A DNA stretch of 64,000 nt from Clostridiales bacterium (GTDB lineage: Bacteria > Bacillota > Clostridia > Oscillospirales > Oscillospiraceae), in NCBI GenBank assembly GCA_029008095.1, contig JAQXJB010000019.1, positions 1 through 64,000 on the forward strand, written 5' to 3'. The notes under the pieces were generated by a model. The model was not told where the DNA came from, searched no databases, and saw only the letters and a list, made by a program, of their open reading frames with translations. Numbering within the stretch: position 1 is the stretch's first letter; every line of letters starts with the position of its first letter. Both the position numbers and the translations under genes were made by a program. Shown one piece after another: positions 1 through 64,000 of the stretch.

Positions 1-324
1 ATGATCCAGACGGACAATGGCGGAGAGTTTACCCACACGCAAAAAACAAATCGCAGCCATCCTTTGGATATTCTTTGCAGCAGACTTCACATTGTCCACA
101 AGACGATTCGTCCTAAAACTCCCTGGCATAACGGCAAGGTAGAACGAAGCCACAGAAATGACCAGGAGCGATTCTATAATTACCTGAAGTTTTATTCTTA
201 TGAGGATCTGCAAATCCAGATGAAACGCTACTTACGGCGATCCAACCGGATTCCCATGTCTGTTCTTAGCTGGAAAACGCCTATTCAGAAGCGGCAGGAG
301 CTGGAAGCCGCCCGATTTTGCTGA
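1..324 (+). CDS. IS transposase, C-terminal part (rve/DDE integrase core)
   Basis: This is the C-terminal ~107 residues of an insertion-sequence transposase whose start lies upstream of the window. It shows the second half of the retroviral-type integrase core: TDNGGEF, carrying the second catalytic Asp, and the block TPWHNGKVERSHR, whose Glu (in KVER) is the third acidic residue of the DDE triad. The arrangement fits the IS481/IS3-like group, but which family cannot be settled from this fragment. The in-window ATG at base 1 is probably internal. Bases 325-420 downstream are likely the IS end. Confidence 0.85.
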   Translation: MIQTDNGGEFTHTQKTNRSHPLDILCSRLHIVHKTIRPKTPWHNGKVERSHRNDQERFYNYLKFYSYEDLQIQMKRYLRRSNRIPMSVLSWKTPIQKRQELEAARFC

Positions 325-631
325 CGCTGGTTGGGCTTCGCCCTCCCGCCGTCAGCAAAATCGCTCTTCTAAACTTGAAACTCTGTCGCGTTTTCGTGGT
401 CTCACATCATTGACAAACCTACAAATCTTGCATGAAATGGGCACCTATATGAGGAAAAAATTGAATGTAGAATGCCCTTTAGAGGCCGCTTTTAGTTCAT
501 TTTATGTTCGAATTAGTACAAATAAGATATTTGTCAATAGTTACATATTTAGATATAATTTTATCCAAGATGGTTCCATTTCCACGATGCCTTCCGTCTT
601 GTGAAAGAAATGATTAGAAAGGATAATCAGC
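325..631. other. Intergenic: IS right end and upstream region of the lipoprotein gene
   Basis: No convincing gene is present here. The first ~100 bases are probably the terminal segment of the insertion sequence. The rest is AT-rich and leads to the ribosome-binding site AGAAAGGA in front of the lipoprotein gene at 632. A 64-codon open frame at 410-604 has no ribosome-binding site and no recognisable content. Confidence 0.5.
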
Positions 632-2398
632 ATGAAAAAGACGCTATCCCTCGTTCTGGCAGTTCTTTTCGTTCTCGCCCTCTTTGCAGGCTGTGCACAG
701 AGTTCGTCACCGAATTCAGATACTGCTCCCACCACTTCTAAAACGCCCAGCACGGGCAACACAGATACCCAGTCCCCTGAAGGGCCTGACGATGCCGAGG
801 TTTCTCTCTATAACCTCCCCGCAGGCAAGTTCGAGGTCGATGAGGCTGGCTTCCCCACCGCTCCCTACGATTATACTGAACCACTGACCACCTCCGATGA
901 GGTTTTCACATACTGGGGCGTTGTCTGGACTCCTCAGCTTCTTCCCGAAGACGGCTATAATGCAACTCCTCTGCCCCAGGCTGAGCGTGAGGCTACCGGC
1001 GTTAATGTCGAGTATGTTATGGTATCTATGGAAGCACGCCAGGCGAACTATGCCGTTCTCCTCGCAGCTGATGACCTCTGCGATATGATGACCGGCTCGC
1101 TATCCGTCCATCCCACAACCATCGAAGAAGCTATTGAAGACGAGTATTATATCAACATCTACGATTATAAGGATTACTGCCCCAATTACATCTATCAGGT
1201 AACCTATAACCGCAAAAAGGACTCCAATACATATGCAACCGTATTCCGCAGCCTCGACCTTATAGGAGCTTTCTATACCATGTCCAAGAACTCCGGTATC
1301 GGCACCAACTATGTCGCCCGCGGAGACTGGCTTGCCAAGCTCGGCATGACAAACGATGACATCGTTACCTACGATGACCTACACGACATGCTCATGGCAT
1401 TCAAGACCAACATCGATACCTGCGACTTCCCATGGCCTATGTATAATTCCATCGATGTCGCCAGCTATTCCACTTTCACTGCTTATGACACGCTTCCCAG
1501 CGTAAGCTCCACATCCGTTGGGCCTATGTATGTTATCGATGGTACGGTCTACTTCTCTCATGTTACCGAGAGAGACAAGAACTTCATGACCATGATCAAC
1601 AGCTGGTACAAAGACGGTCTTATCGACCCCAACTGGGCTTCCTATGATAACAGCACCGCCTTCAAGGATAAGGCCACAAACAGCAAGGTCGGCTACATGG
1701 TTATGAACATCAGTGAGGTTACCGACTATGAGGCCAACACCGCAGACCCCGATGTAAGCTGGGTACCCATTAAGAGACCTGTTCTCTATAGGGGACAGAC
1801 CTTCCACCTCGGCGGACAGACCAGCCGTCTTGGTCTTGGTACCGTTTCCATCAGCGCAAAGTGCCAGAATATTCCTCTCGCTGTTACATGGTGTGACTGG
1901 CGTTACAGTCCCACCGGCAGTGATATCATCTCCTGGGGTCCCGAGGGCGTTATCTGGGAGTATGATGAAAACGGCAAGCGCGTAGCTACCGAGTTTGCTA
2001 TCAGCAATCCCGATGGAGTAGGCTTTGCATGGCTCTGTATGTTCTATGGCTTCAATGCACTCAATGAGCACGGCATCGGTGATGGCGACAGAAGCTATCT
2101 CGTACCCGGCAATGAGCGCATGAGAGAGATTTCACAGTACTGGGCACAGTGGGACTATGATGCAGCATACGATTTCCCCGCCGGCGCAAAGCTCAACTCT
2201 GAACAGTCTGAGGAAGTCTCCAAATATGCAAACGATATTGTTACCTACATCGCTGAGAACTATCTCGCCTTCGTTGACGGCTCCAAGCCTCTCAGCGAGT
2301 GGGATTCTTATGTTGACGGTCTCATGAAGCATGGCTTCCCGGAAGTTGTTGCCGTATATCAGGAGGCATACGACACTTACATCGCAACAATGGCATGA
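632..2398 (+). CDS. Extracellular solute-binding lipoprotein (ABC transporter family 1-like)
   Basis: A 588-residue secreted lipoprotein. Residues 1-21 form a lipoprotein signal peptide with lipobox LFAGC, followed by a Ser/Thr/Pro/Asp-rich linker to about residue 55. The mature domain has the size and Trp/Tyr/Asp-rich character of large Firmicutes solute-binding proteins of the LplA/YtcQ type, usually partners of sugar or peptide ABC importers. No permease or ATPase gene is adjacent, so it is an orphan here and its substrate is unknown. It may instead feed the two downstream flavin reductases, a guess from position only. The start is chosen from the ribosome-binding site AGAAAGGA and the signal peptide. 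Hairpins follow the stop. Confidence 0.8.
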   Translation: MKKTLSLVLAVLFVLALFAGCAQSSSPNSDTAPTTSKTPSTGNTDTQSPEGPDDAEVSLYNLPAGKFEVDEAGFPTAPYDYTEPLTTSDEVFTYWGVVWTPQLLPEDGYNATPLPQAEREATGVNVEYVMVSMEARQANYAVLLAADDLCDMMTGSLSVHPTTIEEAIEDEYYINIYDYKDYCPNYIYQVTYNRKKDSNTYATVFRSLDLIGAFYTMSKNSGIGTNYVARGDWLAKLGMTNDDIVTYDDLHDMLMAFKTNIDTCDFPWPMYNSIDVASYSTFTAYDTLPSVSSTSVGPMYVIDGTVYFSHVTERDKNFMTMINSWYKDGLIDPNWASYDNSTAFKDKATNSKVGYMVMNISEVTDYEANTADPDVSWVPIKRPVLYRGQTFHLGGQTSRLGLGTVSISAKCQNIPLAVTWCDWRYSPTGSDIISWGPEGVIWEYDENGKRVATEFAISNPDGVGFAWLCMFYGFNALNEHGIGDGDRSYLVPGNERMREISQYWAQWDYDAAYDFPAGAKLNSEQSEEVSKYANDIVTYIAENYLAFVDGSKPLSEWDSYVDGLMKHGFPEVVAVYQEAYDTYIATMA

Positions 2399-2406
2399 TC
2401 TGCTCA

Positions 2407-2519
2407 GCAGCCGCCTTCGGCTAAGCGGCTGTATAAGGCAATAATCAGTCGGCTTTAAAGGCTGCAGACTGCGATCTATAATCGGATTCTCCTTTCTCCG
2501 TTACTCGCAGTCTGCAGCC
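2407..2519 (+). terminator. Two hairpins after the solute-binding protein gene
   Basis: CAGCCGC...GCGGCTG (2407-2431) is followed by a 14-bp perfect stem, GGCTGCAGACTGCG (2460-2473) with CGCAGTCTGCAGCC (2506-2519). Neither has a strong T-run, so they may act in termination or mRNA stability. Confidence 0.5.
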
Positions 2520-2669
2520 AAATTAAACTTGAAAACAATAAAAGAAGCATCATTCAGTGAGTTTTCTGTTTGCTGTTTCTTGTGATATGTGATATATTTA
2601 TTAATAATTATTATATATTCGTCCTGCGCACGGCTTCAGGCGCATTGTCGACAAAGAAAGGTGATTTAA

Positions 2670-4604
2670 ATGTCCGGAATTGAGCGTTATCCAAATCTGT
2701 TTAAACCCCTGCGCCTCGGAAATACCTATTTCCGAAACCGCATCTTTTCGGCTCCCACCGGTCTTCTTGACCTTACTCCCAACTGTGCCCCAAGCTTCGA
2801 CCATCTTGCATACTTTGAGCGCAAGGCAAAGGGAGGAGCAGCCTCTATCAATATAGGTGAAAGCATAGTCTGCGACTATGACTCCGGAGACAGCAGATAT
2901 GACATTTTCCTTTTGAAGGACCGCAAATATAACTATAACGGACTTGCAAAGCTTGCGGACGCTATCAACCGCCAGGGTGCGGTCGCTACAATAGAGCTTC
3001 AGCATCCCGGCGCAGCCAGCAGAAGAAACGGAACCCATCAGATGGCTCCCAGCGATGGTCCCAATCCTCTCGACCCCAGCATTATGTGCCGCGCAATGAC
3101 CGAAGAAGATATTTATAGGGTTATTGATGAATTTTCCGAGGCTGCTCTTTACGCAAAGACGCGCGGCTTCGGAATGGTCCAGATCCACGGCGGACACGGC
3201 TGGCTGATAAACCAGTTCTTCTCACCCTTCTTCAACAAACGTACCGACCGCTGGGGCGGCAGCGTTGAAAACCGCGCTCGCTTCGGTGTTGCCGTCATAG
3301 ATGAAATACATAGAAAGTGCGGCAAGGATTTCCCTGTGGAGATCCGTATCTCCGGCTCTGAGCTTTTCGAAGGCGGCTACGGCATAGAGGGCGGCATTGA
3401 TTTTGCAAAGCAGCTTGAAGGCCATGCGGACCTTATCCATGTTTCCGTCGGTAATCCCCATGATCCCGGAAGCTCCGAATATACCCACCCCGGAATCTTC
3501 AAGGAAGGCGGCTGCAACGTTCAGTTTGCCGCCGAGATAAAAAAGCATGTATCCACTCCCGTTGCGACCGTCGGCGGTCTTTCCGACCCCGATCAGCTTG
3601 AGGAGATTATTGCCAGCGGCAAGGCGGATGTCGTTGAAATGGCACGCGGACTTATATGCGACCCCGACCTGCCCGTAAAGCTGAGAAGCGGGCGCGAAAA
3701 AGAGGTTCGCCGCTGCCTGCGCTGCTTCAGGTGCGTACAGGAAATGTATCAGCATGGCCGTCTCTTCTGCGCGATAAACCCCGAATCCGGCAAAGACCGT
3801 GAAATTCTCAGCCACCACTGCGTACCTGAGAAAAAGCATGTACTCGTTGCCGGCGGCGGAATTGCCGGCATGGAGGCCGCTATAACCGCGGCGGAAAACG
3901 GACACAAGGTAACTCTCTGCGAAAAGACCGATCGTCTCGGCGGTGTTCTTCTCTGTGAAACCGGCGTTTATTTCAAGAAGCGTGTAGGTGAATACATAGA
4001 GCGCCAGAAGTACATGATTGAGAAAAAGGGCGTGGAGGTTCGTCTTAACACTCCCGTAACTCCCGAGCTTGTGAACGAAATCAAGCCGGATGCTCTCATT
4101 GCCGCAATCGGCGGCAAGCCCATCCGCCCCAATATTCCGGGCATTGACGGAGCCAATGTTATTTCTGTTGAGGAAGCCTTTGCAAAGCCCGAACTCGTTA
4201 AGGGCAAGGCTCTCATAATCGGTGCCGGCCGCTCCGGTACGGAACTTGGTATCTATCTAAAGGAACTCGGCAAGGAGGTTAGCCTGATCGAGGCTAAGGA
4301 GGATGCAAATCAGGGGCTTTATGCCGCAAAGATAGCTGAGAACAGCCTTGAAACCTCCGTAAGCACCATGGCCAAGGAAATAAGAGCAGATGGTGTTCTC
4401 TGCGATACGGCTGATGGCGAAAAGCTCTTTCCTGCCGAAACTGTCATCCTCGCTCTCGGCGTAAAGCCTCTCTGGGAAGAGGTAGACGCACTTTCCTCCT
4501 TTGCGGGCGAGTTCTATCAGGCCGGAGATTGCCGCAAGCCCCGCAGCATTATGGATGCTACCGGAGAGGCTTGGACAATGGCAAACCTTATCGGCCGCTA
4601 TTAA
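2670..4604 (+). CDS. Old yellow enzyme/2,4-dienoyl-CoA reductase-like NAD(P)H:flavin oxidoreductase (copy 1)
   Basis: A 644-residue cytoplasmic reductase of the FadH/BaiCD/enoate-reductase family. Residues 1-350 form an FMN TIM barrel with the hallmark GGHGWLINQFFSP and TDRWGGSVENR segments. Residues about 348-370 carry a 4Fe-4S motif, CLRCFRC followed by a Cys in LFCAINP. Residues about 390-640 form an FAD/NAD(P)H domain with dinucleotide-binding glycines VAGGGIAGMEAA and IIGAGRSGTELG. Such enzymes pass NAD(P)H electrons through FAD, FeS and FMN to reduce activated C=C bonds. The substrate cannot be read from sequence; bile-acid, enoate or aromatic compounds are all possible. It is paralogous to the next gene. 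ATG follows AAAGGTGATTTAA. Confidence 0.88.
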   Translation: MSGIERYPNLFKPLRLGNTYFRNRIFSAPTGLLDLTPNCAPSFDHLAYFERKAKGGAASINIGESIVCDYDSGDSRYDIFLLKDRKYNYNGLAKLADAINRQGAVATIELQHPGAASRRNGTHQMAPSDGPNPLDPSIMCRAMTEEDIYRVIDEFSEAALYAKTRGFGMVQIHGGHGWLINQFFSPFFNKRTDRWGGSVENRARFGVAVIDEIHRKCGKDFPVEIRISGSELFEGGYGIEGGIDFAKQLEGHADLIHVSVGNPHDPGSSEYTHPGIFKEGGCNVQFAAEIKKHVSTPVATVGGLSDPDQLEEIIASGKADVVEMARGLICDPDLPVKLRSGREKEVRRCLRCFRCVQEMYQHGRLFCAINPESGKDREILSHHCVPEKKHVLVAGGGIAGMEAAITAAENGHKVTLCEKTDRLGGVLLCETGVYFKKRVGEYIERQKYMIEKKGVEVRLNTPVTPELVNEIKPDALIAAIGGKPIRPNIPGIDGANVISVEEAFAKPELVKGKALIIGAGRSGTELGIYLKELGKEVSLIEAKEDANQGLYAAKIAENSLETSVSTMAKEIRADGVLCDTADGEKLFPAETVILALGVKPLWEEVDALSSFAGEFYQAGDCRKPRSIMDATGEAWTMANLIGRY

Positions 4605-4649
4605 TTAAGCTGGCTCTCTTTGTTTTGTTCTTTTTCCTTTCTGTGAAAC

Positions 4650-4680
4650 GCTGCAGAACTTAGGTTCTGCAGCATTTCCA
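4650..4680 (+). terminator. Hairpin between the two reductase genes
   Basis: A perfect 10-bp stem, GCTGCAGAAC/GTTCTGCAGC, with a short loop (4650-4673) is followed by ATTTCC. It suggests that the two paralogous reductases are transcribed separately, at least in part. Confidence 0.55.
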
Positions 4681-4853
4681 CTATAAGTACAGCTTGAAAA
4701 ATAAAACTGCCGAATCTCTGAAGCGGTTCCGGTTGGTAAAAGCTTCGTTATAAAAGACTTGAAATTACACATATTCCTGCGTTTTATTCGCCCCCACCGA
4801 TTTATTAGAGGTTAATTGAAGTATAATTTCACATCATGAAAGGACTATGAAAA

Positions 4854-6779
4854 ATGAGCAATCAAAAATATCCACATCTTTTCTCTCCCGTTCAGGCGGG
4901 CGGGGTACTGTTCCGCAACCGCATTTTTGCCGCCCCAATGGGTGTTTCCTATGTGGAGAGCGACGGTTTTCTTATGCCTGAGGTAGGTGCCTTCTATGAG
5001 CGCAAGGCAATCGGCGGAGCGGCCTCGGTGTGCATCAGCGGCGGCGGAGTAAGCAGACGAGGCATGGCTTACGGCGGCGGTATGATAGCTTACCAGAATT
5101 ACCGCAGCCGTCCCTTTTATACTTATGTCACTAATTCCATAACGCGCCACGGCTGTATGGCCTCTCTGGAACTGCAGCACGGCGGCATTCACGCTACGCA
5201 GGCGGCCGACCTCGGCATGCAGATATACGGACCTATGGAAGCGGATTACAAGGGCTATCATGCGCTTCCCATGACCGAAGAAATCATTCAGGAGACCATT
5301 GATGATTTCGTGAAGGGTGCAAAGTATGCCAAATCCGTCGGTTTCGGCATGGTCACCATCCATGGCGGTCACGGCTGGCTTATTCACCAGTTCATGTCCC
5401 CGATATCCAATACCAGAACGGACCGCTGGGGCGGCAGTCTTGAAAACCGTCTTCGCCTTCCAAGAGAGATATGCAAGGCAATAAAGAAAGAGGTTCCCGG
5501 TATGGTCGTTGAACTCAGAATCAGCGGACACGAAGGAACTCCTGAAGGATATGATATCGAAGAGGGCATCCGCATGGCCAAGGGTCTTGACGGATATCCC
5601 GATATTCTTCATATTTCCGCAGGCAACAGTGCCTTCACTGTTACTCATCCCTCTATGTTCCAGCCTGACGGCATGAATGTTAAGCTTGCAGCCGCTATCA
5701 AGCCGCACATTCATCAGTCTAAGATAGCCACTGTGGGAGCACTGAGCGATCCTGAATATCTTGAAGAGATCATCGCTTCCGGCCAGGCCGATATAGTCGA
5801 AATGGCTCGCGGACTGACCTGCGATCCGGATCTTCCCAACAAAGCCCGCACAGGACGCACCGATGATATAAATACCTGTCTGCGCTGCAATCACTGCTAC
5901 AGTGAAGCGATGGGCGCCGGACAGTTTTGCTGCACGCTTAATCCTCAGGTAGGCCGTGAGGAGGAATATTCCACTCAGCCTCTTGCTGCGGAGCCAAAGA
6001 ACGTTATTGTTATCGGCGGCGGTATCGGCGGCATGCAGGCCGCAATTACGGCCGCGAAGCGCGGACACAGCGTAAAGCTCTATGAAAAGAGCGACCGCCT
6101 CGGAGGCGTGCTTCTCTGCGAAGACAAGGTGCCCTTCAAAAAGCATCTTGCGGAATATATCGAAAAGCAGATCCGCAGACTTCATAATTCCGGTGCAGAG
6201 GTTCATATCGGCGAAACTCTTACCCCCGAGCAGGTAGAGGCCCTTCATCCCGATGTCGTCATCGCCGCTATCGGCGGCAAAGCTGCAATGCCTCCTATCC
6301 CCGGAATTGAAAAGGCAATACCTGTTACCGAAGCATATTCCGCGCCTGAGAAGCTTGGAAAGAAGGTCGTTATCCTCGGCGGCGGAATGGCAGGAACAGA
6401 ACTTTCTGTTTATCTCCATTCGCTGGGCAAGGAGCCTGCTATCGCAGAAATGGCCGATAAGCTCAATTTTGCCTCCAATACCTGCCATGCTATTGCTGTA
6501 AATGAGCAGCTTACGCAGCGCGGTATCGCCATTCATACCGGCGCAAAGGTTACAGCCATCAAGGACGGCTGTGTTGAATGTGAAACTGCCGGCGGTACTA
6601 TCACTTTGGAGGCCGACAGTATCGTCAATGCTCTTGGCCGTTTGCCTCTTCAGGAGGAAGCCGCGGCTTATGCACTGAGTGCCCCTGTTTTCTATGCGAT
6701 CGGTGACTGCCTCGCGGCAAAGACTGTCTATGAGGCTAACCGCCTTGGCTACAACGTAGCTATGGATATAGGCAAGTAA
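4854..6779 (+). CDS. Old yellow enzyme/2,4-dienoyl-CoA reductase-like NAD(P)H:flavin oxidoreductase (copy 2)
   Basis: A 641-residue paralogue of the preceding reductase with the same three-part layout: FMN barrel (GGHGWLIHQFMSP, TDRWGGSLENR), a 4Fe-4S motif (CLRCNHC then QFCCTLNP), and a C-terminal FAD/NAD(P)H domain (VIGGGIGGMQAA, ILGGGMAGTELS). Tandem copies of this type, as in BaiCD/BaiH pairs, commonly act on different stereoisomers or positions of one substrate. That is family knowledge, not something shown here. The ATG at 4854 follows GAAAGGAC. A weak terminator lies 120 bases after the stop. Confidence 0.88.
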   Translation: MSNQKYPHLFSPVQAGGVLFRNRIFAAPMGVSYVESDGFLMPEVGAFYERKAIGGAASVCISGGGVSRRGMAYGGGMIAYQNYRSRPFYTYVTNSITRHGCMASLELQHGGIHATQAADLGMQIYGPMEADYKGYHALPMTEEIIQETIDDFVKGAKYAKSVGFGMVTIHGGHGWLIHQFMSPISNTRTDRWGGSLENRLRLPREICKAIKKEVPGMVVELRISGHEGTPEGYDIEEGIRMAKGLDGYPDILHISAGNSAFTVTHPSMFQPDGMNVKLAAAIKPHIHQSKIATVGALSDPEYLEEIIASGQADIVEMARGLTCDPDLPNKARTGRTDDINTCLRCNHCYSEAMGAGQFCCTLNPQVGREEEYSTQPLAAEPKNVIVIGGGIGGMQAAITAAKRGHSVKLYEKSDRLGGVLLCEDKVPFKKHLAEYIEKQIRRLHNSGAEVHIGETLTPEQVEALHPDVVIAAIGGKAAMPPIPGIEKAIPVTEAYSAPEKLGKKVVILGGGMAGTELSVYLHSLGKEPAIAEMADKLNFASNTCHAIAVNEQLTQRGIAIHTGAKVTAIKDGCVECETAGGTITLEADSIVNALGRLPLQEEAAAYALSAPVFYAIGDCLAAKTVYEANRLGYNVAMDIGK

Positions 6780-7278
6780 TATCAACCGAAAGGGTCGGTA
6801 TATATTTCCGCCCCTCAAGCCATCAAGTGTGACAAATAGAGGCCAATACTTCTGATAGGGGTGTTCGACCGGACTTGAACTAAATCTAAGAGCGTTTTGG
6901 GCAGATTTTTCGAGATTTTCTCGAGAGATCTGCCTTTTTTGTTTTCCGGACTTCCGTGTACCGGCGATCCCCGAAAGGAGGTAAAATCAATTTGTCGGCA
7001 TCCGCCAGTCCGCTGCCATACACAGGTGACAAGAGTTGCATCGTAAACAGATTCTGCAGTGTTGACGAAGCGCAGCGCTTATATTAACCCTTTGCCATTA
7101 CATCATATTTGTTCATAAAAGTGTCACCCATTATTGACGACTCTGCAATTTTGCTCTCACTTTATTTCATACAAGCGTTGAAGCAACAGAAATTTTGTGA
7201 TACAATATAAAAATATAATGGGGTATAACAGAACAACTACCTGGAGAGTATCCAATTTTTCGGGAGGTGAGGGGCGAA
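6780..7278. other. Intergenic region with one terminator
   Basis: About 500 bases without a supported gene. It holds the hairpin at 6900-6940 and a stray GAAAGGAGGT at 6974-6983 with no convincing frame behind it. The end is the AT-rich leader of the GGDEF gene. Confidence 0.5.
6900..6940 (+). terminator. Rho-independent terminator
   Basis: GGCAGAT (6900-6906) pairs with ATCTGCC (6928-6934) around an inner CGAGA/TCTCG stem, followed by six T. It probably ends transcripts of the reductase region. Confidence 0.75.
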
Positions 7279-8520
7279 ATGATTAACTATGCTGAAATGC
7301 TCGTAGCCAATGCAACAGGCGTTTCGGTCCTGTTTATTCTGCTGATTTTCCGATTCCGCAACCGTGAGCAAAGGCAGCCGGCGGACCAACTGTATGATCT
7401 GATGGTGGCCATTACATTCGGCGCACTGCTGCTGGAAACCCTGACCTTCTACATCGATGGCTGTTCAGGCACGGTGTTTCGTGTGCTGCAATATGCGTCC
7501 AATGGATATTTGTTCCTGGCCTCCAGCTGTGTAGGTATGCTCTGGTGCTTCTATGTGGACTATCGCATATTCCATAGCATGAAGAGGCTTTACCGGCGGC
7601 TGATTCCACTGGGACTTCCGTTTTTGGTGATCGCTGTATTGGTAGTGCTGGATTTATTCGGCATGGGCAATCTCTTCATGATCAATTCCGACAACATTTA
7701 CGTCAGGGGCAGGTTGCTGTTCCTGTCCTACGGTGTGGTGTTCTTTTACTACATCTACAGCATCGTTCTGGCGGTGTCTGCCGTCCAAAGCAACGGTCAT
7801 GCCCAGTTTTTCCCGGTACTGTACTTTGTGCTGCCTTGCATCGTGGGCACCATCGTGCAGGGGCTGTTCTACGGCCTGTCGGTGGGCTGGCTGGGGGCCA
7901 GCTTGGCGTTCTTTTTTGTGCAGATGCAGCTTCAGAACTTCAATGCCTTTGTGGATGATCTGTCCGGCCTCTACAACCGGCGGTATTACAACTACCTTTT
8001 GGATAAAACCGTCAAATCCAGGAATGTCAAAAGCATTTCCGGCATTATGATAGACGTAAACCACTTTAAATCCATCAATGACCAGTACGGGCACACCGCC
8101 GGGGACGATGCCATTCGGAGCCTTGGCGTTATTCTCTCGGAGGTCAATACTGAGCGGAGCACAGCCTTCCGGCTCTCCGGCGATGAATTTGTGCTGCTCA
8201 GCCCCGATTTGTCCCCCGAGGGCACAGAGCAGCTTACCTGCGAGCTTCAGGCCGCAGTGGAGCGGTTCAACAACCGCGGGGAAAAGCCCTACAAGCTGTC
8301 TCTTGCGGTGGGTTACAGCATTTTCTCCACGGAGAACTTTGATTCCGATCAGTTTATGCATATCAGATGGATATGCAGATGTATGCGGCCAAGGCCCGGT
8401 ATCATGCCAAGCATGAACAGCTCCTGCATTCTGCCGGAGCCCAATAAAATTATTTCCTTTAGTCCCGCCGGAAAGGCTGTGCGGTCAAATAAACGATGCC
8501 AAAAAACGATGCTTATCTAA
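7279..8520 (+). CDS. Membrane GGDEF-domain protein (putative diguanylate cyclase), 3' end frameshifted
   Basis: Predicted signalling protein with about six N-terminal membrane segments (residues ~10-215) and a C-terminal GGDEF domain starting at DDLSGLYNRRYYNYLLD. The signature reads SGDEF (RLSGDEFVLL), a conservative variant often still active for c-di-GMP synthesis. The end is aberrant: in frame after FDSDQFMHI it gives a nonsense tail, while one inserted base near 8364-8366 restores MDMQMYAAKARYHAKHEQ, the usual GGDEF ending, with a stop at 8445-8447. This is a real 1-nt deletion or a sequence error. The ATG at 7279 is preferred over GTG 7267, which overlaps the GGAGGTGAGG ribosome-binding site. 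Confidence 0.75.
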   Translation: MINYAEMLVANATGVSVLFILLIFRFRNREQRQPADQLYDLMVAITFGALLLETLTFYIDGCSGTVFRVLQYASNGYLFLASSCVGMLWCFYVDYRIFHSMKRLYRRLIPLGLPFLVIAVLVVLDLFGMGNLFMINSDNIYVRGRLLFLSYGVVFFYYIYSIVLAVSAVQSNGHAQFFPVLYFVLPCIVGTIVQGLFYGLSVGWLGASLAFFFVQMQLQNFNAFVDDLSGLYNRRYYNYLLDKTVKSRNVKSISGIMIDVNHFKSINDQYGHTAGDDAIRSLGVILSEVNTERSTAFRLSGDEFVLLSPDLSPEGTEQLTCELQAAVERFNNRGEKPYKLSLAVGYSIFSTENFDSDQFMHIRWICRCMRPRPGIMPSMNSSCILPEPNKIISFSPAGKAVRSNKRCQKTMLI

Positions 8521-8657
8521 ATTTTCGCGCGGATTTAGGGGTAGGCATCATTGCGCCCTGCTGCAATAATTATCAACGCTCGACATACCTGGCGCTGAAC
8601 GTATGATTGACATTTTATTGGTTTATGCTATACTGAGTGCGAAAAGAAAAACTGAAT

Positions 8658-8950
8658 ATCACATCCGGCTTTTGTGGCAAATGCGCGACCCGTTTTATCA
8701 GATGGAACGGACACGCATCCTTGTTCGGCTGAACAAGGGAATCAGGTGAGAATCCTGAACATGTTTTGCAGCCGAGACCGAGGTGAAAGCCTCGGTAGCG
8801 TGCGATTCTATAGCTGTGATTGTGGAGTATATCCGTTTTCTGCGAAAGCAGGTCACTGGCGGTCGTAATGGCTTAGCTGGGAAGGCGACGGATATGCGAT
8901 GGCAGCCCTTGAGCTGCCGGGACACATTAGTCAGAAGACCTACTAAGAGC
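8658..8950 (+). promoter_or_regulatory. Cobalamin (AdoCbl-type) riboswitch aptamer
   Basis: The segment carries the conserved blocks of cobalamin riboswitches in order: AAGGGAATCAGGTGAGAATCC, a side stem ACCGAGG...CCTCGGT, GGTCACTGG, GCTGGGAAGGCG, and the B12-box-like AGTCAGAAGACCTAC at 8929-8943. It lies on the same strand as the toroid and DUF4430 genes and about 310 bases upstream of them. B12 is expected to lower their expression through the hairpins that follow. Confidence 0.92.
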
Positions 8951-9042
8951 TAACCCCGAAGCTTTGGGCATGCTCTGACAAAAAACGCCTGATGAAATGT
9001 ATGCGCATCATAGAAGTGCAATCTATGTGTGCACGCATTTCA
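8947..9042 (+). promoter_or_regulatory. Riboswitch expression-platform hairpins
   Basis: Directly after the aptamer are a hairpin AGAGC..CCC...GGG..GCTCT (8947-8977) and a long imperfect stem between AAATGTATGCGCATCATAGA (8995-9014) and a pairing strand ending at 9042. They are placed to switch between alternative structures upstream of the terminators. Confidence 0.5.
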
Positions 9043-9060
9043 CCCTCCGAAAGGAACAGA

Positions 9061-9146
9061 AGCGGACGTATTATTATGCGTTCGCTGTTTTTTATTTTTC
9101 GGATTCAAAAGACGGACGTATTGTTATGCGCCTGTCTTTTTTTGCC
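9061..9146 (+). terminator. Tandem duplicated terminators downstream of the cobalamin riboswitch
   Basis: Two similar hairpins occur in a row. One is AGCGGACG...CGTTCGCT followed by TTTTTTATTTTT (9061-9098). The other is AGACGGACG...CGCCTGTCT followed by seven T (9110-9144). Both contain a near-repeat of GGACGTATTATTATGCG. They are the likely off-switch of the riboswitch. Confidence 0.75.
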
Positions 9147-9259
9147 CTTATTAGGGCTTCACAATTATGCGCTGAAAAGGGAAGCCGGAGAAAACTCGGC
9201 GCGGCAGTACAGAAGGTTGTTATGTTATTTGCCAAATAAACGATCTGGAGGAAAGAACA

Positions 9260-10930
9260 ATGGAACGATTCAAAAAACAGGGACTCAGTTTGCTGCTGGC
9301 AGTTGTATTGCTTCTGGGGCTGACGGTCAATGCTTCTGCGGCCGTATCGCCCGATACGCTGGCAAGTGCCGTCACGGATACAGCGCAGTACATATACAAA
9401 ACCGTCAAAGCTCCGCAGGTGGGCTCCATCGGCGGCGAGTGGGCGGTGATGGCTCTGGCCCGCAGCGGCTATGATGTTCCGGAGGAGTATTACCGGAACT
9501 ACTATGCCACCGTGGAGGCCTATGTTGAGGCCTGCGGCGGTGTGCTTCATGAGAAGAAGTACACCGAGTACAGCCGCGTGATCGTGGCCCTTTCCGCCAT
9601 CGGCAAGGATGCCCGGAATGTGGCGGGCTATGACCTGACCAAGGCTCTGGGCGATTACGATAAGACCATCTGGCAGGGACTCAACGGCCCTATCTGGGCG
9701 CTCATTGCCCTGGATTCCAGCAATTATCCCATGCCGCAGAACCCTGAGGCCAAGACCCAGGCGACCCGTCAGATGTATATCGACCGCATTCTGGATTGCC
9801 AGCTCCCGGACGGCGGCTGGAGTCTCTTCGGAGGCACAGCCGCGGCATCCGCCGGGGACGGCGTTTCCGACCCGGATATTACCGGTATGGCACTGCAGGC
9901 TCTGGCTAAATATCAGGATCAGCCCGCGGTGAAGCAGGCCACGGAGGAGGCGCTGACCTGTATGAGTAAGCAGCAGGACAGCAGTGGCGGATTCTCATCA
10001 TGGGGCGTCGCCAATTCCGAGAGCTGCGTGCAGATGATCGTGGCTCTGTGCGAGCTGGGCATACCGCTGGATGATCCACGCTTTGTGAAGAATGGCAATA
10101 CGATGCTGGATAACCTCATGACCTTCTATCTGCCGGGCAACGGCTTTCAGCATACGGAAAGCGGCTCCGGCAGCAATCAGATGGCATCTGAGCAGGGCTT
10201 CTACGGACTGGTGTCCGCCCAGAGGGCGGCGATGGGGAAGAACAGCCTGTACCGTATGGGCGACGCTATCACCGTTACCGGCGGTGATGGACAGCAGTCC
10301 GGGCAGGGACTTGCGGGTAAGCATGACGATGTGAAGGTCCAGCCCATCATCGAACCCGGAAAGACTTTTGAGGATATCTCCGGCGTCAACGCCCATACCA
10401 ATCAGATGGCGATCGAGGCGTTGGCTGCCCGCGGGATAATAGACGGAAAGGGCGGCGGCCTGTTTGACCCGGACGCTACAATGACCCGCGCCGAGTTCGC
10501 CACGATCGTGGTTCGCGCATTGGGCCTGCCGCTGAAGGCAACAGATAACTTTACTGATGTTAAGTCCGCTGACTGGTATGCCGAATATGTGGGCACCGCC
10601 TACACTTATGGCATCGTCAACGGTACCACAGACACTACCTTTACTCCCAATGGTACTATCACGCGGCAGGAAGCGGCCGTCATGGTTGCCCGTGCGGCCA
10701 AGCTCTGCGGCATGGACACAGCCCTGGACAATGCCGCCATCCGGGATACTCTGGCTCAGTTCGGCGACTATGTGACCGCCGACGAGTGGGCGCGGGAGAG
10801 CCTGGCCTTCTGTTACGGCGAGGGAATTTTGGATGACTCTGAGTTTGATATCCTGCCTAAGCTTGCCATCAAGCGATGCGAGATCGCCCAGATGATCTTT
10901 CATCTGCTTGGCAGAGCCGATTTAATATAA
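9260..10930 (+). CDS. Secreted alpha/alpha-toroid (prenyltransferase/squalene-oxidase repeat) protein with three SLH domains; probable cobalamin-capture protein
   Basis: A 556-residue surface protein. Residues 1-28 are a signal peptide (cleaved near NASA-AV). Residues ~35-345 form helical repeats of the prenyltransferase/terpene-cyclase toroid type, with Gly/Trp blocks such as QLPDGGWSLFGG and DSSGGFSSWG. Residues ~370-556 hold three S-layer-homology domains that anchor it to the wall. The toroid is the fold of the alpha domain of intrinsic factor and transcobalamin. The cobalamin riboswitch upstream and the DUF4430 gene downstream support B12 binding rather than a lipid cyclase. No terpene-cyclase catalytic context is visible. 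ATG follows GGAGGAAAGAACA. The next gene starts 12 bases after the stop, so the two form an operon. Confidence 0.82.
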   Translation: MERFKKQGLSLLLAVVLLLGLTVNASAAVSPDTLASAVTDTAQYIYKTVKAPQVGSIGGEWAVMALARSGYDVPEEYYRNYYATVEAYVEACGGVLHEKKYTEYSRVIVALSAIGKDARNVAGYDLTKALGDYDKTIWQGLNGPIWALIALDSSNYPMPQNPEAKTQATRQMYIDRILDCQLPDGGWSLFGGTAAASAGDGVSDPDITGMALQALAKYQDQPAVKQATEEALTCMSKQQDSSGGFSSWGVANSESCVQMIVALCELGIPLDDPRFVKNGNTMLDNLMTFYLPGNGFQHTESGSGSNQMASEQGFYGLVSAQRAAMGKNSLYRMGDAITVTGGDGQQSGQGLAGKHDDVKVQPIIEPGKTFEDISGVNAHTNQMAIEALAARGIIDGKGGGLFDPDATMTRAEFATIVVRALGLPLKATDNFTDVKSADWYAEYVGTAYTYGIVNGTTDTTFTPNGTITRQEAAVMVARAAKLCGMDTALDNAAIRDTLAQFGDYVTADEWARESLAFCYGEGILDDSEFDILPKLAIKRCEIAQMIFHLLGRADLI

Positions 10931-10942
10931 GGAGCGGTGTCT

Positions 10943-11926
10943 ATGTGGTGGAAGAAAAATAAATGGAAGGTGATCGTTCCGGTTCTGATAGTGGCAGTTC
11001 TGGCGGTGGCCTTTTGGTATGGCGGCGGTGCACCCGGCATGCAGGGCTGGTCAGTCAAGGACAATACCGTTTTGTCGGACAACCGGGTACAAGAGCCGGC
11101 GACCACACCTGACATATCGAAAGATACCCCTGTGAAGCCAAGCGAATCCATAGCTCCCTCTGATGATGATAATGAGCCGCAGGCGACTGCGAACGCAGAG
11201 GAAGCTGAACCGTCAGTAACGAGTGAGCCCATAGATAAGCCGGCGGATGCTGAACCGTCAGAACGGCCTACCGGTATCGAGAACCGTCCCGGCGGAACGG
11301 AGGGCGGCATGAGCGTACAGGAAAAGCTGGATGTCGCCGCTGAGTTGGCGGGAGAATCATCCCCCGGCGTGGAGACCGGAGACCAGGCTTACTCTGAGGA
11401 GCAGGGCATGGTCATCGATCCCAACACCGGCAAGGACAAGTATATGACAGACCCAGTGCCCGAGGGCAAGCCCGTCCCCGTGGAGCCGCAGAATGTGACC
11501 ATTTCCGATGAGGTGCATACCTGCACCCTCTCCGTGCGGTGTGACACCATTTTGGACAACATTGACTGGCTGGATCCGGAAAAGGTGGAGCTTGTGCCGG
11601 AGGATGGGGTGATCTTTGCCGCTGCTGAGGTAAGCTTCTATGAGGGCGAGAGCGTGTTCAACGTACTCCAAAGGGAGATGAAAAGGGCGAAGATCCATAT
11701 GGAATTCTCCAACACCCCAATGTATAACAGCGCCTACATTGAGGGCATCAACAACCTCTACGAGTTTGACTGCGGCGAGCTGTCCGGCTGGATGTATAAG
11801 GTCAACGGCTGGTTTCCCAACTACGGCTGCTCCCGCTACCAGCTCAAGGAGGGTGACGTTATCGAGTGGGTCTACACCTGCAACCTGGGAGTAGATGTGG
11901 GCGGCTTCTACGCTGCCGGTGGCTGA
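10943..11926 (+). CDS. Membrane-anchored DUF4430 protein (transcobalamin/intrinsic-factor beta-domain-like)
   Basis: A 327-residue protein with an N-terminal membrane anchor (residues ~7-27), a long acidic Glu/Pro/Thr-rich spacer (~35-180), and a C-terminal DUF4430 domain (~195-327). The signature region reads LSGWMYKVNGWFPNYGCSRY followed by KEGDVIEWVYT. In animal B12 carriers the equivalent domain closes over the corrin held by the alpha domain. Here the two domains are on separate proteins in one riboswitch-controlled operon: the toroid on the S-layer and this one tethered to the membrane. The ATG at 10943 sits 8 bases after AAGGAG; GTG 10937 would be too close. B12 binding is inferred. 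Confidence 0.82.
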   Translation: MWWKKNKWKVIVPVLIVAVLAVAFWYGGGAPGMQGWSVKDNTVLSDNRVQEPATTPDISKDTPVKPSESIAPSDDDNEPQATANAEEAEPSVTSEPIDKPADAEPSERPTGIENRPGGTEGGMSVQEKLDVAAELAGESSPGVETGDQAYSEEQGMVIDPNTGKDKYMTDPVPEGKPVPVEPQNVTISDEVHTCTLSVRCDTILDNIDWLDPEKVELVPEDGVIFAAAEVSFYEGESVFNVLQREMKRAKIHMEFSNTPMYNSAYIEGINNLYEFDCGELSGWMYKVNGWFPNYGCSRYQLKEGDVIEWVYTCNLGVDVGGFYAAGG

Positions 11927-11979
11927 GTACATTATGAATAGATTCCATTTCGTACTGAATTGTAGTTCAGACTGTTGAC

Positions 11980-12030
11980 AAAATGAGGCAATGAACCCGA
12001 AAAGAGGGGTACATTGCCTCATTTTATGGT
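11980..12030 (+). terminator. Strong terminator after the B12-capture operon
   Basis: A perfect 14-bp stem, AAAATGAGGCAATG (11980-11993) with CATTGCCTCATTTT (12012-12025), lies 53 bases after the DUF4430 stop. Its descending arm ends in ATTTTA. Confidence 0.7.
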
Positions 12031-12063
12031 ATATAGAAGCAGAAATTGGGGAAATGAAGGAGG

Positions 12064-12243
12064 ATGACGCGAGAAACAGCGAGAGATCAAGCGCGGCTAT
12101 TTTGTATGGACGAACTGGCGCCGGAAAACCATCTGGCACGGAAGCTGGAAGCTGCGATGAACTGCAACTTTGCCTATGACTCGGTGGAAGATAAGTGCAG
12201 CAAGAAGATAGGTAATATAACAACGAGAAACGAAAGAAACTAA
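12064..12243 (+). pseudogene. IS1182-type transposase remnant (N-terminal)
   Basis: A 59-codon frame starting at ATG 12064, preceded by GAAGGAGG. The stretch RLFCMDELAPENHLARKLEA followed by NCNFAYDSVEDK is the N-terminal signature of IS1182-family transposases. Homology stops after about 50 residues and the frame ends at TAA 12241. The rest of the ~500-residue transposase and the IS ends are missing. Confidence 0.7.
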
Positions 12244-12474
12244 CATGATACAGATTTGATAAAGCCCTGGAACGGGCAGAACGGAAAACACATTTTTATC
12301 GCTGTGTATCTTTCCAAAAATCGATTAGCTGGCATGCAAGAGAGAATTCCACTTGACTACGTTCTGCATGTATCAAGGCTGAAACAAACTTTGTTCGCTG
12401 CGCAATAGAACATGGAGGTGCTGAAAACTGATGGTAATTACTGACTGTAGGATAATTATACAGAATAACATAAA

Positions 12475-12503
12475 CCCGGTCGGCTGTTTTGCAGCCGACC
12501 GGG
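12475..12503. terminator. Terminator of the corrinoid methyltransferase operon
   Basis: CCCGGTCGGCTG (12475-12486) and CAGCCGACCGGG (12492-12503) form a perfect 12-bp stem just past the 3' end of the minus-strand corrinoid protein gene. Confidence 0.7.
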
Positions 12504-12551
12504 CTCTGTTATATAGAACTATTTTGATATAGCCCCTTTTAAGTACTTGGA

Positions 12552-13199
12552 TTAGCCGTTGACCTCTGCGAGGAGCTTCTTAGCGAGCTCAGCAGCGGAA
12601 GCAGCGTCCTCAGAGTAACCGTCAGCGCCAACTTCGTCAGCGAAAGCCTGGGTTACAGGTGCGCCACCGATCATGATCTTGACGGTGTCACGCAGACCGG
12701 AAGCAACGATAGCGTCGATGGTGTTCTTGATGGCGGGCATGGTGGTGGTCAGAAGAGCGGAGAGAGCAACGATCTTGCAGTCGGGGTTAGCCTTCATAGC
12801 CTCGATAAACTTGTCAGCGGGAACGTCAACGCCGAGGTCGATAACGTCGAAGCCAGCACCTTCGATCATCATGCCGACGAGGTTCTTGCCGATATCATGG
12901 AGGTCACCAGCAACGGTGCCAAGGATGAGCTTGCCGATGGGCTCAGAGCCGGCAGCCTTCAGAGCGGGGGTGAGAACCTCAACGCCCTTCTTCATAGCGC
13001 GGGCAGCAATCAGCATCTCGGGAACGAAGATCTCGTTGTTCTTGAACTTCTCGCCAACAACAGCCATAGCGCCGATCATACCAACATTGAGGATCTCGCT
13101 GGCATCAGTACCCTCATCGAGAGCTTCCTGAACGAGACCGGCAACAATCTTAACCTTACCGTTTTCAATGGCGGTTGCAATTTCCTGTACCTTAGACAT
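12552..13199 (-). CDS. Corrinoid protein (MtbC/MttC-type methyl carrier)
   Basis: A 215-residue two-domain corrinoid protein. Residues ~1-85 are the helical cap found in methionine-synthase-type B12 modules. Residues ~90-215 form the Rossmann B12-binding domain with the DLHDIGKNLV segment, whose His is the lower cobalt ligand (DxHxxG motif), and a downstream IGGAPV loop. It carries a methyl group as methyl-Co(III) between the two methyltransferases encoded upstream in the same operon. ATG at 13199 follows AGGAGGAATTTATT. It is last in the operon, before a strong terminator. Confidence 0.92.
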   Translation of the reverse strand: MSKVQEIATAIENGKVKIVAGLVQEALDEGTDASEILNVGMIGAMAVVGEKFKNNEIFVPEMLIAARAMKKGVEVLTPALKAAGSEPIGKLILGTVAGDLHDIGKNLVGMMIEGAGFDVIDLGVDVPADKFIEAMKANPDCKIVALSALLTTTMPAIKNTIDAIVASGLRDTVKIMIGGAPVTQAFADEVGADGYSEDAASAAELAKKLLAEVNG

Positions 13200-13259
13200 A
13201 ATAAATTCCTCCTGAAAATATATTGATAAATTTGGAAAACAAATTAAGGGTACGCTAAA

Positions 13260-14072
13260 TTACTTTTTCTTGTTTACAGCAGCGATACGCTCCTCACGGA
13301 AAGCGGTTATGTACTCCATGCAGAAGTCATCCATACCGAGGAGAGCCTCAGTTGCATAGATGATGCCGAGAAGCTGCTTATCCAGGGGATCGAAGATGGC
13401 GCTGTCCATACCGGCGTTCATGGCCAGAGTTACGAAGCCCATGTTGATGAGCTTACGTGCGGGCAGATTGAAGGAAATGTTGCTGACTGCGCCGGTGATG
13501 TGGATGGTGGGATACTTCTTCTTGATCTCGGTAATGACCTCAATGACCATAGCAATGCCGTCTTCGGAGGTGCAGAGCATCTCGACCAGGGGATCAATGT
13601 GCAGGCGGCTGGGATCGATCTTGTACTGCTCGGCCTTCTTCATGAGGTTGTCGAAAACTCTCAGTCTATCGGCAGCGCTCTTGGGGATACCGGTGTCATC
13701 GCAGAGAAGAGCAACGCACTCCCACTTGGTGTCAGCAATGACGGGGAATACAACGTCAACCTTGTCACCTTCCATGGAAACGGAGTTGACCAGACCGGGC
13801 TTCTTTACCAGGGGCAGGCACTTTACGATGCAGTGTGCATCGGGAGAGTCAACAGCAATGGGGGTGTCGACAGCGTCCTGAACCAGGTTGAGCATCCAAG
13901 AGAGAGTGTCATACTCGAACTCGGGCTCAACGGAAGCGCAAACGTCGATGTAGGTGGAGCCAGCCTCTGCCTGTCTTACAGCGAGGTCACGCAGAAAAGC
14001 TTCGTCTCTGTCGGCAATAGCCTTAGCGACGGAAGGAATGGAACCATTGATTTTTTCGCCAATAATGATCAT
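13260..14072 (-). CDS. Methyltetrahydrofolate:corrinoid methyltransferase (pterin-binding, MtrH/AcsE/MtvB-like)
   Basis: A 270-residue protein with the dihydropteroate-synthase-like TIM barrel, beginning MIIIGEKINGSIPSVAKAI and including GSTYIDVCAS and AVDSPDAH, which sit around the pterin site. Family members move a methyl group between tetrahydrofolate and the cobalt of a corrinoid protein. Between a corrinoid protein gene and a UroD-family methyltransferase gene, it most likely takes the methyl from methyl-corrinoid to make methyl-THF for the acetyl-CoA pathway. The acsB gene at 39279-41417 shows that pathway is present. ATG follows a GAGGG ribosome-binding site. Confidence 0.88.
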   Translation of the reverse strand: MIIIGEKINGSIPSVAKAIADRDEAFLRDLAVRQAEAGSTYIDVCASVEPEFEYDTLSWMLNLVQDAVDTPIAVDSPDAHCIVKCLPLVKKPGLVNSVSMEGDKVDVVFPVIADTKWECVALLCDDTGIPKSAADRLRVFDNLMKKAEQYKIDPSRLHIDPLVEMLCTSEDGIAMVIEVITEIKKKYPTIHITGAVSNISFNLPARKLINMGFVTLAMNAGMDSAIFDPLDKQLLGIIYATEALLGMDDFCMEYITAFREERIAAVNKKK

Positions 14073-14107
14073 GTTTCTTAACCCTCTTTGTATAAATTAA
14101 TGTTTAT

Positions 14108-15211
14108 TTATTTTGCAAATGCTTCGCGAGTGTCGGTGTAGACTCTCTCGTAAAGCTTCGGATTGCCGGCATTCATTGCGGAAACTACGATGCTCTTCAT
14201 GAAAGGACCATAGGTGTTCATGAATTCGTCAAGAGATGCCTGATAAGACTTTTCCATCTCTTCTGCTTCCTCGGGGGTCTTGGGTAAAGGCGTGATGCGA
14301 GCTGCGGGGGAGAGGTTCAGCTTGATCTTGTCGCCATACTTCTCAAGAATCATTACTCTGTCATTCATGGGCTGACCGGACCAGATGTCAACACCGGCCT
14401 CGATCATGCAGGGAATGAGAAGCTCAACCTGGCCGCAGGAATGGAAGTCAACATACATGCCTCTCTTGTGAGCGGACTCGCAGACTCTCTTGAGGTAGGG
14501 AACGAGCATTTCGTCGCAGACGGACTTGGAGAAGAAGGGAGCTCTCTGGGAACCCCAATCGTCATGGAAATATACTACATCGGTGTGCAGATGCTTCTTC
14601 ATCTTCTCAAAAATTGCGTCATAAAGGTCGCAGAGCTTATCGAACAATCTATGTACAGCCTCCTGCTCGTCCTCGTCAACGAAAGCGAGAGCGGCGTTCT
14701 CAAACTCCATCATGGAGATAAGACGCTCAAACAGGCCATTGAAGAACCAGGTAACTACGACTCTGTCATCGTTAGTAACGCAAGCGAGTCTCTTCTCGGC
14801 AGCTTCCCAATCCCAGGAATCGATGTCGGGGAAGGTGACGGTCTTTTCCCACTCGGTGATGTCGGGCACAAGGAGGGGATTGCCGGGGCGAACCATAGAG
14901 CCGCCGGCAGACTGAACATACTCCCACTCAATGCCAAACATATCCTTGCCGCCGGCGTGGACGATCTCAGCGGGAATATCGATATCAAAAGCGAAGTCTC
15001 TTGCGACAACGTCAGGAATCTCTCTGGGGATAACAGTGATGAAGTCATCGCTGCAGGGAGTCCACATATAATCCTCGCCCTTCATAAAGCGGACGAAGTT
15101 CTCCTTGGGAGTGATAGGGGTGTTGTGCTTGGGGGCTTTTCCCATATACATAGCGCCAAAGCTTACGCCTTCGAGCTCGCCAACTACCTTCAGTTCGTCT
15201 TTAATGTTCAT
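14108..15211 (-). CDS. Uroporphyrinogen-decarboxylase-family methyltransferase (corrinoid system, MtaA/MtvA-like)
   Basis: A 367-residue UroD-fold protein, first gene of the corrinoid operon. In this family a zinc-bound Cys activates the substrate. The DFHSCGQVE segment near residue ~255 supplies the characteristic His and Cys, and VVYFHDDWGSQ is also typical. The protein is much more like catabolic methyltransferases than heme-pathway HemE. It probably demethylates an external O- or N-methyl compound and methylates the corrinoid protein, but the methyl donor cannot be told from sequence. ATG 15211 is preferred over ATG 15217, which abuts AAGGAAG. Confidence 0.85.
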   Translation of the reverse strand: MNIKDELKVVGELEGVSFGAMYMGKAPKHNTPITPKENFVRFMKGEDYMWTPCSDDFITVIPREIPDVVARDFAFDIDIPAEIVHAGGKDMFGIEWEYVQSAGGSMVRPGNPLLVPDITEWEKTVTFPDIDSWDWEAAEKRLACVTNDDRVVVTWFFNGLFERLISMMEFENAALAFVDEDEQEAVHRLFDKLCDLYDAIFEKMKKHLHTDVVYFHDDWGSQRAPFFSKSVCDEMLVPYLKRVCESAHKRGMYVDFHSCGQVELLIPCMIEAGVDIWSGQPMNDRVMILEKYGDKIKLNLSPAARITPLPKTPEEAEEMEKSYQASLDEFMNTYGPFMKSIVVSAMNAGNPKLYERVYTDTREAFAK

Positions 15212-15481
15212 AGCCATCTTCCTTTTATTATAAATAATTATAACAAAGTGTTTGCGCTTTCACAACACTTTTATCAACTTTTTCAGAACTTTTCAGCAGA
15301 AGAATAAAAGCTCGAGGCATTCTTCTGCACTCTCGGGCCAAATTGTTACGTAAAGAAGACATTCTTTGTCCATAGCATACCTAAAATCAAGGCTTTTGTC
15401 AACGTTTTTTTCACCGGCGGAAGCATAATTGAATAGAATATTTTGAAGCACGGTCAATGTGCTTCAGATTGGAGGAAGTAA

Positions 15482-15934
15482 ATGTATAAGCAAAACCATC
15501 ACGCGGATAATGATTGTAACTATAAAAACGGGATGCTGCCGGAGTGCGCCCCGCTTGCAGTGCCGTATGTGCCAATGCAGGGGGAGAGCATCCCGCAGTA
15601 TAACCCCAAGGAGGCTCTGACTCGGGGTACATTATTCCCGGGTCTGGACCTGCCCTGGAAAAACGTTGTCAATCAGACCGGCGCACCGGATACGCCTCTG
15701 GGGGAACTGATGGCGCTTGGATTTGTGATTCATGAGCTGGGACTGTATCTTGATACCCACTGCGATGACACTGAGGCTCTGGAAATGTTCAACCGCTATG
15801 TCGAGCTGTATGAAGAAGGCGAGAAACGCTATGTGGCCAGGTATGGCCCCTTAAGGCAGATGCAGGCCGGCGGAGAAAGCTATACCTGGCTATGCTCGCC
15901 GTGGCCCTGGGAGTATGGGGGAGGGATGAAATAA
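15482..15934 (+). CDS. cotJA-cotJB: Fused spore coat protein CotJA-CotJB
   Basis: A 150-residue protein that joins two normally separate spore coat proteins. Residues ~20-65 match CotJA (AVPYVPMQ, then ALTRGTLFPGLDLPW). Residues ~78-150 match CotJB (ELGLYLDTHCDDTEALEMF, KRYVARYGPL, and a terminal WLCSPWPWE). The linker is only a few residues. CotJ proteins are made in the mother cell under sigma-E and load the CotJC catalase-like protein into the coat. ATG 15482 follows GGAGG by 7 bases. The stop overlaps the cotJC start (TAATG), so the genes are translationally coupled. Confidence 0.88.
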   Translation: MYKQNHHADNDCNYKNGMLPECAPLAVPYVPMQGESIPQYNPKEALTRGTLFPGLDLPWKNVVNQTGAPDTPLGELMALGFVIHELGLYLDTHCDDTEALEMFNRYVELYEEGEKRYVARYGPLRQMQAGGESYTWLCSPWPWEYGGGMK

Positions 15935-16635
15935 TGTTTGTATATGAAAAGACTCTGCAGTATCCGGTAAAGATAACCAATACCAATCCCAAACTGGCTG
16001 CAATTATAGTCAGTCAATATGGCGGTCCAGATGGCGAACTCGGCGCGTCCCTGCGTTATCTGAGTCAGCGCTATTCAATGCCCTTCGACGAGCTCAAGGG
16101 GCTTCTGACCGATATCGGTACGGAAGAACTCAGTCACCTTGAGATGGTTGGCACCATAGTACACCAACTCACGCGCAATCTTACCGAATCCCAGATAAAG
16201 ACAGCCGGCTTCGATGCTTATTTCGTGGATCATACCGCCGGAGTATATCCCACCGCAGCCTCCGGCTTCCCCTGGAGCGCCGCCAGCATGGCGGTAAAAG
16301 GCGACCTGATAGCCGACCTTACCGAGGATATGGCGGCAGAGCAGAAGGCGCGCGTGACCTATGATAACATCCTGCGCCTTTCCGACGACCCGGATGTAAA
16401 TAATGTTATCCGCTACCTGCGTGAACGTGAGATAGTACATTTTCAGCGCTTCGGCGAAGCGAAGCGTACAAGATGGAAAAAGAAAAACAGAGCTGCTGAC
16501 AACATGATACAGCCACGAGTCATTGTAAAAAATGGCTCGTGGCTGTTTTCGTTTTTGGGTTATCACATTTTACAGATTGAGAGGAAACTTAGCTTGCTTG
16601 TGGCAGTCTTTTTATACGATTTGGGTACAAAGTAG
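15934..16635 (+). CDS. cotJC: Spore coat protein CotJC (manganese-catalase-like), 5' part interrupted by a mobile element
   Basis: Residues 1-175 are CotJC, beginning MFVYEKTLQYPVKITN. The dimanganese ligands typical of the family are visible in EELSHLEMV, AAEQKARV and REREIVHF. At codon 175 (16456-16458) normal homology stops inside an 11-bp core at 16447-16457. The remaining ~59 codons (KRTRWKKK onward) are read from the mobile element and run through a terminator hairpin, so they are not a genuine CotJC end. The true 3' end lies at 32796-32868. Joining the two copies of the core gives an in-frame 198-residue protein, a normal length for CotJC. Whether the truncated protein works is unknown; it keeps the metal ligands but lacks the last ~24 residues. 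Confidence 0.93.
   Translation: MFVYEKTLQYPVKITNTNPKLAAIIVSQYGGPDGELGASLRYLSQRYSMPFDELKGLLTDIGTEELSHLEMVGTIVHQLTRNLTESQIKTAGFDAYFVDHTAGVYPTAASGFPWSAASMAVKGDLIADLTEDMAAEQKARVTYDNILRLSDDPDVNNVIRYLREREIVHFQRFGEAKRTRWKKKNRAADNMIQPRVIVKNGSWLFSFLGYHILQIERKLSLLVAVFLYDLGTK
16447..16457 (+). repeat. attL core of the cotJC element
   Basis: CGCTTCGGCGA is shared as a direct repeat with 32785-32795. Its last two bases, GA (16456-16457), are the centre of the inverted repeat formed when the element ends are joined, so they are the predicted crossover dinucleotide. On the element side the 18-bp arm CGAAGCGTACAAGATGGA starts at 16460. Confidence 0.9.
16509..16557 (+). terminator. Terminator just inside the left end of the cotJC element
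   Basis: ACAGCCACGAG (16509-16519) pairs with CTCGTGGCTGT (16536-16546), with an inner CATT/AATG stem and a following TTTTCGTTTTT. It would stop cotJ transcription from entering the element. Confidence 0.85.
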
Positions 16636-16646
16636 CTCCTGCCTTG

Positions 16647-16946
16647 CTATAGGTATTTTTGAATTGCTTTTTTGAATTCTTCAATCGCTTCTGTATCGCC
16701 CTCTTCAACAGCGTGAGCAATGCAGTGCGAGATATGCTCATTGATAATTTCTTTGCCTAACCCATTCAAAGCCGATCTTGTGGCCGAAATCTGCATCAGG
16801 ACAGCGGCGCAGTCTTCGTCTCCCTCGATCATCTTTTTGATATATTCAAGGTGACCTATGACACGGGAAAGGCGGTTGATCTGCCGCCTTTTTTCTTTGG
16901 GATCATGGACATGGCTGTGGTTATGATGATACTCCGATTGCCCCAT
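16647..16946 (-). CDS. CsoR/RcnR-family metal-sensing repressor
   Basis: A 99-residue DUF156-type regulator. A His-rich N-terminus (YHHNHSHVHD) precedes the all-helical domain beginning KEKRRQINRLSRVIGHLEYI. Putative metal ligands follow the Cys-His-Cys pattern of copper-type CsoR: Cys in GDEDCAAV, then His and Cys in EHISHC (H-x3-C). Such proteins bind G/C-tract operators and release DNA when they bind Cu(I) or related metals. Two matching sites lie at 17455-17464 and 17505-17514. The His-rich arm leaves Ni or Co open. ATG 16946 follows AAGGAG; the longer frame to 16970 has no ribosome-binding site. Confidence 0.85.
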   Translation of the reverse strand: MGQSEYHHNHSHVHDPKEKRRQINRLSRVIGHLEYIKKMIEGDEDCAAVLMQISATRSALNGLGKEIINEHISHCIAHAVEEGDTEAIEEFKKAIQKYL

Positions 16947-16981
16947 ATCAAACCGCTCCTTTCTCCACAATTTTACTTCAT

Positions 16982-17299
16982 TTATTCAAGGCAAGCAAGC
17001 ACTTCCTGCAATTCTACGTTTGCCGCTTCAAATGTCCCAATGGCGGTTAGCAATTTCTTTTGTGCATTCTTAGGGAGTGAATCAATCAGTGCTGCCAATT
17101 CTTCCGCGTGATGTTCGTTGTGGTGAAGCATATAGGAAAGCAAGGCTTTTGTTTCTTTCAAGTTAGTTGTGCTTTCAGAATGCGTATGGGCTTCCTCGTG
17201 TGTGTGAGGATGTGTATGCACATGACCGTCTCCATGAGAATGCGAATGCTCATGGACATGGTCATCACTGTGGCTGTGCTCATCGTGAATATGTTCCAT
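16982..17299 (-). CDS. Histidine-rich small protein, putative metal-binding
   Basis: A 105-residue soluble protein. Residues 1-45 are extremely His-rich (EHIHDEHSHSDDHVHEHSHS and following HTHPHTHEEAHTHS). The C-terminal half is a helical segment containing LLSYMLHHNEHHAEELAALI. It has no signal peptide or membrane span, so it probably buffers or hands over a metal in the cytoplasm. It lies 35 bases upstream of the CsoR-type gene in the same operon. ATG 17299 follows AAGGAG. The metal is not determinable. Confidence 0.75.
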   Translation of the reverse strand: MEHIHDEHSHSDDHVHEHSHSHGDGHVHTHPHTHEEAHTHSESTTNLKETKALLSYMLHHNEHHAEELAALIDSLPKNAQKKLLTAIGTFEAANVELQEVLACLE

Positions 17300-17323
17300 A
17301 GTAACAGCTCCTTGTCTGGATTT

Positions 17324-17365
17324 GCAAAAGAGGTAACACAACCCCCATTGTGCTACCTCTTTTGC
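17324..17365 (-). promoter_or_regulatory. Leader inverted repeat of the metal operon
   Basis: A perfect 12-bp inverted repeat, GCAAAAGAGGTA (17324-17335) with TACCTCTTTTGC (17354-17365), lies in the leader of the His-rich gene. No T-run follows on the minus strand, so an operator or mRNA leader hairpin is more likely than a terminator. Confidence 0.5.
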
Positions 17366-17449
17366 GAAAAAAAGAAGAACGGTGTAAAGGAATGAAAAAT
17401 GGGATTGCTTAATCACGAGTTTAGAATAGCATAACGAAATCCGGGAAAG

Positions 17450-17519
17450 AAGCTCCCCTGGGGGTTAATTTTTTAAGAATACAAGCAATTATTTTTAGAA
17501 TTATCCCCCTGGGGAGCTT
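17450..17519. promoter_or_regulatory. Paired CsoR-type operators in a divergent promoter region
   Basis: Two 20-bp arms (17450-17469 and 17500-17519) are inverted copies with two mismatches. Each contains a G/C-tract core, CCCCTGGGGG (17455-17464) and CCCCCTGGGG (17505-17514), like known CsoR/RcnR sites. The 30-bp AT-rich spacer could hold promoters for both directions. Confidence 0.7.
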
Positions 17520-17601
17520 GTTCGCTGGCAAAAAACAAAGTAAATTATCCACAGGCATTCCTCATGAACAACCGTGCGCCGTACTGGAAAGGAGTCGCTT
17601 C

Positions 17602-18045
17602 ATGCATACAAAAGGCTTTAATCCGTGGAAAAATATGGACGAGTTTAATCCAAAACAGTTTGCTGACAAAAGCAGTGAACTGGTGCAGTGGCCAATCAAG
17701 CTTTGGAAGGCTCCCATTGTATCGCCGTATTACCATCATGCCCATTTGCTGGTTGCGGCTGATTGCAGTGCCTTTGCATATCTGGGATTCCATGATATGT
17801 ATGCCAAGGGCAAGGTCACCTTGATCTGCTGCATGGAAACGGACTTTGATGTTATGAGCAAACTCAGTCAAATTCTTCTGCATAACACAATCAAGAGTGT
17901 AACTGTAGTGAAAACTGACAAAGAGTGTTGCGGGGATTTAACATTGGCGGTTATGCAGGCAGTAAAGTCCAGTCGACTTCCTGTCCCGGTGCAGGTATCC
18001 ACAATATTTATTGATGCCGAAGATGTGTCGGAAGATGCGGAGTGA
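17602..18045 (+). CDS. Conserved protein resembling the C-terminal domain of clostridial 4Fe-4S double-cluster proteins
   Basis: A 147-residue cytoplasmic protein. The pattern PIVSPYYHHAHLLVAADCSA, LICCMETD and KSVTVVKTDKECCGDL resembles, from memory, the region following the ferredoxin domain in clostridial iron-sulfur proteins. Here it stands alone, with no CxxCxxCxxxC ferredoxin motif. Cys in AADC, LICC and ECCG could still bind a metal or cluster. It is divergent from the CsoR operon and shares its operator region, so it may respond to the same metal. ATG 17602 follows AAAGGAG; the longer frame from 17518 starts inside the operator. Confidence 0.65.
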   Translation: MHTKGFNPWKNMDEFNPKQFADKSSELVQWPIKLWKAPIVSPYYHHAHLLVAADCSAFAYLGFHDMYAKGKVTLICCMETDFDVMSKLSQILLHNTIKSVTVVKTDKECCGDLTLAVMQAVKSSRLPVPVQVSTIFIDAEDVSEDAE

Positions 18046-18148
18046 TTTTGTGAAAATTGCCATGAAATAATATCCCCCGCCCCCGCTTCAATGACACACG
18101 CAAAGCTGTTATACTAAATGCAAATGAATGCGAAAAGGAGGAAGTTCT

Positions 18149-18298
18149 GTGGGAGAAAAAGAACTGAGCAAGAATACAGAAAAAGAAGAAAAATTGCTCC
18201 AACTAATTCGCGAGCTAAAATTCGGCGAGATCCACATTTATGTTGCTGATGGTCAGCCAGTACGCGCAGAAGAAATCAAAAGAAGCGTGAAGTTTTAA
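18149..18298 (+). CDS. YezD-like DUF2292 small protein
   Basis: A 49-residue protein starting at GTG 18149 after AAAGGAGGAAGTTCT. The core LLQLIRELKFGEIHIYV followed by DGQPVRAEE is the DUF2292/YezD pattern. Its function is unknown; relatives often lie beside metal- or sulfur-related genes. It precedes the uptake operon. Confidence 0.75.
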   Translation: MGEKELSKNTEKEEKLLQLIRELKFGEIHIYVADGQPVRAEEIKRSVKF

Positions 18299-18328
18299 TC
18301 GAATATCGTAAGTACCGACTGAACAACA

Positions 18329-18379
18329 GCAGGTCATATATCCACACACGATAGGTGGAGTATGAGCCTGCATTTTTTT
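18329..18379 (+). terminator. Attenuator-like terminator with an internal stem
   Basis: GCAGGTCATA (18329-18338) pairs with TATGAGCCTGC (18361-18371), with a bulge and an inner CCAC/GTGG stem, followed by ATTTTTTT. It separates the YezD-like gene from the methyltransferase and could attenuate the operon. Confidence 0.7.
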
Positions 18380-18420
18380 ATTCCAAAATGCAACATTAGA
18401 AATTTAAAGGAGACAAAAAA

Positions 18421-19230
18421 GTGGACCTTGCATATATCGAGAAACAGTGGGTCAACAACATGAATGTTGACATAGCATCGAGCATAAGTGCTTGGGACAG
18501 TGTAGCAGAGGATTATGTATATGATGATACTGTTCGTTTAGAGAGTAATCCTTTTCTGCTTTATTTGCAGGAGAAAGTGCCTTTATCAAAGAGCATGACG
18601 GTGCTTGATGTGGGCTGTGGTGCCGGAGCTTACTCCATAGCGCTTGCCGAAAAAGTACAAAAAGCAGTAGGGGTGGACTATTCGCCTAAAATGATTGAAG
18701 CGGCAGAAAGAACCTCTGCGCAGCTTGGGGTCACAAATGCAACATTTATGGTGCGGGATTGGTATGACTGCAGAGATCATAGCTTTGACGGAAAATTCGA
18801 TTTGGTTTTCGCCCATACAACACCTGCAATCGCCGATTATGGAACCTTTGTAAAGATGATCCATGCAACCAAATGGTTTGGTCTGCTGTGCAAACCGGCT
18901 CGTAGAACAGATGAGGTCTTTGACCAAATTCGGCAGATTGCGGGAATCAAAACAAAGAGTGACGATGCGTCTGTGGCATTTGCGTTTGATACATTGTGGG
19001 GGCATGGCTTTGATCCGGAGATTTCTTATCAAGAGACTGTCTGGAAATCCTCGAAAACCATTGCAGAAGCAGAAAAGTGGTATTTAGGCAGACTGAAAGG
19101 CTCCAATCAGCTTGATGAAAAGACCGAAAAGAACATTAAGGAATTTTTGCAGAATATCAGCAAAGATGGCATCGTGGAAGAAACAACTTGTACTACGCTT
19201 GTCAACCTGTTTTGGGAGGTGCCGCAATGA
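18421..19230 (+). CDS. SAM-dependent class I methyltransferase
   Basis: A 269-residue soluble protein with a Rossmann-type methyltransferase domain. Motif I is VLDVGCGAGAYS (residues ~61-72), the acidic end of beta-2 is VGVDYSPKMI, and motif IV lies around FDLVFAHTTPAI. The substrate is unknown. It begins an operon with a flavodoxin, an ABC importer and an FmdE-like protein, so it may modify a metal chelator, a corrinoid or an imported compound. Start is GTG 18421 after AAAGGAG; the stop overlaps the flavodoxin start (ATGA). Confidence 0.82.
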   Translation: MDLAYIEKQWVNNMNVDIASSISAWDSVAEDYVYDDTVRLESNPFLLYLQEKVPLSKSMTVLDVGCGAGAYSIALAEKVQKAVGVDYSPKMIEAAERTSAQLGVTNATFMVRDWYDCRDHSFDGKFDLVFAHTTPAIADYGTFVKMIHATKWFGLLCKPARRTDEVFDQIRQIAGIKTKSDDASVAFAFDTLWGHGFDPEISYQETVWKSSKTIAEAEKWYLGRLKGSNQLDEKTEKNIKEFLQNISKDGIVEETTCTTLVNLFWEVPQ

Positions 19231-19727
19231 AGATCAGTATTATCATTTACAGCGAAACGGGAAACACCGAGACTGCAGCCGGATATATCGCAGCAGGTGC
19301 GACCGGCGTGCCGGATACCGAAGTGAAATGCTTCAATATTAAAGATGAAGAAAATTGGGATGTAGATTTTATCAGGGAAAGTAAAGCGGTAGTCTTCGGC
19401 ACCCCTACATACTACGCTAATATGTGCTGGCAGATGAAGAAATGGTTCGATACCCGTGGGGCACAGTATGGATTCGGCGGGAAGATCGGTTCTGCGTTTG
19501 CAACGGAGAACAGTCCTAACGGCGGTGGTGCGGAATTGGCTATCATGACCATTTATAACCATCTGCTCGTCTACGGTATGCTGGTTTATTCCTCCGGAAT
19601 TGATTACGGCAGACCTCCGATACACATCGGCCCAACTCTCGTACGGGAGAGAATGAGCGAGCACGAAGCTAACTGTCGCCTTTTCGGTCAGCGAATTGCG
19701 ACAAAGATACACGAATTATTTGCATAA
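19227..19727 (+). CDS. Flavodoxin-family protein
   Basis: A 166-residue FMN protein. The phosphate-binding loop SETGNTETAA is at residues 9-18, followed by the flavin loops GTPTYYANMCWQMKKW and ATENSPNGGG. It probably delivers electrons for reductive metal release or for an enzyme in the same operon. It is coupled to the methyltransferase by an ATGA overlap. An iron-box-like palindrome follows the stop, before the ABC genes. Confidence 0.85.
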   Translation: MKISIIIYSETGNTETAAGYIAAGATGVPDTEVKCFNIKDEENWDVDFIRESKAVVFGTPTYYANMCWQMKKWFDTRGAQYGFGGKIGSAFATENSPNGGGAELAIMTIYNHLLVYGMLVYSSGIDYGRPPIHIGPTLVRERMSEHEANCRLFGQRIATKIHELFA

Positions 19728-19734
19728 CAGGACA

Positions 19735-19753
19735 AATTTAGGTTCACCTAATT
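19735..19753 (+). promoter_or_regulatory. DtxR/IdeR-like operator (iron box)
   Basis: The palindrome AATTTAGGTTCACCTAATT matches the TTAGGnnnnCCTAA form of DtxR-family sites. It lies ~35 bases before the solute-binding protein start and suggests iron-dependent repression of the ABC importer. Confidence 0.7.
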
Positions 19754-19786
19754 AAGTCATAAAACCAAAACAGAAAGGAAATTACC

Positions 19787-20953
19787 ATGAAAAAACTGAT
19801 TGCACTGCTGCTGGCTATGACCATGCTGTTTGCTATGGCGGCTTGCGGCGCAAAAACCGAAACTCCTGTTCAGATCTCCAAGGAACCTACTTCTTCCGGA
19901 CAGTCTTCTGAAAACAAGGAGCCTTCAAATACCGATGAACCCACAACCCGTATCGTAACAGATGCATTGGGTCGTGAAGTTGAGATTCCCGCTAAGGTAG
20001 AAACCATCGTTCCCCTTGGCAATACCCCCAGAATGATCTCTTATCTTGGACTGGCAGATATGGCTGTTGGTATCGAGGAATGCGAAATCGCATCCAGCCC
20101 CATTCAGGCGTATGCTTATCCTCACGCAGAAAAATGGAGCACATTGCCCAACTGCGGCACCAATTCCATGGGTGAGACTGCTTATTACCCCGAGCAGATT
20201 ATGATTGCTAATCCTGATGTTATTCTTACTACCGACAACTCTGATGTTGCGGATAATCTGCAGACACAAACCGGTATCCCCGTTGTATGCGTGTATCAGG
20301 GCACTCTTTTCGGAGATGATTACGATCAGTCCCTGCGTATTCTCGCAGACGTATGCGGCGTTAGTGACAGAGCTGAAGCTCTTATCAAGTTCATCGATGA
20401 TAGTTTGATCGACCTGGCAGAACGCGCAGCTACCGTGTCTGATGAAGGCAAGCCCACTGTTCTGGGTGCTGGAGCAACCTTCAAGGGCAGCCACAGCATC
20501 GATGGTGTTTACACGAATTACTCTGTCTTTGAAGTTCTTGCAGCCAATGACGTAGCCGAAGAAATCGCCGGTCAGGGTGGATCCAGCGGTGTAATGGTCG
20601 ATCGCGAACAGATTTTGACATGGGATCCCGAAATTATTTTCTTTGATTCCGGCAGCATGGGCCTTATTAACACCGATTACGCGGATAATCCCGCTTACTT
20701 TGAGCAGCTTCAGGCAGTTCAGAACGGCAACCTCTATCAGTGGCCCAACTCTACCTGGCATTGGTCTAATGTTGAGATTCCTCTGGTCAGTGCATATTAC
20801 GTTGGCACTCTGCTCTATCCCGATGCTTTTGCGGATGTTGATTTTGAAGCAAAGGCAAGCGAGATTTTTGAGATGTTCCTCGGCGAACCCGACTATCTCA
20901 ACGTTTTGAAGGATGCCGGTGCCGGATACGGCAAGGTCACTCTTGGAGAATAA
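19787..20953 (+). CDS. ABC transporter substrate-binding lipoprotein, FecB/BtuF-type
   Basis: A 388-residue lipoprotein. The signal peptide ends in the lipobox AMAAC (Cys20), followed by a Ser/Thr/Glu linker. The receptor domain begins TRIVTDALGREVEIPAKVETIVPLG, typical of helical-backbone metal, siderophore and corrinoid receptors, and includes the hinge region AYYPEQIMIANPDVILTT. It would bind a metal complex outside the membrane and pass it to the permease encoded 3 bases downstream. The iron box upstream favours an iron chelate; a corrinoid or other metal complex is possible. Confidence 0.88.
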   Translation: MKKLIALLLAMTMLFAMAACGAKTETPVQISKEPTSSGQSSENKEPSNTDEPTTRIVTDALGREVEIPAKVETIVPLGNTPRMISYLGLADMAVGIEECEIASSPIQAYAYPHAEKWSTLPNCGTNSMGETAYYPEQIMIANPDVILTTDNSDVADNLQTQTGIPVVCVYQGTLFGDDYDQSLRILADVCGVSDRAEALIKFIDDSLIDLAERAATVSDEGKPTVLGAGATFKGSHSIDGVYTNYSVFEVLAANDVAEEIAGQGGSSGVMVDREQILTWDPEIIFFDSGSMGLINTDYADNPAYFEQLQAVQNGNLYQWPNSTWHWSNVEIPLVSAYYVGTLLYPDAFADVDFEAKASEIFEMFLGEPDYLNVLKDAGAGYGKVTLGE

Positions 20954-20956
20954 CTC

Positions 20957-22039
20957 GTGAAAAAGGATAAGAACAACGGCGGATTGCAGGTATACAACCA
21001 ATACCTGCGCCGCAAAAGACTTGCCCTTATTATTGTGGCAGTTATAACTCTTGCGGCTGCACTGTACTCTATCGGAGTGGGTTCCATTCAGATATCCTTA
21101 CTCGATATCTTTAAGGTCTTGGGCGGCGGTGGTGAAAAAATGTACCGCACGGCCATTATGAACATACGCTTGCCGAGAGCAGTCACTGCGATCCTTGTTG
21201 GTGCTGCACTGGCGGCAGCCGGTGCGGTAATGCAATGTGTACTGCGTAACCCGCTGGCATCCGCGTCCTCATTGGGTGTTTCTCAGGGAGCGGCGTTCGG
21301 AGCGGCTCTTGGAATAGTAGTTTTCGGAGGCGGCGTGGTCAACTCAGCTAATGCAACCACAGCGATTACTATCAACAATCCTTACATCGTCACCCTGTGT
21401 GCCTTTGTGTTCGGAATGATTTCTACCGTTGTGGTGGTTGGTATTTCTCAGTTCAAGAAAAATATCGGACCCAGCGGACTGATCCTTGCAGGTACTGCAC
21501 TCAGCTCGCTGTTCAGCGGCGCAAGTACCATTCTTCAGTACTTCGCAGACGATACAAAGCTGGGAGCTATCGTATTTTGGACGTTTGGTAATCTTGGAAG
21601 CACAAACTGGCGTGAACTCTTGATCCTGTTTGCTGTGTTTTTGCTATCCGGTATCTATTTCATGTTTAATCGCTGGAATTATAACGCAATGGAGAGCGGT
21701 GCCGATACCGCAAAGAGTCTTGGTGTAAACACTCGCTCTGTAATGCTGGTCAGCATGGGAATTTGCTCTTTGTTGGCTGCGGTTGCTGTATCTTTTGTAG
21801 GCATTATCAGCTTTGTGGGACTGGTTGCGCCCCACATCATGCGCAGATTTGTGGGTAATGATTATCGCTACTTGATTCCCGGTTCTGCAATTGCCGGTGC
21901 AGTGCTGCTCGTCTTGGCTGACCTCGTCAGCAGAACCGTTATGGCACCTGTCATTCTTCCCATCGGAGCACTTACATCCTTCCTTGGCGCACCCATGTTC
22001 TTGTTCCTGCTGTTCAAGGGGGTGAAGCATAATGGTTGA
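20957..22039 (+). CDS. FecCD-type ABC transporter permease
   Basis: A 360-residue permease with about ten membrane segments. It has the FecCD signatures RLPRAVTAILVGAALAAAGAVMQ near residue 75, NPLASASSLGVSQGA, and the conserved C-terminal FVGLVAPHIMRRFVG, part of the ATPase-coupling region. It imports the ligand of the preceding lipoprotein. Start is annotated at 20957 (GTG), 3 bases after the lipoprotein stop. The stop overlaps the ATPase gene by 8 bases. Confidence 0.9.
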   Translation: MKKDKNNGGLQVYNQYLRRKRLALIIVAVITLAAALYSIGVGSIQISLLDIFKVLGGGGEKMYRTAIMNIRLPRAVTAILVGAALAAAGAVMQCVLRNPLASASSLGVSQGAAFGAALGIVVFGGGVVNSANATTAITINNPYIVTLCAFVFGMISTVVVVGISQFKKNIGPSGLILAGTALSSLFSGASTILQYFADDTKLGAIVFWTFGNLGSTNWRELLILFAVFLLSGIYFMFNRWNYNAMESGADTAKSLGVNTRSVMLVSMGICSLLAAVAVSFVGIISFVGLVAPHIMRRFVGNDYRYLIPGSAIAGAVLLVLADLVSRTVMAPVILPIGALTSFLGAPMFLFLLFKGVKHNG

Positions 22040-22817
22040 AATTAAAAATATCTCTTACGCCTATAGCTCGGCAGCCGGTAAAGTGCTGGATAGAGTGAGT
22101 TTTTCCATGAACAAAAGCGAATGTCTGGCTATTCTTGGAAATAACGGTGCCGGTAAGAGTACACTGCTCAAATGTATTGACAGAATTCACCCTACTAAAG
22201 ATGCGTCTGTTACTGTGGACGGCAAAGATATATTTACTATGTCCAATCGAGAAATGGCGCAGCAGGTAGCCTTTGTACCGCAAAATACGACCGCGGTGAA
22301 TATGACCGTGTTTGACACCGTTTTGCTGGGCAGAAAGCCATATATCAAGTGGGATGTTACCGAAGAAGACAGGCAAATAGCCATGGATATTATCCGTAGA
22401 ATGGACTTGGAAAAGTACGTTCTCCGCAATGTTTCGGAGCTTTCCGGTGGTGAGGCGCAGAAGGTAATGCTGGCGCGTGCCTTGGCACAGCAACCGAAGC
22501 TTCTGCTTTTGGATGAACCAACCAGTAATCTTGATCCCCGCAATCAGCATGAAGTCATGCATACGGTTCGCAAGATTGCTCAGGAAAACAATATCTGCGT
22601 TATTACTATTCTGCACGATCTTAATTTGGCAATCCGCTACTGTGACCGTTTTCTATTTCTTAAGGATGCAGGTGTATATGCATGCGGTGGATTGGAAGTT
22701 ATGACACCGGAAAACATTGAAGCAGTTTATGAAATGCACGTACACTTGGAAACTTATATGGATATTCCGGTGATCATTCCGTTCCCGGACATTAAACCAA
22801 CTATGGAGGGTAAATAA
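22032..22817 (+). CDS. ABC transporter ATPase, FepC/BtuD-type
   Basis: A 261-residue ATPase. Walker A is GNNGAGKST (residues ~36-44), the Q-loop lies around VAFVPQNTT, the signature is LSGGEAQKVMLARAL, Walker B is LLLLDEPTSNLD, and the switch His is in ILHDLNLAIRY. It powers the FecCD-type permease whose gene it overlaps. It ends 2 bases before the FmdE-like gene, so the four genes form one transcription unit. Confidence 0.93.
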   Translation: MVEIKNISYAYSSAAGKVLDRVSFSMNKSECLAILGNNGAGKSTLLKCIDRIHPTKDASVTVDGKDIFTMSNREMAQQVAFVPQNTTAVNMTVFDTVLLGRKPYIKWDVTEEDRQIAMDIIRRMDLEKYVLRNVSELSGGEAQKVMLARALAQQPKLLLLDEPTSNLDPRNQHEVMHTVRKIAQENNICVITILHDLNLAIRYCDRFLFLKDAGVYACGGLEVMTPENIEAVYEMHVHLETYMDIPVIIPFPDIKPTMEGK

Positions 22818-22819
22818 TT

Positions 22820-23350
22820 ATGGATAAAAAAGTACTTTGGGAAAAAGCTGCCGCATTTCATGGTCATGTCTGTCCCGGTCTGACCATCGGTTACCGCGCT
22901 GCACTGTATGCCATCGATCTGCTGGGACTGACCTTCTCTGATGATGAACAGGTAGTTTGCATCTCCGAGAACGATGCTTGCGGCTGTGACGCAATTCAGG
23001 TAATTCTTGGCTGCAGCATCGGCAAGGGCAATTTGCTGTTCCACATGACAGGCAAGCAGGCGTTTTCTTTCTATAACCGCACGACCGGCAAGTCTGTGCG
23101 TCTGGTTCTGAATAAGCCCATCGAAGAAATGACCCGTGAACAGTCCTTCAACTACTATCATGAGTGCAAGCAGGAGGATATGTTTACGGTTAAGGAAACC
23201 AAAATTGCACTTCCTGAGCAGGCCCGACTGTTTGATTCCTATGTTTGCGAATGCTGCGGCGAAACCGCCGGTGCAAACTGGATCCGTCTGGCTGGCGGTA
23301 AGAAACTTTGTGTGGATTGCTATTCCCAATACGATCGTTTCAATGTCTAA
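22820..23350 (+). CDS. FmdE-family protein
   Basis: A 176-residue protein of the FmdE (formylmethanofuran dehydrogenase subunit E-like) family. The N-terminal domain contains HGHVCPGLTIGYRAA, then ENDACGCDAIQV and GKGNL, with Cys and His residues suited to metal binding. The C-terminal part has a zinc-ribbon pair, CECCGE and CVDC. Stand-alone FmdE proteins in bacteria have no settled function and often lie with metal or corrinoid uptake genes. Here it is the last gene of an iron-box-preceded ABC operon, so it may accept or sense the imported metal complex. Confidence 0.87.
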   Translation: MDKKVLWEKAAAFHGHVCPGLTIGYRAALYAIDLLGLTFSDDEQVVCISENDACGCDAIQVILGCSIGKGNLLFHMTGKQAFSFYNRTTGKSVRLVLNKPIEEMTREQSFNYYHECKQEDMFTVKETKIALPEQARLFDSYVCECCGETAGANWIRLAGGKKLCVDCYSQYDRFNV

Positions 23351-23355
23351 ATGAT

Positions 23356-23396
23356 AAGGGCCACAGGCTTCCTCACTTGGTAGTCCGTGGCCTTTA
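23356..23396 (+). terminator. Terminator after the uptake operon
   Basis: AAGGGCCAC (23356-23364) pairs with GTGGCCTTT (23387-23395) with one wobble pair, just after the FmdE stop. Confidence 0.6.
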
Positions 23397-23565
23397 TCTG
23401 CGTTAAGCCGCCTATCACAATTTCCCAGCAATAATAACCTCTGAGTGAATTGAACGGTACGGTGCCGAACTGGAAATGATCTTTTAGTATACTTTTTCTA
23501 TGGACATGATATAGCTATTCCATATCTTCTGTGGTACTGTGTTTTCCTAATGGGAGGCGAAGCAC

Positions 23566-23847
23566 ATGAACGAACTGCTGAAAGCACTATACGACAGCTT
23601 CTATGAAAATCTTCCCGCAATGCAGCTCAAAGCCGAGATCGAGCACTGCCATCAGAAACTCATCGAAAAACTGGACAAACCAGAGAGAAAACTGGTTTTG
23701 CAGATCATTGACTGCAAAGACCAAATTGCTGAGGATCTGTCTATCGACAGCTTTATCGCCGGTTTCCGAGTGGCAATGCGACTGAACCAAGAACTAAATA
23801 TCTACGAAAAAGGGCACCCTCTTCCAACGAGCGATTTCGTTGAATAG
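23566..23847 (+). CDS. Small mobile-element protein, DUF6809-like
   Basis: A 93-residue, largely helical, acidic protein (LLKALYDSFYENLPAM, then DCKDQIAEDLSIDSFIAGFRVAMRL). Similar small proteins are frequent in Firmicutes integrative elements, and the DUF6809 assignment is from memory of that pattern. Its function is unknown. ATG follows GGGAGGCGAAGCAC. The end of the gene lies in a bidirectional terminator shared with the convergent gene. Confidence 0.65.
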   Translation: MNELLKALYDSFYENLPAMQLKAEIEHCHQKLIEKLDKPERKLVLQIIDCKDQIAEDLSIDSFIAGFRVAMRLNQELNIYEKGHPLPTSDFVE

Positions 23848-23858
23848 AGGGTGCTCTT
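23810..23858. terminator. Bidirectional terminator between convergent genes
   Basis: AGGGCACCCTCTT is repeated in inverted form as AGAGGGTGCTCTT around the end of the 93-residue gene, just before the end of the minus-strand gene. Confidence 0.75.
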
Positions 23859-23859
23859 G

Positions 23860-24735
23860 TCATATCTGGGGCAAATACGCAGGCTTCACCAGATAGCGGC
23901 TAACGCCGTAGCCGGAGTCGCTGCGCTCAAAGACTTCCGCTGGTAGCTTGGGCAGATACTTCCGTCCAAAAGAGGTGCCAAAGTATGCTTCAAAATTGGT
24001 CACTGGCAGGGCGACCCATTCCGTGCCGTCCTGTCGGTTGGCCATATAATAGAGGATCAGTGTTGTTATCACGTCCAGTGGGATATCCCTGGGCGTGACG
24101 GCGCTGACCTTTTCAATAAAAGCCGCAGGCAGCTCACTCTCTGCATGTCTCAGCGGCCCCAACTCCAGAGCATCAGCAATAACATCGTCGAAGCGAAGCA
24201 CCCAGGCACCCTTGGTCTTTTCTGAAAACAGCGGGACTTGGAATTGTATCACCTTATTCCGCCACGCCGCATCGAACTTTGCTTCTATGACTTTAGCCTT
24301 TGGCTCTACTGTTTTGCGTACTCTGCCCGGATCGTCCAACACAAACTGAGCAAGCCGGTGAACATGGCGGTGAAACCATCCGCTTCCTTCCGCATCTACC
24401 AGCTCAGGAAACAGCTCATGCAGCGCTTCAAAATGACTCTTATCCGGCCGCTCCTTTTTCGGAGCGGCTTTTTTGCTTTCCGGCACACTGCACCAGGCGC
24501 ACAGAGCCTTGCGAACATAGTCCAACCGCTCCCTCGGGTCGCCATCAAGGAGTTTTCCATCCCTATCATGGTACATATAGCCGCGGGCAATGATGGTTAG
24601 CACGCGAGGCAGGCCCTCAAACTCCAGAATGTTTTTGAAGGTGAATCTGCCCATGTAGGAAGTATCCTTGCTCTTGTTTCCCGTGTAGGTCACAGTCCCG
24701 GTGTAGTCCAGAAACTCCTGCCACTCATTCAGCAT
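23860..24735 (-). CDS. Unknown protein coupled to the RNA-polymerase-like gene
   Basis: A 291-residue soluble protein that I do not recognise. It is rich in Trp and charged residues. The central part, HRLAQFVLDDPGRVRKTVE and following, is helical; the C-terminal part contains NFEAYFGTSFGRKYLPKLPAE. No catalytic motif, membrane span or Cys cluster is evident. ATG 24735 follows TGGAGGTACGCC and overlaps the end of the upstream polymerase-like gene by 11 bases, so the two are translationally coupled and probably work together. Confidence 0.65.
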   Translation of the reverse strand: MLNEWQEFLDYTGTVTYTGNKSKDTSYMGRFTFKNILEFEGLPRVLTIIARGYMYHDRDGKLLDGDPRERLDYVRKALCAWCSVPESKKAAPKKERPDKSHFEALHELFPELVDAEGSGWFHRHVHRLAQFVLDDPGRVRKTVEPKAKVIEAKFDAAWRNKVIQFQVPLFSEKTKGAWVLRFDDVIADALELGPLRHAESELPAAFIEKVSAVTPRDIPLDVITTLILYYMANRQDGTEWVALPVTNFEAYFGTSFGRKYLPKLPAEVFERSDSGYGVSRYLVKPAYLPQI

Positions 24736-27700
24736 GGCGTACCTCCAATACATGCTTTTCGATTTGGTCGATCAGCAGATCCCACAGCAGATTTCGCTTG
24801 CCCAGTGCAACTACATACGGCACAGCAGCAGCGGGCTTGATAATGCGGTCCATCAATTCGCGGCACTTTTTTGAAACGGCCTTTTTGTAGTCATCAGAGA
24901 AAGCTTTCCCTATATAGGCCGTCATCATAGCGGTGAAATCTTCGGAATCCGTCTCACGGATAAGCCGTTTACGCTCCTGCTGGGTATTCTCATCATCAAT
25001 ATCGCAGACCAGATCACCCAGGATACGGTAGCCGCCGGAACGGAAGTCCGTCAGGAGATCATACCAGTCCATGAGCTCCGGCTCGGGCAGATATTTCAGC
25101 ATAAATGCTTCTCTGGCTGCTATGTCCATCAGCTGCCACTGTTCATTCTGAATGGCCTGCCGCAGAGCGGTCAAACGCTCAGGCGCAAGCTGCCGGAACA
25201 ACGCATAGAGCTCGTCGGCATCGTAGGCCTCCTCCTGACCTCTGGCGAACAGGATGCGGTTGATATCTATCTCTTTCTGCCGGTCCCTGACAGGCGCACG
25301 GCAGGCACGGATGCGGGACAAGCAGGCTTCATAGTCCTGCAGCAGTTCCCGTACAGAGAGAAGAATATCCATATCCAAAGTGTTCTTCCAGTTCTCCTGT
25401 ACGGCAAACTTAAAGAGTTCGCTATCCAACGCAGGTTTCGGCTTTATCTTCGGCGTATTCTTCTTGAGCCGGTCTGCGATATACGGCAGGCGCTCCACGT
25501 TAGAGTCCACAGCACTCCAGTCGGTCTTCTCAAGGAATGCCTTCAGCTTTTCTCTGTGGGTGGGCTCATACCATGCCCTGCGCTCTTCCGCATCCTCCAC
25601 CAGTTTTTTGTACTGCAAGAATGATGTGCGCTTCACGGTGCGCCGTCCAAGATATTCCGTCAGATCCGGTTTCACACCACTCTTAGCCGAATCGATCTCC
25701 AGACCTGTGAGGATGGCGAGAGCCTCGGTCTCTTCACGGCAACGCTGCCGCTCCTCGGCATCGGAGTTTTCGTTATAGGCGATGATGCTTCTGTCCAGAG
25801 CTGCGTTGCAGATCTGTCCTACGCGGGAAGAAAAGGTATCCCGCACTGTTTCAAAGCAGGCGTACCAGTCGTTGGCGTCTCTGATACGAGGCTCAGCGCT
25901 GGGGATCATCAGAAGCGGGATGTTGAAATTATTCTCCAACGAGTCAAGTTCATAGTTCCGCTTCACACATTCGTTCAAAATGGGATCGGTGATGGTCTTG
26001 ATCATATCACCGTCATAGTCCGCACCGCCCAGACGCTCCGCCGCCAGCATATTGGCATCCACCATGACCACATCGGTGAGATGTCCAAGATAGTACTTCC
26101 GCATCTGATCCTTCTTCGCATACACGGAAAGCTGTATTTCCTCATTGCGTGCGATATGGGGATTGCGCAGAAGCGTACAGGTGTCGCCAAGCTCATAGGC
26201 AGCTCCGGGAGCATAGAACGAGTTACTCTGAAAGTGATTCGTCATAGCGTTGGCGTAGAAAGCAATTTCTTTGCGATTTCGATTTGCGTCTGGCGGCAGG
26301 AGCAGCACCATGAACTCCAACAGGTCGCCGGAGAGGAAACGGTTGTCGCCCTCTACCAGAAGCCGCCCGATGGAATACTGCTTCAGGACTTCATCCGCCT
26401 TGGCTGTCAATTCTTTCGTAAACACAGGCTCATGAATAAACAGCGGATTTTTACTGAGCACTTTGGCCATGCGGTATTCCCGACTTTTCTTGTTAATATC
26501 CTTGCGCAACAGTTCGTCCGTGAAATGCGCAAGACGATGCTGTTCACTGGCGCAGAAATTATAGTACGCCAGTTCCGTCTCTTTGGTAAGCCAGCGCCTG
26601 CTGTCTTCCTCCGGGCTGTGATCCCATCCGTCGGGCAGATCCGCGGGACGGAACTCCTCCGCGCGAATGGAAACGGTGTTCAGAAACTGATAGTTCAGTT
26701 CTGTTGTGCGCTCCGGTTTCTCCTTGCTGACGTTGGTAATGTACAGGGCATGGTGATATTTGCGGAAGGCACTCCAGTAGTCCTCCCAGCTCATATCGTT
26801 CTCTCGCAGCCAGCCATAACCCTTGAACATACTCTTGGTCAGAATGATATCTACATCTACAATCCTGTGTTCAACACCGAAGATGTCGATGATCGTCTCC
26901 GTACCTGTCATCTCGAAGAAGTCGTGGAAGTCTACTTGATGGAGCATTCCTTTGACATAGGGCATACGGATCTGAAATGAGGTATGGATATGTTTTCCGC
27001 AGTATGCTTTATCTACGGTCTTGGCATACTGCTTGGAAATTAAGCCTTCGCCATCAAAACGGATGACCTTGACATCCATCCGTTTTTCCTCGCGGCGATA
27101 TTTGCGTGGAATATTATCACTGCCGTCATCGGTGACAGTGATGACATTTACGTTGTATTCTGTTACTTCCGGATTGTCTACCACGATCACACGGTGCGGT
27201 GCATCGATGCCAATACCGTCCACACGCACACCGCCGGAAAGCATCAGACCGTTGTAGGCGTAGAGCTTACTGAGCTGGCAGGCGCCAATCTTCATGTCCA
27301 GCATGATACGCTGGCGCACACGCTCATAGAGGTCGGCACGAATGAAGGACAGCCTTGCGTTGCGGCTCATGCTGCCGGAACGTTCAAAGGCACGATAGCG
27401 GTGCGCACCGTCACCGAAGTCCAGGGTCACTCCTTCCGGTCGGAACATAGCCTCTGCTTTCTTCTGACGCTCCAGCTGCCGCGCACTACTTCCACGGTCG
27501 AAGACACGCTCGAAGTTCATGTAGAAAATGACATCTGCCAGATCGGGAATGGTCTGTTCATCGTCAGGCTCCTGATACGCATTCCCGTGCAGCTCACACA
27601 TGGCCTGAAAGAACAGTGCATTACCGTCCTGCTCATGGGATGCGGATGCGGCTTTGCATTTCTCCGTGGCAGTACGGTCCAGCTTGAATGCGTAAACACC

Positions 27701-27772
27701 ATCCTGCTCTCTGCCATAGGCCATGATCGCTCTCGCGGATAGTTCATAGATCCTGTATTTTGTCTGCGGCAT
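24725..27772 (-). CDS. Single-subunit RNA-polymerase-like protein (QDE-1/RDR/YonO-type double-psi barrel, DxDGD motif)
   Basis: A 1015-residue protein. Residues 585-589 (26006-26020) read DYDGD within ERLGGADYDGDMIKTI, the metal-binding signature of double-psi-barrel RNA polymerases. About 50 residues earlier is LRNPHIARNEE, followed by a beta-rich segment ending TDVVMVDANM. That order (RNP-H/L, hydrophobic strand, G-x-DxDGD) is as in eukaryotic RNA-dependent RNA polymerases and their bacterial relatives. The three Asp are intact. It could transcribe element DNA or copy RNA; neither is shown. No phage genes are near. ATG 27772 follows GGGAGGTGGTACG; the frame to 27787 starts inside that ribosome-binding site. 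It shares an 11-base overlap with the unknown gene downstream. Confidence 0.78.
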   Translation of the reverse strand: MPQTKYRIYELSARAIMAYGREQDGVYAFKLDRTATEKCKAASASHEQDGNALFFQAMCELHGNAYQEPDDEQTIPDLADVIFYMNFERVFDRGSSARQLERQKKAEAMFRPEGVTLDFGDGAHRYRAFERSGSMSRNARLSFIRADLYERVRQRIMLDMKIGACQLSKLYAYNGLMLSGGVRVDGIGIDAPHRVIVVDNPEVTEYNVNVITVTDDGSDNIPRKYRREEKRMDVKVIRFDGEGLISKQYAKTVDKAYCGKHIHTSFQIRMPYVKGMLHQVDFHDFFEMTGTETIIDIFGVEHRIVDVDIILTKSMFKGYGWLRENDMSWEDYWSAFRKYHHALYITNVSKEKPERTTELNYQFLNTVSIRAEEFRPADLPDGWDHSPEEDSRRWLTKETELAYYNFCASEQHRLAHFTDELLRKDINKKSREYRMAKVLSKNPLFIHEPVFTKELTAKADEVLKQYSIGRLLVEGDNRFLSGDLLEFMVLLLPPDANRNRKEIAFYANAMTNHFQSNSFYAPGAAYELGDTCTLLRNPHIARNEEIQLSVYAKKDQMRKYYLGHLTDVVMVDANMLAAERLGGADYDGDMIKTITDPILNECVKRNYELDSLENNFNIPLLMIPSAEPRIRDANDWYACFETVRDTFSSRVGQICNAALDRSIIAYNENSDAEERQRCREETEALAILTGLEIDSAKSGVKPDLTEYLGRRTVKRTSFLQYKKLVEDAEERRAWYEPTHREKLKAFLEKTDWSAVDSNVERLPYIADRLKKNTPKIKPKPALDSELFKFAVQENWKNTLDMDILLSVRELLQDYEACLSRIRACRAPVRDRQKEIDINRILFARGQEEAYDADELYALFRQLAPERLTALRQAIQNEQWQLMDIAAREAFMLKYLPEPELMDWYDLLTDFRSGGYRILGDLVCDIDDENTQQERKRLIRETDSEDFTAMMTAYIGKAFSDDYKKAVSKKCRELMDRIIKPAAAVPYVVALGKRNLLWDLLIDQIEKHVLEVRHAE

Positions 27773-27866
27773 CGTACCACCTCCCATTTTTATTCTGACA
27801 GAAGCGCTGTCCTATAATCTGTACAACATCAGCATATCACAAAACCTCTGAAATGCAATATGAATA

Positions 27867-27905
27867 CTGGCCCCACTTTTTTAGCGGGGCCAGTTTCTAT
27901 TTTCA
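27867..27905 (+). terminator. Hairpin in the leader of the RepA-like gene
   Basis: CTGGCCCC (27867-27874) pairs with GGGGCCAG (27886-27893), followed by TTTCTATTTT. It lies upstream of the start codon, so it may terminate or attenuate the replication and mobilization transcript. Confidence 0.6.
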
Positions 27906-27922
27906 TTCAGGAGGTACACAAC

Positions 27923-28984
27923 ATGTACAAAACCAACATTCATCCCCTCAACACCATCGACGGTGAAACTCTGATGAGCATCCCTATGGAGCCGCTAAAC
28001 TTCGTGGTGGACTCACTCATCTCCCAAGGCCTGCACATCCTCGCAGGCGCACCGAAAGTGGGAAAATCCTGGCTGGCACTTTGGCTGGCTACAACCATCG
28101 CCAAAGGCGAACCCGTCTGGAATCTGCAGACGAAGCAAGGCACCACACTCTACCTCTGCCTGGAAGATTCCACTCGCCGTATCCAGAACCGACTCTTCAG
28201 CATCACGGACGAGGTTCCGTCCAATGTTCGTTTCTGTACGGAGAGCAACATTCTGGAGAAAGGTCTGGAACAGCAACTCACCCAGTTCCTCAAAGAGTAT
28301 CCTGACACGGTGCTGATCATTATTGACACACTGCAGAAAGTGCGCGGTGTGAAAAATGATAACGCCTATGCCAATGACTACCGCGACCTATCTCTGCTCA
28401 AGCGTATTGCGGATCAGCACGGCACTGCCATCCTGCTCATTCATCACCTGCGCAAGGAAGGTGACGAAGATGTGTTCAACCGCATCTCCGGTACCACTGC
28501 TATCAGCGGTGCGGTGGATTCCAGCTTCACACTGGTGGAGGATAAGCGCGGCAGTGGACGCGCGAAGCTCTCATGCATCGGTCGTGATATTGAATACCGT
28601 GAGATAGAGCTGGAGCGAAATGAGGATAACGTGTGGCAGCTCATCAGCGACAGCAAGGTCACGCCCGGCGGAAGTATCCCTGCTGCCATCTCTGCATTCA
28701 TGTCGAAGCGCACTGAGTATATCGGCACTCCGACTGAGTTCGCAGAAGAGATCGACCCTGACGGAACGCTGGGAATCACGCCGAAGAAAGCGGCGCGGCT
28801 GATATCGGAAAGCCTTGCGGTTCTAAGGCAAACCGGCATTACAGTTGTTCTCCGCCGAAGCAACGGAAAGCGCATCATTGAGCTGCACCGTGCCGAAAGT
28901 GTCGACACCTCGAGGACTGACCCTATCGACCCTTGTGAGGCCACAGGAGGCGATTTGTCGGCAGTTTCTGCCGCTGCCGAGTAA
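27923..28984 (+). CDS. RepA-like AAA/RecA-fold ATPase (replicative helicase type)
   Basis: A 353-residue cytoplasmic ATPase. Walker A is GAPKVGKSW (residues ~42-50), Walker B is VLIIIDTLQKV, and the downstream LLIHHLRKEGDED resembles the RSF1010 RepA/DnaB-like motif region. The C-terminal part is a charged domain possibly binding DNA. Such helicases go with mobilizable plasmids and integrative elements and support replication of the excised circle. ATG 27923 follows CAGGAGGTACACAAC; upstream in-frame residues come from the hairpin region. It begins the replication and mobilization block. Confidence 0.82.
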   Translation: MYKTNIHPLNTIDGETLMSIPMEPLNFVVDSLISQGLHILAGAPKVGKSWLALWLATTIAKGEPVWNLQTKQGTTLYLCLEDSTRRIQNRLFSITDEVPSNVRFCTESNILEKGLEQQLTQFLKEYPDTVLIIIDTLQKVRGVKNDNAYANDYRDLSLLKRIADQHGTAILLIHHLRKEGDEDVFNRISGTTAISGAVDSSFTLVEDKRGSGRAKLSCIGRDIEYREIELERNEDNVWQLISDSKVTPGGSIPAAISAFMSKRTEYIGTPTEFAEEIDPDGTLGITPKKAARLISESLAVLRQTGITVVLRRSNGKRIIELHRAESVDTSRTDPIDPCEATGGDLSAVSAAAE

Positions 28985-29183
28985 ACACGCCACCATGGAG
29001 AGAGCGGCGACGTTTCGCCAGTGTCGGAGAAACAGCGGAGATCTATCGCAGAAGGAAAAATCACCTCCCTTGGAGGTGGCCAGCATCGCGTTTGTCTGGT
29101 CTGCGGCAATGCCGCTGCCCGCCTTCCGCACATATTCCGGGCAGAAGCCCGGACCCACTTTATCTACATTTTGGAGGAAAAAT

Positions 29184-29498
29184 ATGAAAAAGAAAGATAT
29201 CAAGTTCAGCACCCGCATGGCCAGTGAAGATCGAGAAACGATCAAAGAACTGGCAAAACAGTCTCACATGTCCATGAGTAACTATGTCACCGCCTGCTGT
29301 CTGGGACAACAGATCATTATCATCGAAGGTCTGAAGGAAGTGCTGAAAGAACTCAAGGCCATCGGCAACAACCTCAACCAGTTGGTGACGCTGGCGCACA
29401 TGGGCAAAGTCACGGTCATCAATCTCAGTGAGGTGCGGCAGCTCCTCGCTGACATCCGTACTGCCGTCCGTGAGATCGCGGAACGAAAGCGGTGGTGA
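29184..29498 (+). CDS. mobC: MobC-like relaxosome accessory protein
   Basis: A 104-residue protein. The N-terminal half is ribbon-helix-helix-like (IKFSTRMASEDRETIKELAK). The C-terminal half carries the MobC signature IGNNLNQLVTLAHMGKV. MobC proteins bind the transfer origin and help the relaxase open the DNA. ATG 29184 follows TTGGAGGAAAAAT. It lies directly before the relaxase gene. The transfer origin is expected in 28985-29183 but was not identified. Confidence 0.88.
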   Translation: MKKKDIKFSTRMASEDRETIKELAKQSHMSMSNYVTACCLGQQIIIIEGLKEVLKELKAIGNNLNQLVTLAHMGKVTVINLSEVRQLLADIRTAVREIAERKRW

Positions 29499-29500
29499 CC

Positions 29501-30910
29501 ATGGCAATCGTAAGTTTCACAAATTACAAACGAGGTCAGACTTGCGGTGGCATGGGTGCGGTGCTGCGATACACAGCACAGGACTGGAAGACGGAGTATG
29601 ATGGTCGGCAGTTGGTAACAGGGATCAACTGCCAGCCGGAAACAGTCTACGGCGATTTTATGCTAACAAAACAGCTGTACCATAAAACGGACGGTACGAT
29701 GTTCTACCACATGGTGCAGAGCTTCCCAAAGGGCGCCGATGTCGATCCCGCGGTTGCACATGCGGCGGCGCAAAAGCTGGCTGAGTATTTCAGTGGTCAT
29801 GAAGTTCTGGTGTGTACGCACACAGACCGTGAGCACATCCACTCTCACTTCATCATCAACTCCGTCAGCTTCGAGACAGGAAAGAAACTGCACATCGCAA
29901 AAGATCAACTGCAGGAACTGCGCCAGCGCAACGATGAAGTGTGTATGCAATTCTCGCTCCCGCTCTTTGTACCGAATCCCAACCGACAGAAATCCAAACA
30001 CATGACCATGGGCGAATACAAAATTGCTGCCCGTGGTCAGAGCAAGAAGCTGCAGCTCATGAATATCATCAATGACTGCATGCGTCATGCATCCAACCGT
30101 GATGAGTTCATCGCTCTGATGGAAAGCGAAGGCTATAAAGTTCGCTGGGAGAAGTCCCGGCAAAACATCACCTACACCACACCGAGCGGCTGGCAGTGTC
30201 GTGACCGCCTGCTGTTCGGTGATAAATATCTGAAGGAAAGGATGGAACGTGAATTTGAAATCAGAGCAGAACTTCTCTATGGACGAGCTCATGGCGAAGA
30301 ATCTTCCTCCGCATATGAGGAAGACCGAGCCGAAGCAGTCCGTGCAGGAACCGGAAGCAACTCCGGCTCCGATACAACAGTCCACACCGCAGCCCATCGT
30401 GATCCAGTGCGCGATGCCGGAAGCGATGGAACTGATAGTGCGCAGACTAAAAACACTGGAGGAGCAAGGCGGTTGGCAGAGGGAGTACCTCCGCAGACTG
30501 TGCGAGAGGTCGACAGCATATGCGACACAGGCGCAGATGGACGAACTGCTGAAGGTGGTGAAGCATCTGGCGGAGATGACCGAACAGGCTGGGAAACCGA
30601 AAGAGAAATCTTCTTTGCGGCGCAGAATCAGACTGCCCAGGTTGCACCTGTCGTTTCCGGAATGGGACTGGCCGACAGTGGTTACGGTAGTGATGGCGCT
30701 GGCTATGGCAGCGTTGCTTCTGCTCTGGTTCAAGTCGGGCGGCGACTGGAGCAGTCTCAGTCTGCTGAACCGGTGATTGACAGCACCACGCAGCACCACC
30801 ACACTGACAGCAAAAGGCTCCGTAAGGAGAAACAAAAGAAAATCGCCCTCGGTCACAAAGCAGATGACCATGAGGACGAACAAACCCAAACCTGGCAGCA
30901 GACCATGTAA
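29501..30910 (+). CDS. mobA: MOB-family relaxase (MobA-like)
   Basis: A 469-residue relaxase. The N-terminal domain (~1-260) begins MAIVSFTNYKRGQTCGGMGAV, with Tyr residues available for nicking (QDWKTEYDG), and contains the metal-binding triad REHIHSHFIIN near residue 110, typical of MOBP/MOBV-type relaxases. The C-terminal ~220 residues are of low complexity (Gly, Ser, Asp, Glu, Thr) and overlap another gene in a different frame. It nicks the element's origin and leads the strand in transfer using a co-resident conjugation system. ATG 29501 is preferred; GTG 29492 is alternative. Confidence 0.88.
   Translation: MAIVSFTNYKRGQTCGGMGAVLRYTAQDWKTEYDGRQLVTGINCQPETVYGDFMLTKQLYHKTDGTMFYHMVQSFPKGADVDPAVAHAAAQKLAEYFSGHEVLVCTHTDREHIHSHFIINSVSFETGKKLHIAKDQLQELRQRNDEVCMQFSLPLFVPNPNRQKSKHMTMGEYKIAARGQSKKLQLMNIINDCMRHASNRDEFIALMESEGYKVRWEKSRQNITYTTPSGWQCRDRLLFGDKYLKERMEREFEIRAELLYGRAHGEESSSAYEEDRAEAVRAGTGSNSGSDTTVHTAAHRDPVRDAGSDGTDSAQTKNTGGARRLAEGVPPQTVREVDSICDTGADGRTAEGGEASGGDDRTGWETEREIFFAAQNQTAQVAPVVSGMGLADSGYGSDGAGYGSVASALVQVGRRLEQSQSAEPVIDSTTQHHHTDSKRLRKEKQKKIALGHKADDHEDEQTQTWQQTM
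30249..30776 (+). CDS. MobB-like membrane protein encoded inside the relaxase gene
   Basis: A 175-residue protein in a second reading frame, wholly within the relaxase 3' half. It has a soluble N-terminus with a Pro/Gln-rich part (PAPIQQSTPQPIV), a coiled-coil-like stretch (AMELIVRRLKTLEEQGG onward), and a C-terminal membrane span TVVTVVMALAMAALLLLWF (~residues 143-161). GTG 30249 follows AAGGAAAGGATGGAAC. Its composition looks more protein-like than the low-complexity relaxase tail, so it is probably real. RSF1010 has the same nesting of mobB in mobA, where MobB steadies the relaxase and links it to the membrane; that role is inferred here. Confidence 0.72.
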   Translation: MNLKSEQNFSMDELMAKNLPPHMRKTEPKQSVQEPEATPAPIQQSTPQPIVIQCAMPEAMELIVRRLKTLEEQGGWQREYLRRLCERSTAYATQAQMDELLKVVKHLAEMTEQAGKPKEKSSLRRRIRLPRLHLSFPEWDWPTVVTVVMALAMAALLLLWFKSGGDWSSLSLLNR

Positions 30911-30917
30911 CAAACCA

Positions 30918-30952
30918 CGGGAGAGTCGACACAGTTCGGCTCTCCCGCTTTG
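30918..30952 (+). terminator. Terminator after the mobilization genes
   Basis: CGGGAGAG (30918-30925) pairs with CTCTCCCG (30940-30947), followed by CTTT. Confidence 0.6.
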
Positions 30953-31014
30953 CATAGGACAAGTTTATCAAAAATACAATGTACTGAACGTACCACACCT
31001 TGGAGGTGATATCT

Positions 31015-31224
31015 ATTATTATCCGCCCCTTCACTTATGATAGTGACGCGCATATTGTTTCCGGCAGAAAAGGCACAATCACCATTGAAAACCTCTCCCC
31101 TCAGTTTTCTGATGAGGAACGCATTGAACAGCGGCGATGCATCGAGGAAGGGCTGTTTGAGGTTTTTATTAAATATACAAATCAACATGAAAGTAATAGC
31201 TATTTAGGAGCTGCTGCGGTATGA
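31015..31224 (+). CDS. Small unknown protein upstream of the recombinase (start uncertain)
   Basis: The frame reads IIRPFTYDSDAHIVSGRKGT and onward to KYTNQHESNSYLGAAAV. A strong TTGGAGGTGAT at 31000-31010 is followed not by ATG but by ATT ATT ATC, so translation may begin at an unusual ATT at 31015 or at GTG 31006. The ~70-residue product is charged and has no recognised domain. Its position just before the large serine recombinase, as for the small ORF in the skin-like element, makes it a candidate recombination directionality factor (inference). Confidence 0.55.
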   Translation: MIIRPFTYDSDAHIVSGRKGTITIENLSPQFSDEERIEQRRCIEEGLFEVFIKYTNQHESNSYLGAAAV

Positions 31225-31248
31225 TGTACCTGTCAGCAGCTCTTTTCT
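31208..31248 (+). terminator. Terminator between the small ORF and the recombinase
   Basis: GAGCTGCTG (31208-31216) pairs with CAGCAGCTC (31234-31242), followed by TTTTCT. It overlaps the end of the small ORF and insulates the recombinase gene from upstream transcription. Confidence 0.7.
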
Positions 31249-31267
31249 ATGTGAAAGGAGCTACCGA

Positions 31268-32761
31268 ATGAACGCAATCTACACAAGACAATCCGTTGAC
31301 AGAGCCGACAGTATTTCTATCGAAAGTCAGATCGAGTTCTGCAAATATGAGATGCGAGGTGAAGCCTACAAAGTATATACCGACAGAGGCTACAGCGGTA
31401 AGAATACAGACCGCCCCGCCTTTGCCGAAATGATGAATGACATTGAAAACGGAATCATCAGCAAAGTTGTCGTCTATAAGCTGGATCGTATCAGCCGTTC
31501 AATTCTGGACTTCTCAACCATGATGGAACGATTCGAGAAATACAAGGTCGAGTTCGTATCAACGACTGAGAAGTTCGATACCTCTTCACCGATGGGCCGA
31601 GCCATGCTCAATATCTGCATTGTCTTTGCTCAGCTGGAACGTGAAACCATTCAGAAGCGTGTCACAGACGCTTACTTTTCACGCAGCCAAAAGAGCTTCT
31701 ATATGGGTGGCAGAGTTCCGTATGGATTCCGATTGGTGCCTACAACCATCGAAGGTGTCAAAACATCAATGTACGAAATCAACCCTGACGAAGCTGAACA
31801 GGTCAGGCTGATCTACGAACTCTACTCAAAACCCGAATGTTCATACGGCGATATCATCCGATATTTTCAGGAGCATGGCATCTTGAAGAACGGCAAACCG
31901 TGGGGCCGCACTCGGCTGGCAGATGTTCTCAGAAACCCTATCTATGTACGTGCCGACCTTTCGGTCTATGAATTCTATCGTGACCAGGGTGCGATCATGG
32001 CAAATGAGCCGAGCGATTTCATTGGGACAAACGGCTGCTATTATTACAAGGGTCAGGATGCCACAGGTCGAAAGCAGATGAATCTGGAGGGAAACCATCT
32101 GGTGCTGGCACCTCACGAAGGCATCATCCCTTCTGACTTATGGTTGAAGTGTCGCGCAAAATGTCTGGAGGCTCAGCAGATCAAACCTTACCAGAAAGCT
32201 AAGAACACATGGTTGGCAGGAAAAATCAAATGTGGTGTTTGTGGCTACGCCTTGGTAGACAAACATTACCCGACCAGACGCTCCAGATACTTTCTCTGCT
32301 CTAACAAGATGAATTCCAGAGCCTGCGAAGGTCCCGGCACGATCTACTCGGATGAATTTGAACAGCTGATCTACAACGAGATGCTCAAGAAACTGGCGCA
32401 GTTCAAGGCACTAAGGAAGCGTAAAGGGAATATCCTTAACCCTGAATTAACCACGCTGAACGTACAGCTCGCACAGGTTGAAGATGAAATCTCGTCACTG
32501 ATGAATCGCATGGCCAGCGCCGATGATGTCCTCTTCCGTTACATCGGCGAACGGGTGCGTGAATTGGATGGCAAGAAGCAGGAACTAATGAAGCGCATCT
32601 CCGAGTTGAAGCTTCATAAGGAAGCTGACTATACAGAGATCAGCAACCACCTGACCATGTGGGAGGAACTGAGCTTCGATGACAAACGCCAGACCGTTGA
32701 CCAGCTCATCAGAGTCATCTACGCAACCAGTGATTCCATTAAAATCGAATGGAGAATCTAA
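31268..32761 (+). CDS. Large serine recombinase (integrase/excisionase of the cotJC element)
   Basis: A 497-residue site-specific recombinase. The resolvase-type catalytic domain (~1-145) has the nucleophile Ser9 in IYTRQSVDR and the arginines of VVYKLDRISRS. The recombinase domain (~155-260) contains VPYGFRLVP. A zinc ribbon (CGVCGYAL...FLCSNKMNSRAC, ~320-355) and a coiled coil (~385-450) complete the large-serine-integrase layout. The stop is 23 bases from the attR core at 32785, the usual integrase-att arrangement. It reads in the same direction as cotJC. It is predicted to integrate the element at cotJC and, with a directionality factor, excise it. Confidence 0.95.
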   Translation: MNAIYTRQSVDRADSISIESQIEFCKYEMRGEAYKVYTDRGYSGKNTDRPAFAEMMNDIENGIISKVVVYKLDRISRSILDFSTMMERFEKYKVEFVSTTEKFDTSSPMGRAMLNICIVFAQLERETIQKRVTDAYFSRSQKSFYMGGRVPYGFRLVPTTIEGVKTSMYEINPDEAEQVRLIYELYSKPECSYGDIIRYFQEHGILKNGKPWGRTRLADVLRNPIYVRADLSVYEFYRDQGAIMANEPSDFIGTNGCYYYKGQDATGRKQMNLEGNHLVLAPHEGIIPSDLWLKCRAKCLEAQQIKPYQKAKNTWLAGKIKCGVCGYALVDKHYPTRRSRYFLCSNKMNSRACEGPGTIYSDEFEQLIYNEMLKKLAQFKALRKRKGNILNPELTTLNVQLAQVEDEISSLMNRMASADDVLFRYIGERVRELDGKKQELMKRISELKLHKEADYTEISNHLTMWEELSFDDKRQTVDQLIRVIYATSDSIKIEWRI

Positions 32762-32784
32762 GGGAAATTTATGTCCATCTTGTA

Positions 32785-32795
32785 CGCTTCGGCGA
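32785..32795 (+). repeat. attR core of the cotJC element
   Basis: The second copy of CGCTTCGGCGA. On the element side the 18-bp arm TCCATCTTGTACGCTTCG spans 32774-32791. The chromosome resumes at 32796 with GGGGCTAAG. Confidence 0.9.
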
Positions 32796-32868
32796 GGGGC
32801 TAAGATTGGCCACGGAAAAACTGAATCAGAAGAACGTGTATGTGATCAACCCGTCCTTTGACAGATAA
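32785..32868 (+). pseudogene. cotJC: cotJC 3' fragment (displaced C-terminal codons)
   Basis: From the core the frame reads RFGEGLRLATEKLNQKNVY followed by VINPSFDR and TAA at 32866-32868. This is the conserved CotJC C-terminus missing from the gene at 15934. Codon phase matches exactly: 171 codons precede the left core and 27 follow from the right core, giving 198 residues. It has no start or ribosome-binding site of its own and can be expressed only after excision of the element. Confidence 0.95.
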
Positions 32869-32941
32869 ATCCAAGAATTTGTGATACACGGCGAGAGAGG
32901 TAAAAAGTCCCTGTGTCTATAAAATCCTTTTGACAGAAGGG

Positions 32942-32990
32942 ATCCACGCAAAAAGTGAGATAAGCATCGCTTTTTGCGTGGATTTATTCT
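32942..32990 (+). terminator. Terminator of the reconstituted cotJ operon
   Basis: A perfect 14-bp stem, ATCCACGCAAAAAG (32942-32955) with CTTTTTGCGTGGAT (32970-32983), is followed by TTATT. It lies 74 bases after the displaced cotJC stop. Confidence 0.75.
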
Positions 32991-33306
32991 GGCAGCTTTA
33001 GGGATGCGCGGCGGAGGTATATCTCTGCCCGCATATAGCAGGGCAGGGGAGTGCCTCTGCGAGACAATGATGACAAGCGTAATAAGGGGGAATGGGATAC
33101 CAATGTGAATATCATCATGGTCGTGCGCGGAGTGAAGTAAGGTGCGGCATCGGTGGGAAAAAGCACACAAAATTAACGGGAGCGGAGGGGTATAATCGTC
33201 AATTTCCTGATTGTCAAATCATCAGTTTTGTGCTACACTAAATTGCAAAAGTTTTGGAACGGTGGGGAAGTCATCCGCTGTCCAAAGAAACGAAAGGACG
33301 ATTATC
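32991..33306. other. Intergenic region upstream of ddh
   Basis: No convincing gene. Open frames on the minus strand (32984-33166) lack clear start signals and recognised domains. The last ~70 bases are the leader of the dehydrogenase gene. Confidence 0.4.
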
Positions 33307-34299
33307 ATGAGCGATCGCATAAGAATTGCTATTTTGGGCTACGGAAATCTGGGACACGGGGTAGAGCTGGCCATACGCCGTAATCCCGACATGGAGCTGG
33401 TGGCTTTCTTCACCAGACGCGACCCCGCCGCCCTTAAGACCCTCACTCCCGAGGTGCCTGTATATAGTGTTGATAAAGCCACTGAAAGGAAGGACGATAT
33501 CGACGTTCTGATTCTCTGCGGCGGCAGCGCCACCGATCTGCCCGTTCAGAGCCCCGAATACGCAAAGTATTTCAACATAGTCGACAGCTTCGATACTCAT
33601 GCCCGCATCCCGGAGCATTTCGCGGCCGTAGATAAGAGCGCTTCCGAAAGCGGAAAGACCGCCCTTATCTCCGCCGGCTGGGATCCCGGCCTGTTCAGTC
33701 TCCAGCGTCTGCTGGGCAACTGCGTCCTGCCTGACGGTCATGATTACACCTTCTGGGGTAAGGGCGTCAGCCAGGGCCACTCCGACGCTATAAGAAGAGT
33801 TGAGGGCGTAGTAGGAGGCAAGCAGTATACGGTGCCTGTGGCCGAGGCTATGGAGCGCGTCCGCAGAGGCGAAAACCCCGAGCTTACCACCCGCGAGAAG
33901 CATACCCGTGAGTGCTTCGTGGTTGCCGCTCCCGGTGCTGATAAGCAGCGCATAGAGGACGAGATAAAGAATATGCCCAACTACTTCGCTGATTATGACA
34001 CCACCGTCAACTTCATCTCCGCCGAGGAGCTGGAGCGGGAGCATAGCGGCATGCCCCACGGCGGCTTCGTCATGCGCAGCGGCGTTACAGGCGAAAACGG
34101 AGAGACCAAGCAGATGATAGAATACTCACTGAAGCTGGGCTCAAATCCCGAGTTTACCTCAAACGTTCTGGTATGCTGCGCCAGGGCGGTATACAGAATG
34201 AACGCCGCCGGCTGTACCGGAGCCAAAACCATCTTCGATGTTCCCCCGGCGTACTATTCCGCTGAGTCCGGCGAGGAGCTTCGCAAGCATTTGCTGTAA
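33307..34299 (+). CDS. ddh: meso-Diaminopimelate dehydrogenase
   Basis: A 330-residue NADPH-dependent enzyme that makes meso-diaminopimelate from tetrahydrodipicolinate in one step, for lysine and peptidoglycan. The N-terminal NADPH fold begins IRIAILGYGNLGHGVELAI. Other family blocks are ILCGGSATDLPVQ, FNIVDSFDTHARIPEHF, SAGWDPGLFS and FWGKGVSQGHSDAIRR. Length is as usual (~326). ATG 33307 follows AAAGGACGATTATC; the frame to 33211 has no ribosome-binding site. It is followed by a terminator, so the gene is probably monocistronic. Confidence 0.95.
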   Translation: MSDRIRIAILGYGNLGHGVELAIRRNPDMELVAFFTRRDPAALKTLTPEVPVYSVDKATERKDDIDVLILCGGSATDLPVQSPEYAKYFNIVDSFDTHARIPEHFAAVDKSASESGKTALISAGWDPGLFSLQRLLGNCVLPDGHDYTFWGKGVSQGHSDAIRRVEGVVGGKQYTVPVAEAMERVRRGENPELTTREKHTRECFVVAAPGADKQRIEDEIKNMPNYFADYDTTVNFISAEELEREHSGMPHGGFVMRSGVTGENGETKQMIEYSLKLGSNPEFTSNVLVCCARAVYRMNAAGCTGAKTIFDVPPAYYSAESGEELRKHLL

Positions 34300-34310
34300 G
34301 AATATGAATC

Positions 34311-34338
34311 GGGCGTGCTGTAAGGCACGCCCAATTAT
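34311..34338 (+). terminator. Terminator of ddh
   Basis: GGGCGTGC (34311-34318) and GCACGCCC (34325-34332) with a 6-base loop are followed by AATTATTTT. Confidence 0.75.
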
Positions 34339-34339
34339 T

Positions 34340-34903
34340 TTAATGACATTCAGCTTCAGGATGCGCTTCCTCGGATATATGCTCTGCCACCCATGAGTTG
34401 TAATTATCCCGGTAAAAGCTGTGGTATTGCTCATAATTCAGCTTGCAGCCGGTGCTCAGCAATTCCATCTTCACGCCGAAAAGCCGTATCATTACGTTCA
34501 TAGACGTGAAGCCGTTGGAGAGGTAGAAGCGCTTGCGGCGAAGACGTGCCTCACGGTCGGGTACATCCTCCCACACACTTTCAATCTCAAGGAATATCTG
34601 CCTGTCCTTGTATATCCGCTGAAGCTCCCTGAGTATTTTCGAGCCGAGGCCGCCGCCGCGATGTTTTGCGTCAACGGCGAGATAGTCCAGCAATATTTGC
34701 TGCGGGCCGTTTATGGTGATCGCAAAGCCGATGAATTTCCCGCCGCTTTCGCCGTACCATATGTCGCTCTTGCCTGCGCGCTGCATCCTGCGTATCAGTG
34801 AAAAGGGCTTGCGCTCGGCCTTCGGAAACGCGCTGCGGTAAAGCCTGTATATTCGGACCCAATGGGCAATGCCGTTGGGTCGTATCAAATTCACTTCCAT
34901 CAT
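34340..34903 (-). CDS. GNAT-family N-acetyltransferase
   Basis: A 187-residue protein with a GNAT fold. The acetyl-CoA loop is seen in LDYLAVDAKHRGGGLGSKIL (residues ~72-91), whose RGGGLG is the Q/RxxGxG/A motif A. The C-terminal region contains KRFYLSNGFTSMN, a common GNAT ending. The substrate is unknown. It lies convergent with ddh and probably shares its terminator region. Confidence 0.85.
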   Translation of the reverse strand: MMEVNLIRPNGIAHWVRIYRLYRSAFPKAERKPFSLIRRMQRAGKSDIWYGESGGKFIGFAITINGPQQILLDYLAVDAKHRGGGLGSKILRELQRIYKDRQIFLEIESVWEDVPDREARLRRKRFYLSNGFTSMNVMIRLFGVKMELLSTGCKLNYEQYHSFYRDNYNSWVAEHISEEAHPEAECH

Positions 34904-35051
34904 ATTACCTCGCTATGAAAATATCAGGATCGCCCTTAAGCGACCCTAATATGCATAATATACCAAAAATTACATGGCGAGTCAATGCAAATAATAAATA
35001 TGCCGGGCAGGTAACTGAGTGTTCCATTGACTTCATTGTCAATCTCCGTGG

Positions 35052-35846
35052 TCACGTCCGAAGGATCGCTTTAATTATGGCCGTCTGCAGCGCGTCAGGG
35101 AGGATATCCATGAGTCTTAGCAGAAAATTGCGGTTAATATTGTAAACGAACCTGGGGTGGCGTGATTCCAGCGCCTTGCAGACGAGCCTTGCGATATCTG
35201 CCGGCGCTACATTTTTTGTTTCAATCATGTCCACGGTTCTTTTGAACCTTTGCGCATTGCAGCGGTACAGCTGCGTGTTCGTGGAAAAGCTGTCAAGAGC
35301 CCGCGTTGACTCACGCAGCATGCCTGTCTTTACCGCGCCGGGGCGTATCACCGATACCGAGATATCCAGAAGGTTGACTTCCATACGCAGGGAGTATGCG
35401 TATTTTTCCAGGGCTGCCTTGGTAACCGCGTAAACCCCCGTGAAGGGGAGCGGGTCCAGCGGCGCAAGCTCGCTCGATGTAACCACAATGCGTCCACCCC
35501 TGTTCAGCATCGGAACAAATATTTTGTTAACGCGATACACACCGAAAAGGTTGACCTCAAATATCCTTCGGAAACGCTCCTCGTCCATTTCCAGCAAGGA
35601 GTCCAAATCATATATCCCAGCCGTATGGACGATCCCGTCGAGACTGTCCGCTGATGCTTTGACTCTTTCAAAAGCCGCTTCTACCGACTTTACGTCGGTG
35701 ATATCGCAGGGAATAAAGTGCAGGCGCTCATCCGCTCCGCTTTCTTTTCGATCAAGCCCGTAGACCTGATATTTCCTTTCGAGCAGCAGCTCAGATATGG
35801 CTCTGCCCATACCGCCGCTCACACCGGTTATCAAAACATTTTTCAT
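35052..35846 (-). CDS. Short-chain dehydrogenase/reductase (SDR)
   Basis: A 264-residue classical SDR. The cofactor motif GVSGGMG (residues 8-14) matches TGxxxGxG. An acidic residue after beta-2 (YGLDRKE) favours NAD(H). The HTAG block, catalytic Ser (TSSELAPLD) and YAVTK motif are present, followed by VIRPGAVKT. The C-terminal ~70 residues, including a hydrophobic tail, are extended. The substrate is unknown. ATG follows GGAGAAGAT. Confidence 0.88.
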   Translation of the reverse strand: MKNVLITGVSGGMGRAISELLLERKYQVYGLDRKESGADERLHFIPCDITDVKSVEAAFERVKASADSLDGIVHTAGIYDLDSLLEMDEERFRRIFEVNLFGVYRVNKIFVPMLNRGGRIVVTSSELAPLDPLPFTGVYAVTKAALEKYAYSLRMEVNLLDISVSVIRPGAVKTGMLRESTRALDSFSTNTQLYRCNAQRFKRTVDMIETKNVAPADIARLVCKALESRHPRFVYNINRNFLLRLMDILPDALQTAIIKAILRT

Positions 35847-36145
35847 ATCTTCTCCACATGTTGTCTGTCAGATTAGGATGTCACATGCCCGGTCTGAGGC
35901 GCGGGCATCACATATGGCAGTATAGCATATCCGCAATGATCGCGCAATGACCGCGCCCATCGGGTGCTTAGATGTACGTATAAAAAACGTCAGCTCACAT
36001 CTGCTGCCTGTGCTCCGGGAAAAATAGCGGGATTTTGTTAAAAACAGTAGAAAAATGTAAATGCCCATTGTATAATTACGATGGCATTTGTGTGGCATGC
36101 GGAAGAAAATCACACAAGTCTTTGTGCCAGTAAAGGATTACTGAT
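35847..36145. other. Divergent intergenic region
   Basis: About 300 bases between the SDR gene and the divergent signalling gene. No gene is supported. The last ~100 bases are AT-rich and should hold the promoter of the signalling gene. Confidence 0.4.
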
Positions 36146-39133
36146 ATGACGCAGTTGATTTGTATCATGGCGTTTTCCTTGATCGCGGTGGCTAATCTTC
36201 TTGTTTCCTTCAGGTGTCTGTCCTACAAGAATCAGGAGGGGCGGATGCTGGGCTATGCCCTGTGGTTGGCGGCTCTGGTGAGCCTTTCCTATATGCTCAG
36301 TATCCTTACGTCCAGCGAGAATATCATGTCTATAAGCAGCAGCGTATATTTCGCCAGTATAGACGTGATGCTTTTTTATCTCATGCGTTTTTTCTTCGCC
36401 ATATCAGGGAAGGACGACAGGTCGGAGCCTGTTTTCTGTACGCTGCGGAGGATATTCATCATCTGGATATTGGTGGACGCGGCCATTCTATTGACCAATC
36501 CTGTTTTCGGCATTGCCCTCACATATGAACAGGTCACCCCCGCGCCAGCGATCGCCGGGTGGAGCTTTGTTTTCCATTGGCCTTATAACATGCACCTGAT
36601 CCTCTGTTACCTGATGCTCTGCGCGGGATTTTTGGCCGTGGTCACACGGACACTGCGTGTTCCGCGGCTGTACCGCCACTATTACATCCGAATCATGATG
36701 GGCGTGTTGATCGTGGTGGCTGTGAACGCCGGATACTTGCTTCGTGTGACCCACAATCACATTGACTACTCCATCTTCTTTTACAGCATTATGGGCTATT
36801 CCATCTATTGGAACGCCTTTGAAGCCAAGAATACGAGCCTGCTCAGCCAAGCCAGACAAACCATTATTGAGCATTTGAGTCAGCCCCTGTTTCTTTTCGA
36901 CTGGAATGACCGGCTGATCCTTGCCAATGAGAACGCCAAAGCTCTGCTGCATGACTACGGTGCGCAAAGCGACGCCTTGACATTGGATGAATTTCTGCGC
37001 TTGTGCGAGGTGAAGGAGCTGATCCCGAATCTTGATCAGGACCGGCGCTTCTACTGGACATCCCGGGCCGGAAGCCAGGATTCCTACATCTGTGACTTCC
37101 AACTGCTGCGGGGCAAGAAGAATGAGATAGTAGGCCGGCTCTTCATCTTTACGAATAACACATTGGGCGTGGACCCGCTTACCGGTTTCCAGACCCAACA
37201 GTATTTCCATCTGCATAGTCAGGAACTGATCCCGGAAGGAGAAGGCCAGATTTGGCTCGCGGTGTGCGATTTAAACCGTCTTACTCTGCTGAACGATACG
37301 GTGGGGCAAGAGGGAGGCGACAACGCTATCCTTCTTCAGGCACAAGCCCTGAAAAAGCATTTTCCCGGCAACAATGTTTTCATCCGCCTTCAGGATGCTA
37401 TTTTATGCGTGCTGAGTCGCGGCCTGGACAAAAACGAACTCAAGAACAGGCTGAAAAAAGCGAATCAGGATCTGGAGAAAGCAGACGGCTTCCCGTTCCG
37501 TCTCAAAATGAACTACGCCGTAGCTATGGTTCAGGGAGGAGATATAGTACTCACTGCGCAAAAAGCTGTTTCCATTCTGCGTACACGAAAGCTGCTGGAC
37601 AGCGATTCCGACAGTTCCTCCGTAGTCGATTCCCTCAACCAACTGCTATTGGAATGTGATTCGGAGACCGAGTTTCATGTACGACGCACGAGGGAGATGG
37701 GGGAACGGCTGGCCTTTCTTCTGGGACTATCCGATCATGAGCGCGACCAACTGTCTCTTCTTTGCCTGTTTCACGATATCGGTAAGGTGGGTATCCCGCA
37801 GGAGATCCTGAACCGTTCGGGAAAGCTGTCAAGATCAGAGCAGGCGATCATGCGCTCCCATGCGGAAAAGGGTTATCGCATCGCTAAGACCACTCCGGAG
37901 CTGAACATCGTGGCCGAGCCGATTCTTCACCATCACGAACGCTGGGATGGCCGCGGATATCCTGATGGTTTGAAGCAGGACGCCATTCCGCTCCTGTCAC
38001 GAATTATCGCCGTGGTGGACTCTTACGACGCCATGATATCCGACAGGCCTTACCGAAAAGGCATGACCAAGGAAGAGGCATGCCGGGAACTGGCCCGGTG
38101 CGCGGGAACGCAATTTGATCCCTATATTGCGGATGTCTTTTTACGGATGATTACCGGAAACGATAGTCCGGAAGCAGTGCAAAAGGATGTTCCGGAGAAA
38201 AAGGCTGACATTACGCAGGAAAAGACCGGCCTCGTCAATTCCGTACACTGTGCCCGGTATACCCTGGGCCCCGGGGAACGGATACTTGAGGTGGACGAAA
38301 AATTTGAGGAATTGACCGGATTTACGGCCTATGATGTCGAACAATTAGGGCTGACCCAAAACGACATGATTTTCGAGGAAGACCGGGAGCTGTATTGGAA
38401 AATGGTGTCGGAGCAGATGAAAACTCAGGGCATGGCCTATTTGGAGCATCGTATCCGCCGTAAGGATGGCACAGGGCGGTATGTTTACTGCACCGGTCTG
38501 CCGCTTACTGACCCGGTCACGGGAGAAATCCATGAAACCATCATCGTATCCGACATTACCGACTCCGTTTCCGTCCAGATGCAGGTAGGCATTGCCCGGA
38601 ACCGGGCCATGATGAGTCTGCACCGTCTGGAGGAAGCCAACCAGTGTGACCCTCTGACCGGACTGCTGAACCGCTCCGCATTCCGCAAGGCCTGTGAGCG
38701 TGAGTTGTCGCAGGAAGGGCAGCGCTGCTTGATGCTGATGCTGGATGTGGATGACTTCAAGGTATATAACGACACTCATGGACATCCTATGGGAGACGAG
38801 CTGCTGATCAGTATTGCACAGGCCCTGTCTGACACCGTGGGCGAGGAAGGTCTGGCGGGCAGAATGGGCGGCGATGAATTTGGCTGTTTGCTGCGTCTGG
38901 ATTGGAACGCATCACTGTCTCAGATACGCGGCTGCGGTGAGGAGATCCTTAGGCAAATCAATAAAAGAACCGACGTGCTCAGCGTAAGTACCACCATATC
39001 CGCCGGTGCGGCCTGGTCTGATCCCAAAGGCTCCGACTTTATGAGCATGTATACCCGGGCGGATAATGCCCTCTATATTGCCAAGAAGCAGGGTAAGGCT
39101 CAGCTATGGATCGAGGAGGAAACACAACTGTAA
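36146..39133 (+). CDS. Multidomain c-di-GMP signalling protein (7TM, degenerate GGDEF, HD-GYP, PAS, GGDEF)
   Basis: A 995-residue membrane protein. Residues ~1-225 hold about seven membrane segments of the 7TM histidine-kinase N-terminal type. Residues ~230-345 resemble PAS. A degenerate GGDEF domain (DPLTGFQTQQYFH; signature lost) spans ~350-490. An HD-GYP phosphodiesterase domain follows (~510-670) with CLFHDIGKVG, LHHHERWDGRGYPDG and DSYDAM. A PAS domain covers ~695-810. A C-terminal GGDEF domain with intact GRMGGDEFGC spans ~830-990. It carries both c-di-GMP making and breaking modules, so net output depends on the sensor. An orphan gene, followed by a terminator. Confidence 0.9.
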   Translation: MTQLICIMAFSLIAVANLLVSFRCLSYKNQEGRMLGYALWLAALVSLSYMLSILTSSENIMSISSSVYFASIDVMLFYLMRFFFAISGKDDRSEPVFCTLRRIFIIWILVDAAILLTNPVFGIALTYEQVTPAPAIAGWSFVFHWPYNMHLILCYLMLCAGFLAVVTRTLRVPRLYRHYYIRIMMGVLIVVAVNAGYLLRVTHNHIDYSIFFYSIMGYSIYWNAFEAKNTSLLSQARQTIIEHLSQPLFLFDWNDRLILANENAKALLHDYGAQSDALTLDEFLRLCEVKELIPNLDQDRRFYWTSRAGSQDSYICDFQLLRGKKNEIVGRLFIFTNNTLGVDPLTGFQTQQYFHLHSQELIPEGEGQIWLAVCDLNRLTLLNDTVGQEGGDNAILLQAQALKKHFPGNNVFIRLQDAILCVLSRGLDKNELKNRLKKANQDLEKADGFPFRLKMNYAVAMVQGGDIVLTAQKAVSILRTRKLLDSDSDSSSVVDSLNQLLLECDSETEFHVRRTREMGERLAFLLGLSDHERDQLSLLCLFHDIGKVGIPQEILNRSGKLSRSEQAIMRSHAEKGYRIAKTTPELNIVAEPILHHHERWDGRGYPDGLKQDAIPLLSRIIAVVDSYDAMISDRPYRKGMTKEEACRELARCAGTQFDPYIADVFLRMITGNDSPEAVQKDVPEKKADITQEKTGLVNSVHCARYTLGPGERILEVDEKFEELTGFTAYDVEQLGLTQNDMIFEEDRELYWKMVSEQMKTQGMAYLEHRIRRKDGTGRYVYCTGLPLTDPVTGEIHETIIVSDITDSVSVQMQVGIARNRAMMSLHRLEEANQCDPLTGLLNRSAFRKACERELSQEGQRCLMLMLDVDDFKVYNDTHGHPMGDELLISIAQALSDTVGEEGLAGRMGGDEFGCLLRLDWNASLSQIRGCGEEILRQINKRTDVLSVSTTISAGAAWSDPKGSDFMSMYTRADNALYIAKKQGKAQLWIEEETQL

Positions 39134-39168
39134 AAATATTTATCCTCAACTGATGATTACCGCAAAAA

Positions 39169-39213
39169 ATGAGTACGGGCGACTGTTTTGCAGTTGTCCG
39201 TACTCATTCATTA
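39169..39213 (+). terminator. Terminator after the HD-GYP/GGDEF gene
   Basis: ATGAGTACGGGCGACTG (39169-39185) pairs with CAGTTGTCCGTACTCAT (39191-39207) apart from two mismatches or wobbles, followed by TCATTATT. Confidence 0.7.
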
Positions 39214-39278
39214 TTGTGCTATATTGCTGCCGCACCATATACGAGCTTTCCAAGGCCTTTTCAGGCCGGAAAGTAAAT

Positions 39279-41417
39279 TTACATGATGGGTTCCATACCC
39301 AGAGCGGGATGGTTCTTTTCAGTCAGGAAAGCAAGCACTCCTTCACTGTCTGTGGCTATGGTCTCGTCACAGATCATGTCCGTGAAGTTATCCGTGCCAA
39401 AGAGCTCCTTGGCAGTCTTGTTCAGACGTGCTGCGACGCTGTCCTTAAGCTCCTTGGGCATCCATACGATGCGCTCAATGCCGCCCTCGGCCGCGGCAAA
39501 CTTTTTGGAGGAGATGAAGTGACGGCCATGACCCATAAAGCCCGGCGTCTGTACGCCGCCGCCGGTCATGGAAGCCAGCTCGCCGAAGGTCATACCGGTG
39601 GGCGTCATGCCGGTGTACTCGCGGTTTACGATAACAAGGCCGTTGGCCTCGGGGAAAATGCCGCAGATACACTCAAAGCAGCCGCAGCTGGTCATGGGAT
39701 CCTCCATGATGGAGTAAAGCGTGACACGCTCCAGCGCGCCGTGGGTGGCGTCCTTGACAATTTCATTGACGGATTCATAGGCGCCCAGGCGCTCATCAAT
39801 GCAGCCAGTTTTGGAAATGGGCTGGCTGGGACCGTTGGGAGACAGCTCATAGGTAGCCTTGGCATCCAGCCAGGAAACGGCGCCGCAGAGACCCAGACGC
39901 TCAGGCGTTACAACACAGCAGTGGGAGGGAGCGAAGCTCTGGCAGAGAATGCAGGTATAGAACTGATCGACGCTTTCGTCAGTAAGAGACTCCAGACGGG
40001 CGTCTCTGGCGTTATAGCGGGGCATGGCCTCCTCGTCAAGTACCTTTTTGGCCTTGACAGGATCGGTGACAAGAGTTACCTGGCACTTATCAACAACGCT
40101 GGCAAACTCGTCCATGATCATGGAATAGAGCACCTCACCGAAATGCTTCAGCCGCAGGCCGCGTTCGAAGCTGTCACGGCTGATACGGATGCGGAAGAGG
40201 TTGCGCTGACCGGTGTGCATAACACCCTCGATATAGTTGAGCCAAGCGTGAATCTTTCGCTCAATGACAGACTCAAAATCCGCCTGCATGCGCTCGCCGT
40301 AAACATCTATGACGGTGGCGAGGGCCATGTAGGTGATACCATCGGAGTTTTCGGGAATGTCGGGGCCGTCGATGGTGATCTTATGATCCTCGACCTCATC
40401 CTTCTTCTTGGTGCTCACCAGCTCGCAGGTGGTGTTCTTTTCCGACCAGAACTCAGCATAGGTATCCTTCTTGCGGATAATCTCACCCTCAAAGGCCGCA
40501 GCGAAGCTTACAGGCAGGGAGACGGCCTTAGCCTTTACCTTTATGTTACGGAGGTTCAGGGATTCTGCCACGGTATGGGCGTGGTCCGTTACGCTTACCA
40601 GCGCGCCGGGAACCTGATTTTCGCCCAGGTCTATATCCACAATGACGGGGAAGCCCAGCGCAATGGCGCCCGCGCCGGCGGAAACGACAACGCTGTCGAT
40701 CGCGCCGAAGGTATTTACAAAGGCGGGCACGCGCTCTTTGGTGTACTTGAGAAGGCCTGCAAGGTCGCCGGGCTGCACATTGCCGAAGATAAGCGCCGCA
40801 CGGATGGCAACGGTGACAACGTGGATAACGGCCGTCACGTCATGACCCAGGGGGATGACGCGGAAGTCAAGACCCATTTTCACGCCGCCTGCGGCGGCCT
40901 GGTCTATGACATCGCCGATCAGGAAGGTGAGCAGGCCCTTGTCCTGATACTCCTTTACGATGGAAACAAGATCCTCAGCATTGTCCGCCTTGCCGAGAAC
41001 AACAGCCACGCCGGGTATGTCACCCGTGACCAGCGGTACGCCCAGGGAACGAATGATTGCGTCGGAAACAAAGCCGATGCCAGCCTCATTTTCATAGGGC
41101 GCGGGGTTTTTAACGTATTTCAGCAGTTCGAGAATTTCAGCGCCGACGGCAGTGGCAAGACCGGCGTTCAGCGCCTGACCCAGATCCTCCTGGTTGGTGA
41201 TAAGGCTCTTGAGAACATCCACGCAGGCGGGCAGGTCACCGAGAGTTTTCACCTTGACGCCGGTGGCGGCGTAGATGGTCGGGCAGAAATAAGCGGTATC
41301 CGGGAAAATTGCCGCCTTATCCGCTCCAAATTCGGCGATGGCATCCTTGACGGCGCCTTCGGTCAGTCCGGCGACAGCGTTTGAGCCGCCATAAATCAAA
41401 TCAGTCAATACGCTCAT
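39279..41417 (-). CDS. acsB: Acetyl-CoA synthase, CODH/ACS complex (A-cluster subunit)
   Basis: A 712-residue subunit that joins CO, a corrinoid-borne methyl group and CoA into acetyl-CoA (Wood-Ljungdahl pathway). A-cluster Cys ligands are visible in YTCILCQSFAPSHCC, ERLGLCGAVSWLDAKA and MTSCGCFECICGIFPEANG. Its length matches bacterial AcsB (~730). It stands alone: no CODH, acsC/D or acsE genes are adjacent, so those subunits must be encoded elsewhere. The corrinoid methyltransferase operon at 12552-15211 could feed methyl groups into the pathway. ATG 41417 is preferred over ATG 41426, which overlaps GAAAGGATG. Confidence 0.94.
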   Translation of the reverse strand: MSVLTDLIYGGSNAVAGLTEGAVKDAIAEFGADKAAIFPDTAYFCPTIYAATGVKVKTLGDLPACVDVLKSLITNQEDLGQALNAGLATAVGAEILELLKYVKNPAPYENEAGIGFVSDAIIRSLGVPLVTGDIPGVAVVLGKADNAEDLVSIVKEYQDKGLLTFLIGDVIDQAAAGGVKMGLDFRVIPLGHDVTAVIHVVTVAIRAALIFGNVQPGDLAGLLKYTKERVPAFVNTFGAIDSVVVSAGAGAIALGFPVIVDIDLGENQVPGALVSVTDHAHTVAESLNLRNIKVKAKAVSLPVSFAAAFEGEIIRKKDTYAEFWSEKNTTCELVSTKKKDEVEDHKITIDGPDIPENSDGITYMALATVIDVYGERMQADFESVIERKIHAWLNYIEGVMHTGQRNLFRIRISRDSFERGLRLKHFGEVLYSMIMDEFASVVDKCQVTLVTDPVKAKKVLDEEAMPRYNARDARLESLTDESVDQFYTCILCQSFAPSHCCVVTPERLGLCGAVSWLDAKATYELSPNGPSQPISKTGCIDERLGAYESVNEIVKDATHGALERVTLYSIMEDPMTSCGCFECICGIFPEANGLVIVNREYTGMTPTGMTFGELASMTGGGVQTPGFMGHGRHFISSKKFAAAEGGIERIVWMPKELKDSVAARLNKTAKELFGTDNFTDMICDETIATDSEGVLAFLTEKNHPALGMEPIM

Positions 41418-41426
41418 GATATTCAT

Positions 41427-41802
41427 CCTTTCAAAGGTTAATGTGAAAAAACCCTGCGGGGGAGACTCATTTGCTTATTATTATATAACGGCAGGATGAA
41501 TAATACAATTGCTTTTATTAATTATATATTAAAAAATAGTGAATTTGTCATCAAAAAAGGCTTGAAATGTGGATTTTTTGTAACTGAATTTGTTCACAAT
41601 TTGAGATGCGCGTATACCGTGGTATTCTTGTCGATGTCAAAGTGGAGATCGAGGAGATAAATTCATTGCCGTTAATGCTGCGTTTTGCAATCCGTACAGC
41701 AGGATAGCAAATATAAGTGCGCGCTGCCAAACAGAGACTTGCAGCGCGCACTTCAGTTTTATTTGCCCTCTTAACGGGCTGCGGAATTGCTCCGCGCTGT
41801 CT
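41427..41802. other. Intergenic between acsB and sigK, with a terminator
   Basis: The first ~160 bases are the AT-rich upstream region of acsB and should hold its promoter. No gene is seen. The strong hairpin at 41715-41753 serves the sigK end. Confidence 0.5.
41715..41760. terminator. Terminator downstream of sigK
   Basis: A perfect 13-bp stem, AAGTGCGCGCTGC (41715-41727) with GCAGCGCGCACTT (41741-41753), lies 50 bases past the sigK stop. Confidence 0.7.
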
Positions 41803-42297
41803 TTATTGCTTTTCCAGTTCAAGCTTCAGCTTCTCCAGTGCACGCTTTTCTATCCGGGATACATAGCTTCTGCTTATGTCGAATAGCTTGGCAACCTCAC
41901 GCTGAGGCTGCGGCGGCTTGCCGGAAAGTCCGTAGCGCAGAGTTATTATATCGGCCTCCCTCCGGGTGAGAGTGGTCTCGACGCAGCGACGGAGCTGGGA
42001 GCAGCTTTCTCTGGCACTTATGGAGTCCAGCATATCGTCCTCCGCGCAGAGAATGTCCATAAGCGAAAGGCTGTTGCCGTCACCGTCTGTCTCAATGGTG
42101 TCAGATAGGGAAACGTCACCGGCGGACTTCCGGGAGCTGCGGAAGAACATGAGTATCTCATTTTCTATACAGCGGGATGCGTATGTTGCCAGACGCACGC
42201 CTTTGTCCGGGCGGTATGTGGAAACTCCCTTTATCAGCCCTATCGTGCCGATGGAGATGAGGTCGTCCTGGTCGGCATTCTGGGTGTAGTATTTCTT
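41803..42297 (-). CDS. sigK: RNA polymerase sigma-K factor, C-terminal part (sigK 3' fragment, SpoIIIC-like)
   Basis: This fragment begins at the att core and reads KKYYTQNADQDDLISIGTIG and onward through RLATYASRCIENEIL (region 2), the extended DVSLSDTIETDGDGNSLSLMDIL linker, and the region 4 helix-turn-helix QREVAKLFDISRSYVSRIEKRAL. That is sigma-K, not a housekeeping factor. It has no start of its own. Joined at the AAGAA core to the fragment at 60603-60799 it gives a 228-residue protein of normal sigma-K length. Sigma-K drives late mother-cell genes for coat assembly and lysis, so the cell must excise the intervening element to finish spores. Confidence 0.95.
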   Translation of the reverse strand, partial: KKYYTQNADQDDLISIGTIGLIKGVSTYRPDKGVRLATYASRCIENEILMFFRSSRKSAGDVSLSDTIETDGDGNSLSLMDILCAEDDMLDSISARESCSQLRRCVETTLTRREADIITLRYGLSGKPPQPQREVAKLFDISRSYVSRIEKRALEKLKLELEKQ

Positions 42298-43934
42298 AAA
42301 GGGTTACCATCGGAGGAGGATTTTTTAGGCTCGTATACCGTCTGGTACATCTGTCCCATTTTCAGGTAGATATCCAGATGAATCTCCTCTTTGGTACTGC
42401 CTTTCTTGACGATGATCCTGTCCAGAATGGAAGCTACCAGAGCGGAATTCACCCCCTCCTCGAAGGAAAGCTCCTTCTCCAGAGCTTTTCTGATCTTGTC
42501 TATCTGCAGCAGGTCGGTCTTGCTCTTTTCATCCTCTGCCGTGATGGTGTCGAGCTGTCCCTGGAGCTGCGCCGCCTGTTCATTGAAGCTGTCATTGCGT
42601 TTTTTGAACTCAGACACCGACAAGGCTCCCGCCATGCTCAGTTCCAGCAGGCGGTCCTTCTTTGCATTCACCTGTTCCAGTTCTTCCTCAATGCGTCGGC
42701 GCGCTTTGCCGTAATCCACATTCCGAGGGACGCTTTGCAGAACCGTGATCAACGATTCGATGATGGCTTCCTTGTCCTTCATGACCTCGGTAAAGATGCG
42801 GCTCATGACCACATTCAGTGCATCGGTACGGAGCTGGGGCGCGCTGCAGGCTTTTCGGCCTCGCTGACGATACACCTTGCACTGCCAGACTTCCTTTTCC
42901 CCTTTGCTGCTTTTCAGCACCTGCCGGTGGAAGGTCACATTGTGCTCCTCGCAGAAGATTTTTGAACTGTACGCATATTGATTGTGGTAGCTGGCACCGG
43001 GTGTACGCTCCATGATTTCTTTGCTCCTCTCTTTGTATATGGCGTTGGCTCTGTCCCAGAGCTCCTCGGATACGATGGCGGGGATCGTCGGGTCGGGATA
43101 TGTGACCCACTCGCTCTCGTCCAGAAATACCTTTCGTTTGGTCCGATAGTCCACTGTATGCGACTTGTTGCCGCAGTACCATCCCTTGTACTTCGGGTTT
43201 GTCAGAATGTGGCGGATGGTCAGGACATTGAACTCATTTCCCTCCCGGCTGGTGTAACCCATATCAAACAGGGTCTGGGAGATCCTGCGGATACCCAGAC
43301 CCTTGTTGGCGTACAGGTCGAATATGATACGGATCACCTCCGCCTCTTCTTCGCTGATGGACATCACGCAGTCCTTTTTGTCATAGCCCCACAGCTTGTT
43401 GTTCCCGAGAACATGACCGTTCTTGATGGCCTGACGGAAACCGAATTTCAGCCGCTCGGACAGCTTTCGCACCTCGTCCTGGGCCACACCGGCCATGACC
43501 ACCAGGCGGAACTCGCTGTCAGAATCCAGCGTGTTGATATTATCGTTCTGAAACAGCACTCCCACATCATGCTCCAGCAGCTCCTGGGTGTATTTAATGC
43601 TGTCCAGCGTGGAACGGGAGAAGCGGGATATTTCTTTCGTGATAATGAAGTCAAAGCACCCCGCTTTGGCGTCCGCGATCATCCGATTGAAACTATCCCG
43701 CTTCTTTGTACTTGTTCCCGAAATGCCTTCGTCTATGTAGCCGGGCACGAAGGTCCAATTTGGTTTGCTCTGAATCAGCTCCGTGTAGTACTGGACCTGA
43801 TTTTCCAGGCTGTTCAGCTGCTCGTCCTTGTCTGTGGAGACTCGGGCATAAAAGGTGACCCGCAGCGGCAAATCGAAGATCAATCTGCCCATCCGCATTT
43901 CAGCGCGGATCTTGCGTACATCCAACGTTTTCAA
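42240..43934 (-). CDS. Large serine recombinase of the sigK skin-like element (SpoIVCA-like)
   Basis: A 564-residue recombinase. The catalytic domain (~25-175) has Ser in FYARVSTDKDEQ and arginines in ITKEISRFSRSTLDS. The recombinase domain (~190-290) contains KLWGYDKKDCVMS. A zinc-ribbon-like region follows (FCEEHNVTFHRQ...CKVYRQRGRKAC), then a coiled coil (~400-490). It lies beside the sigK 3' fragment in the same direction, and its frame crosses the att core at 42293-42297, so its last ~17 residues (NTTPRMPTRTTSSPSAR) are read from sigK DNA. In the excised circle the frame would end in a different 50-residue tail. It should excise the element in the mother cell. Confidence 0.95.
   Translation of the reverse strand: MKTLDVRKIRAEMRMGRLIFDLPLRVTFYARVSTDKDEQLNSLENQVQYYTELIQSKPNWTFVPGYIDEGISGTSTKKRDSFNRMIADAKAGCFDFIITKEISRFSRSTLDSIKYTQELLEHDVGVLFQNDNINTLDSDSEFRLVVMAGVAQDEVRKLSERLKFGFRQAIKNGHVLGNNKLWGYDKKDCVMSISEEEAEVIRIIFDLYANKGLGIRRISQTLFDMGYTSREGNEFNVLTIRHILTNPKYKGWYCGNKSHTVDYRTKRKVFLDESEWVTYPDPTIPAIVSEELWDRANAIYKERSKEIMERTPGASYHNQYAYSSKIFCEEHNVTFHRQVLKSSKGEKEVWQCKVYRQRGRKACSAPQLRTDALNVVMSRIFTEVMKDKEAIIESLITVLQSVPRNVDYGKARRRIEEELEQVNAKKDRLLELSMAGALSVSEFKKRNDSFNEQAAQLQGQLDTITAEDEKSKTDLLQIDKIRKALEKELSFEEGVNSALVASILDRIIVKKGSTKEEIHLDIYLKMGQMYQTVYEPKKSSSDGNPLRNTTPRMPTRTTSSPSAR
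42293..42297 (-). repeat. att core of the sigK element, 3' side
   Basis: AAGAA on the minus strand is shared with 60603-60607. The predicted crossover dinucleotide is AA (TT on plus, 42296-42297), the centre of CCCTT/AAGGG symmetry in the joined ends. Confidence 0.8.
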
Positions 43935-44097
43935 CCTCCTTTCCCTGGCAGCACACAGGATACCGGAAGAACTCCGGATAGTCTATCGCAGAATGCAACA
44001 AACTGTTGGCGCTGTCATAGGTGTTATTGTCCACTAAATCCTGCTCCCGCAGAATATCGAGCAATGCGCTCAAAACTGCTTTCTGTGTCTCTGCCAT
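43900..44097 (-). CDS. Small unknown protein upstream of the sigK-element recombinase
   Basis: A 65-residue protein (AETQKAVLSALLDILREQDL then NNTYDSANSLLHSAI), helical at the N-terminus, whose end overlaps the recombinase start by 35 bases. ATG 44097 follows GGAGAGGGGTGAAAAAC. No known domain is recognised. As the gene just before the recombinase, it is a candidate directionality factor or regulator, matching the small ORF at 31015-31224 in position but not in sequence. Confidence 0.6.
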   Translation of the reverse strand: MAETQKAVLSALLDILREQDLVDNNTYDSANSLLHSAIDYPEFFRYPVCCQGKEVENVGCTQDPR

Positions 44098-44243
44098 GTT
44101 TTTCACCCCTCTCCAAAATATGAGACCGCAGAGGAGAAAATAACTGTCTTCTCATTCGTGATATGTTGTTTTCCCGTGCTGGGAACTTTCATCTTCAATA
44201 GGCGTTACCGCCATCATGATCAAGGGCGGCCGATATATGACGA

Positions 44244-44290
44244 ACGGGCGTCCTGCCCGACCGATTTGGTCAAGGCAGGACGCCCGTTGT
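44244..44290. terminator. Terminator after the SLH surface protein gene
   Basis: A perfect 14-bp stem, ACGGGCGTCCTGCC (44244-44257) with GGCAGGACGCCCGT (44274-44287), lies ~35 bases past the end of the minus-strand SLH gene. Confidence 0.75.
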
Positions 44291-44321
44291 CATACTGATT
44301 CAGTTCGATTTAACACCCAAC

Positions 44322-47300
44322 TTACTTGACCAGCCAGCGGTACAGGAAGGTTACGCTCTGGCCTCTGGTACACTCGTTTTCGGGGCTGAAGAAGTTGTTT
44401 CCTGTGCCATCTGTGACGCCGTTGGCCACGGCCCAGTCCACGGCGTCGTAATAGTATGTATCAGCGGACACATCCGCGAAAGACTTGTCAGCAGTTACGG
44501 CAGGCTTTCCTGCGGCACGCCACAGGAAAGTCACAGTCTGGTCGCGGGTACAGGTGAGATCCGGGCTGAAGGTCGTGCCATCGCCGGTGCCGTCGGTGAT
44601 GCCGTTCTCCACGGCCCACAGCACGGCCTTGGAGCAGTACGAGCCTTCCGCCACATCGGTGAAGGGGTTCACGATGCTCTTGGGCTCCGGGCAGCCGGCT
44701 GCCCGCCACAGGAAGGTGACGATCTCGCCGCGGGTGCAATTCGCATCGGGGCTGAAGGTGGTGCCGTCACCGGTACCCTCAGTGATCTTGTTTTCCACGG
44801 CCCAGGCCACTGCGTTGTAGTAGTACGCGTCGGCGGGAACATCCGTGAAGGACAGGGCAACTCTGGAGAAAGCCGCGGACACGGTGACCTTGCTGTCGGG
44901 CATGTTGAAGGTGTACTTGCCGTCGCCCTTGTCGGTGAGCGCAATGTTCTTGCCGCCGGCATCGGTGACGGTCAAGGACGCCAGCTCATAGCCCGCGTCA
45001 GGTTTCACGGTGACGGTTACGGTGGTGCCTGCGGCTGCGCTCGTCGGGCTGACGGTAACAGTGCCGTTCTCCGTTTTTTCAGCGGTGATGGCGCTGGTGG
45101 GTGGGACGTAGCCGCCGCCCGTACCGGGATAGGGGGTGGGGGTGGACACCGCCTTGGTGATCATGTAGAAGGAATGTGTTCCCGTGGTCCAGGTGACGGT
45201 CTGGTTGTCCCCGTCATAGCTGGACGGCACTTCGGTAGTGGTGCCGTCAGTCTCCACACGGACAACGGTAACTGTATCGTTGTGGCCGACTGATTCATCG
45301 TACGGCACGGTCACCGTGGCGGTGCCGCCGTTGAAATCATCGATCACATCAGGCTCAATGCTGCCGGTGGTGAACACCTCCAGCGTGATGCTGTACACGG
45401 TGACGTCGGCTGCACTTGCGGTTGCTGTCTCGACCGCGGCCTGCTGGGCATTATTCATCTGATGCTCGCTGTTCCCGTCAGTGGTCTCTTCCACCACTAA
45501 GGTAACAGAAACGCTGCTCACACCGCCCTCTCCGGCGGCAGTGCTGACGGCATTGCTGATGGTCTCCACCGCCGTGGCGTCGTAGGTCACGGACGCGGTG
45601 CCCACCACGATGGTGGCTCCGGTGGCGTTTGTATCATTTGCAAGATTGGTGTTGAGGGTATCGAAGGTCGTCCCGGGAAGCATAATGCCGGTGGTGGTCT
45701 CATTTCCGGTTTCACCCACCACAAAATTCCCGTTCTCGTTCGCCTGGTCAGGAATGGTAACCGTAATACCTTCTTTGATTTTCCGCTCCCAATAGCCGCA
45801 GACCGAGCAGAAGCGGGACAGAGAATTGACTGTAGTCAGGTCCTCCGCCCAATCGCTCATGGTGTGGTTTTCATACTGGGTATCGTCTCCGGCCGTGCAG
45901 GTCTGCTTGTGCTGGGTGTCATCATAGGGCTCCCAGTTGCCGTAGGTATGACCTGCGGCGGAGATGGGCTCCGTCTTGGTGCCGTTGCAAACGGTGCAGG
46001 TGTAGGTCATCACGCCGTTCTCGGTGCAGGTGGCCGCGGTGGTCACCTGGCCGTTGTTCCAGGTGTGGTTGGCGTACTGGATATCGTCATTGGCGGTGCA
46101 GGTCCGCTGGTGCTGGTTCTCATCATAGCACGTCCAGTCGCCGTAGGTATGGGTGTGCTCCCCCGCCGGGGAGATGGTAAAGTTAAGGGTCAGATAGACG
46201 GGGTAGACCGGCGGGTCTGCTTCCCAATCCTCGGGGAAGGCGCTTTGCAGGACAAACTGATAATCTCCCGGCTCCGTGGGGCCGGTCATGGCGAAGATAA
46301 GCCAGGGACTTTCCGCGTCCATGATCTCACCGCCTGTGATCAGCGTGGATTCGCTGCCCTCGATCTTGTACCAGACTCCCGTCACATATTTGCCGTAAAG
46401 CCCGGTCTGATTCAGAGGCTGCTCGATGGTGGTCGTACCCGCCTGGGAGGCCAGGATTGTATCCAACGGCAGCGTGACCGCTTCGCCGTCATAGGTCTTA
46501 TCCAGCGCCTCGCCGATGTATTCGTATTTGGTCTCTGTGGCGGTGGGCGTTACCTCCACATATCTGCGGTAGAGGTAGACCGGGTAAGACTCCCGTGTGT
46601 CCTCGGCGACGGCCTTGGAGGTAAACACATAGCTGTTGTCACCATTCTTTGCCAGCCGCAGATATTTATCCGAGTGTCCCATGTACGGAGAGTACATGGT
46701 GACCGCGCCGCCGTCGGCAAAGGTCAGCATGATACGGATATCGGCGTTGGTGGCGCCGCTGTAGCGTTCGACTGTGCCGCCGCTGACCCACATGGAGCCC
46801 TCCTGAACATATCCCTCGATATGGTACGCGCCGAAAATGCCCGTTCCAAAGTCCCAGAGCAGGGTCTCATCAGAAGAGCTGTCGCCGTAATGCTTCATGG
46901 CGCCCAGATAGTGATAGGGGGCGAACAGAAGGGCCGGGTCATTGCCCAGGATGATGTGTCCATCCCCGTCCGGGGAGACCGGGATGGCCGCGAGCTCGTC
47001 ACCGTCATTTTCGTCGGCGTACATGGACATGACATAGAACTGGCCGTCGGCCTCGCCCACAATGGCGCATTGCAGGCCCCAGGACGCAGCCTCGTTGAAC
47101 ATGGACCGCTCGGTGATGCGCTCAAATTCATAGGTGCTGATAGTGGCGGTAAACTCCGGAAGTACCGTGACCGGCTCACTGTCCTCGGGCGTGTACTCCA
47201 GGGTAAAGGCGTAAGTTCCCGCTGTCACAGGGCCGATATAATACTTGCCGTTACTGGGGACGGTCACATCAATGGTCGTGTCCACCGTTACCTCTTGCCC

Positions 47301-47612
47301 GGTCTCCGTATTTTTCCACACGGGTCTCAGTTTGCTGAGCAGTTCCGAGCCCGCGCTGTTCAGCAAAATGGATGTCTCGTCCTCATAAGTCACCCGGATG
47401 TGGCCTTTCCAGATGAGGATGGGGCAACCGTCATAGATGGATGACAGTCGTACCAGCTCAGCGTCATCCGTGTAGGAAAAGGTCATCCCATCGACCGTAA
47501 TCGGTTCGGCTGTTTCGCTCTCTCCTTCCGCCAGCGCCATAGTGGGCAGCAGGGTCAGCAGCATGACGCAGCAAAGCAGGGTGCTCAGCAGCTTGCGTGT
47601 TCGTTTCTTCAT
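44322..47612 (-). CDS. Large S-layer-anchored surface protein (three C-terminal SLH domains)
   Basis: A 1096-residue secreted protein. The signal peptide is KLLSTLLCCVMLLTLLPTMALA. The N-terminal ~480 residues are unrecognised beta-rich sequence. Two Cys/His-rich repeats (HTYGDWTCYDENQHQRTC, HTYGNWEPYDDTQHKQTC) with ATCTENGVMTYTCTVC between them are common in Clostridia surface proteins. Later come a Thr/Val-rich region, a repeat GTVTVSPTSAAAGTTVTVTV, and three SLH domains at ~920-1096. It is probably displayed on the cell surface; ligand unknown. ATG 47612 follows AAAAGGAGACGATCAC; the frame to 47666 lacks a ribosome-binding site. Confidence 0.88.
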   Translation of the reverse strand: MKKRTRKLLSTLLCCVMLLTLLPTMALAEGESETAEPITVDGMTFSYTDDAELVRLSSIYDGCPILIWKGHIRVTYEDETSILLNSAGSELLSKLRPVWKNTETGQEVTVDTTIDVTVPSNGKYYIGPVTAGTYAFTLEYTPEDSEPVTVLPEFTATISTYEFERITERSMFNEAASWGLQCAIVGEADGQFYVMSMYADENDGDELAAIPVSPDGDGHIILGNDPALLFAPYHYLGAMKHYGDSSSDETLLWDFGTGIFGAYHIEGYVQEGSMWVSGGTVERYSGATNADIRIMLTFADGGAVTMYSPYMGHSDKYLRLAKNGDNSYVFTSKAVAEDTRESYPVYLYRRYVEVTPTATETKYEYIGEALDKTYDGEAVTLPLDTILASQAGTTTIEQPLNQTGLYGKYVTGVWYKIEGSESTLITGGEIMDAESPWLIFAMTGPTEPGDYQFVLQSAFPEDWEADPPVYPVYLTLNFTISPAGEHTHTYGDWTCYDENQHQRTCTANDDIQYANHTWNNGQVTTAATCTENGVMTYTCTVCNGTKTEPISAAGHTYGNWEPYDDTQHKQTCTAGDDTQYENHTMSDWAEDLTTVNSLSRFCSVCGYWERKIKEGITVTIPDQANENGNFVVGETGNETTTGIMLPGTTFDTLNTNLANDTNATGATIVVGTASVTYDATAVETISNAVSTAAGEGGVSSVSVTLVVEETTDGNSEHQMNNAQQAAVETATASAADVTVYSITLEVFTTGSIEPDVIDDFNGGTATVTVPYDESVGHNDTVTVVRVETDGTTTEVPSSYDGDNQTVTWTTGTHSFYMITKAVSTPTPYPGTGGGYVPPTSAITAEKTENGTVTVSPTSAAAGTTVTVTVKPDAGYELASLTVTDAGGKNIALTDKGDGKYTFNMPDSKVTVSAAFSRVALSFTDVPADAYYYNAVAWAVENKITEGTGDGTTFSPDANCTRGEIVTFLWRAAGCPEPKSIVNPFTDVAEGSYCSKAVLWAVENGITDGTGDGTTFSPDLTCTRDQTVTFLWRAAGKPAVTADKSFADVSADTYYYDAVDWAVANGVTDGTGNNFFSPENECTRGQSVTFLYRWLVK

Positions 47613-47702
47613 GTGATCGTCTCCTTTTGTCAGTGCTGTTTCTTTGCGTTGTTTTGTTCTTTCCAAAGTGATTGATCTGTCATTTCACTTGCGTGGGAGC
47701 AC

Positions 47703-48086
47703 TTAGAGGCTGTCCAGCACAGCGGCCAGGTACCGCTCGCTGGTGGAATTATAGATGAAAGCGTCAATCAGGCCGTCCTTTTTGCATTGCGTCACCCGGT
47801 CAGCAAGCTCTGGGTCGGCGTTTTCATCCACGGAAAAGACGAACTTGCAGCCGTTTCCCTGCCGCCGCACCGTCTCGCAGATGCGGAGCCGTTCCTCCAG
47901 CATCCACGGTGTGTACCCTGTAACTTCCATCAGCAGGGCATAGGGCTTGAACAGGCGGCACTGTTCGGCGGTGTCCTCCGGCCGCTCCGAAATAATGGGA
48001 CTGCAGTCCTGCATGTCCTGCCGCAGGATCCGCTCAAGCGCCCTTGATACCAATGTGCTCTGCATATCGATCACAATAATCCGCAC
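47703..48086 (-). CDS. Receiver-like (pseudo-receiver) protein
   Basis: A 127-residue protein with a response-regulator receiver-like outline: VRIIVIDMQSTLVSRAL as beta-1/alpha-1, YALLMEVTGYTPWM at the position of the phospho-acceptor, and CKFVFSVDENADPEL near the switch strand. The acceptor Asp appears replaced by Glu (LLMEV), which would mimic permanent phosphorylation or mean no phosphotransfer. There is no output domain. GTG 48086 follows AGAGGGTGG; the longer frame to 48128 is less supported. It lies between an SLH gene and a two-component system. Confidence 0.6.
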   Translation of the reverse strand: MRIIVIDMQSTLVSRALERILRQDMQDCSPIISERPEDTAEQCRLFKPYALLMEVTGYTPWMLEERLRICETVRRQGNGCKFVFSVDENADPELADRVTQCKKDGLIDAFIYNSTSERYLAAVLDSL

Positions 48087-48211
48087 GTTACCACCCTCTT
48101 TTCCTGTGCGCAGATGCACTTTCCTCATCTTATATGCTCATTATAAAAAAATGAAAGAACCTTGTCTTTATACGAAAGTATAGTCTTTCGCCACCGGAGG
48201 ACAGTTTTTTA

Positions 48212-48245
48212 CAAAAAAATCCCCTTACCGAAACGGCAAGGGGAT
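48212..48245 (-). terminator. Terminator after the response regulator gene
   Basis: On the minus strand ATCCCCTTGCCG pairs with CGGTAAGGGGAT, followed by seven T. It is close to the end of the regulator gene at 48260. Confidence 0.9.
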
Positions 48246-48259
48246 GCAGATTATGAAAT

Positions 48260-48892
48260 TTACAGGGTACCCATGGCTGTGATGGCGGTGCTTTCAATGG
48301 CGGCGGCGATCAGCTCCTGCTTGGTCCTGAAGCCGCACTTCTGGATCATCTGATTCATGTGGTATTTGACGGTGGCCTCTTCGAGAAACAGCTTCTTCCC
48401 GATGGCGGAATAGGAGTTGCCCCGGATGTAGAGACGCAGAATGTTTTTCTGCGTCTCAGACAGCTCATCCGACCAAGCCGCCCCGATCTCCACATTGGGC
48501 TCCCGGTCGGGGAAGATATGCTCCCCCGCGAGCGTGCGCTCCACCACATCCGTGATTTCGTCCTCACCGTGGTCCTTGTACCACAGGCTGTCCACACCCA
48601 TCTGCCGCGCCTTTTTCAGCACGCCCGCGTCCGCAAGAGAAGTTACCACCACAATTTTGATGGAGGGGAACTGCCGCCGGATGCACTCCGCGGCGTCCAG
48701 CCCCGAGTGGCCGTGGAGGGTCTGCACGTCCATCAGGATCAGATCGACGCTGTTCGCGCGGCAGAAATACTCCGTCTGTCCCGCGTCCCGCAGCGTGCCG
48801 GCCAGGGCAAAGCGGCTGCTGCCCCGGAACATCTCCTCAAAAAACTCCAGCATGTATTTGTTGTCTTCAACAATCAGCACATGGGTCTTCAT
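48260..48892 (-). CDS. NarL/LuxR-family response regulator
   Basis: A 210-residue regulator. The receiver domain (~1-125) has acidic residues in LIVEDNKYM, the phospho-Asp in VDLILMDVQTLHG (residue ~54), Thr in VVVTSLAD and Lys in LWYKDH. The LuxR-type helix-turn-helix (~143-205) is ELSETQKNILRLYIRGNSYS onward, with EATVKYHMNQMIQKCGFRTK as recognition part. Its gene overlaps the kinase stop (ATGA), so it is the cognate regulator. Targets probably include the neighbouring surface-protein genes (inference). Confidence 0.92.
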   Translation of the reverse strand: MKTHVLIVEDNKYMLEFFEEMFRGSSRFALAGTLRDAGQTEYFCRANSVDLILMDVQTLHGHSGLDAAECIRRQFPSIKIVVVTSLADAGVLKKARQMGVDSLWYKDHGEDEITDVVERTLAGEHIFPDREPNVEIGAAWSDELSETQKNILRLYIRGNSYSAIGKKLFLEEATVKYHMNQMIQKCGFRTKQELIAAAIESTAITAMGTL

Positions 48893-50130
48893 AGTTCCAT
48901 CTCCTCCCGCATCATGGTGAGATTCAGCGCAAATCCCGGATAGTGGGATACCGACATTTCGCCGCCTGCGTTCTCAAGGCTCTGCCGCAGATTGGAAAGG
49001 CCACCACCCTCAGTAATTTTTCCCTTTGGCTTTTCACCGTCGTTGGTGATGGTCACCCCATAGCCACCCGGCAGACCGGCGATGCGGACAAACACCGTCG
49101 TGCCGTGGGCGTGGCGGACGCAGTTGGTCACGCACTCCCGGATGGCCTTTACAACAAGGTCATAGATCAACGGCTCAAGGGGCAGCATCCCGTCCAGCCG
49201 CACCTCCACGCCCAGCTCCGCCGCCTCGACCAAGAGCTGATCGTATGGGTCGGGGCTGTTCGCCCGCGGGGAGTAGACCAGCGTTCCAGCGGCCAGAGAG
49301 AGCGTTTTGATCTGCTTTTCAAGATCTGCGTCGGTCAGGCCGCTCTCCAGAGCCTTGCGGATCACGGCAAGGCTGCGGCCGATATTGTCGTGAATCTTCA
49401 TCTTGAAAGCAAGGTATTCCCGCTCGCGGATGCGGTCCTCTGCACGGACATACATCTTTTGCAGCTTGGCGTTGACGCGCTGCAGCTCCTGGTTGTCCCG
49501 GAGAAGTTCTTCGTTTGCGGCATTGATCTCAGTGGCATCCGTAAAAATCGCTTCCGTATACTGCCTTCCGCTGGCCGTAATGAGTTTCTCACTGTAATAC
49601 CACACCCGGCCGTCCGGGAAGACATAACCGCCACCCTGCTTGACGGAAATGCCGTTTGCGGGGCAGCGGGCCAGTGCGTCGTGCAGCTCGTCAAGACTTT
49701 GCAGGTCCTGCCCAGCCATGGCGTGATACAGGCGGTACATCTGCTTATTGCAGAGCTTGACCCGCCCCTGGGCCGTGAAATAGCACCCGGCAATGGGAAG
49801 ATCGTCCATGGCCTCTTTGATGCTGGCGCGGGTAATGCGGTTTTTGTCCATCCGTGCGTGATACAGGATCATGCCCACGGCAAAGGCTGCGGACAGGACC
49901 ATGACAAGCCAGAGTGCCCACAGGGGGGCATTTCCCAGCCAGTCCGTATCGCACAATACAGCGAGAGTGGAGAGCAGCAGGGCAGCCCACACAGCGGCGG
50001 TGCAATAAAGTTTTGTCCTGCGGTGTTCAAAGGCCCACAGCAGATAATAAAGCTGAGCACAGAGGACGAGGAATATCCCAAACAGCAGCGCAAAGTGCTC
50101 CGCCGAAGAGGCAAGGCTCCATACTGTCAT
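48889..50130 (-). CDS. Sensor histidine kinase (NarX/DesK type)
   Basis: A 413-residue membrane kinase. About three or four N-terminal membrane segments (~10-110) precede a PAS-like sensor segment (~125-210) and a coiled coil. The phospho-acceptor is His in FKMKIHDNIGRSLAVI. The ATPase domain has the N-box ECVTNCVRHAHGTT and the glycine box GGGLSNLRQSL. The compact HisKA_3-like layout matches the NarL-type regulator encoded next. ATGA overlaps link it to genes on both sides. Confidence 0.88.
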   Translation of the reverse strand: MTVWSLASSAEHFALLFGIFLVLCAQLYYLLWAFEHRRTKLYCTAAVWAALLLSTLAVLCDTDWLGNAPLWALWLVMVLSAAFAVGMILYHARMDKNRITRASIKEAMDDLPIAGCYFTAQGRVKLCNKQMYRLYHAMAGQDLQSLDELHDALARCPANGISVKQGGGYVFPDGRVWYYSEKLITASGRQYTEAIFTDATEINAANEELLRDNQELQRVNAKLQKMYVRAEDRIREREYLAFKMKIHDNIGRSLAVIRKALESGLTDADLEKQIKTLSLAAGTLVYSPRANSPDPYDQLLVEAAELGVEVRLDGMLPLEPLIYDLVVKAIRECVTNCVRHAHGTTVFVRIAGLPGGYGVTITNDGEKPKGKITEGGGLSNLRQSLENAGGEMSVSHYPGFALNLTMMREEMEL

Positions 50131-51785
50131 GCTCTGTCACCTCCCGCCGTCAGCGTTTGCGTGACAAACCAGTTGTCATCGTTCTGCTCCACCGTCACAT
50201 CCGGGTATTTCTCCGATAAAGGAGACAGGTCGGCCGCGCATTCAAAGTCAATATGCAGGCTCAGCGCACCGGTGTCATCTTCCAAAATGGTGACGAAGTA
50301 ATAGTGCAGTATATCCAGGGACAACTCCAGGGCGTCCTCAAAAAGGTCGTAGGCATTCAGTGCCGCCTGCACCGGCAGAAGCGCCTCGGTGCGGGGCATA
50401 TACAGGTTGCCGCCGATCCCGGCCAGGGACAGATTGCTGCAGGATTCCCGCAGCGCGCCCTCCAGCAGATTCACCGGGATGGTCCTGCTCCGGTCGGAGG
50501 AGATCACCATATCCTTATGCCGCTTGATATAGGTTGCCAGGACCAGGATGCGCAGCAGCAGCTCCTTTTGCTCCGCGGAGCCGCGTTCCGTTTCGGCAAA
50601 GCGGTCCGCGAGGGTGTCGATCTCCCATAGCTGCGTCTGCGTCTCCCGCTGGACAAGGTCATAGAGGCGGTTCTGCTCCTCCAGGCGGTAACGCTGAGCA
50701 TCTTTCCGGTACTGGTCGCGCAGGATCTCGTTGCGGTCCTCCAGCTCCTCCTTGGCAGAGCTCAACTCTTCCCTGACCCGAAGCAAATCGGAGATGTCCT
50801 CCTGCCAGACGGTGTGCCCGCCGCTGATGGGATAGGCTTTCAGAAGGGTCGTTTCATCCCAGAGACAGCCGCCATTCTCCGCCTGAATCATCGCCTCCTT
50901 CGGCAGCGGCTTTGCGGCGGATGAGGCATAGCAGATGCGGTAGTCCCTGTCCGTGATCTGCATTCCGACCGAGGCAAACTGAAACAGGGCATCGTATCCG
51001 GTGTTTGTTGGGATCAGCCCGGTTTGCAGGCAGCTCTCCAGAATGCCCATGTACATCAGGCACTGTGCCGCCGTAATATCCCCGGCGAGCACCCGCATCC
51101 ATTCCACGCCGCTGATATAGATCAGCGCATAGACAACGGAGCAAAGCAGAATCACAGCGGGCAGGTATCTTCTCTGCTGGGACTGCCGGCTCTTGAACAG
51201 AATGGTGACGAGCGCGGTGACCGCGCAGAGGATCTCCCAGCCGAACACAACAAAGTATCCGGGTTCCACAATGTTGTTCTTATCCGTCCAGATCTCGTTT
51301 GCCGGAAAAGAGAATACCCACTGATGCATGTCATTGGTAAGGACCAGCAGCACAAGCAGCGCCGTGGGGAGATACAGCAGCCTTGTCCATTTGGGCAGGC
51401 GGAATCCCTCCGGCTTGCCCAGTGACATGGCCACGAATACCGACAGCAGCGGGATAAACAGCATGGGGAAGTAGTAGAAATACCAGAGATACCGCGCCCC
51501 GTTCAGGTCTGAGACGAAAGAATATTTGCAGGTGCGCACGATAAACCAAAAAACCATCAAAAGAGAGACAGCCGATAGGTAACGGCGCACCTGGGGCTGG
51601 ATCACCCGCTTGCGGATGGAGATGCCCCACCCCAGGTAAAGCGATATATAGAGCAGCGTGCGGACAAGCCCCATTAGGGCAGAAGAAAATCCGTTCTTGC
51701 CGAGCACACGGGCAAGAATCGCGCAGAGGATCACCGCGGCGACGATCACTGCGGTTTTTCGGTTATCTGCTACCTTTTCCGCCAC
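50127..51785 (-). CDS. 7TM sensor protein resembling a histidine kinase without a clear ATPase domain
   Basis: A 552-residue membrane protein, first of the two-component operon. Residues ~12-235 hold about seven membrane segments of the 7TM-kinase N-terminal type. A PAS-like segment (~255-325), a long coiled coil (SSAKEELEDRNEILRDQYRK), and a degenerate C-terminal region follow. I could not find the N- or G-boxes of a histidine-kinase ATPase, so it may be an auxiliary sensor acting on the kinase encoded next. GTG 51785 is favoured over GTG 51794, which overlaps GGAGG. No other promoter-proximal gene is seen. Confidence 0.75.
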   Translation of the reverse strand: MAEKVADNRKTAVIVAAVILCAILARVLGKNGFSSALMGLVRTLLYISLYLGWGISIRKRVIQPQVRRYLSAVSLLMVFWFIVRTCKYSFVSDLNGARYLWYFYYFPMLFIPLLSVFVAMSLGKPEGFRLPKWTRLLYLPTALLVLLVLTNDMHQWVFSFPANEIWTDKNNIVEPGYFVVFGWEILCAVTALVTILFKSRQSQQRRYLPAVILLCSVVYALIYISGVEWMRVLAGDITAAQCLMYMGILESCLQTGLIPTNTGYDALFQFASVGMQITDRDYRICYASSAAKPLPKEAMIQAENGGCLWDETTLLKAYPISGGHTVWQEDISDLLRVREELSSAKEELEDRNEILRDQYRKDAQRYRLEEQNRLYDLVQRETQTQLWEIDTLADRFAETERGSAEQKELLLRILVLATYIKRHKDMVISSDRSRTIPVNLLEGALRESCSNLSLAGIGGNLYMPRTEALLPVQAALNAYDLFEDALELSLDILHYYFVTILEDDTGALSLHIDFECAADLSPLSEKYPDVTVEQNDDNWFVTQTLTAGGDRA

Positions 51786-52328
51786 GGGGTCCACCTCCTG
51801 TTTCTGCTGTGAAGCAGGGGCTGTTTTATATCGATCATATTACACATAATGCTGACCATACCGTTATCATATCCTTGTCCATGGAGGAATGGCGGAAAAA
51901 CAAAATGGGTCACTCACGCGCAGTACCTCAATTCCGCCGGCAACAGCGGGCTGCATTTCATGTCAATCGTGTCTTTTCTCCATGAAGGATGGAACTCCAA
52001 ATTTGTTCCAAGAAGCATTTTATCCCATTGACAACCTCTTTGAAGGAAATTTTCGGATATAGGTTGACAGTTCAGAAGAAAGACGATACGCATTGGATTC
52101 GGTAATATAGATATCGTAATCAAAATCGACCCGGAAAGAATTGACCGCATTTCCCATCCGCTGCTCCGCTGCACTTCGTCAAAGAACAGATACATTCTTT
52201 TTCCGGAAACCACTCGCTCCGCCAGCCTGCGATGTACATATAAACTTTAACGCAATTGGATCAGCTCAGCCGGTTGAGACGCAAAAGGGGAAATATTTCC
52301 GGCTGCGAGCAGTTTTTCGCTGAAACGA
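51786..52328. other. Intergenic with a decayed ATPase fragment
   Basis: About 540 bases between the sensor operon and the NHL-SLH gene. The middle holds the AAA ATPase remnant at 52020-52213; the rest is AT-rich with no supported gene. The promoter of the sensor operon should lie in 51790-51900. Confidence 0.5.
52020..52213 (-). pseudogene. Remnant of an AAA_14/DUF4143-type ATPase
   Basis: On the minus strand, KRMYLFFDEVQRSSGWE is the Walker B region of the AAA_14/DUF4143 ATPase family. A frameshift near 52155 moves the match to another frame: NAVNSFRVDFDYDIYITESN then AYRLSSELSTY, ending at TAA 52020-52022. Only ~65 codons remain and the Walker A end is missing, so it is a dead fragment. 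Confidence 0.7.
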
Positions 52329-53849
52329 TCAGATGTCCAGCACGTCCATGAACGTTACCAGCATTTTTGCCGCCTGAGCGCGGGTGGCAGTTTCCTGTGG
52401 AGCCAGAGTTCCGTCAGGGTTGCCGTTGAGAATACCAACCGCCGCAGCCCAGTTGACAGCGTCCGCTGCATAGGCTGACACATCCGAAGCGTCGGAAAAG
52501 CGGCTCAGGTCGGTGCGAGCAGAGGTATCAAAGCCGATGAAATCGGCATATCGGTACAGCAGTGCAGCCGCAGCCTCCCGAGTGATGCCGGAGGAGGGAT
52601 GGAAGCTGTCGCTGTCACCCGGAATGATCTGATTATCGGCCGCCCAGCGCACTGCGGCAGCATACCATGAGTTATCTGGTACATCGAGGAAGGAGGCGTC
52701 ACCGTCTATGACCGCGCCTCCGTCCATGCCATGATGAAGGCGGGACAGCATGACCGCGAACATGGCGCGGGTCACCGGGATATCAGGATTGAAATCACCA
52801 TTTCCGGTACCATCGGTCAGACCGCGCTCTGCGGCTCGGCGCACCGGTTCAGCGTACCATTCTTCAGCGGGCACGTCCCCGAAGCTAATCGGCGCAGTGC
52901 TGAGATCCAGCAGGGTCTGGGCGAACAGATCGGTTACCAGCAGCGAGTCGGCACCGAGCAGCAGTCCTCTCGGCTGCACCGGTGTAGTTGAATTATTTTC
53001 TGCGGAAGCTATGGTGGTTACCCGGCCACCCGTCAGACGGCGCACCGCGTGGTTGCCGGTATCGGCAATGTACACAGTACCGTCCGACCCAACGGCCACA
53101 CCCTGGGGGTGGTCGAACCGCGCTTTTGCCGCAGGCCCGTCCACATAGCCGCCTTCATATTCGCCGTCCCCCAGATACACGCTGTCGCCTGCCAGAACTT
53201 CGATGCGGCCGTCCGTAACGCGGAGAATGCGGCTGCGGCCTGTTTCCGCGATGTATAGCGATCCGTCGACCCAGCACAGACCGGTAGGATCAGACAGACC
53301 GGTCAGAACTGTGGTCACGCTGCCCTTCGTATCCATTTTACGGATGGAGCCGTTGCCGGTGTCCGCGATGTACAGGGAACTGTCCGGCGCGGCGGCCAGA
53401 CCGGTGGGTCGGTCAAAGGAGGCGCGGGTGCCGATGCCGTCGGCATTTCCGGGCTTGCCGCTGCCGGCGGCGGTGCGGACGCCGCTGTCGTCAATATAGC
53501 GGATCACGTTGGCAGCCGCGTCAGACACGGCCCAACCCTCCAGAAAAGGCACAATGGCCCAGGGTTCCATGAACATGGCCGAAGCCAGGTCGCCATCCTT
53601 ATATCTGCCCACTGGCTCTCCGTCCAGTCCGGTAACGTTGATCTGTCCGGCGAAGCGGGAAACTGCCTCGCCCTCCACTCTCCAGACCACCTTGTTGAAG
53701 GTGTCCGTGATCAGCAGGGCACCGTTATCCTCCACGATGCCTGAAGGGGAGCCGCCGGAGATGTCTGCGGGGGTAAGGGCAGCGGCGGGGGCTGACAGTA
53801 CGGCGCATATTGCCAAAGTCAGTAGAAGGGAAACGATTTTTTGTTTCAT
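52329..53849 (-). CDS. Secreted NHL-repeat protein with SLH domains
   Basis: A 506-residue surface protein. A signal peptide (SLLLTLAICAVLSAPAAA) is followed by about six NHL-type beta-propeller repeats (~30-310), with blocks such as RPTGLAAAPDSSLYIADTGN and HPQGVAVGSDGTVYIADTGN, then three SLH domains (~325-506). NHL propellers bind proteins, RNA or ligands; on the cell surface a sensing or binding role is likely. It is the last gene of the cyclase operon, 36 bases after the CHASE2 cyclase gene. ATG follows AAGGAGGAACCTCT. Confidence 0.88.
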   Translation of the reverse strand: MKQKIVSLLLTLAICAVLSAPAAALTPADISGGSPSGIVEDNGALLITDTFNKVVWRVEGEAVSRFAGQINVTGLDGEPVGRYKDGDLASAMFMEPWAIVPFLEGWAVSDAAANVIRYIDDSGVRTAAGSGKPGNADGIGTRASFDRPTGLAAAPDSSLYIADTGNGSIRKMDTKGSVTTVLTGLSDPTGLCWVDGSLYIAETGRSRILRVTDGRIEVLAGDSVYLGDGEYEGGYVDGPAAKARFDHPQGVAVGSDGTVYIADTGNHAVRRLTGGRVTTIASAENNSTTPVQPRGLLLGADSLLVTDLFAQTLLDLSTAPISFGDVPAEEWYAEPVRRAAERGLTDGTGNGDFNPDIPVTRAMFAVMLSRLHHGMDGGAVIDGDASFLDVPDNSWYAAAVRWAADNQIIPGDSDSFHPSSGITREAAAALLYRYADFIGFDTSARTDLSRFSDASDVSAYAADAVNWAAAVGILNGNPDGTLAPQETATRAQAAKMLVTFMDVLDI

Positions 53850-53885
53850 AGAGGTTCCTCCTTATGGATTGGAGTACGTTGGGAA

Positions 53886-55706
53886 TCAGCCGCCGGTGCG
53901 GCGGCAGTTTCGCTTCAAAGAATCCAGTGTCAGGGTCTCAAAGCCCTCGGACTTGCCCTTGAGCTTTATGGAGCCGCCCAGAGAGGTAGTCTCCGCCCGG
54001 TCTCCCAGGGCGTCGGCCACGGCTCGGGAAATGAGTACCTTGCCGCCGGGGGCGTTGGCCTCCAGCCGTGCGGCGGTGTTCACCGTGTCGCCGATGGCGG
54101 TGTAATCCATCCGCTGGGGTGCGCCGATGTTGCCAACCACGGCGGGGCCCACATGGATGCCCACGCCAAAACTGACGGTGCGGCCATATTTGGCTTCCAG
54201 CTCCTCGCCCAGGGCCTTGGAGCCCTCCACCATATCCATTGCAGCACAGCAAGCCAGATACACCGCGTCCTCCTGAGGCAGGGGGGCATTCCAGAAAGCC
54301 ATTGTGCAGTCCCCAACGAACTTGTCCAGGGTTCCTTGATAGCGCATGATGCACTCGGTGGTCAGGGTAAGATAGCGGTTGAGGATTTCCACGATGGTGG
54401 TGGGGGGCAGGGCCTCACTCATGGTGGTGAAGCCACGGATGTCCACAAACAGCACGGCAATATCAAACAGCTTGCCGCCCAGATCCTCGGCGGAGCCGCC
54501 CTGAACCAGCAATTCTTTCAGAATGGCCGGGTCCACATAGCGTCCGAAGGTGTCTGTGATACGGCGCTTTTCACGCTGGGAACGGATGTAGTTGACAGCT
54601 ACCGAGGCGATGAACAGCACCGTTACCGCCAGAGGTACCCACAATACATGGAGTACCCACCCGGCACGGTACAGCCCAAAGCATAGTCCCGCCCATCCGC
54701 CGCAGACCGCCAACCAGCCCAGCAAGGCAGGGCCCACACGGCGGTCGTGGAACCACAGCAGAGCCAGTGCGCTGAGAAGGAATAGAATGACCATCTGGAG
54801 CATCCGGGACACCTCCCGGGGCAGAAAGCCGCTGCGGAAGGCGTCAATCTGATTGGCCTGTATCTCAATGCCGTACATGGGGGCGGCGTGATCTATCGAG
54901 GTGCGGTACTCATCCTGCAGCCCGGCGGCGTAGGGACCGATGAGCACGATCTTCCCCGCAAAATAGGAGGAGTCCACCGCGCCGTCCAGCACATCCAAAA
55001 AGGACACGCCGTCATAGTAGCCGCCGGGGGCGGTGGTATAGGGCAGATAGAAGAAGCCGTCCGCCGTTCCCGGCAGGGGCGTCACGTCCAAACCGTGATA
55101 CGCGGAATAGCGCTCATAAATGGCGCGGGCAAAGGAGTAGACCCGTTCTCCGTTGGGAGCGTCCACATAGAGCAGGGCGTGGCGGATGACACCGTCATTG
55201 TCCGCCATGGCGTTGATGTGGCCGGTATCCGTGGCGGCGGCCAGGGCGTCGAAGGGCTCATCCCAGGCCAGCACGGCCCGGGTATCCATGTAGAACCCTT
55301 CCTCCCCCTCCACCAGTCCGCTGCCAAAGGTGGCCGCGGCGGCGGTGACCACATTGCCACCTAGTTCGGCGGCTTCCGCCAGGGCGGCGTCCCCGTCAGG
55401 GTCGGCGCTCTCCCCCACATACAGCACATCAATGCCGATGACGGCGGGAGCCTGCTCCGGGTCAGCGTTGAGATAGTTGATGGTGTCCGCCATGTAGGAG
55501 CGGGGCCAGGGAATAGGACCCAGGGCGTCCAGCGCCCGCTGGTCCATGCCGATGACCACGATCTCGCCGTCCGCCGCCGCGGGGCGCTGATACAGCTTGT
55601 CGCTCACCGTGCCGTCCGGGCTGTCCAGCAGCCCGAACCCGGCGATGGCGGTGAATAGGGCGGCGACAGCGAGGGCTACCGCAAATGTGCGAATGGAAGC
55701 TTTCAT
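53886..55706 (-). CDS. CHASE2-domain class III adenylate cyclase
   Basis: A 606-residue membrane cyclase. An N-terminal membrane span and an extracellular CHASE2 sensor (~30-310, with VVIGMDQRALDALGPIPWPR and VIGIDVLYVGE) are followed by three membrane segments (~320-385) and a cyclase domain (~400-585). Metal-binding Asp are in VLFVDIRGFTTMSE and KFVGDCTMAFWN. The latter's Lys and the Asp in DYTAIGDTVNTAARLE fit ATP rather than GTP specificity, so cAMP is the expected product. It lies in an operon with an HD-GYP protein and a metallo-beta-lactamase-fold hydrolase that could break down a nucleotide signal. Confidence 0.93.
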   Translation of the reverse strand: MKASIRTFAVALAVAALFTAIAGFGLLDSPDGTVSDKLYQRPAAADGEIVVIGMDQRALDALGPIPWPRSYMADTINYLNADPEQAPAVIGIDVLYVGESADPDGDAALAEAAELGGNVVTAAAATFGSGLVEGEEGFYMDTRAVLAWDEPFDALAAATDTGHINAMADNDGVIRHALLYVDAPNGERVYSFARAIYERYSAYHGLDVTPLPGTADGFFYLPYTTAPGGYYDGVSFLDVLDGAVDSSYFAGKIVLIGPYAAGLQDEYRTSIDHAAPMYGIEIQANQIDAFRSGFLPREVSRMLQMVILFLLSALALLWFHDRRVGPALLGWLAVCGGWAGLCFGLYRAGWVLHVLWVPLAVTVLFIASVAVNYIRSQREKRRITDTFGRYVDPAILKELLVQGGSAEDLGGKLFDIAVLFVDIRGFTTMSEALPPTTIVEILNRYLTLTTECIMRYQGTLDKFVGDCTMAFWNAPLPQEDAVYLACCAAMDMVEGSKALGEELEAKYGRTVSFGVGIHVGPAVVGNIGAPQRMDYTAIGDTVNTAARLEANAPGGKVLISRAVADALGDRAETTSLGGSIKLKGKSEGFETLTLDSLKRNCRRTGG

Positions 55707-55717
55707 GGGCAGATACC

Positions 55718-58177
55718 TCAGGGAATTGGGATTACGCTAATTGTGTAATATTTATTGGTTCCATCCGGCTTTGATTCGGTCAACTCACCCGCCAGCGTTC
55801 CATATTCCTTCTGGTAAAGATTCATAGGTGCTATTGCCTGTAATGTACCGCCGCTGAATGTGAACCGCCCGGATACGGCGTAGCCGGTCAGTGCACCGTC
55901 TTCATTTAGCTGTTCCGTCAGCGTAACGGTACCGCCGGAGATGGTAACGGTTCCATTTCCACTGTTTTGGACACCGTAAACCGCACCTTCCACCGTGCCG
56001 CTCGACATTTCCATGCTGCCGCCGTCGATCTTCACAGCGGTCCCGTTGGTGCTGGATACCGTGCTGGTGGAAATCGTAAGGTAGTTGGTTTCATTCGGCC
56101 CCATATAAATGGCAATGCCGTCGCTGCTGGTGACGGTGCCGCCCTGCACATAGGCCGACCCGTCCGCCACGCAGATCCCGTAGCCGCTGGTGCTTGACAC
56201 CGTGCCCTGGCCGTTCATAAACGCCGCGCCGCCGTCAATCTTCACGCCGGTGCCCCCGGTGCTGGTGACCGTTCCGTTATTCACCTGAACCATTCCAAAA
56301 TAGGAGTTCTGATCTTCATCCTCGTAGCCGCTGGCATAAATGCCGGTGCCGCTCTCACTGGACACCGTGCCGCCGTTGACAGTCACCGTGCCGCTGAAAG
56401 CATCGATGCCGATTCCCTGGGCGCTGGAAACCGTTCCGCCATTGACGGTGACCATACTATCCTTATTCGTGCGGATCGCGGTGCCGGAGCCGGTGACCGT
56501 GCCGCCGCTGACGGTAAGGCTGCCGCCATCCAGCCGGATGGCGGGCACACTGTCCGTCATGCTTTCCAGACGGCCCCCGCCCGCTTCGGAACTGTCGGTG
56601 ATGGTGAAGTTCGCACCTGTGTCCAGAACCAGGCTGGCGTCCAGGCTCGCCGCCCTGCCGTTCAGATCCAGGGTCACGCCGTAGGCGGTGACCAGGGGCA
56701 GAGACTTAACACCTCCCTGCGCTGCGCCCAGCAAGGTCACGGTGGTATCATCGTACCAGGCGGGCATTTCCCCGGCGGGCGCCAGCCAGCACACAGCGCC
56801 GTCGTCAGTTCTCACCATGGCATAGAGCTGATCCGTGCGAAGTTCTGTGTAGGTGCCATCGTTCATGAGGAGGAGCTGTCCCATCTCGGTTACGGCAAAA
56901 TCGCCGCTGTTTTCAAAGCTGCCCTCCACATGAATGCTGCCGGAGTGGGCACTGTCATCCGCCGGATCCGTGGCTGTGAGGAAAGTGACGGCTCCGGTAT
57001 TGGTCAGCGTGCCAATGACCTCCAGGCAGCCCGTCAGATTCAGTGTACCTCTGTTGTTCAGAGAGCCCTCCACAGAAAGTCTCTGGTTCGTTCCCAGCGT
57101 AAAGGTGCCGGACTGGATGTCCAGCGTCTGACCGCTGCCCACGGTGTAGGAGGCAGTGTCCAGATCGCTGTCCGCCCCGCCTGCGTTCACTACCGTGATG
57201 GTCAGCAGCTCCGCGTTCGCCAGGGCCTCAGTGAGCTCCGCCGCCGTGGGGTTATCCAGAGTCACGCAGGTGGGATCAGGCGAAGGTTCGGGCGAAGGTT
57301 CCGGGGAAGGTTCGGGCGGGATATAGCTGGGCGGCAGTACAGGTGACTGGCTCACAAATACAGGATCGGGAGCCTTGGTCTCAATGGAGGCCAACTGATC
57401 CCGGATTTCATTGTCTATGCGGTTGGCATCCTGCTCTTCCGCCTTCAGCCGCTCTCCGGCATCTCCGATGATCGCCGGGACGGAGAGGGGTGACTTCGCC
57501 GCAATCTTATTCTGCAGGGCTGGGTCGGCGGCCACCTCCACGGCCACAAAGCCGGGGACCTGTTTCTCCTGCACGGCAGTAACGGTCAACGTCATCTGGC
57601 TGCCAGGCTGGGAGACCCCCTTCAGAGTCGCCGTGGCGGTCTGGCCGCCGGTGATGGTCGCTTGCCGCATTTGCCCGGTAGCGGGCTCCGAGCTGGTGAC
57701 GGTCAGGGTACCCTCCAGCAAATGGACGCGGGAGGTGAAGCGGTCCACCACTTCCACCCAGCCGGCGGTACCCCGGACGCCGGTGACCATGGTGGAGGTG
57801 CGGATATTCAGACTTTCGTCTTTTGCCACCGGAGCGGTGACATTGAAAAACAGCTTTCCGGCGGTGACTGTCAGCTCAAGTTTTTTGCCGGATTTCTGTA
57901 CTTCGGCCGTGCTGGAGGCATCCAGTTTTACGGCCTTGGTGCTGTCCAGACTTACATAAGCATAGCTGTCCTTTTCTGTGGAGATGGTGTAACCGCTGTA
58001 CAGCCTCATTCCTTCGGTGACGGTCACGCTTTTACCGGAGGCGTTGCTTACATTCACAGTACCCTCTGTCTGTTCCAGACGTAAGGTTGCGGCGGAGGCC
58101 GTATTTGCTGCGGAAGCGGGAACGGTTAGGGTAAACAGAAGTGTCAAGCTGATGATCCAGGATAATATTTTTTTCAT
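55718..58177 (-). CDS. FecR-domain surface protein with a parallel beta-helix-like repeat region
   Basis: An 819-residue secreted protein. It has a signal peptide (ILSWIISLTLLFTLTVPASA), a FecR domain (~40-175, with RLYSGYTISTEKDSYAYV and MVTGVRGTAGWVEVV), a helical and Pro-rich linker (EPSPEPSPEPSPDP), and a long C-terminal region of Gly/Thr/Val repeats (VTVNGGTVSS and variants, ~320-800) typical of right-handed beta-helices. FecR and CHASE2-cyclase genes often sit together in bacteria, so it may be the sensed ligand or partner. ATG 58177 follows GGGAGGAGACAAC and overlaps the upstream stop (ATGA). Confidence 0.85.
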   Translation of the reverse strand: MKKILSWIISLTLLFTLTVPASAANTASAATLRLEQTEGTVNVSNASGKSVTVTEGMRLYSGYTISTEKDSYAYVSLDSTKAVKLDASSTAEVQKSGKKLELTVTAGKLFFNVTAPVAKDESLNIRTSTMVTGVRGTAGWVEVVDRFTSRVHLLEGTLTVTSSEPATGQMRQATITGGQTATATLKGVSQPGSQMTLTVTAVQEKQVPGFVAVEVAADPALQNKIAAKSPLSVPAIIGDAGERLKAEEQDANRIDNEIRDQLASIETKAPDPVFVSQSPVLPPSYIPPEPSPEPSPEPSPDPTCVTLDNPTAAELTEALANAELLTITVVNAGGADSDLDTASYTVGSGQTLDIQSGTFTLGTNQRLSVEGSLNNRGTLNLTGCLEVIGTLTNTGAVTFLTATDPADDSAHSGSIHVEGSFENSGDFAVTEMGQLLLMNDGTYTELRTDQLYAMVRTDDGAVCWLAPAGEMPAWYDDTTVTLLGAAQGGVKSLPLVTAYGVTLDLNGRAASLDASLVLDTGANFTITDSSEAGGGRLESMTDSVPAIRLDGGSLTVSGGTVTGSGTAIRTNKDSMVTVNGGTVSSAQGIGIDAFSGTVTVNGGTVSSESGTGIYASGYEDEDQNSYFGMVQVNNGTVTSTGGTGVKIDGGAAFMNGQGTVSSTSGYGICVADGSAYVQGGTVTSSDGIAIYMGPNETNYLTISTSTVSSTNGTAVKIDGGSMEMSSGTVEGAVYGVQNSGNGTVTISGGTVTLTEQLNEDGALTGYAVSGRFTFSGGTLQAIAPMNLYQKEYGTLAGELTESKPDGTNKYYTISVIPIP

Positions 58178-59625
58178 GTTGTCTCCTCCCACGCTCTACT
58201 TATTTCAAATAGGCTTAATAGATCCTCGTCCAGACTTCCTTCGTCCGCCATGCTGTGCAGAATGGCCAGGGCTTTTTCTACGGGCATCGGCGGCTTGTAG
58301 GGACGGTCCCGTGCGGTCAGTGCGTCGAACACATCCAGAATGGTGAGCAGGCGTACCTCCCGGGGCAGAGAATCCGCCGTCCGGTGGTCGGGATAACCCG
58401 TGCCGTTGAGCAGCTCGTGATGTGCTCCGGCCCACTCGGGTACATGTGCGTATTCCCTTGGGAATGACACCTGATCCAGAATGTGGGCCGTGGCGGTGAC
58501 ATGCCCTTCCATGACCGCCCGCTCCTCCGCCGTCAGTGTTCCTTTCCTGACCGAGAGACTGAGCCGCTCCTGCTCAGTCAGCCAAGGCTGCTCCCGTCCA
58601 TTTTCGTCGGTGTAGGTGCGCTTTGCCAGCTTTTCGATTGCGGCGATACTTTCATCCGGCAGGAAGCCCGCGGTATTGGATTTGCGAATCAGATCCAGCG
58701 CGGCTTCCCGCTCTGCTGCCCCGGCGGCGAAGGCCGGCTCATCCAGCTTTCCCTCCAGCAGGGCGATGCGGTCCAGCAGCGCCATATCACGGAACCGCTG
58801 TTCGATCCGCTCCAAACCCGCCCCCAGCCTTGTAGACTTGTCCATGACCTCCAGAGGAACCACAAGCTTGCCCACGTCGTGGAGCCAAACGCTGAGAAGG
58901 AACGCGCGGCGCCTGTCAGGGTCAAAAGAACGCGGATCCCCGGAGTTTTCCAGCCAGTCAAGGAACCGGGAGGCGTATTTTACCATGTTGCGGGTATGGT
59001 TAGCGTTGTAGGGGGTGCGCTGGTCGATGGCGGCAGACAGCGCGCCCACCAGAGAATCCAGCAGCTCCGTGATTTGCTCGGCATACCGCATATTGGTAAG
59101 GCTGATGGCAGCTTGGGAGGCCAGGGCGGTGACCAGCGGCTCCATGCCGGGGGTGAAATCGGTGGGCTGTCCGTCCTCCGTTAGGGCGTTGATGAGCTGC
59201 AGCGCGCCAATCAGCTCCCCCCGGTCATTCGCCATTGGAGTGACCAGCATGGAGCGGGTATGGTATCCAGTCATAGCGTCATACCGACGGGCGCCGGAAA
59301 AGTCAAAGTCATGATTATTATGTACGTCCGGTACGTTGATGAGGCGGTTTTCCAACACCGCCCGGGCACAGATATGCGGCGGTTTCAGAGGTACCGGAGG
59401 CAGAGTGATGGGAGCGTCATGTCCGCCCTGACGCAGTCCGAAGGATCGGGTGACCATGCGGCAGAAGTGCAGGTCGTTCTCCTCCAGCAGGTATAGGGTC
59501 CCACCGTCGCAGGAGGTCAGGTCCATGGCGGCGTCCAGAATACGGGACAGCAGCGCCTCCCGGTCCCGCTCCGCGGACAGAGCGGTACAGATGTCCAGAA
59601 GGGTCTGCATATGCTGTGGGGTCAT
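58174..59625 (-). CDS. GAF-HD-GYP domain phosphodiesterase
   Basis: A 483-residue soluble protein. A GAF sensor (~5-165, with LTSCDGGTLYLLEENDLHF and GALQLINA) is followed by an HD-GYP domain (~185-470) with HTRNMVKYASRFLDWLE, the HD pair WLHDVGKLVVPLEVMDKS, HVPEWAGAHHELLNGTGYPD and DVFDALTARDRPYK. Between these is an insertion of about 90 residues. HD-GYP domains usually hydrolyse c-di-GMP or related dinucleotides; the GAF may bind cAMP or cGMP from the cyclase in the same operon (inference). Both ends overlap neighbouring genes by ATGA. Confidence 0.92.
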   Translation of the reverse strand: MTPQHMQTLLDICTALSAERDREALLSRILDAAMDLTSCDGGTLYLLEENDLHFCRMVTRSFGLRQGGHDAPITLPPVPLKPPHICARAVLENRLINVPDVHNNHDFDFSGARRYDAMTGYHTRSMLVTPMANDRGELIGALQLINALTEDGQPTDFTPGMEPLVTALASQAAISLTNMRYAEQITELLDSLVGALSAAIDQRTPYNANHTRNMVKYASRFLDWLENSGDPRSFDPDRRRAFLLSVWLHDVGKLVVPLEVMDKSTRLGAGLERIEQRFRDMALLDRIALLEGKLDEPAFAAGAAEREAALDLIRKSNTAGFLPDESIAAIEKLAKRTYTDENGREQPWLTEQERLSLSVRKGTLTAEERAVMEGHVTATAHILDQVSFPREYAHVPEWAGAHHELLNGTGYPDHRTADSLPREVRLLTILDVFDALTARDRPYKPPMPVEKALAILHSMADEGSLDEDLLSLFEISRAWEETT

Positions 59626-60431
59626 AGAAGAACCTCCTCTTTTACATGCGCAAAGGCACAGTTCGGGTGGATTTGCCGCAATTCCTCCTCCGCGGCATTC
59701 AGTAGGCTGTCAGTATGTGAAGGATCATGGTGAATCACCCGTATCTGTTTTGCACCGCAGTCACGACCCAGCCGGGCGGCGGCAGTCCAGGTGCTGTGCC
59801 CGAACCCGGCGCGGGAGGGCCATTCCGCGTCGCTGTACTGCCCGTCGCACAGAAGCAGGTCACAGTCCCGGGCAAACTCCGTCAGGGTGGGGATCAGATC
59901 GTCCGTGAGGGTGCAGTCCGTGGCGAACACCACCCGTCGCCCACCGCCGGTGAGGCGAAACAGGGATACGCCTCCCGGATGGATGCCCTCCATGCAATCC
60001 ACAGTGATACTGCCCAGCTCCAGCCGCGGGGGCAGGTCATAAAAGACCGGGGGGGCAGGCAGACGTTCCGGACCTATGGGCCAAAGGGGAGGCGACATAA
60101 GTGAACGGACCTGTTCTTCCACGCCAAAGCCACCGCGCCGGGCGGCATAGATGTCAAATCGAAATCCCGGGCGGGACAGCAGCGGGCACAGTGGCAGACC
60201 CAGCAGATGATCGGCATGGGGGTGACTCAACAGCAGGGAGATACGGCTCTCTTCGTCCTTCAAAAATTCAGGAAGCGCCAACAGTCCGGTGCCTGCGTCC
60301 AGTACCACGGCTTGTCCTGCCAGGCGGATCAGTATGCAGGTGGTCGCTCCTCCGAAACGGAGGAATTCCTCCCCGCTTACAGGGATGGAACCTCTTGCAC
60401 CCAAGATCGTGACAGATGCATCTTGTCTCAT
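59622..60431 (-). CDS. Metallo-beta-lactamase-fold hydrolase (possible phosphodiesterase)
   Basis: A 269-residue soluble protein. It starts VTILGARGSIPVSGEEFLRFGG and has the metal motif SHPHADHLLG (residues ~70-79), Asp in VVFATDCTLTDD, and a C-terminal His in IRVIHHDPSHTDS. The N-terminal GARGS...GG pattern is like the tRNase Z/PhnP/cAMP-phosphodiesterase branch rather than antibiotic lactamases. First gene of the signalling operon; it could degrade a cyclic nucleotide. The substrate is not shown. Its upstream region abuts the element end at 60607. Confidence 0.85.
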   Translation of the reverse strand: MRQDASVTILGARGSIPVSGEEFLRFGGATTCILIRLAGQAVVLDAGTGLLALPEFLKDEESRISLLLSHPHADHLLGLPLCPLLSRPGFRFDIYAARRGGFGVEEQVRSLMSPPLWPIGPERLPAPPVFYDLPPRLELGSITVDCMEGIHPGGVSLFRLTGGGRRVVFATDCTLTDDLIPTLTEFARDCDLLLCDGQYSDAEWPSRAGFGHSTWTAAARLGRDCGAKQIRVIHHDPSHTDSLLNAAEEELRQIHPNCAFAHVKEEVLL

Positions 60432-60602
60432 ATGTAATCACACTCCCTGCTTAACCGGAGGTTTGCTGAATGCTCCTCCTGATTTCTTTCATCATATCAT
60501 GGACAGAATTTACATGCAATTGAAATTTTGTGTGCCGATTGTAGTTATCGAATTTCCATTCACCGATGGCCTGCAACAAAAAGTTTCCTTGCGCTTTATC
60601 CC

Positions 60603-60607
60603 TTCTT
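60603..60607 (-). repeat. att core of the sigK element, 5' side
   Basis: AAGAA on the minus strand, the second copy of the core. The element side continues GGGATAAAGCGC, which puts a stop codon directly after the core in the sigK frame. Confidence 0.8.
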
Positions 60608-60799
60608 GATGATGTGAGCTACAAGACGGAGATTATGCTCGATGAGGGTGTTGCGCGCCTCAATGTCTCCCTCGTTTATCCAGCGCTCCAGATACATCTG
60701 TTCTTCTGCGGTCTTCAGCGGGCGGGGGAAGGAGCCGGATGCGCCGAGACGAAGCATCCATAGTACGCTGTTTATCAATAGCAGGAAAGCGGAAACCAT
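60603..60799 (-). CDS. sigK: RNA polymerase sigma-K factor, N-terminal part (sigK 5' fragment, SpoIVCB-like)
   Basis: A 66-codon 5' fragment with its own start. It has a hydrophobic pro-sequence-like N-terminus ([19 protein letters not shown]), then [18 protein letters not shown] and the region 2 block [19 protein letters not shown], after which the element adds Gly and a stop (60596). The hydrophobic leader suggests a pro-sigma-K that is membrane-held and processed, as in Bacillus. ATG 60799 follows AAGGAGTTGTTGCT. In-frame joining at AAGAA to 42297 yields HIIKKYYTQNADQDDLISIG, which restores continuous sigma-factor homology. Confidence 0.95.
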
Positions 60800-61036
60800 A
60801 GCAACAACTCCTTATTTCATCATTGATATATCATATTAGAACCGAGCAAGTCCTGATTACTGAAAAGATAATGTGTTATGGAATGAGGATGTATTGTAAT
60901 TTCGGAGAGAAACTGATATAATATTAAAATATTGATAAGCCTTGCCATGAAGGCTCTGCGAAAAACATAAGACCGCCTTAATGCGAAATATTGGGCATTC
61001 TATTACGCCCTGAACGAATACAAGGAGGAAACTATA

Positions 61037-61666
61037 ATGAAGGTATTGGCTCTTAACGGAAGCGCGAGAAAAGAATGGAATACCGCGAAAATGCTTGAGG
61101 CTGCCCTGGAGGGCGCTAAATCCGTGGGCGCGGAGACCAAAATGGTCAATCTTTTTGACCTGAACTATAAGGGATGCCACGGCTGCTCCGCGTGTAAGCT
61201 TCTCGGAGGCAAGTATTACGGCTCCTGCGCTCAGCAGGATGACCTGACAGAGATACTTGAAGAGGCCAAGGATGCCGACGTGCTCCTGCTCGGCTCTCCC
61301 ATTTATTTCAGCGACGTTACCGGCATGATGCGCAATTTCATAGAGAGATTCCTTTTCCCGACCCTTACATACAGCAAGGATATGCACCGCCTGTACAAAA
61401 AGAGTGTGAAGGTGGGCCTTGTCTATACCTATAACGCGCCCGCCGAGACCTATACGCAGTACATGCAGGGACAGTGCGCTATTTTTAACGGTATGATAGG
61501 CCCCAGCGAGTATGTTTTCGCCAGCGAGACACTGCAGTTTACCGATTATTCCAAGTATGACGCTGACATGTTTGACCCTCAGCAGCGCTGGGAACGCCAT
61601 GAGAAGGTTTTCCCGGAGGACTGCAAAAAGGCGTATGAGATGGGCAAGCGCCTCGCAGAGAAATAA
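61037..61666 (+). CDS. NADPH-dependent FMN reductase/iron-sulfur flavoprotein family
   Basis: A 209-residue flavodoxin-like protein. The phosphate loop is LNGSARKEWNTAKML (residues ~5-19), a Cys-rich loop is KGCHGCSACK, and a second flavin loop is GSPIYFSDVTGMMRNFIER. The compact CxxCxxC resembles iron-sulfur flavoproteins but the full 4-Cys pattern is uncertain. It would reduce flavin or quinone substrates; the partner is unknown. ATG follows AAGGAGGAAACTATA. The stop is one base before the proB start. Confidence 0.85.
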   Translation: MKVLALNGSARKEWNTAKMLEAALEGAKSVGAETKMVNLFDLNYKGCHGCSACKLLGGKYYGSCAQQDDLTEILEEAKDADVLLLGSPIYFSDVTGMMRNFIERFLFPTLTYSKDMHRLYKKSVKVGLVYTYNAPAETYTQYMQGQCAIFNGMIGPSEYVFASETLQFTDYSKYDADMFDPQQRWERHEKVFPEDCKKAYEMGKRLAEK

Positions 61667-61667
61667 T

Positions 61668-62801
61668 ATGCCGGCGGAAAACAGAACTGTTGTAATAAAA
61701 ATCGGCACCAGCTCCCTTACCGAGCATGACGGCTCCCTGTCCCATGCCAAGGTGGGGGAGATAGTGCGGCAGATATGTATTCTGAAGGATAGGGGCGACA
61801 GCATCATCATCGTGACCTCAGGCTCCATCGCGGCGGGCTTCCGCCGTCTGGGTCATACCCAGCGCCCCAAGGCTATCGCCGCAAAGCAGGCATCCGCGGC
61901 CGTTGGTCAGGGCCTGCTTATGGAGGAATATACCCGTGGTCTGCTCGAACGCGGCTATGTGGGCGCTCAGATACTACTCACACGCGGCGACTTCACCGAT
62001 AAGCGGCGGTACGACAACGTGTTCAACGCCCTTGTGGAGCTTCTCAAATGCGGCGCGGTTCCGATCATAAACGAAAACGACACCACGTCCATCGAGGAGC
62101 TGCGCTTCGGCGATAACGATACCCTCTCCGCTCAGGTGGCGGCGATGATACACGCGGATATGCTGCTGCTCCTTACCGATATCGAGGGACTTTATACCGC
62201 CGACCCACGCAGGGACCAGACTGCGGAGCACATACCGTATGTTGAGGCTGTCACGCCCCGCATTGAGGCGCTGGGCGGAGACGCCGCTTCCGCTCTTTCG
62301 AGCGGCGGCATGCGCTCCAAGATAACCGCCGCCGCTCTGGCCACAGCTTCGGGCGTGCCGGTGTTCATCTGCTCCAGCGCGGGAGAGAACGCCGTGATAA
62401 ACGGCGTTGACCGCCTGGCAAAGGGCACATATTTTGCCGCCAGCAAGACCCATCTGAAGACCCGACAGCAGTGGATGGCCTTCTATACCGAGGGCAAGGG
62501 ACGACTTTATGTTGATTCCGGCGCCGCCAAAGCCCTTGCTCAGGGCGGAAAAAGCCTGCTTCCCTCGGGAATAGTGGCTATCGAGGGCGAGTTTGCCAAG
62601 GGCGACGTGGTGGACGTTTATTCCTCGGAGAATGTTTTTCTCGGGCGGGGAATTTCCGGATACGATAAGTCTGCCCTGGCTGCCGTGAAGGGCAGGCATA
62701 CCGGCAGCCGCCAGACAGTAGCCGTCCACCGCAACGATTGGGTGGGCAGCGAAAAAATACGCCTTATCAAGGATGACGAGGAGGTCTGCGAGCATGAGTG
62801 A
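61668..62801 (+). CDS. proB: Glutamate 5-kinase
   Basis: A 377-residue enzyme of proline synthesis that phosphorylates L-glutamate. The amino-acid-kinase domain (~1-255) has VVIKIGTSSLTEHDGS, VTSGSIAAGFRRLG, KQASAAVGQG, IINENDTTSIEELRFGDND and LLLLTDIEGLYTADPR. A C-terminal PUA domain (~270-365) is present, as in full-length bacterial ProB. ATG 61668 is chosen because homology begins there; it lies one base after the flavoprotein stop, so it is probably read by coupling. Its 3' end overlaps proA by 8 bases. Confidence 0.96.
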   Translation: MPAENRTVVIKIGTSSLTEHDGSLSHAKVGEIVRQICILKDRGDSIIIVTSGSIAAGFRRLGHTQRPKAIAAKQASAAVGQGLLMEEYTRGLLERGYVGAQILLTRGDFTDKRRYDNVFNALVELLKCGAVPIINENDTTSIEELRFGDNDTLSAQVAAMIHADMLLLLTDIEGLYTADPRRDQTAEHIPYVEAVTPRIEALGGDAASALSSGGMRSKITAAALATASGVPVFICSSAGENAVINGVDRLAKGTYFAASKTHLKTRQQWMAFYTEGKGRLYVDSGAAKALAQGGKSLLPSGIVAIEGEFAKGDVVDVYSSENVFLGRGISGYDKSALAAVKGRHTGSRQTVAVHRNDWVGSEKIRLIKDDEEVCEHE

Positions 62802-64000
62802 AGTGCGGGAAAAAGGTGCAATACTGAAAAAGGCCAGCCGCGTCATGGCTCTGGCCGGCAGCGAAGAGAAAAACGCCGCGCTGGCAGCCATAGCCGACGC
62901 CCTTGAAGCGGACTGCGGGGAGATTACCGCCGCCAACGCCGTAGATATGGAGATCGGCAAAAAAAACGGCATGTCCCAGTCCATAGCCGACCGCCTGCTG
63001 CTCACTGAGAGCCGCGTAAGCGATATCGCCTCCGCTGTGCGGGAACTTATTGGCCTTACAGATCCGGTAGGCGAGATAATGGAGGAATGGACCCGACCCA
63101 ACGGCATGACCATCCGGAAGGTGCGTGTGCCGATGGGAGTTATAGGCATGATATATGAGGCGCGCCCCAACGTTACCGTGGATGCGGCCGCCATAGCCAT
63201 CAAGACCGGCAGCGCCATCATGCTGCGCGGCAGCTCAAGCGCGCTGAATTCCAATAAAGCTCTGGTGGCTGTTATGCAGAAGGCTCTGAAAAATACGGCC
63301 CTGCCCTCTGATACCGTCCAGCTCATAGAGGATAAGTCCCACGACTGCGTCAGGGAAATGCAGCGGCTGAATGAATATCTCGACCTGCTCATACCTCGCG
63401 GAGGAGCGGGACTTATAAGGGAAGTGGTGGATAACTCCAGCGTCCCTGTCATCGAGACCGGCACCGGCAACTGCCACATATATATCGACGAGACCGCCGA
63501 TGTGAAGATGGCGATAGACATCGTTCTCAACGCCAAGACCCAGCGTCCCTCCGTCTGCAACGCCGCGGAGACTCTGCTCATAAACGAAAATTGGGCAAAG
63601 GAGCATCTTACCGAGCTTGTGGATGCCCTGAAGGCGGCGGGCGTGGAGATACACGGCTGCGATAAAATGCTGGCCGTTTATCCCAATATGGACGCGGCAG
63701 GGGAGAGAGATTGGAGCGAGGAATATCTCAGCCTTCAGATAGCGGCGAAAATAGTTTCAGGAGTGGCCGAGGCCATTGACCATATTGACCGCTACGGCAC
63801 AAAGCACACCGAGACGATAATCAGCGAAAACCCGGAAAACGCGGCTCTCTTCCAGCGCTCTGTCGACGCTGCCGTGGTGAACCATAATGTTACCAGCCGC
63901 ATGACGGACGGAGGCATGTTCGGCTTCGGTGCGGAAATAGGCATAAGCACCCAGAAGCTCCATGCGCGTGGGCCGATGGGTCTGCGCGAGATATGCTCTT
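62794..64000 (+). CDS. proA: Gamma-glutamyl phosphate reductase (runs off window)
   Basis: 402 codons of an enzyme usually ~415 residues long; the frame is open at the window edge. It reduces gamma-glutamyl phosphate to the semialdehyde in proline synthesis. Visible blocks are VPMGVIGMIYEARPNVT, KTGSAIMLRGSSSALNSN, LIPRGGAGLIR, VIETGTGNCHIYID, the catalytic Cys in RPSVCNAAETLL, and FGFGAEIGISTQKLHARGPMG near the end. ATG 62794 overlaps the end of proB, giving a proBA operon. Confidence 0.96.
   Translation, partial: MSEVREKGAILKKASRVMALAGSEEKNAALAAIADALEADCGEITAANAVDMEIGKKNGMSQSIADRLLLTESRVSDIASAVRELIGLTDPVGEIMEEWTRPNGMTIRKVRVPMGVIGMIYEARPNVTVDAAAIAIKTGSAIMLRGSSSALNSNKALVAVMQKALKNTALPSDTVQLIEDKSHDCVREMQRLNEYLDLLIPRGGAGLIREVVDNSSVPVIETGTGNCHIYIDETADVKMAIDIVLNAKTQRPSVCNAAETLLINENWAKEHLTELVDALKAAGVEIHGCDKMLAVYPNMDAAGERDWSEEYLSLQIAAKIVSGVAEAIDHIDRYGTKHTETIISENPENAALFQRSVDAAVVNHNVTSRMTDGGMFGFGAEIGISTQKLHARGPMGLREICS

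What the first reader, a model, noticed from the sequence alone, without database searches (positions are those of the whole stretch)
15934..32868. cotJC is split by a 16.3-kb serine-recombinase element that could be excised exactly to restore the gene
Seen directly: CotJC homology stops at 16457 and resumes in phase at 32785-32868 (RFGEGLRLATEKLNQKNVY, VINPSFDR, stop). An 11-bp direct repeat marks both junctions, and joined coding length is 198 residues. A large serine recombinase ends 23 bases from the right core. By analogy with skin in sigK, this looks like a second gene-intervening element that may be removed in the mother cell, or at least a mobilizable element using a coat gene as its target. 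I am not aware of a well-described case in cotJC.
Basis: partly seen in the sequence, partly recalled or inferred. Interest (0 to 1): 0.95.

Follow-up and report, generated by a model that had tools for sequence, protein, structure and literature searches.

The report
Spore-coat gene split by mobile elements
In this bacterium a 16-kb mobile DNA element cuts the spore-coat gene cotJC in two, and the gene is also in pieces in 106 of 400 genomes sampled from its family, mostly broken at one of four recurring spots; the elements likely cut themselves out in the spore's mother cell so that the gene can work there, which is untested.

Summary
cotJC (15934-16457) resumes in phase at 32785. An 11-bp repeat marks both ends, the joined gene is 198 aa, and a same-genus relative has it uninterrupted. 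The insert looks like an integrative and mobilizable element with relaxase, MobC/NikA, metal-uptake cargo and a large serine recombinase (LSR).

It is not an isolated case. Of 400 family genomes, 318 match CotJC. I re-examined 143; 106 have it in two or more pieces, 90 of them at four recurring sites by a strict rule. The sites lie at the four metal-ligand motifs. LSRs lie inside 48 of 49 one-contig junctions. At least five LSR lineages use cotJC. One genus carries a small LSR+deoA element in 6 of 6 species, while joined cotJC keeps omega 0.03. Sporulation-type promoters precede a small ORF before the LSR in part of two lineages and in the window's own skin element, but not clearly in the window's lineage.

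So cotJC is a hot spot of gene-intervening elements. Mother-cell excision is likely for some lineages, unproven for this one.

The parts
15482..15934 (+). cotJA-cotJB fusion gene, first gene of the cotJ operon
   Evidence: Pfam CotJA 1.8e-13 and CotJB 6.8e-24
15934..16457 (+). 5' part of cotJC (Mn catalase, coat protein) up to and including the core
   Evidence: Pfam Mn_catalase 1.8e-52; only such match in the genome
16447..16457 (+). attL core CGCTTCGGCGA
16458..16635 (+). element-encoded replacement tail that the interrupted cotJC frame reads into
   Evidence: the intact relative has the native tail instead
16460..16476 (+). left inner arm CGAAGCGTACAAGATGG, inverted copy of 32775-32791; the joined circle would give a symmetric attP centred on GA (predicted)
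   Evidence: sequence
16647..23350 (.). cargo: CsoR-type metal repressor (-), unknown (-), unknown, methyltransferase, flavodoxin, periplasmic binding protein, FecCD permease, ABC ATPase, FmdE-domain protein
   Evidence: Pfam
23566..23847 (+). DUF6809 protein
   Evidence: Pfam
23860..27787 (-). unknown 297-aa protein and 1020-aa protein with an RdRP-family domain
   Evidence: Pfam PF05183 1.1e-14 for the larger one
27860..28984 (+). AAA_25 ATPase
   Evidence: Pfam
28845..29498 (+). MobC/NikA-type mobilization protein (domain in 29160-29495)
   Evidence: Pfam NikA-like 4.4e-19, MobC 2.9e-8
29492..30910 (+). MobA/VirD2-type relaxase
   Evidence: Pfam Relaxase 3.9e-34
31000..31224 (+). small ORF directly upstream of the LSR; a small ORF of this kind stands, by eye, before 11 of 11 site-D LSRs read; candidate recombination directionality factor (inferred)
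   Evidence: no Pfam or NCBIfam match
31268..32761 (+). large serine recombinase, 497 aa
   Evidence: Pfam Resolvase, Recombinase, Zn_ribbon_recom
32775..32791 (+). right inner arm CCATCTTGTACGCTTCG
32785..32795 (+). attR core CGCTTCGGCGA
32785..32868 (+). 3' part of cotJC in phase, with native stop
41809..42291 (-). 3' part of sigK, split by the skin element (host context)
   Evidence: sigma profile hit; joined frame
42243..43982 (-). skin LSR (stop-to-stop frame), preceded by a 65-aa ORF with a sporulation-type -10 box (CATATTTTG)
60602..60751 (-). 5' part of sigK

Best explanation
This is a 16.3-kb element, likely integrative and mobilizable, that its own large serine recombinase likely inserted at the HFQRFGE codons of cotJC, and whose excision in the sporulating mother cell would rejoin the gene exactly. 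SHOWN by sequence: the split, the 11-bp cores, the inverted arms, the recombinase, relaxase and MobC/NikA genes; the same gene in two or more pieces in 106 of 143 re-examined family genomes; four recurring break sites; and at least five recombinase lineages at them. SHOWN in part: in one genus a small LSR+deoA element sits in cotJC in all six held species while both exons stay open and strongly conserved, which is hard to explain unless the gene is rejoined and used. INFERRED: excision by LSR plus a small upstream-encoded partner acting as directionality factor; timing by sporulation promoters, seen in front of that partner in part of lineages B1 and C and in the window's skin element; loss of the element only from the doomed mother cell, so the inherited genome keeps it. 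For the window's own lineage (site D) the timing step is the weakest.
For: Exact junctions and an intact 198-aa orthologue. Cores of 9 bp or more in codon register in 14 of 14; an LSR inside 46 of 49 one-contig junctions under the script's rule, plus L132 and L153, whose LSR reading frames overlap the exon edge = 48 of 49. LSR tree: site A one clade 5/5, C one clade 9/9, B two clades of 27 and 5, D 13 rows with LSRs of other or unknown target nested among them. 106 of 143 re-examined genomes split, against 12 of 330 genomes with two matches to spoIVA, a control over the same 400. Of 112 cotJC pieces in the fetched regions 1 has a stop in its interior. One-genus element: 6 of 6 species, LSR+deoA content, deoA single match in 6 of 6 and none in 8 of 8 other genomes, joined frame open in 5 of 5 usable species with omega 0.031 against 0.025-0.034 for 30 intact genes, pairwise dS 0.66-2.6, cotJC, deoA and cotJAB trees compatible. 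Sporulation-type -10, RBS and small ORF before the LSR: C 6 of 9, B1 7 of 27, shuffles 0.04 and 0.12; also the window's skin LSR. Host: sigmaE over cut-off and sigK split by skin. SpoIVA listed for 100 of 106 split genomes (one search read).
Against: No excision product was seen: the attP string is absent from viral contigs. The window's lineage has no clear sporulation promoter (0 of 12); only a post hoc pattern in 5 of 12, four of which are one clade. The promoter arrangement was itself framed after seeing the C elements, and 20 of 27 B1, including all six of the deoA genus, do not show it. Upstream of the LSRs themselves there is no enrichment within 150 bp. The cotJ-derived motif model also scored low at the window's own cotJA (5.0) and before the skin LSR (at most 4.4), so it has little power here. 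The window's insertion is probably recent (LSR 98% identical in another genus), so conservation of its exons says nothing about use. SpoIVA was not found in the window's genome nor in G205 and G249 of its genus. The split set has somewhat higher omega (0.048-0.059) than intact genes. In some searches I count 24 CotJC pieces with one in-frame stop; many are alignment overruns past a junction, but not each was checked, and L157 has a real interior stop. PMC12122855 (passages read) says B. subtilis lacking CotJC in the coat shows no apparent defect, so loss may be cheap. The LSR tree of the deoA genus does not fully agree with the host genes.
Confidence: 0.55

Rival explanations
1. Ordinary mobilizable element that uses very conserved codons of a dispensable coat gene as attachment site. 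cotJC is simply broken or given a new tail, excision is rare and linked to transfer, and sporulation plays no part.
For: Relaxase and MobC/NikA present; LSR 98% and 90% identical in genomes of other genera; L006 shares only 1.8 kb at the recombinase end with the window's element; no clear sporulation promoter in lineage D; site-D codons among the most conserved DNA of the gene, best nearby window rank 3 of 577.
Against: Does not explain the genus-wide element with cotJC exons at omega 0.03 over pairwise dS 0.66-2.6, the sporulation-type promoters in lineages B1 and C, or interior stops in only 1 of 112 fetched pieces.
Confidence: 0.38
2. The truncated CotJC with its element-encoded tail is the working protein: the element replaces the C-terminus and nothing needs to be excised.
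For: The frame stays open for 233 aa and keeps the residues that align with all four ligand motifs.
Against: Replacement tails differ between site-D elements, and insertions at sites A, B and C remove the rest of the enzyme, so it cannot hold for them.
Confidence: 0.05
3. Assembly chimera.
For: The source is a 55-contig draft of 95.8% completeness.
Against: Same site and a 93% identical LSR in G290, a two-contig genome; 98% identical LSR with a cotJC tail in an independent record.
Confidence: 0.02

Closest known systems
skin element in sigK (B. subtilis, C. difficile)
   Same: LSR element inside a mother-cell gene. In C. difficile a 72-aa directionality factor made under sigmaE/SpoIIID control times excision while the LSR is constitutive (PMC5025042, passages read); part of lineages B1 and C here show a like order of parts. 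The window carries its own skin.
   Different: Target is a structural coat enzyme, not a sigma factor; four sites and several lineages in one gene; the window's element looks mobilizable rather than prophage-like.
gin element in gerE (B. cereus)
   Same: Non-prophage gene-intervening element with a serine recombinase and a helper factor GirX, 9-bp core (PMC5595907, passages read).
   Different: 28.6 kb with three recombinases in one host group; excision was shown there and not here.
vfbin (spoVFB), SPbeta (spsM), yin (yabG)
   Same: Elements splitting sporulation genes, named together in PMC10747680 (passages read).
   Different: Described there as prophage-like, one element per gene.
phi027 prophage beside a cotJC-like gene of C. 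difficile
   Same: Integration next to a CotJC homologue (PMC12122855, passages; PMC11222575, passages and part 1 of the discussion).
   Different: The gene lies downstream of attR; the passages read do not describe it as split.
IMEs with serine integrases
   Same: Relaxase, MobC and LSR with no conjugation genes among the 17 element proteins scanned.
   Different: The target is a sporulation gene in which exact excision would restore the product.

Membership tests
sporulation gene-intervening element (skin-like) | in-frame interruption of a sporulation gene, restored exactly by joining short repeats | tested here: met
   intact orthologue in G072
sporulation gene-intervening element (skin-like) | element encodes a site-specific serine recombinase | tested here: met
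sporulation gene-intervening element (skin-like) | LSR or its directionality factor has a sporulation promoter | tested here: inconclusive
   window lineage 0 of 12, post hoc 5 of 12; lineages C 6 of 9 and B1 7 of 27 positive
sporulation gene-intervening element (skin-like) | excision occurs in the mother cell | not testable with these tools
   needs sporulating cultures
integrative and mobilizable element | relaxase and accessory mobilization protein | tested here: met
integrative and mobilizable element | no conjugation pore genes of its own | tested here: met
   none among 17 element proteins scanned with Pfam; not every small ORF was scanned
integrative and mobilizable element | origin of transfer | not tested
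   no oriT search made
skin element proper | inserted in sigK | tested here: not met
   target is cotJC; a separate skin is in the window

The most novel reading that the evidence does not exclude
cotJC is a communal docking gene of the Oscillospiraceae. At least five recombinase lineages have independently settled at its four catalytic motifs, and several run their own sporulation-timed excision, so that some species assemble this enzyme gene from up to three DNA exons anew in every mother cell. One genus has domesticated such an element, housing its only pyrimidine-nucleoside phosphorylase gene inside the coat gene.
Probability: 0.55. Interest if true: 0.9.

Novelty: new variant of a known kind. 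Interest (0 to 1): 0.8.

Why it matters
The intervening elements named in the papers read here sit in sigK, spsM, spoVFB, gerE and yabG. If true, cotJC turns rare curiosities into a recurring evolutionary strategy: a gene needed only in a doomed cell is a harmless home for mobile DNA provided it leaves in time. It offers dozens of natural replicates, separate recombinase lineages at the different sites, a near-minimal two-gene element, and a source of paired LSRs, candidate directionality factors and att sites for genome engineering.

Tried and rejected
Sporulation promoter directly before the LSR: a motif model from 51 cotJA promoters found no enrichment in the 150 bp before the LSRs, and it also scored low at the window's own cotJA and before the skin LSR, so that test has little power. 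Only the arrangement promoter-small ORF-LSR gave signal. That arrangement was framed after the C elements had caught my eye, and L157, of unclear site, also shows it. One search used patterns chosen after looking at the sequences and is exploratory. Its control of 13 other-target LSRs includes L026, which is the site-D LSR of G053 under another id; the same double entry sits in the tree. The others are called other-target because no cotJC piece was found beside them in short flanks; L030, L032 and L033 were not further examined. The SpoIIID box GGACARG is recalled, and C. difficile's published box differs (KRTAACARK).

A first automatic join misplaced several junctions and was replaced. In one search the junctions of L138, L146 and L157 were still mis-sited or unclear, and L176 is a duplicated tail, not a split. 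L134, L138, L140, L141, L156, L157, L172 and L176 were left out of the omega sets. L146 dropped out as too short after the bad join, L155 was added by hand, and L132, L145, L150, L160, L161, L166, L178 and L182 never entered because made no junction for them.

Searching attP in viral contigs gave nothing; Rfam gave nothing. Phage records hold cotJC pieces, several breaking near aa 59-68, without annotation, and were not followed.

Counts: the 143 genomes were picked by me from 318 because they had two or more matches or a weak best hit; three further picks (G361, G387, G392) were dropped to fit the 80-handle limit, and about 16 genomes with two matches but a near-full-length best hit were not re-examined. 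The 318 include genomes matching only by a paralogue. Pieces on different contigs were counted as split without proof of the insert. The piece list was typed by hand, leaving out matches under about 45% identity, taken as paralogues; the list was cut at its end. By strict windows 90 of 106 fit a site; 16 do not, several because an alignment overruns, some (for example G280, G218, G259, G390) unexplained. The 100 of 106 SpoIVA count and the 24 pieces with a stop were read off the tables by eye.
Full report
WHAT IS IN THE WINDOW. A cotJA-cotJB fusion gene (15482-15934) is followed by cotJC, whose catalase homology stops at 16457. The tail resumes in phase at 32785-32868. CGCTTCGGCGA stands at 16447 and 32785; removing the 16,338 bp between gives a 198-aa frame, and genome G072 of the same genus has that gene uninterrupted (95% protein identity; DNA identity 416 of 524 before and 57 of 73 after the junction; dN 0.037, dS saturated). 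The element's inner ends are inverted copies of a 17-bp arm, so the circle would hold a symmetric attP centred on GA (predicted). It is the only Mn-catalase match in the genome.

THE ELEMENT. Right end: LSR (Resolvase, Recombinase and zinc-ribbon domains), small ORF, relaxase, MobC/NikA, AAA_25 ATPase, and on the other strand a 1020-aa protein with an RdRP-family domain. Left end: metal cargo, namely a CsoR-type repressor, binding protein, FecCD permease, ABC ATPase, FmdE protein, flavodoxin and methyltransferase. It is built like an integrative and mobilizable element. LSRs 98% and 90% identical occur in records titled Oscillospiraceae bacterium RGIG3171 and Pseudoflavonifractor phocaeensis An858, in two other genera of the family, each with a cotJC tail right behind the LSR. 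The first of these contigs begins inside the LSR, so nothing more can be compared; the second shares only 1.8 kb at the recombinase end; G290 shares 2.0 kb there at 84% and 7.2 kb of the middle at 71% DNA identity. G290 is in two contigs and has the same split with a 93% identical LSR. The recombination end thus travels between genera.

HOST. It has sigmaE over its cut-off. On the same contig sigK is split by an 18.3-kb skin element. SpoIVA was not found in this draft, nor in G205 and G249 of the same genus, but it was in G072 and G148.

THE GENE IS A HOT SPOT. CotJC was searched in 400 genomes of the family: 318 match, some only by a paralogue. I re-examined 143 chosen for several or weak matches: 106 have the gene in two or more pieces, 8 intact, 22 one partial piece, 7 none. 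Sixteen of the 106 have two junctions. By strict windows 90 of 106 fit: A 27, B 47, C 17, D 12 genomes. The window's own D junction is among the 16 that the rule misses, because its left alignment runs on; some of the others are unexplained. Control: spoIVA gives two matches in 12 of 330 genomes of the same 400. A survey of the order found CotJC in 323 of 394 genomes, 42 of them from the same family, and partial pieces in other families too, for example G681 (27-198) and G566 (1-176); these were not followed.

FOUR SITES, FOUR METAL MOTIFS. The breaks lie at YGGPDGE, GTEELxH, AAEQ and HFQRFGE. In the alignment to L. plantarum Mn catalase (1jku) query E35, E65/H68, E136 and H169 meet chain residues 35, 66/69, 148 and 181. 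A paper's table lists His69 and His181 for 1JKU (PMC11796326, passages); the glutamate numbers are recalled. Sites D, A and B rank high among the conserved DNA of 30 intact genes (best nearby rank 3, 29 and 35 of 577 windows); C less so (131 of 577). Other stretches, such as TYDNILR and the start of the gene, are as conserved and are not known to be hit, so conservation alone does not pick the sites.

RECOMBINASES. From 60 fetched regions plus L005-L009 and the window I found 67 LSR reading frames. Of 49 one-contig junctions 46 hold an LSR under the script's rule; two more, L132 and L153, have an LSR frame overlapping the exon edge; the last, L176, is a duplicated cotJC tail. All 14 shared words of 9 bp or more are in codon register. 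Of the 76 rows of the LSR tree, 59 come from cotJC sites. Site A is one clade (5 rows), C one clade (9), B two clades (27 and 5); D (13) forms one neighbourhood with LSRs of other or unknown target nested in it, 3-4 changes, one of these rows being a double entry. So at least five lineages use this gene. The program warns of long branches, so deep joins, such as the window's skin LSR beside clade B1, are unsure. Orientation is mostly constant within a lineage.

A LINEAGE THAT LOOKS DOMESTICATED. In genus g98 all six held species have cotJC split at site B by a 3.0-3.8-kb insert that holds an LSR and a pyrimidine-nucleoside phosphorylase gene (by Pfam in the L139, L153 and L155 copies, by likeness in the others); L153 also holds a methyladenine glycosylase gene. 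The phosphorylase gives one match in each of the six genomes and none in eight other genomes. Joined cotJC is open in five species, the sixth lacking its first exon in the stretch. Omega is 0.031, with pairwise dS 0.66-2.6; 30 intact genes of the family give 0.025-0.034 and 25 split genes outside g98 0.048-0.059 (two printed estimates each). cotJC, deoA and cotJAB trees are compatible, with weak support in part; the LSR tree differs in the place of G098, and the L155 LSR frame is short (421 codons). The simplest reading is a long-lived split gene that is still used, which needs rejoining. An alternative, repeated re-insertion of closely related elements, is not excluded.

INTACTNESS. Of 112 cotJC pieces in the fetched regions, some of them intact genes, one (L157, an odd case) has a stop in its interior. 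In the tables I count 24 pieces with one stop; many are alignments that run past a junction, but not each was checked.

REGULATION. cotJA promoters of the family carry CATA-N3-TG-type -10 boxes: 54 of 68 against 1.3 expected. Directly before LSRs there is no such enrichment. Many LSRs are preceded by a small ORF of a type proper to the lineage. Before that small ORF, the arrangement -10 box, RBS, start and an open frame occurs in 6 of 9 C elements and 7 of 27 B1 elements (one of the seven frames does not look like the usual small ORF; none of the six g98 elements has it), in the window's skin and in L157, in 0 of 12 D elements, 0 of 5 A and 0 of 5 B2; shuffles give 0.01-0.12. The pattern was framed after the C elements had been seen. 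It resembles the C. difficile skin plan, where a 72-aa directionality factor is made from a sigmaE promoter and the LSR is constitutive (PMC5025042, passages). For the window's lineage a post hoc pattern, GGACAAG followed by AATACAATG, or near variants, occurs in 5 of 12 D and 0 of 13 other LSRs, but four of the five are one clade and one of the 13 is a D row under another id. The host's own cotJ box seems to read AATAGAATA (by eye), so an A at the first position is not disqualifying. This is suggestive only.

CONCLUSION. The element is best described as a likely IME of a cotJC-specific recombinase lineage. The larger find is that cotJC is a multi-site hot spot of gene-intervening elements, several of which likely excise under sporulation control. 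For the window's element itself, sporulation timing is an inference from its kin and its target. No paper found describes a cotJC-intervening element; the closest are the C. difficile phi027 reports.

Noticed in passing
window 41809-60751 (-): sigK is split by an 18.3-kb skin element with its own LSR and an upstream 65-aa ORF that has a sporulation-type -10 box.
   Followed up: partly
window 24725-27787 (-): 1020-aa protein with an RNA-dependent RNA polymerase-family (PF05183) domain inside a mobilizable-looking element.
   Followed up: no
L137, L139, L153-L156 (genus g98): A 3-kb element made of LSR plus a nucleoside phosphorylase gene sits inside cotJC in all six held species; it is the only match to that gene found there.
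   Followed up: yes
L176 (G005): Extra copies of the cotJC 3' tail downstream of an intact 3' exon, as if site-D elements had been added in tandem or carry their own tail.
   Followed up: no
L129 (G053), L141 (G150), L007/L150 (G375): cotJC split by two elements of different recombinase lineages in one genome.
   Followed up: partly
L157 (G390): Odd case: cotJC pieces that overlap and fit no site, with an interior stop and an LSR outside the main clades.
   Followed up: no
phage records MT838203, MT837874, MT839280, MT839049, MT839831: Unannotated records from human stool whose cotJC match starts or stops near aa 59-68, the site-B position.
   Followed up: no
G000: SpoIVA was not found in the window's genome although sigmaE, a split sigK and cotJ are present; missing contig or real loss is undecided.
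   Followed up: partly
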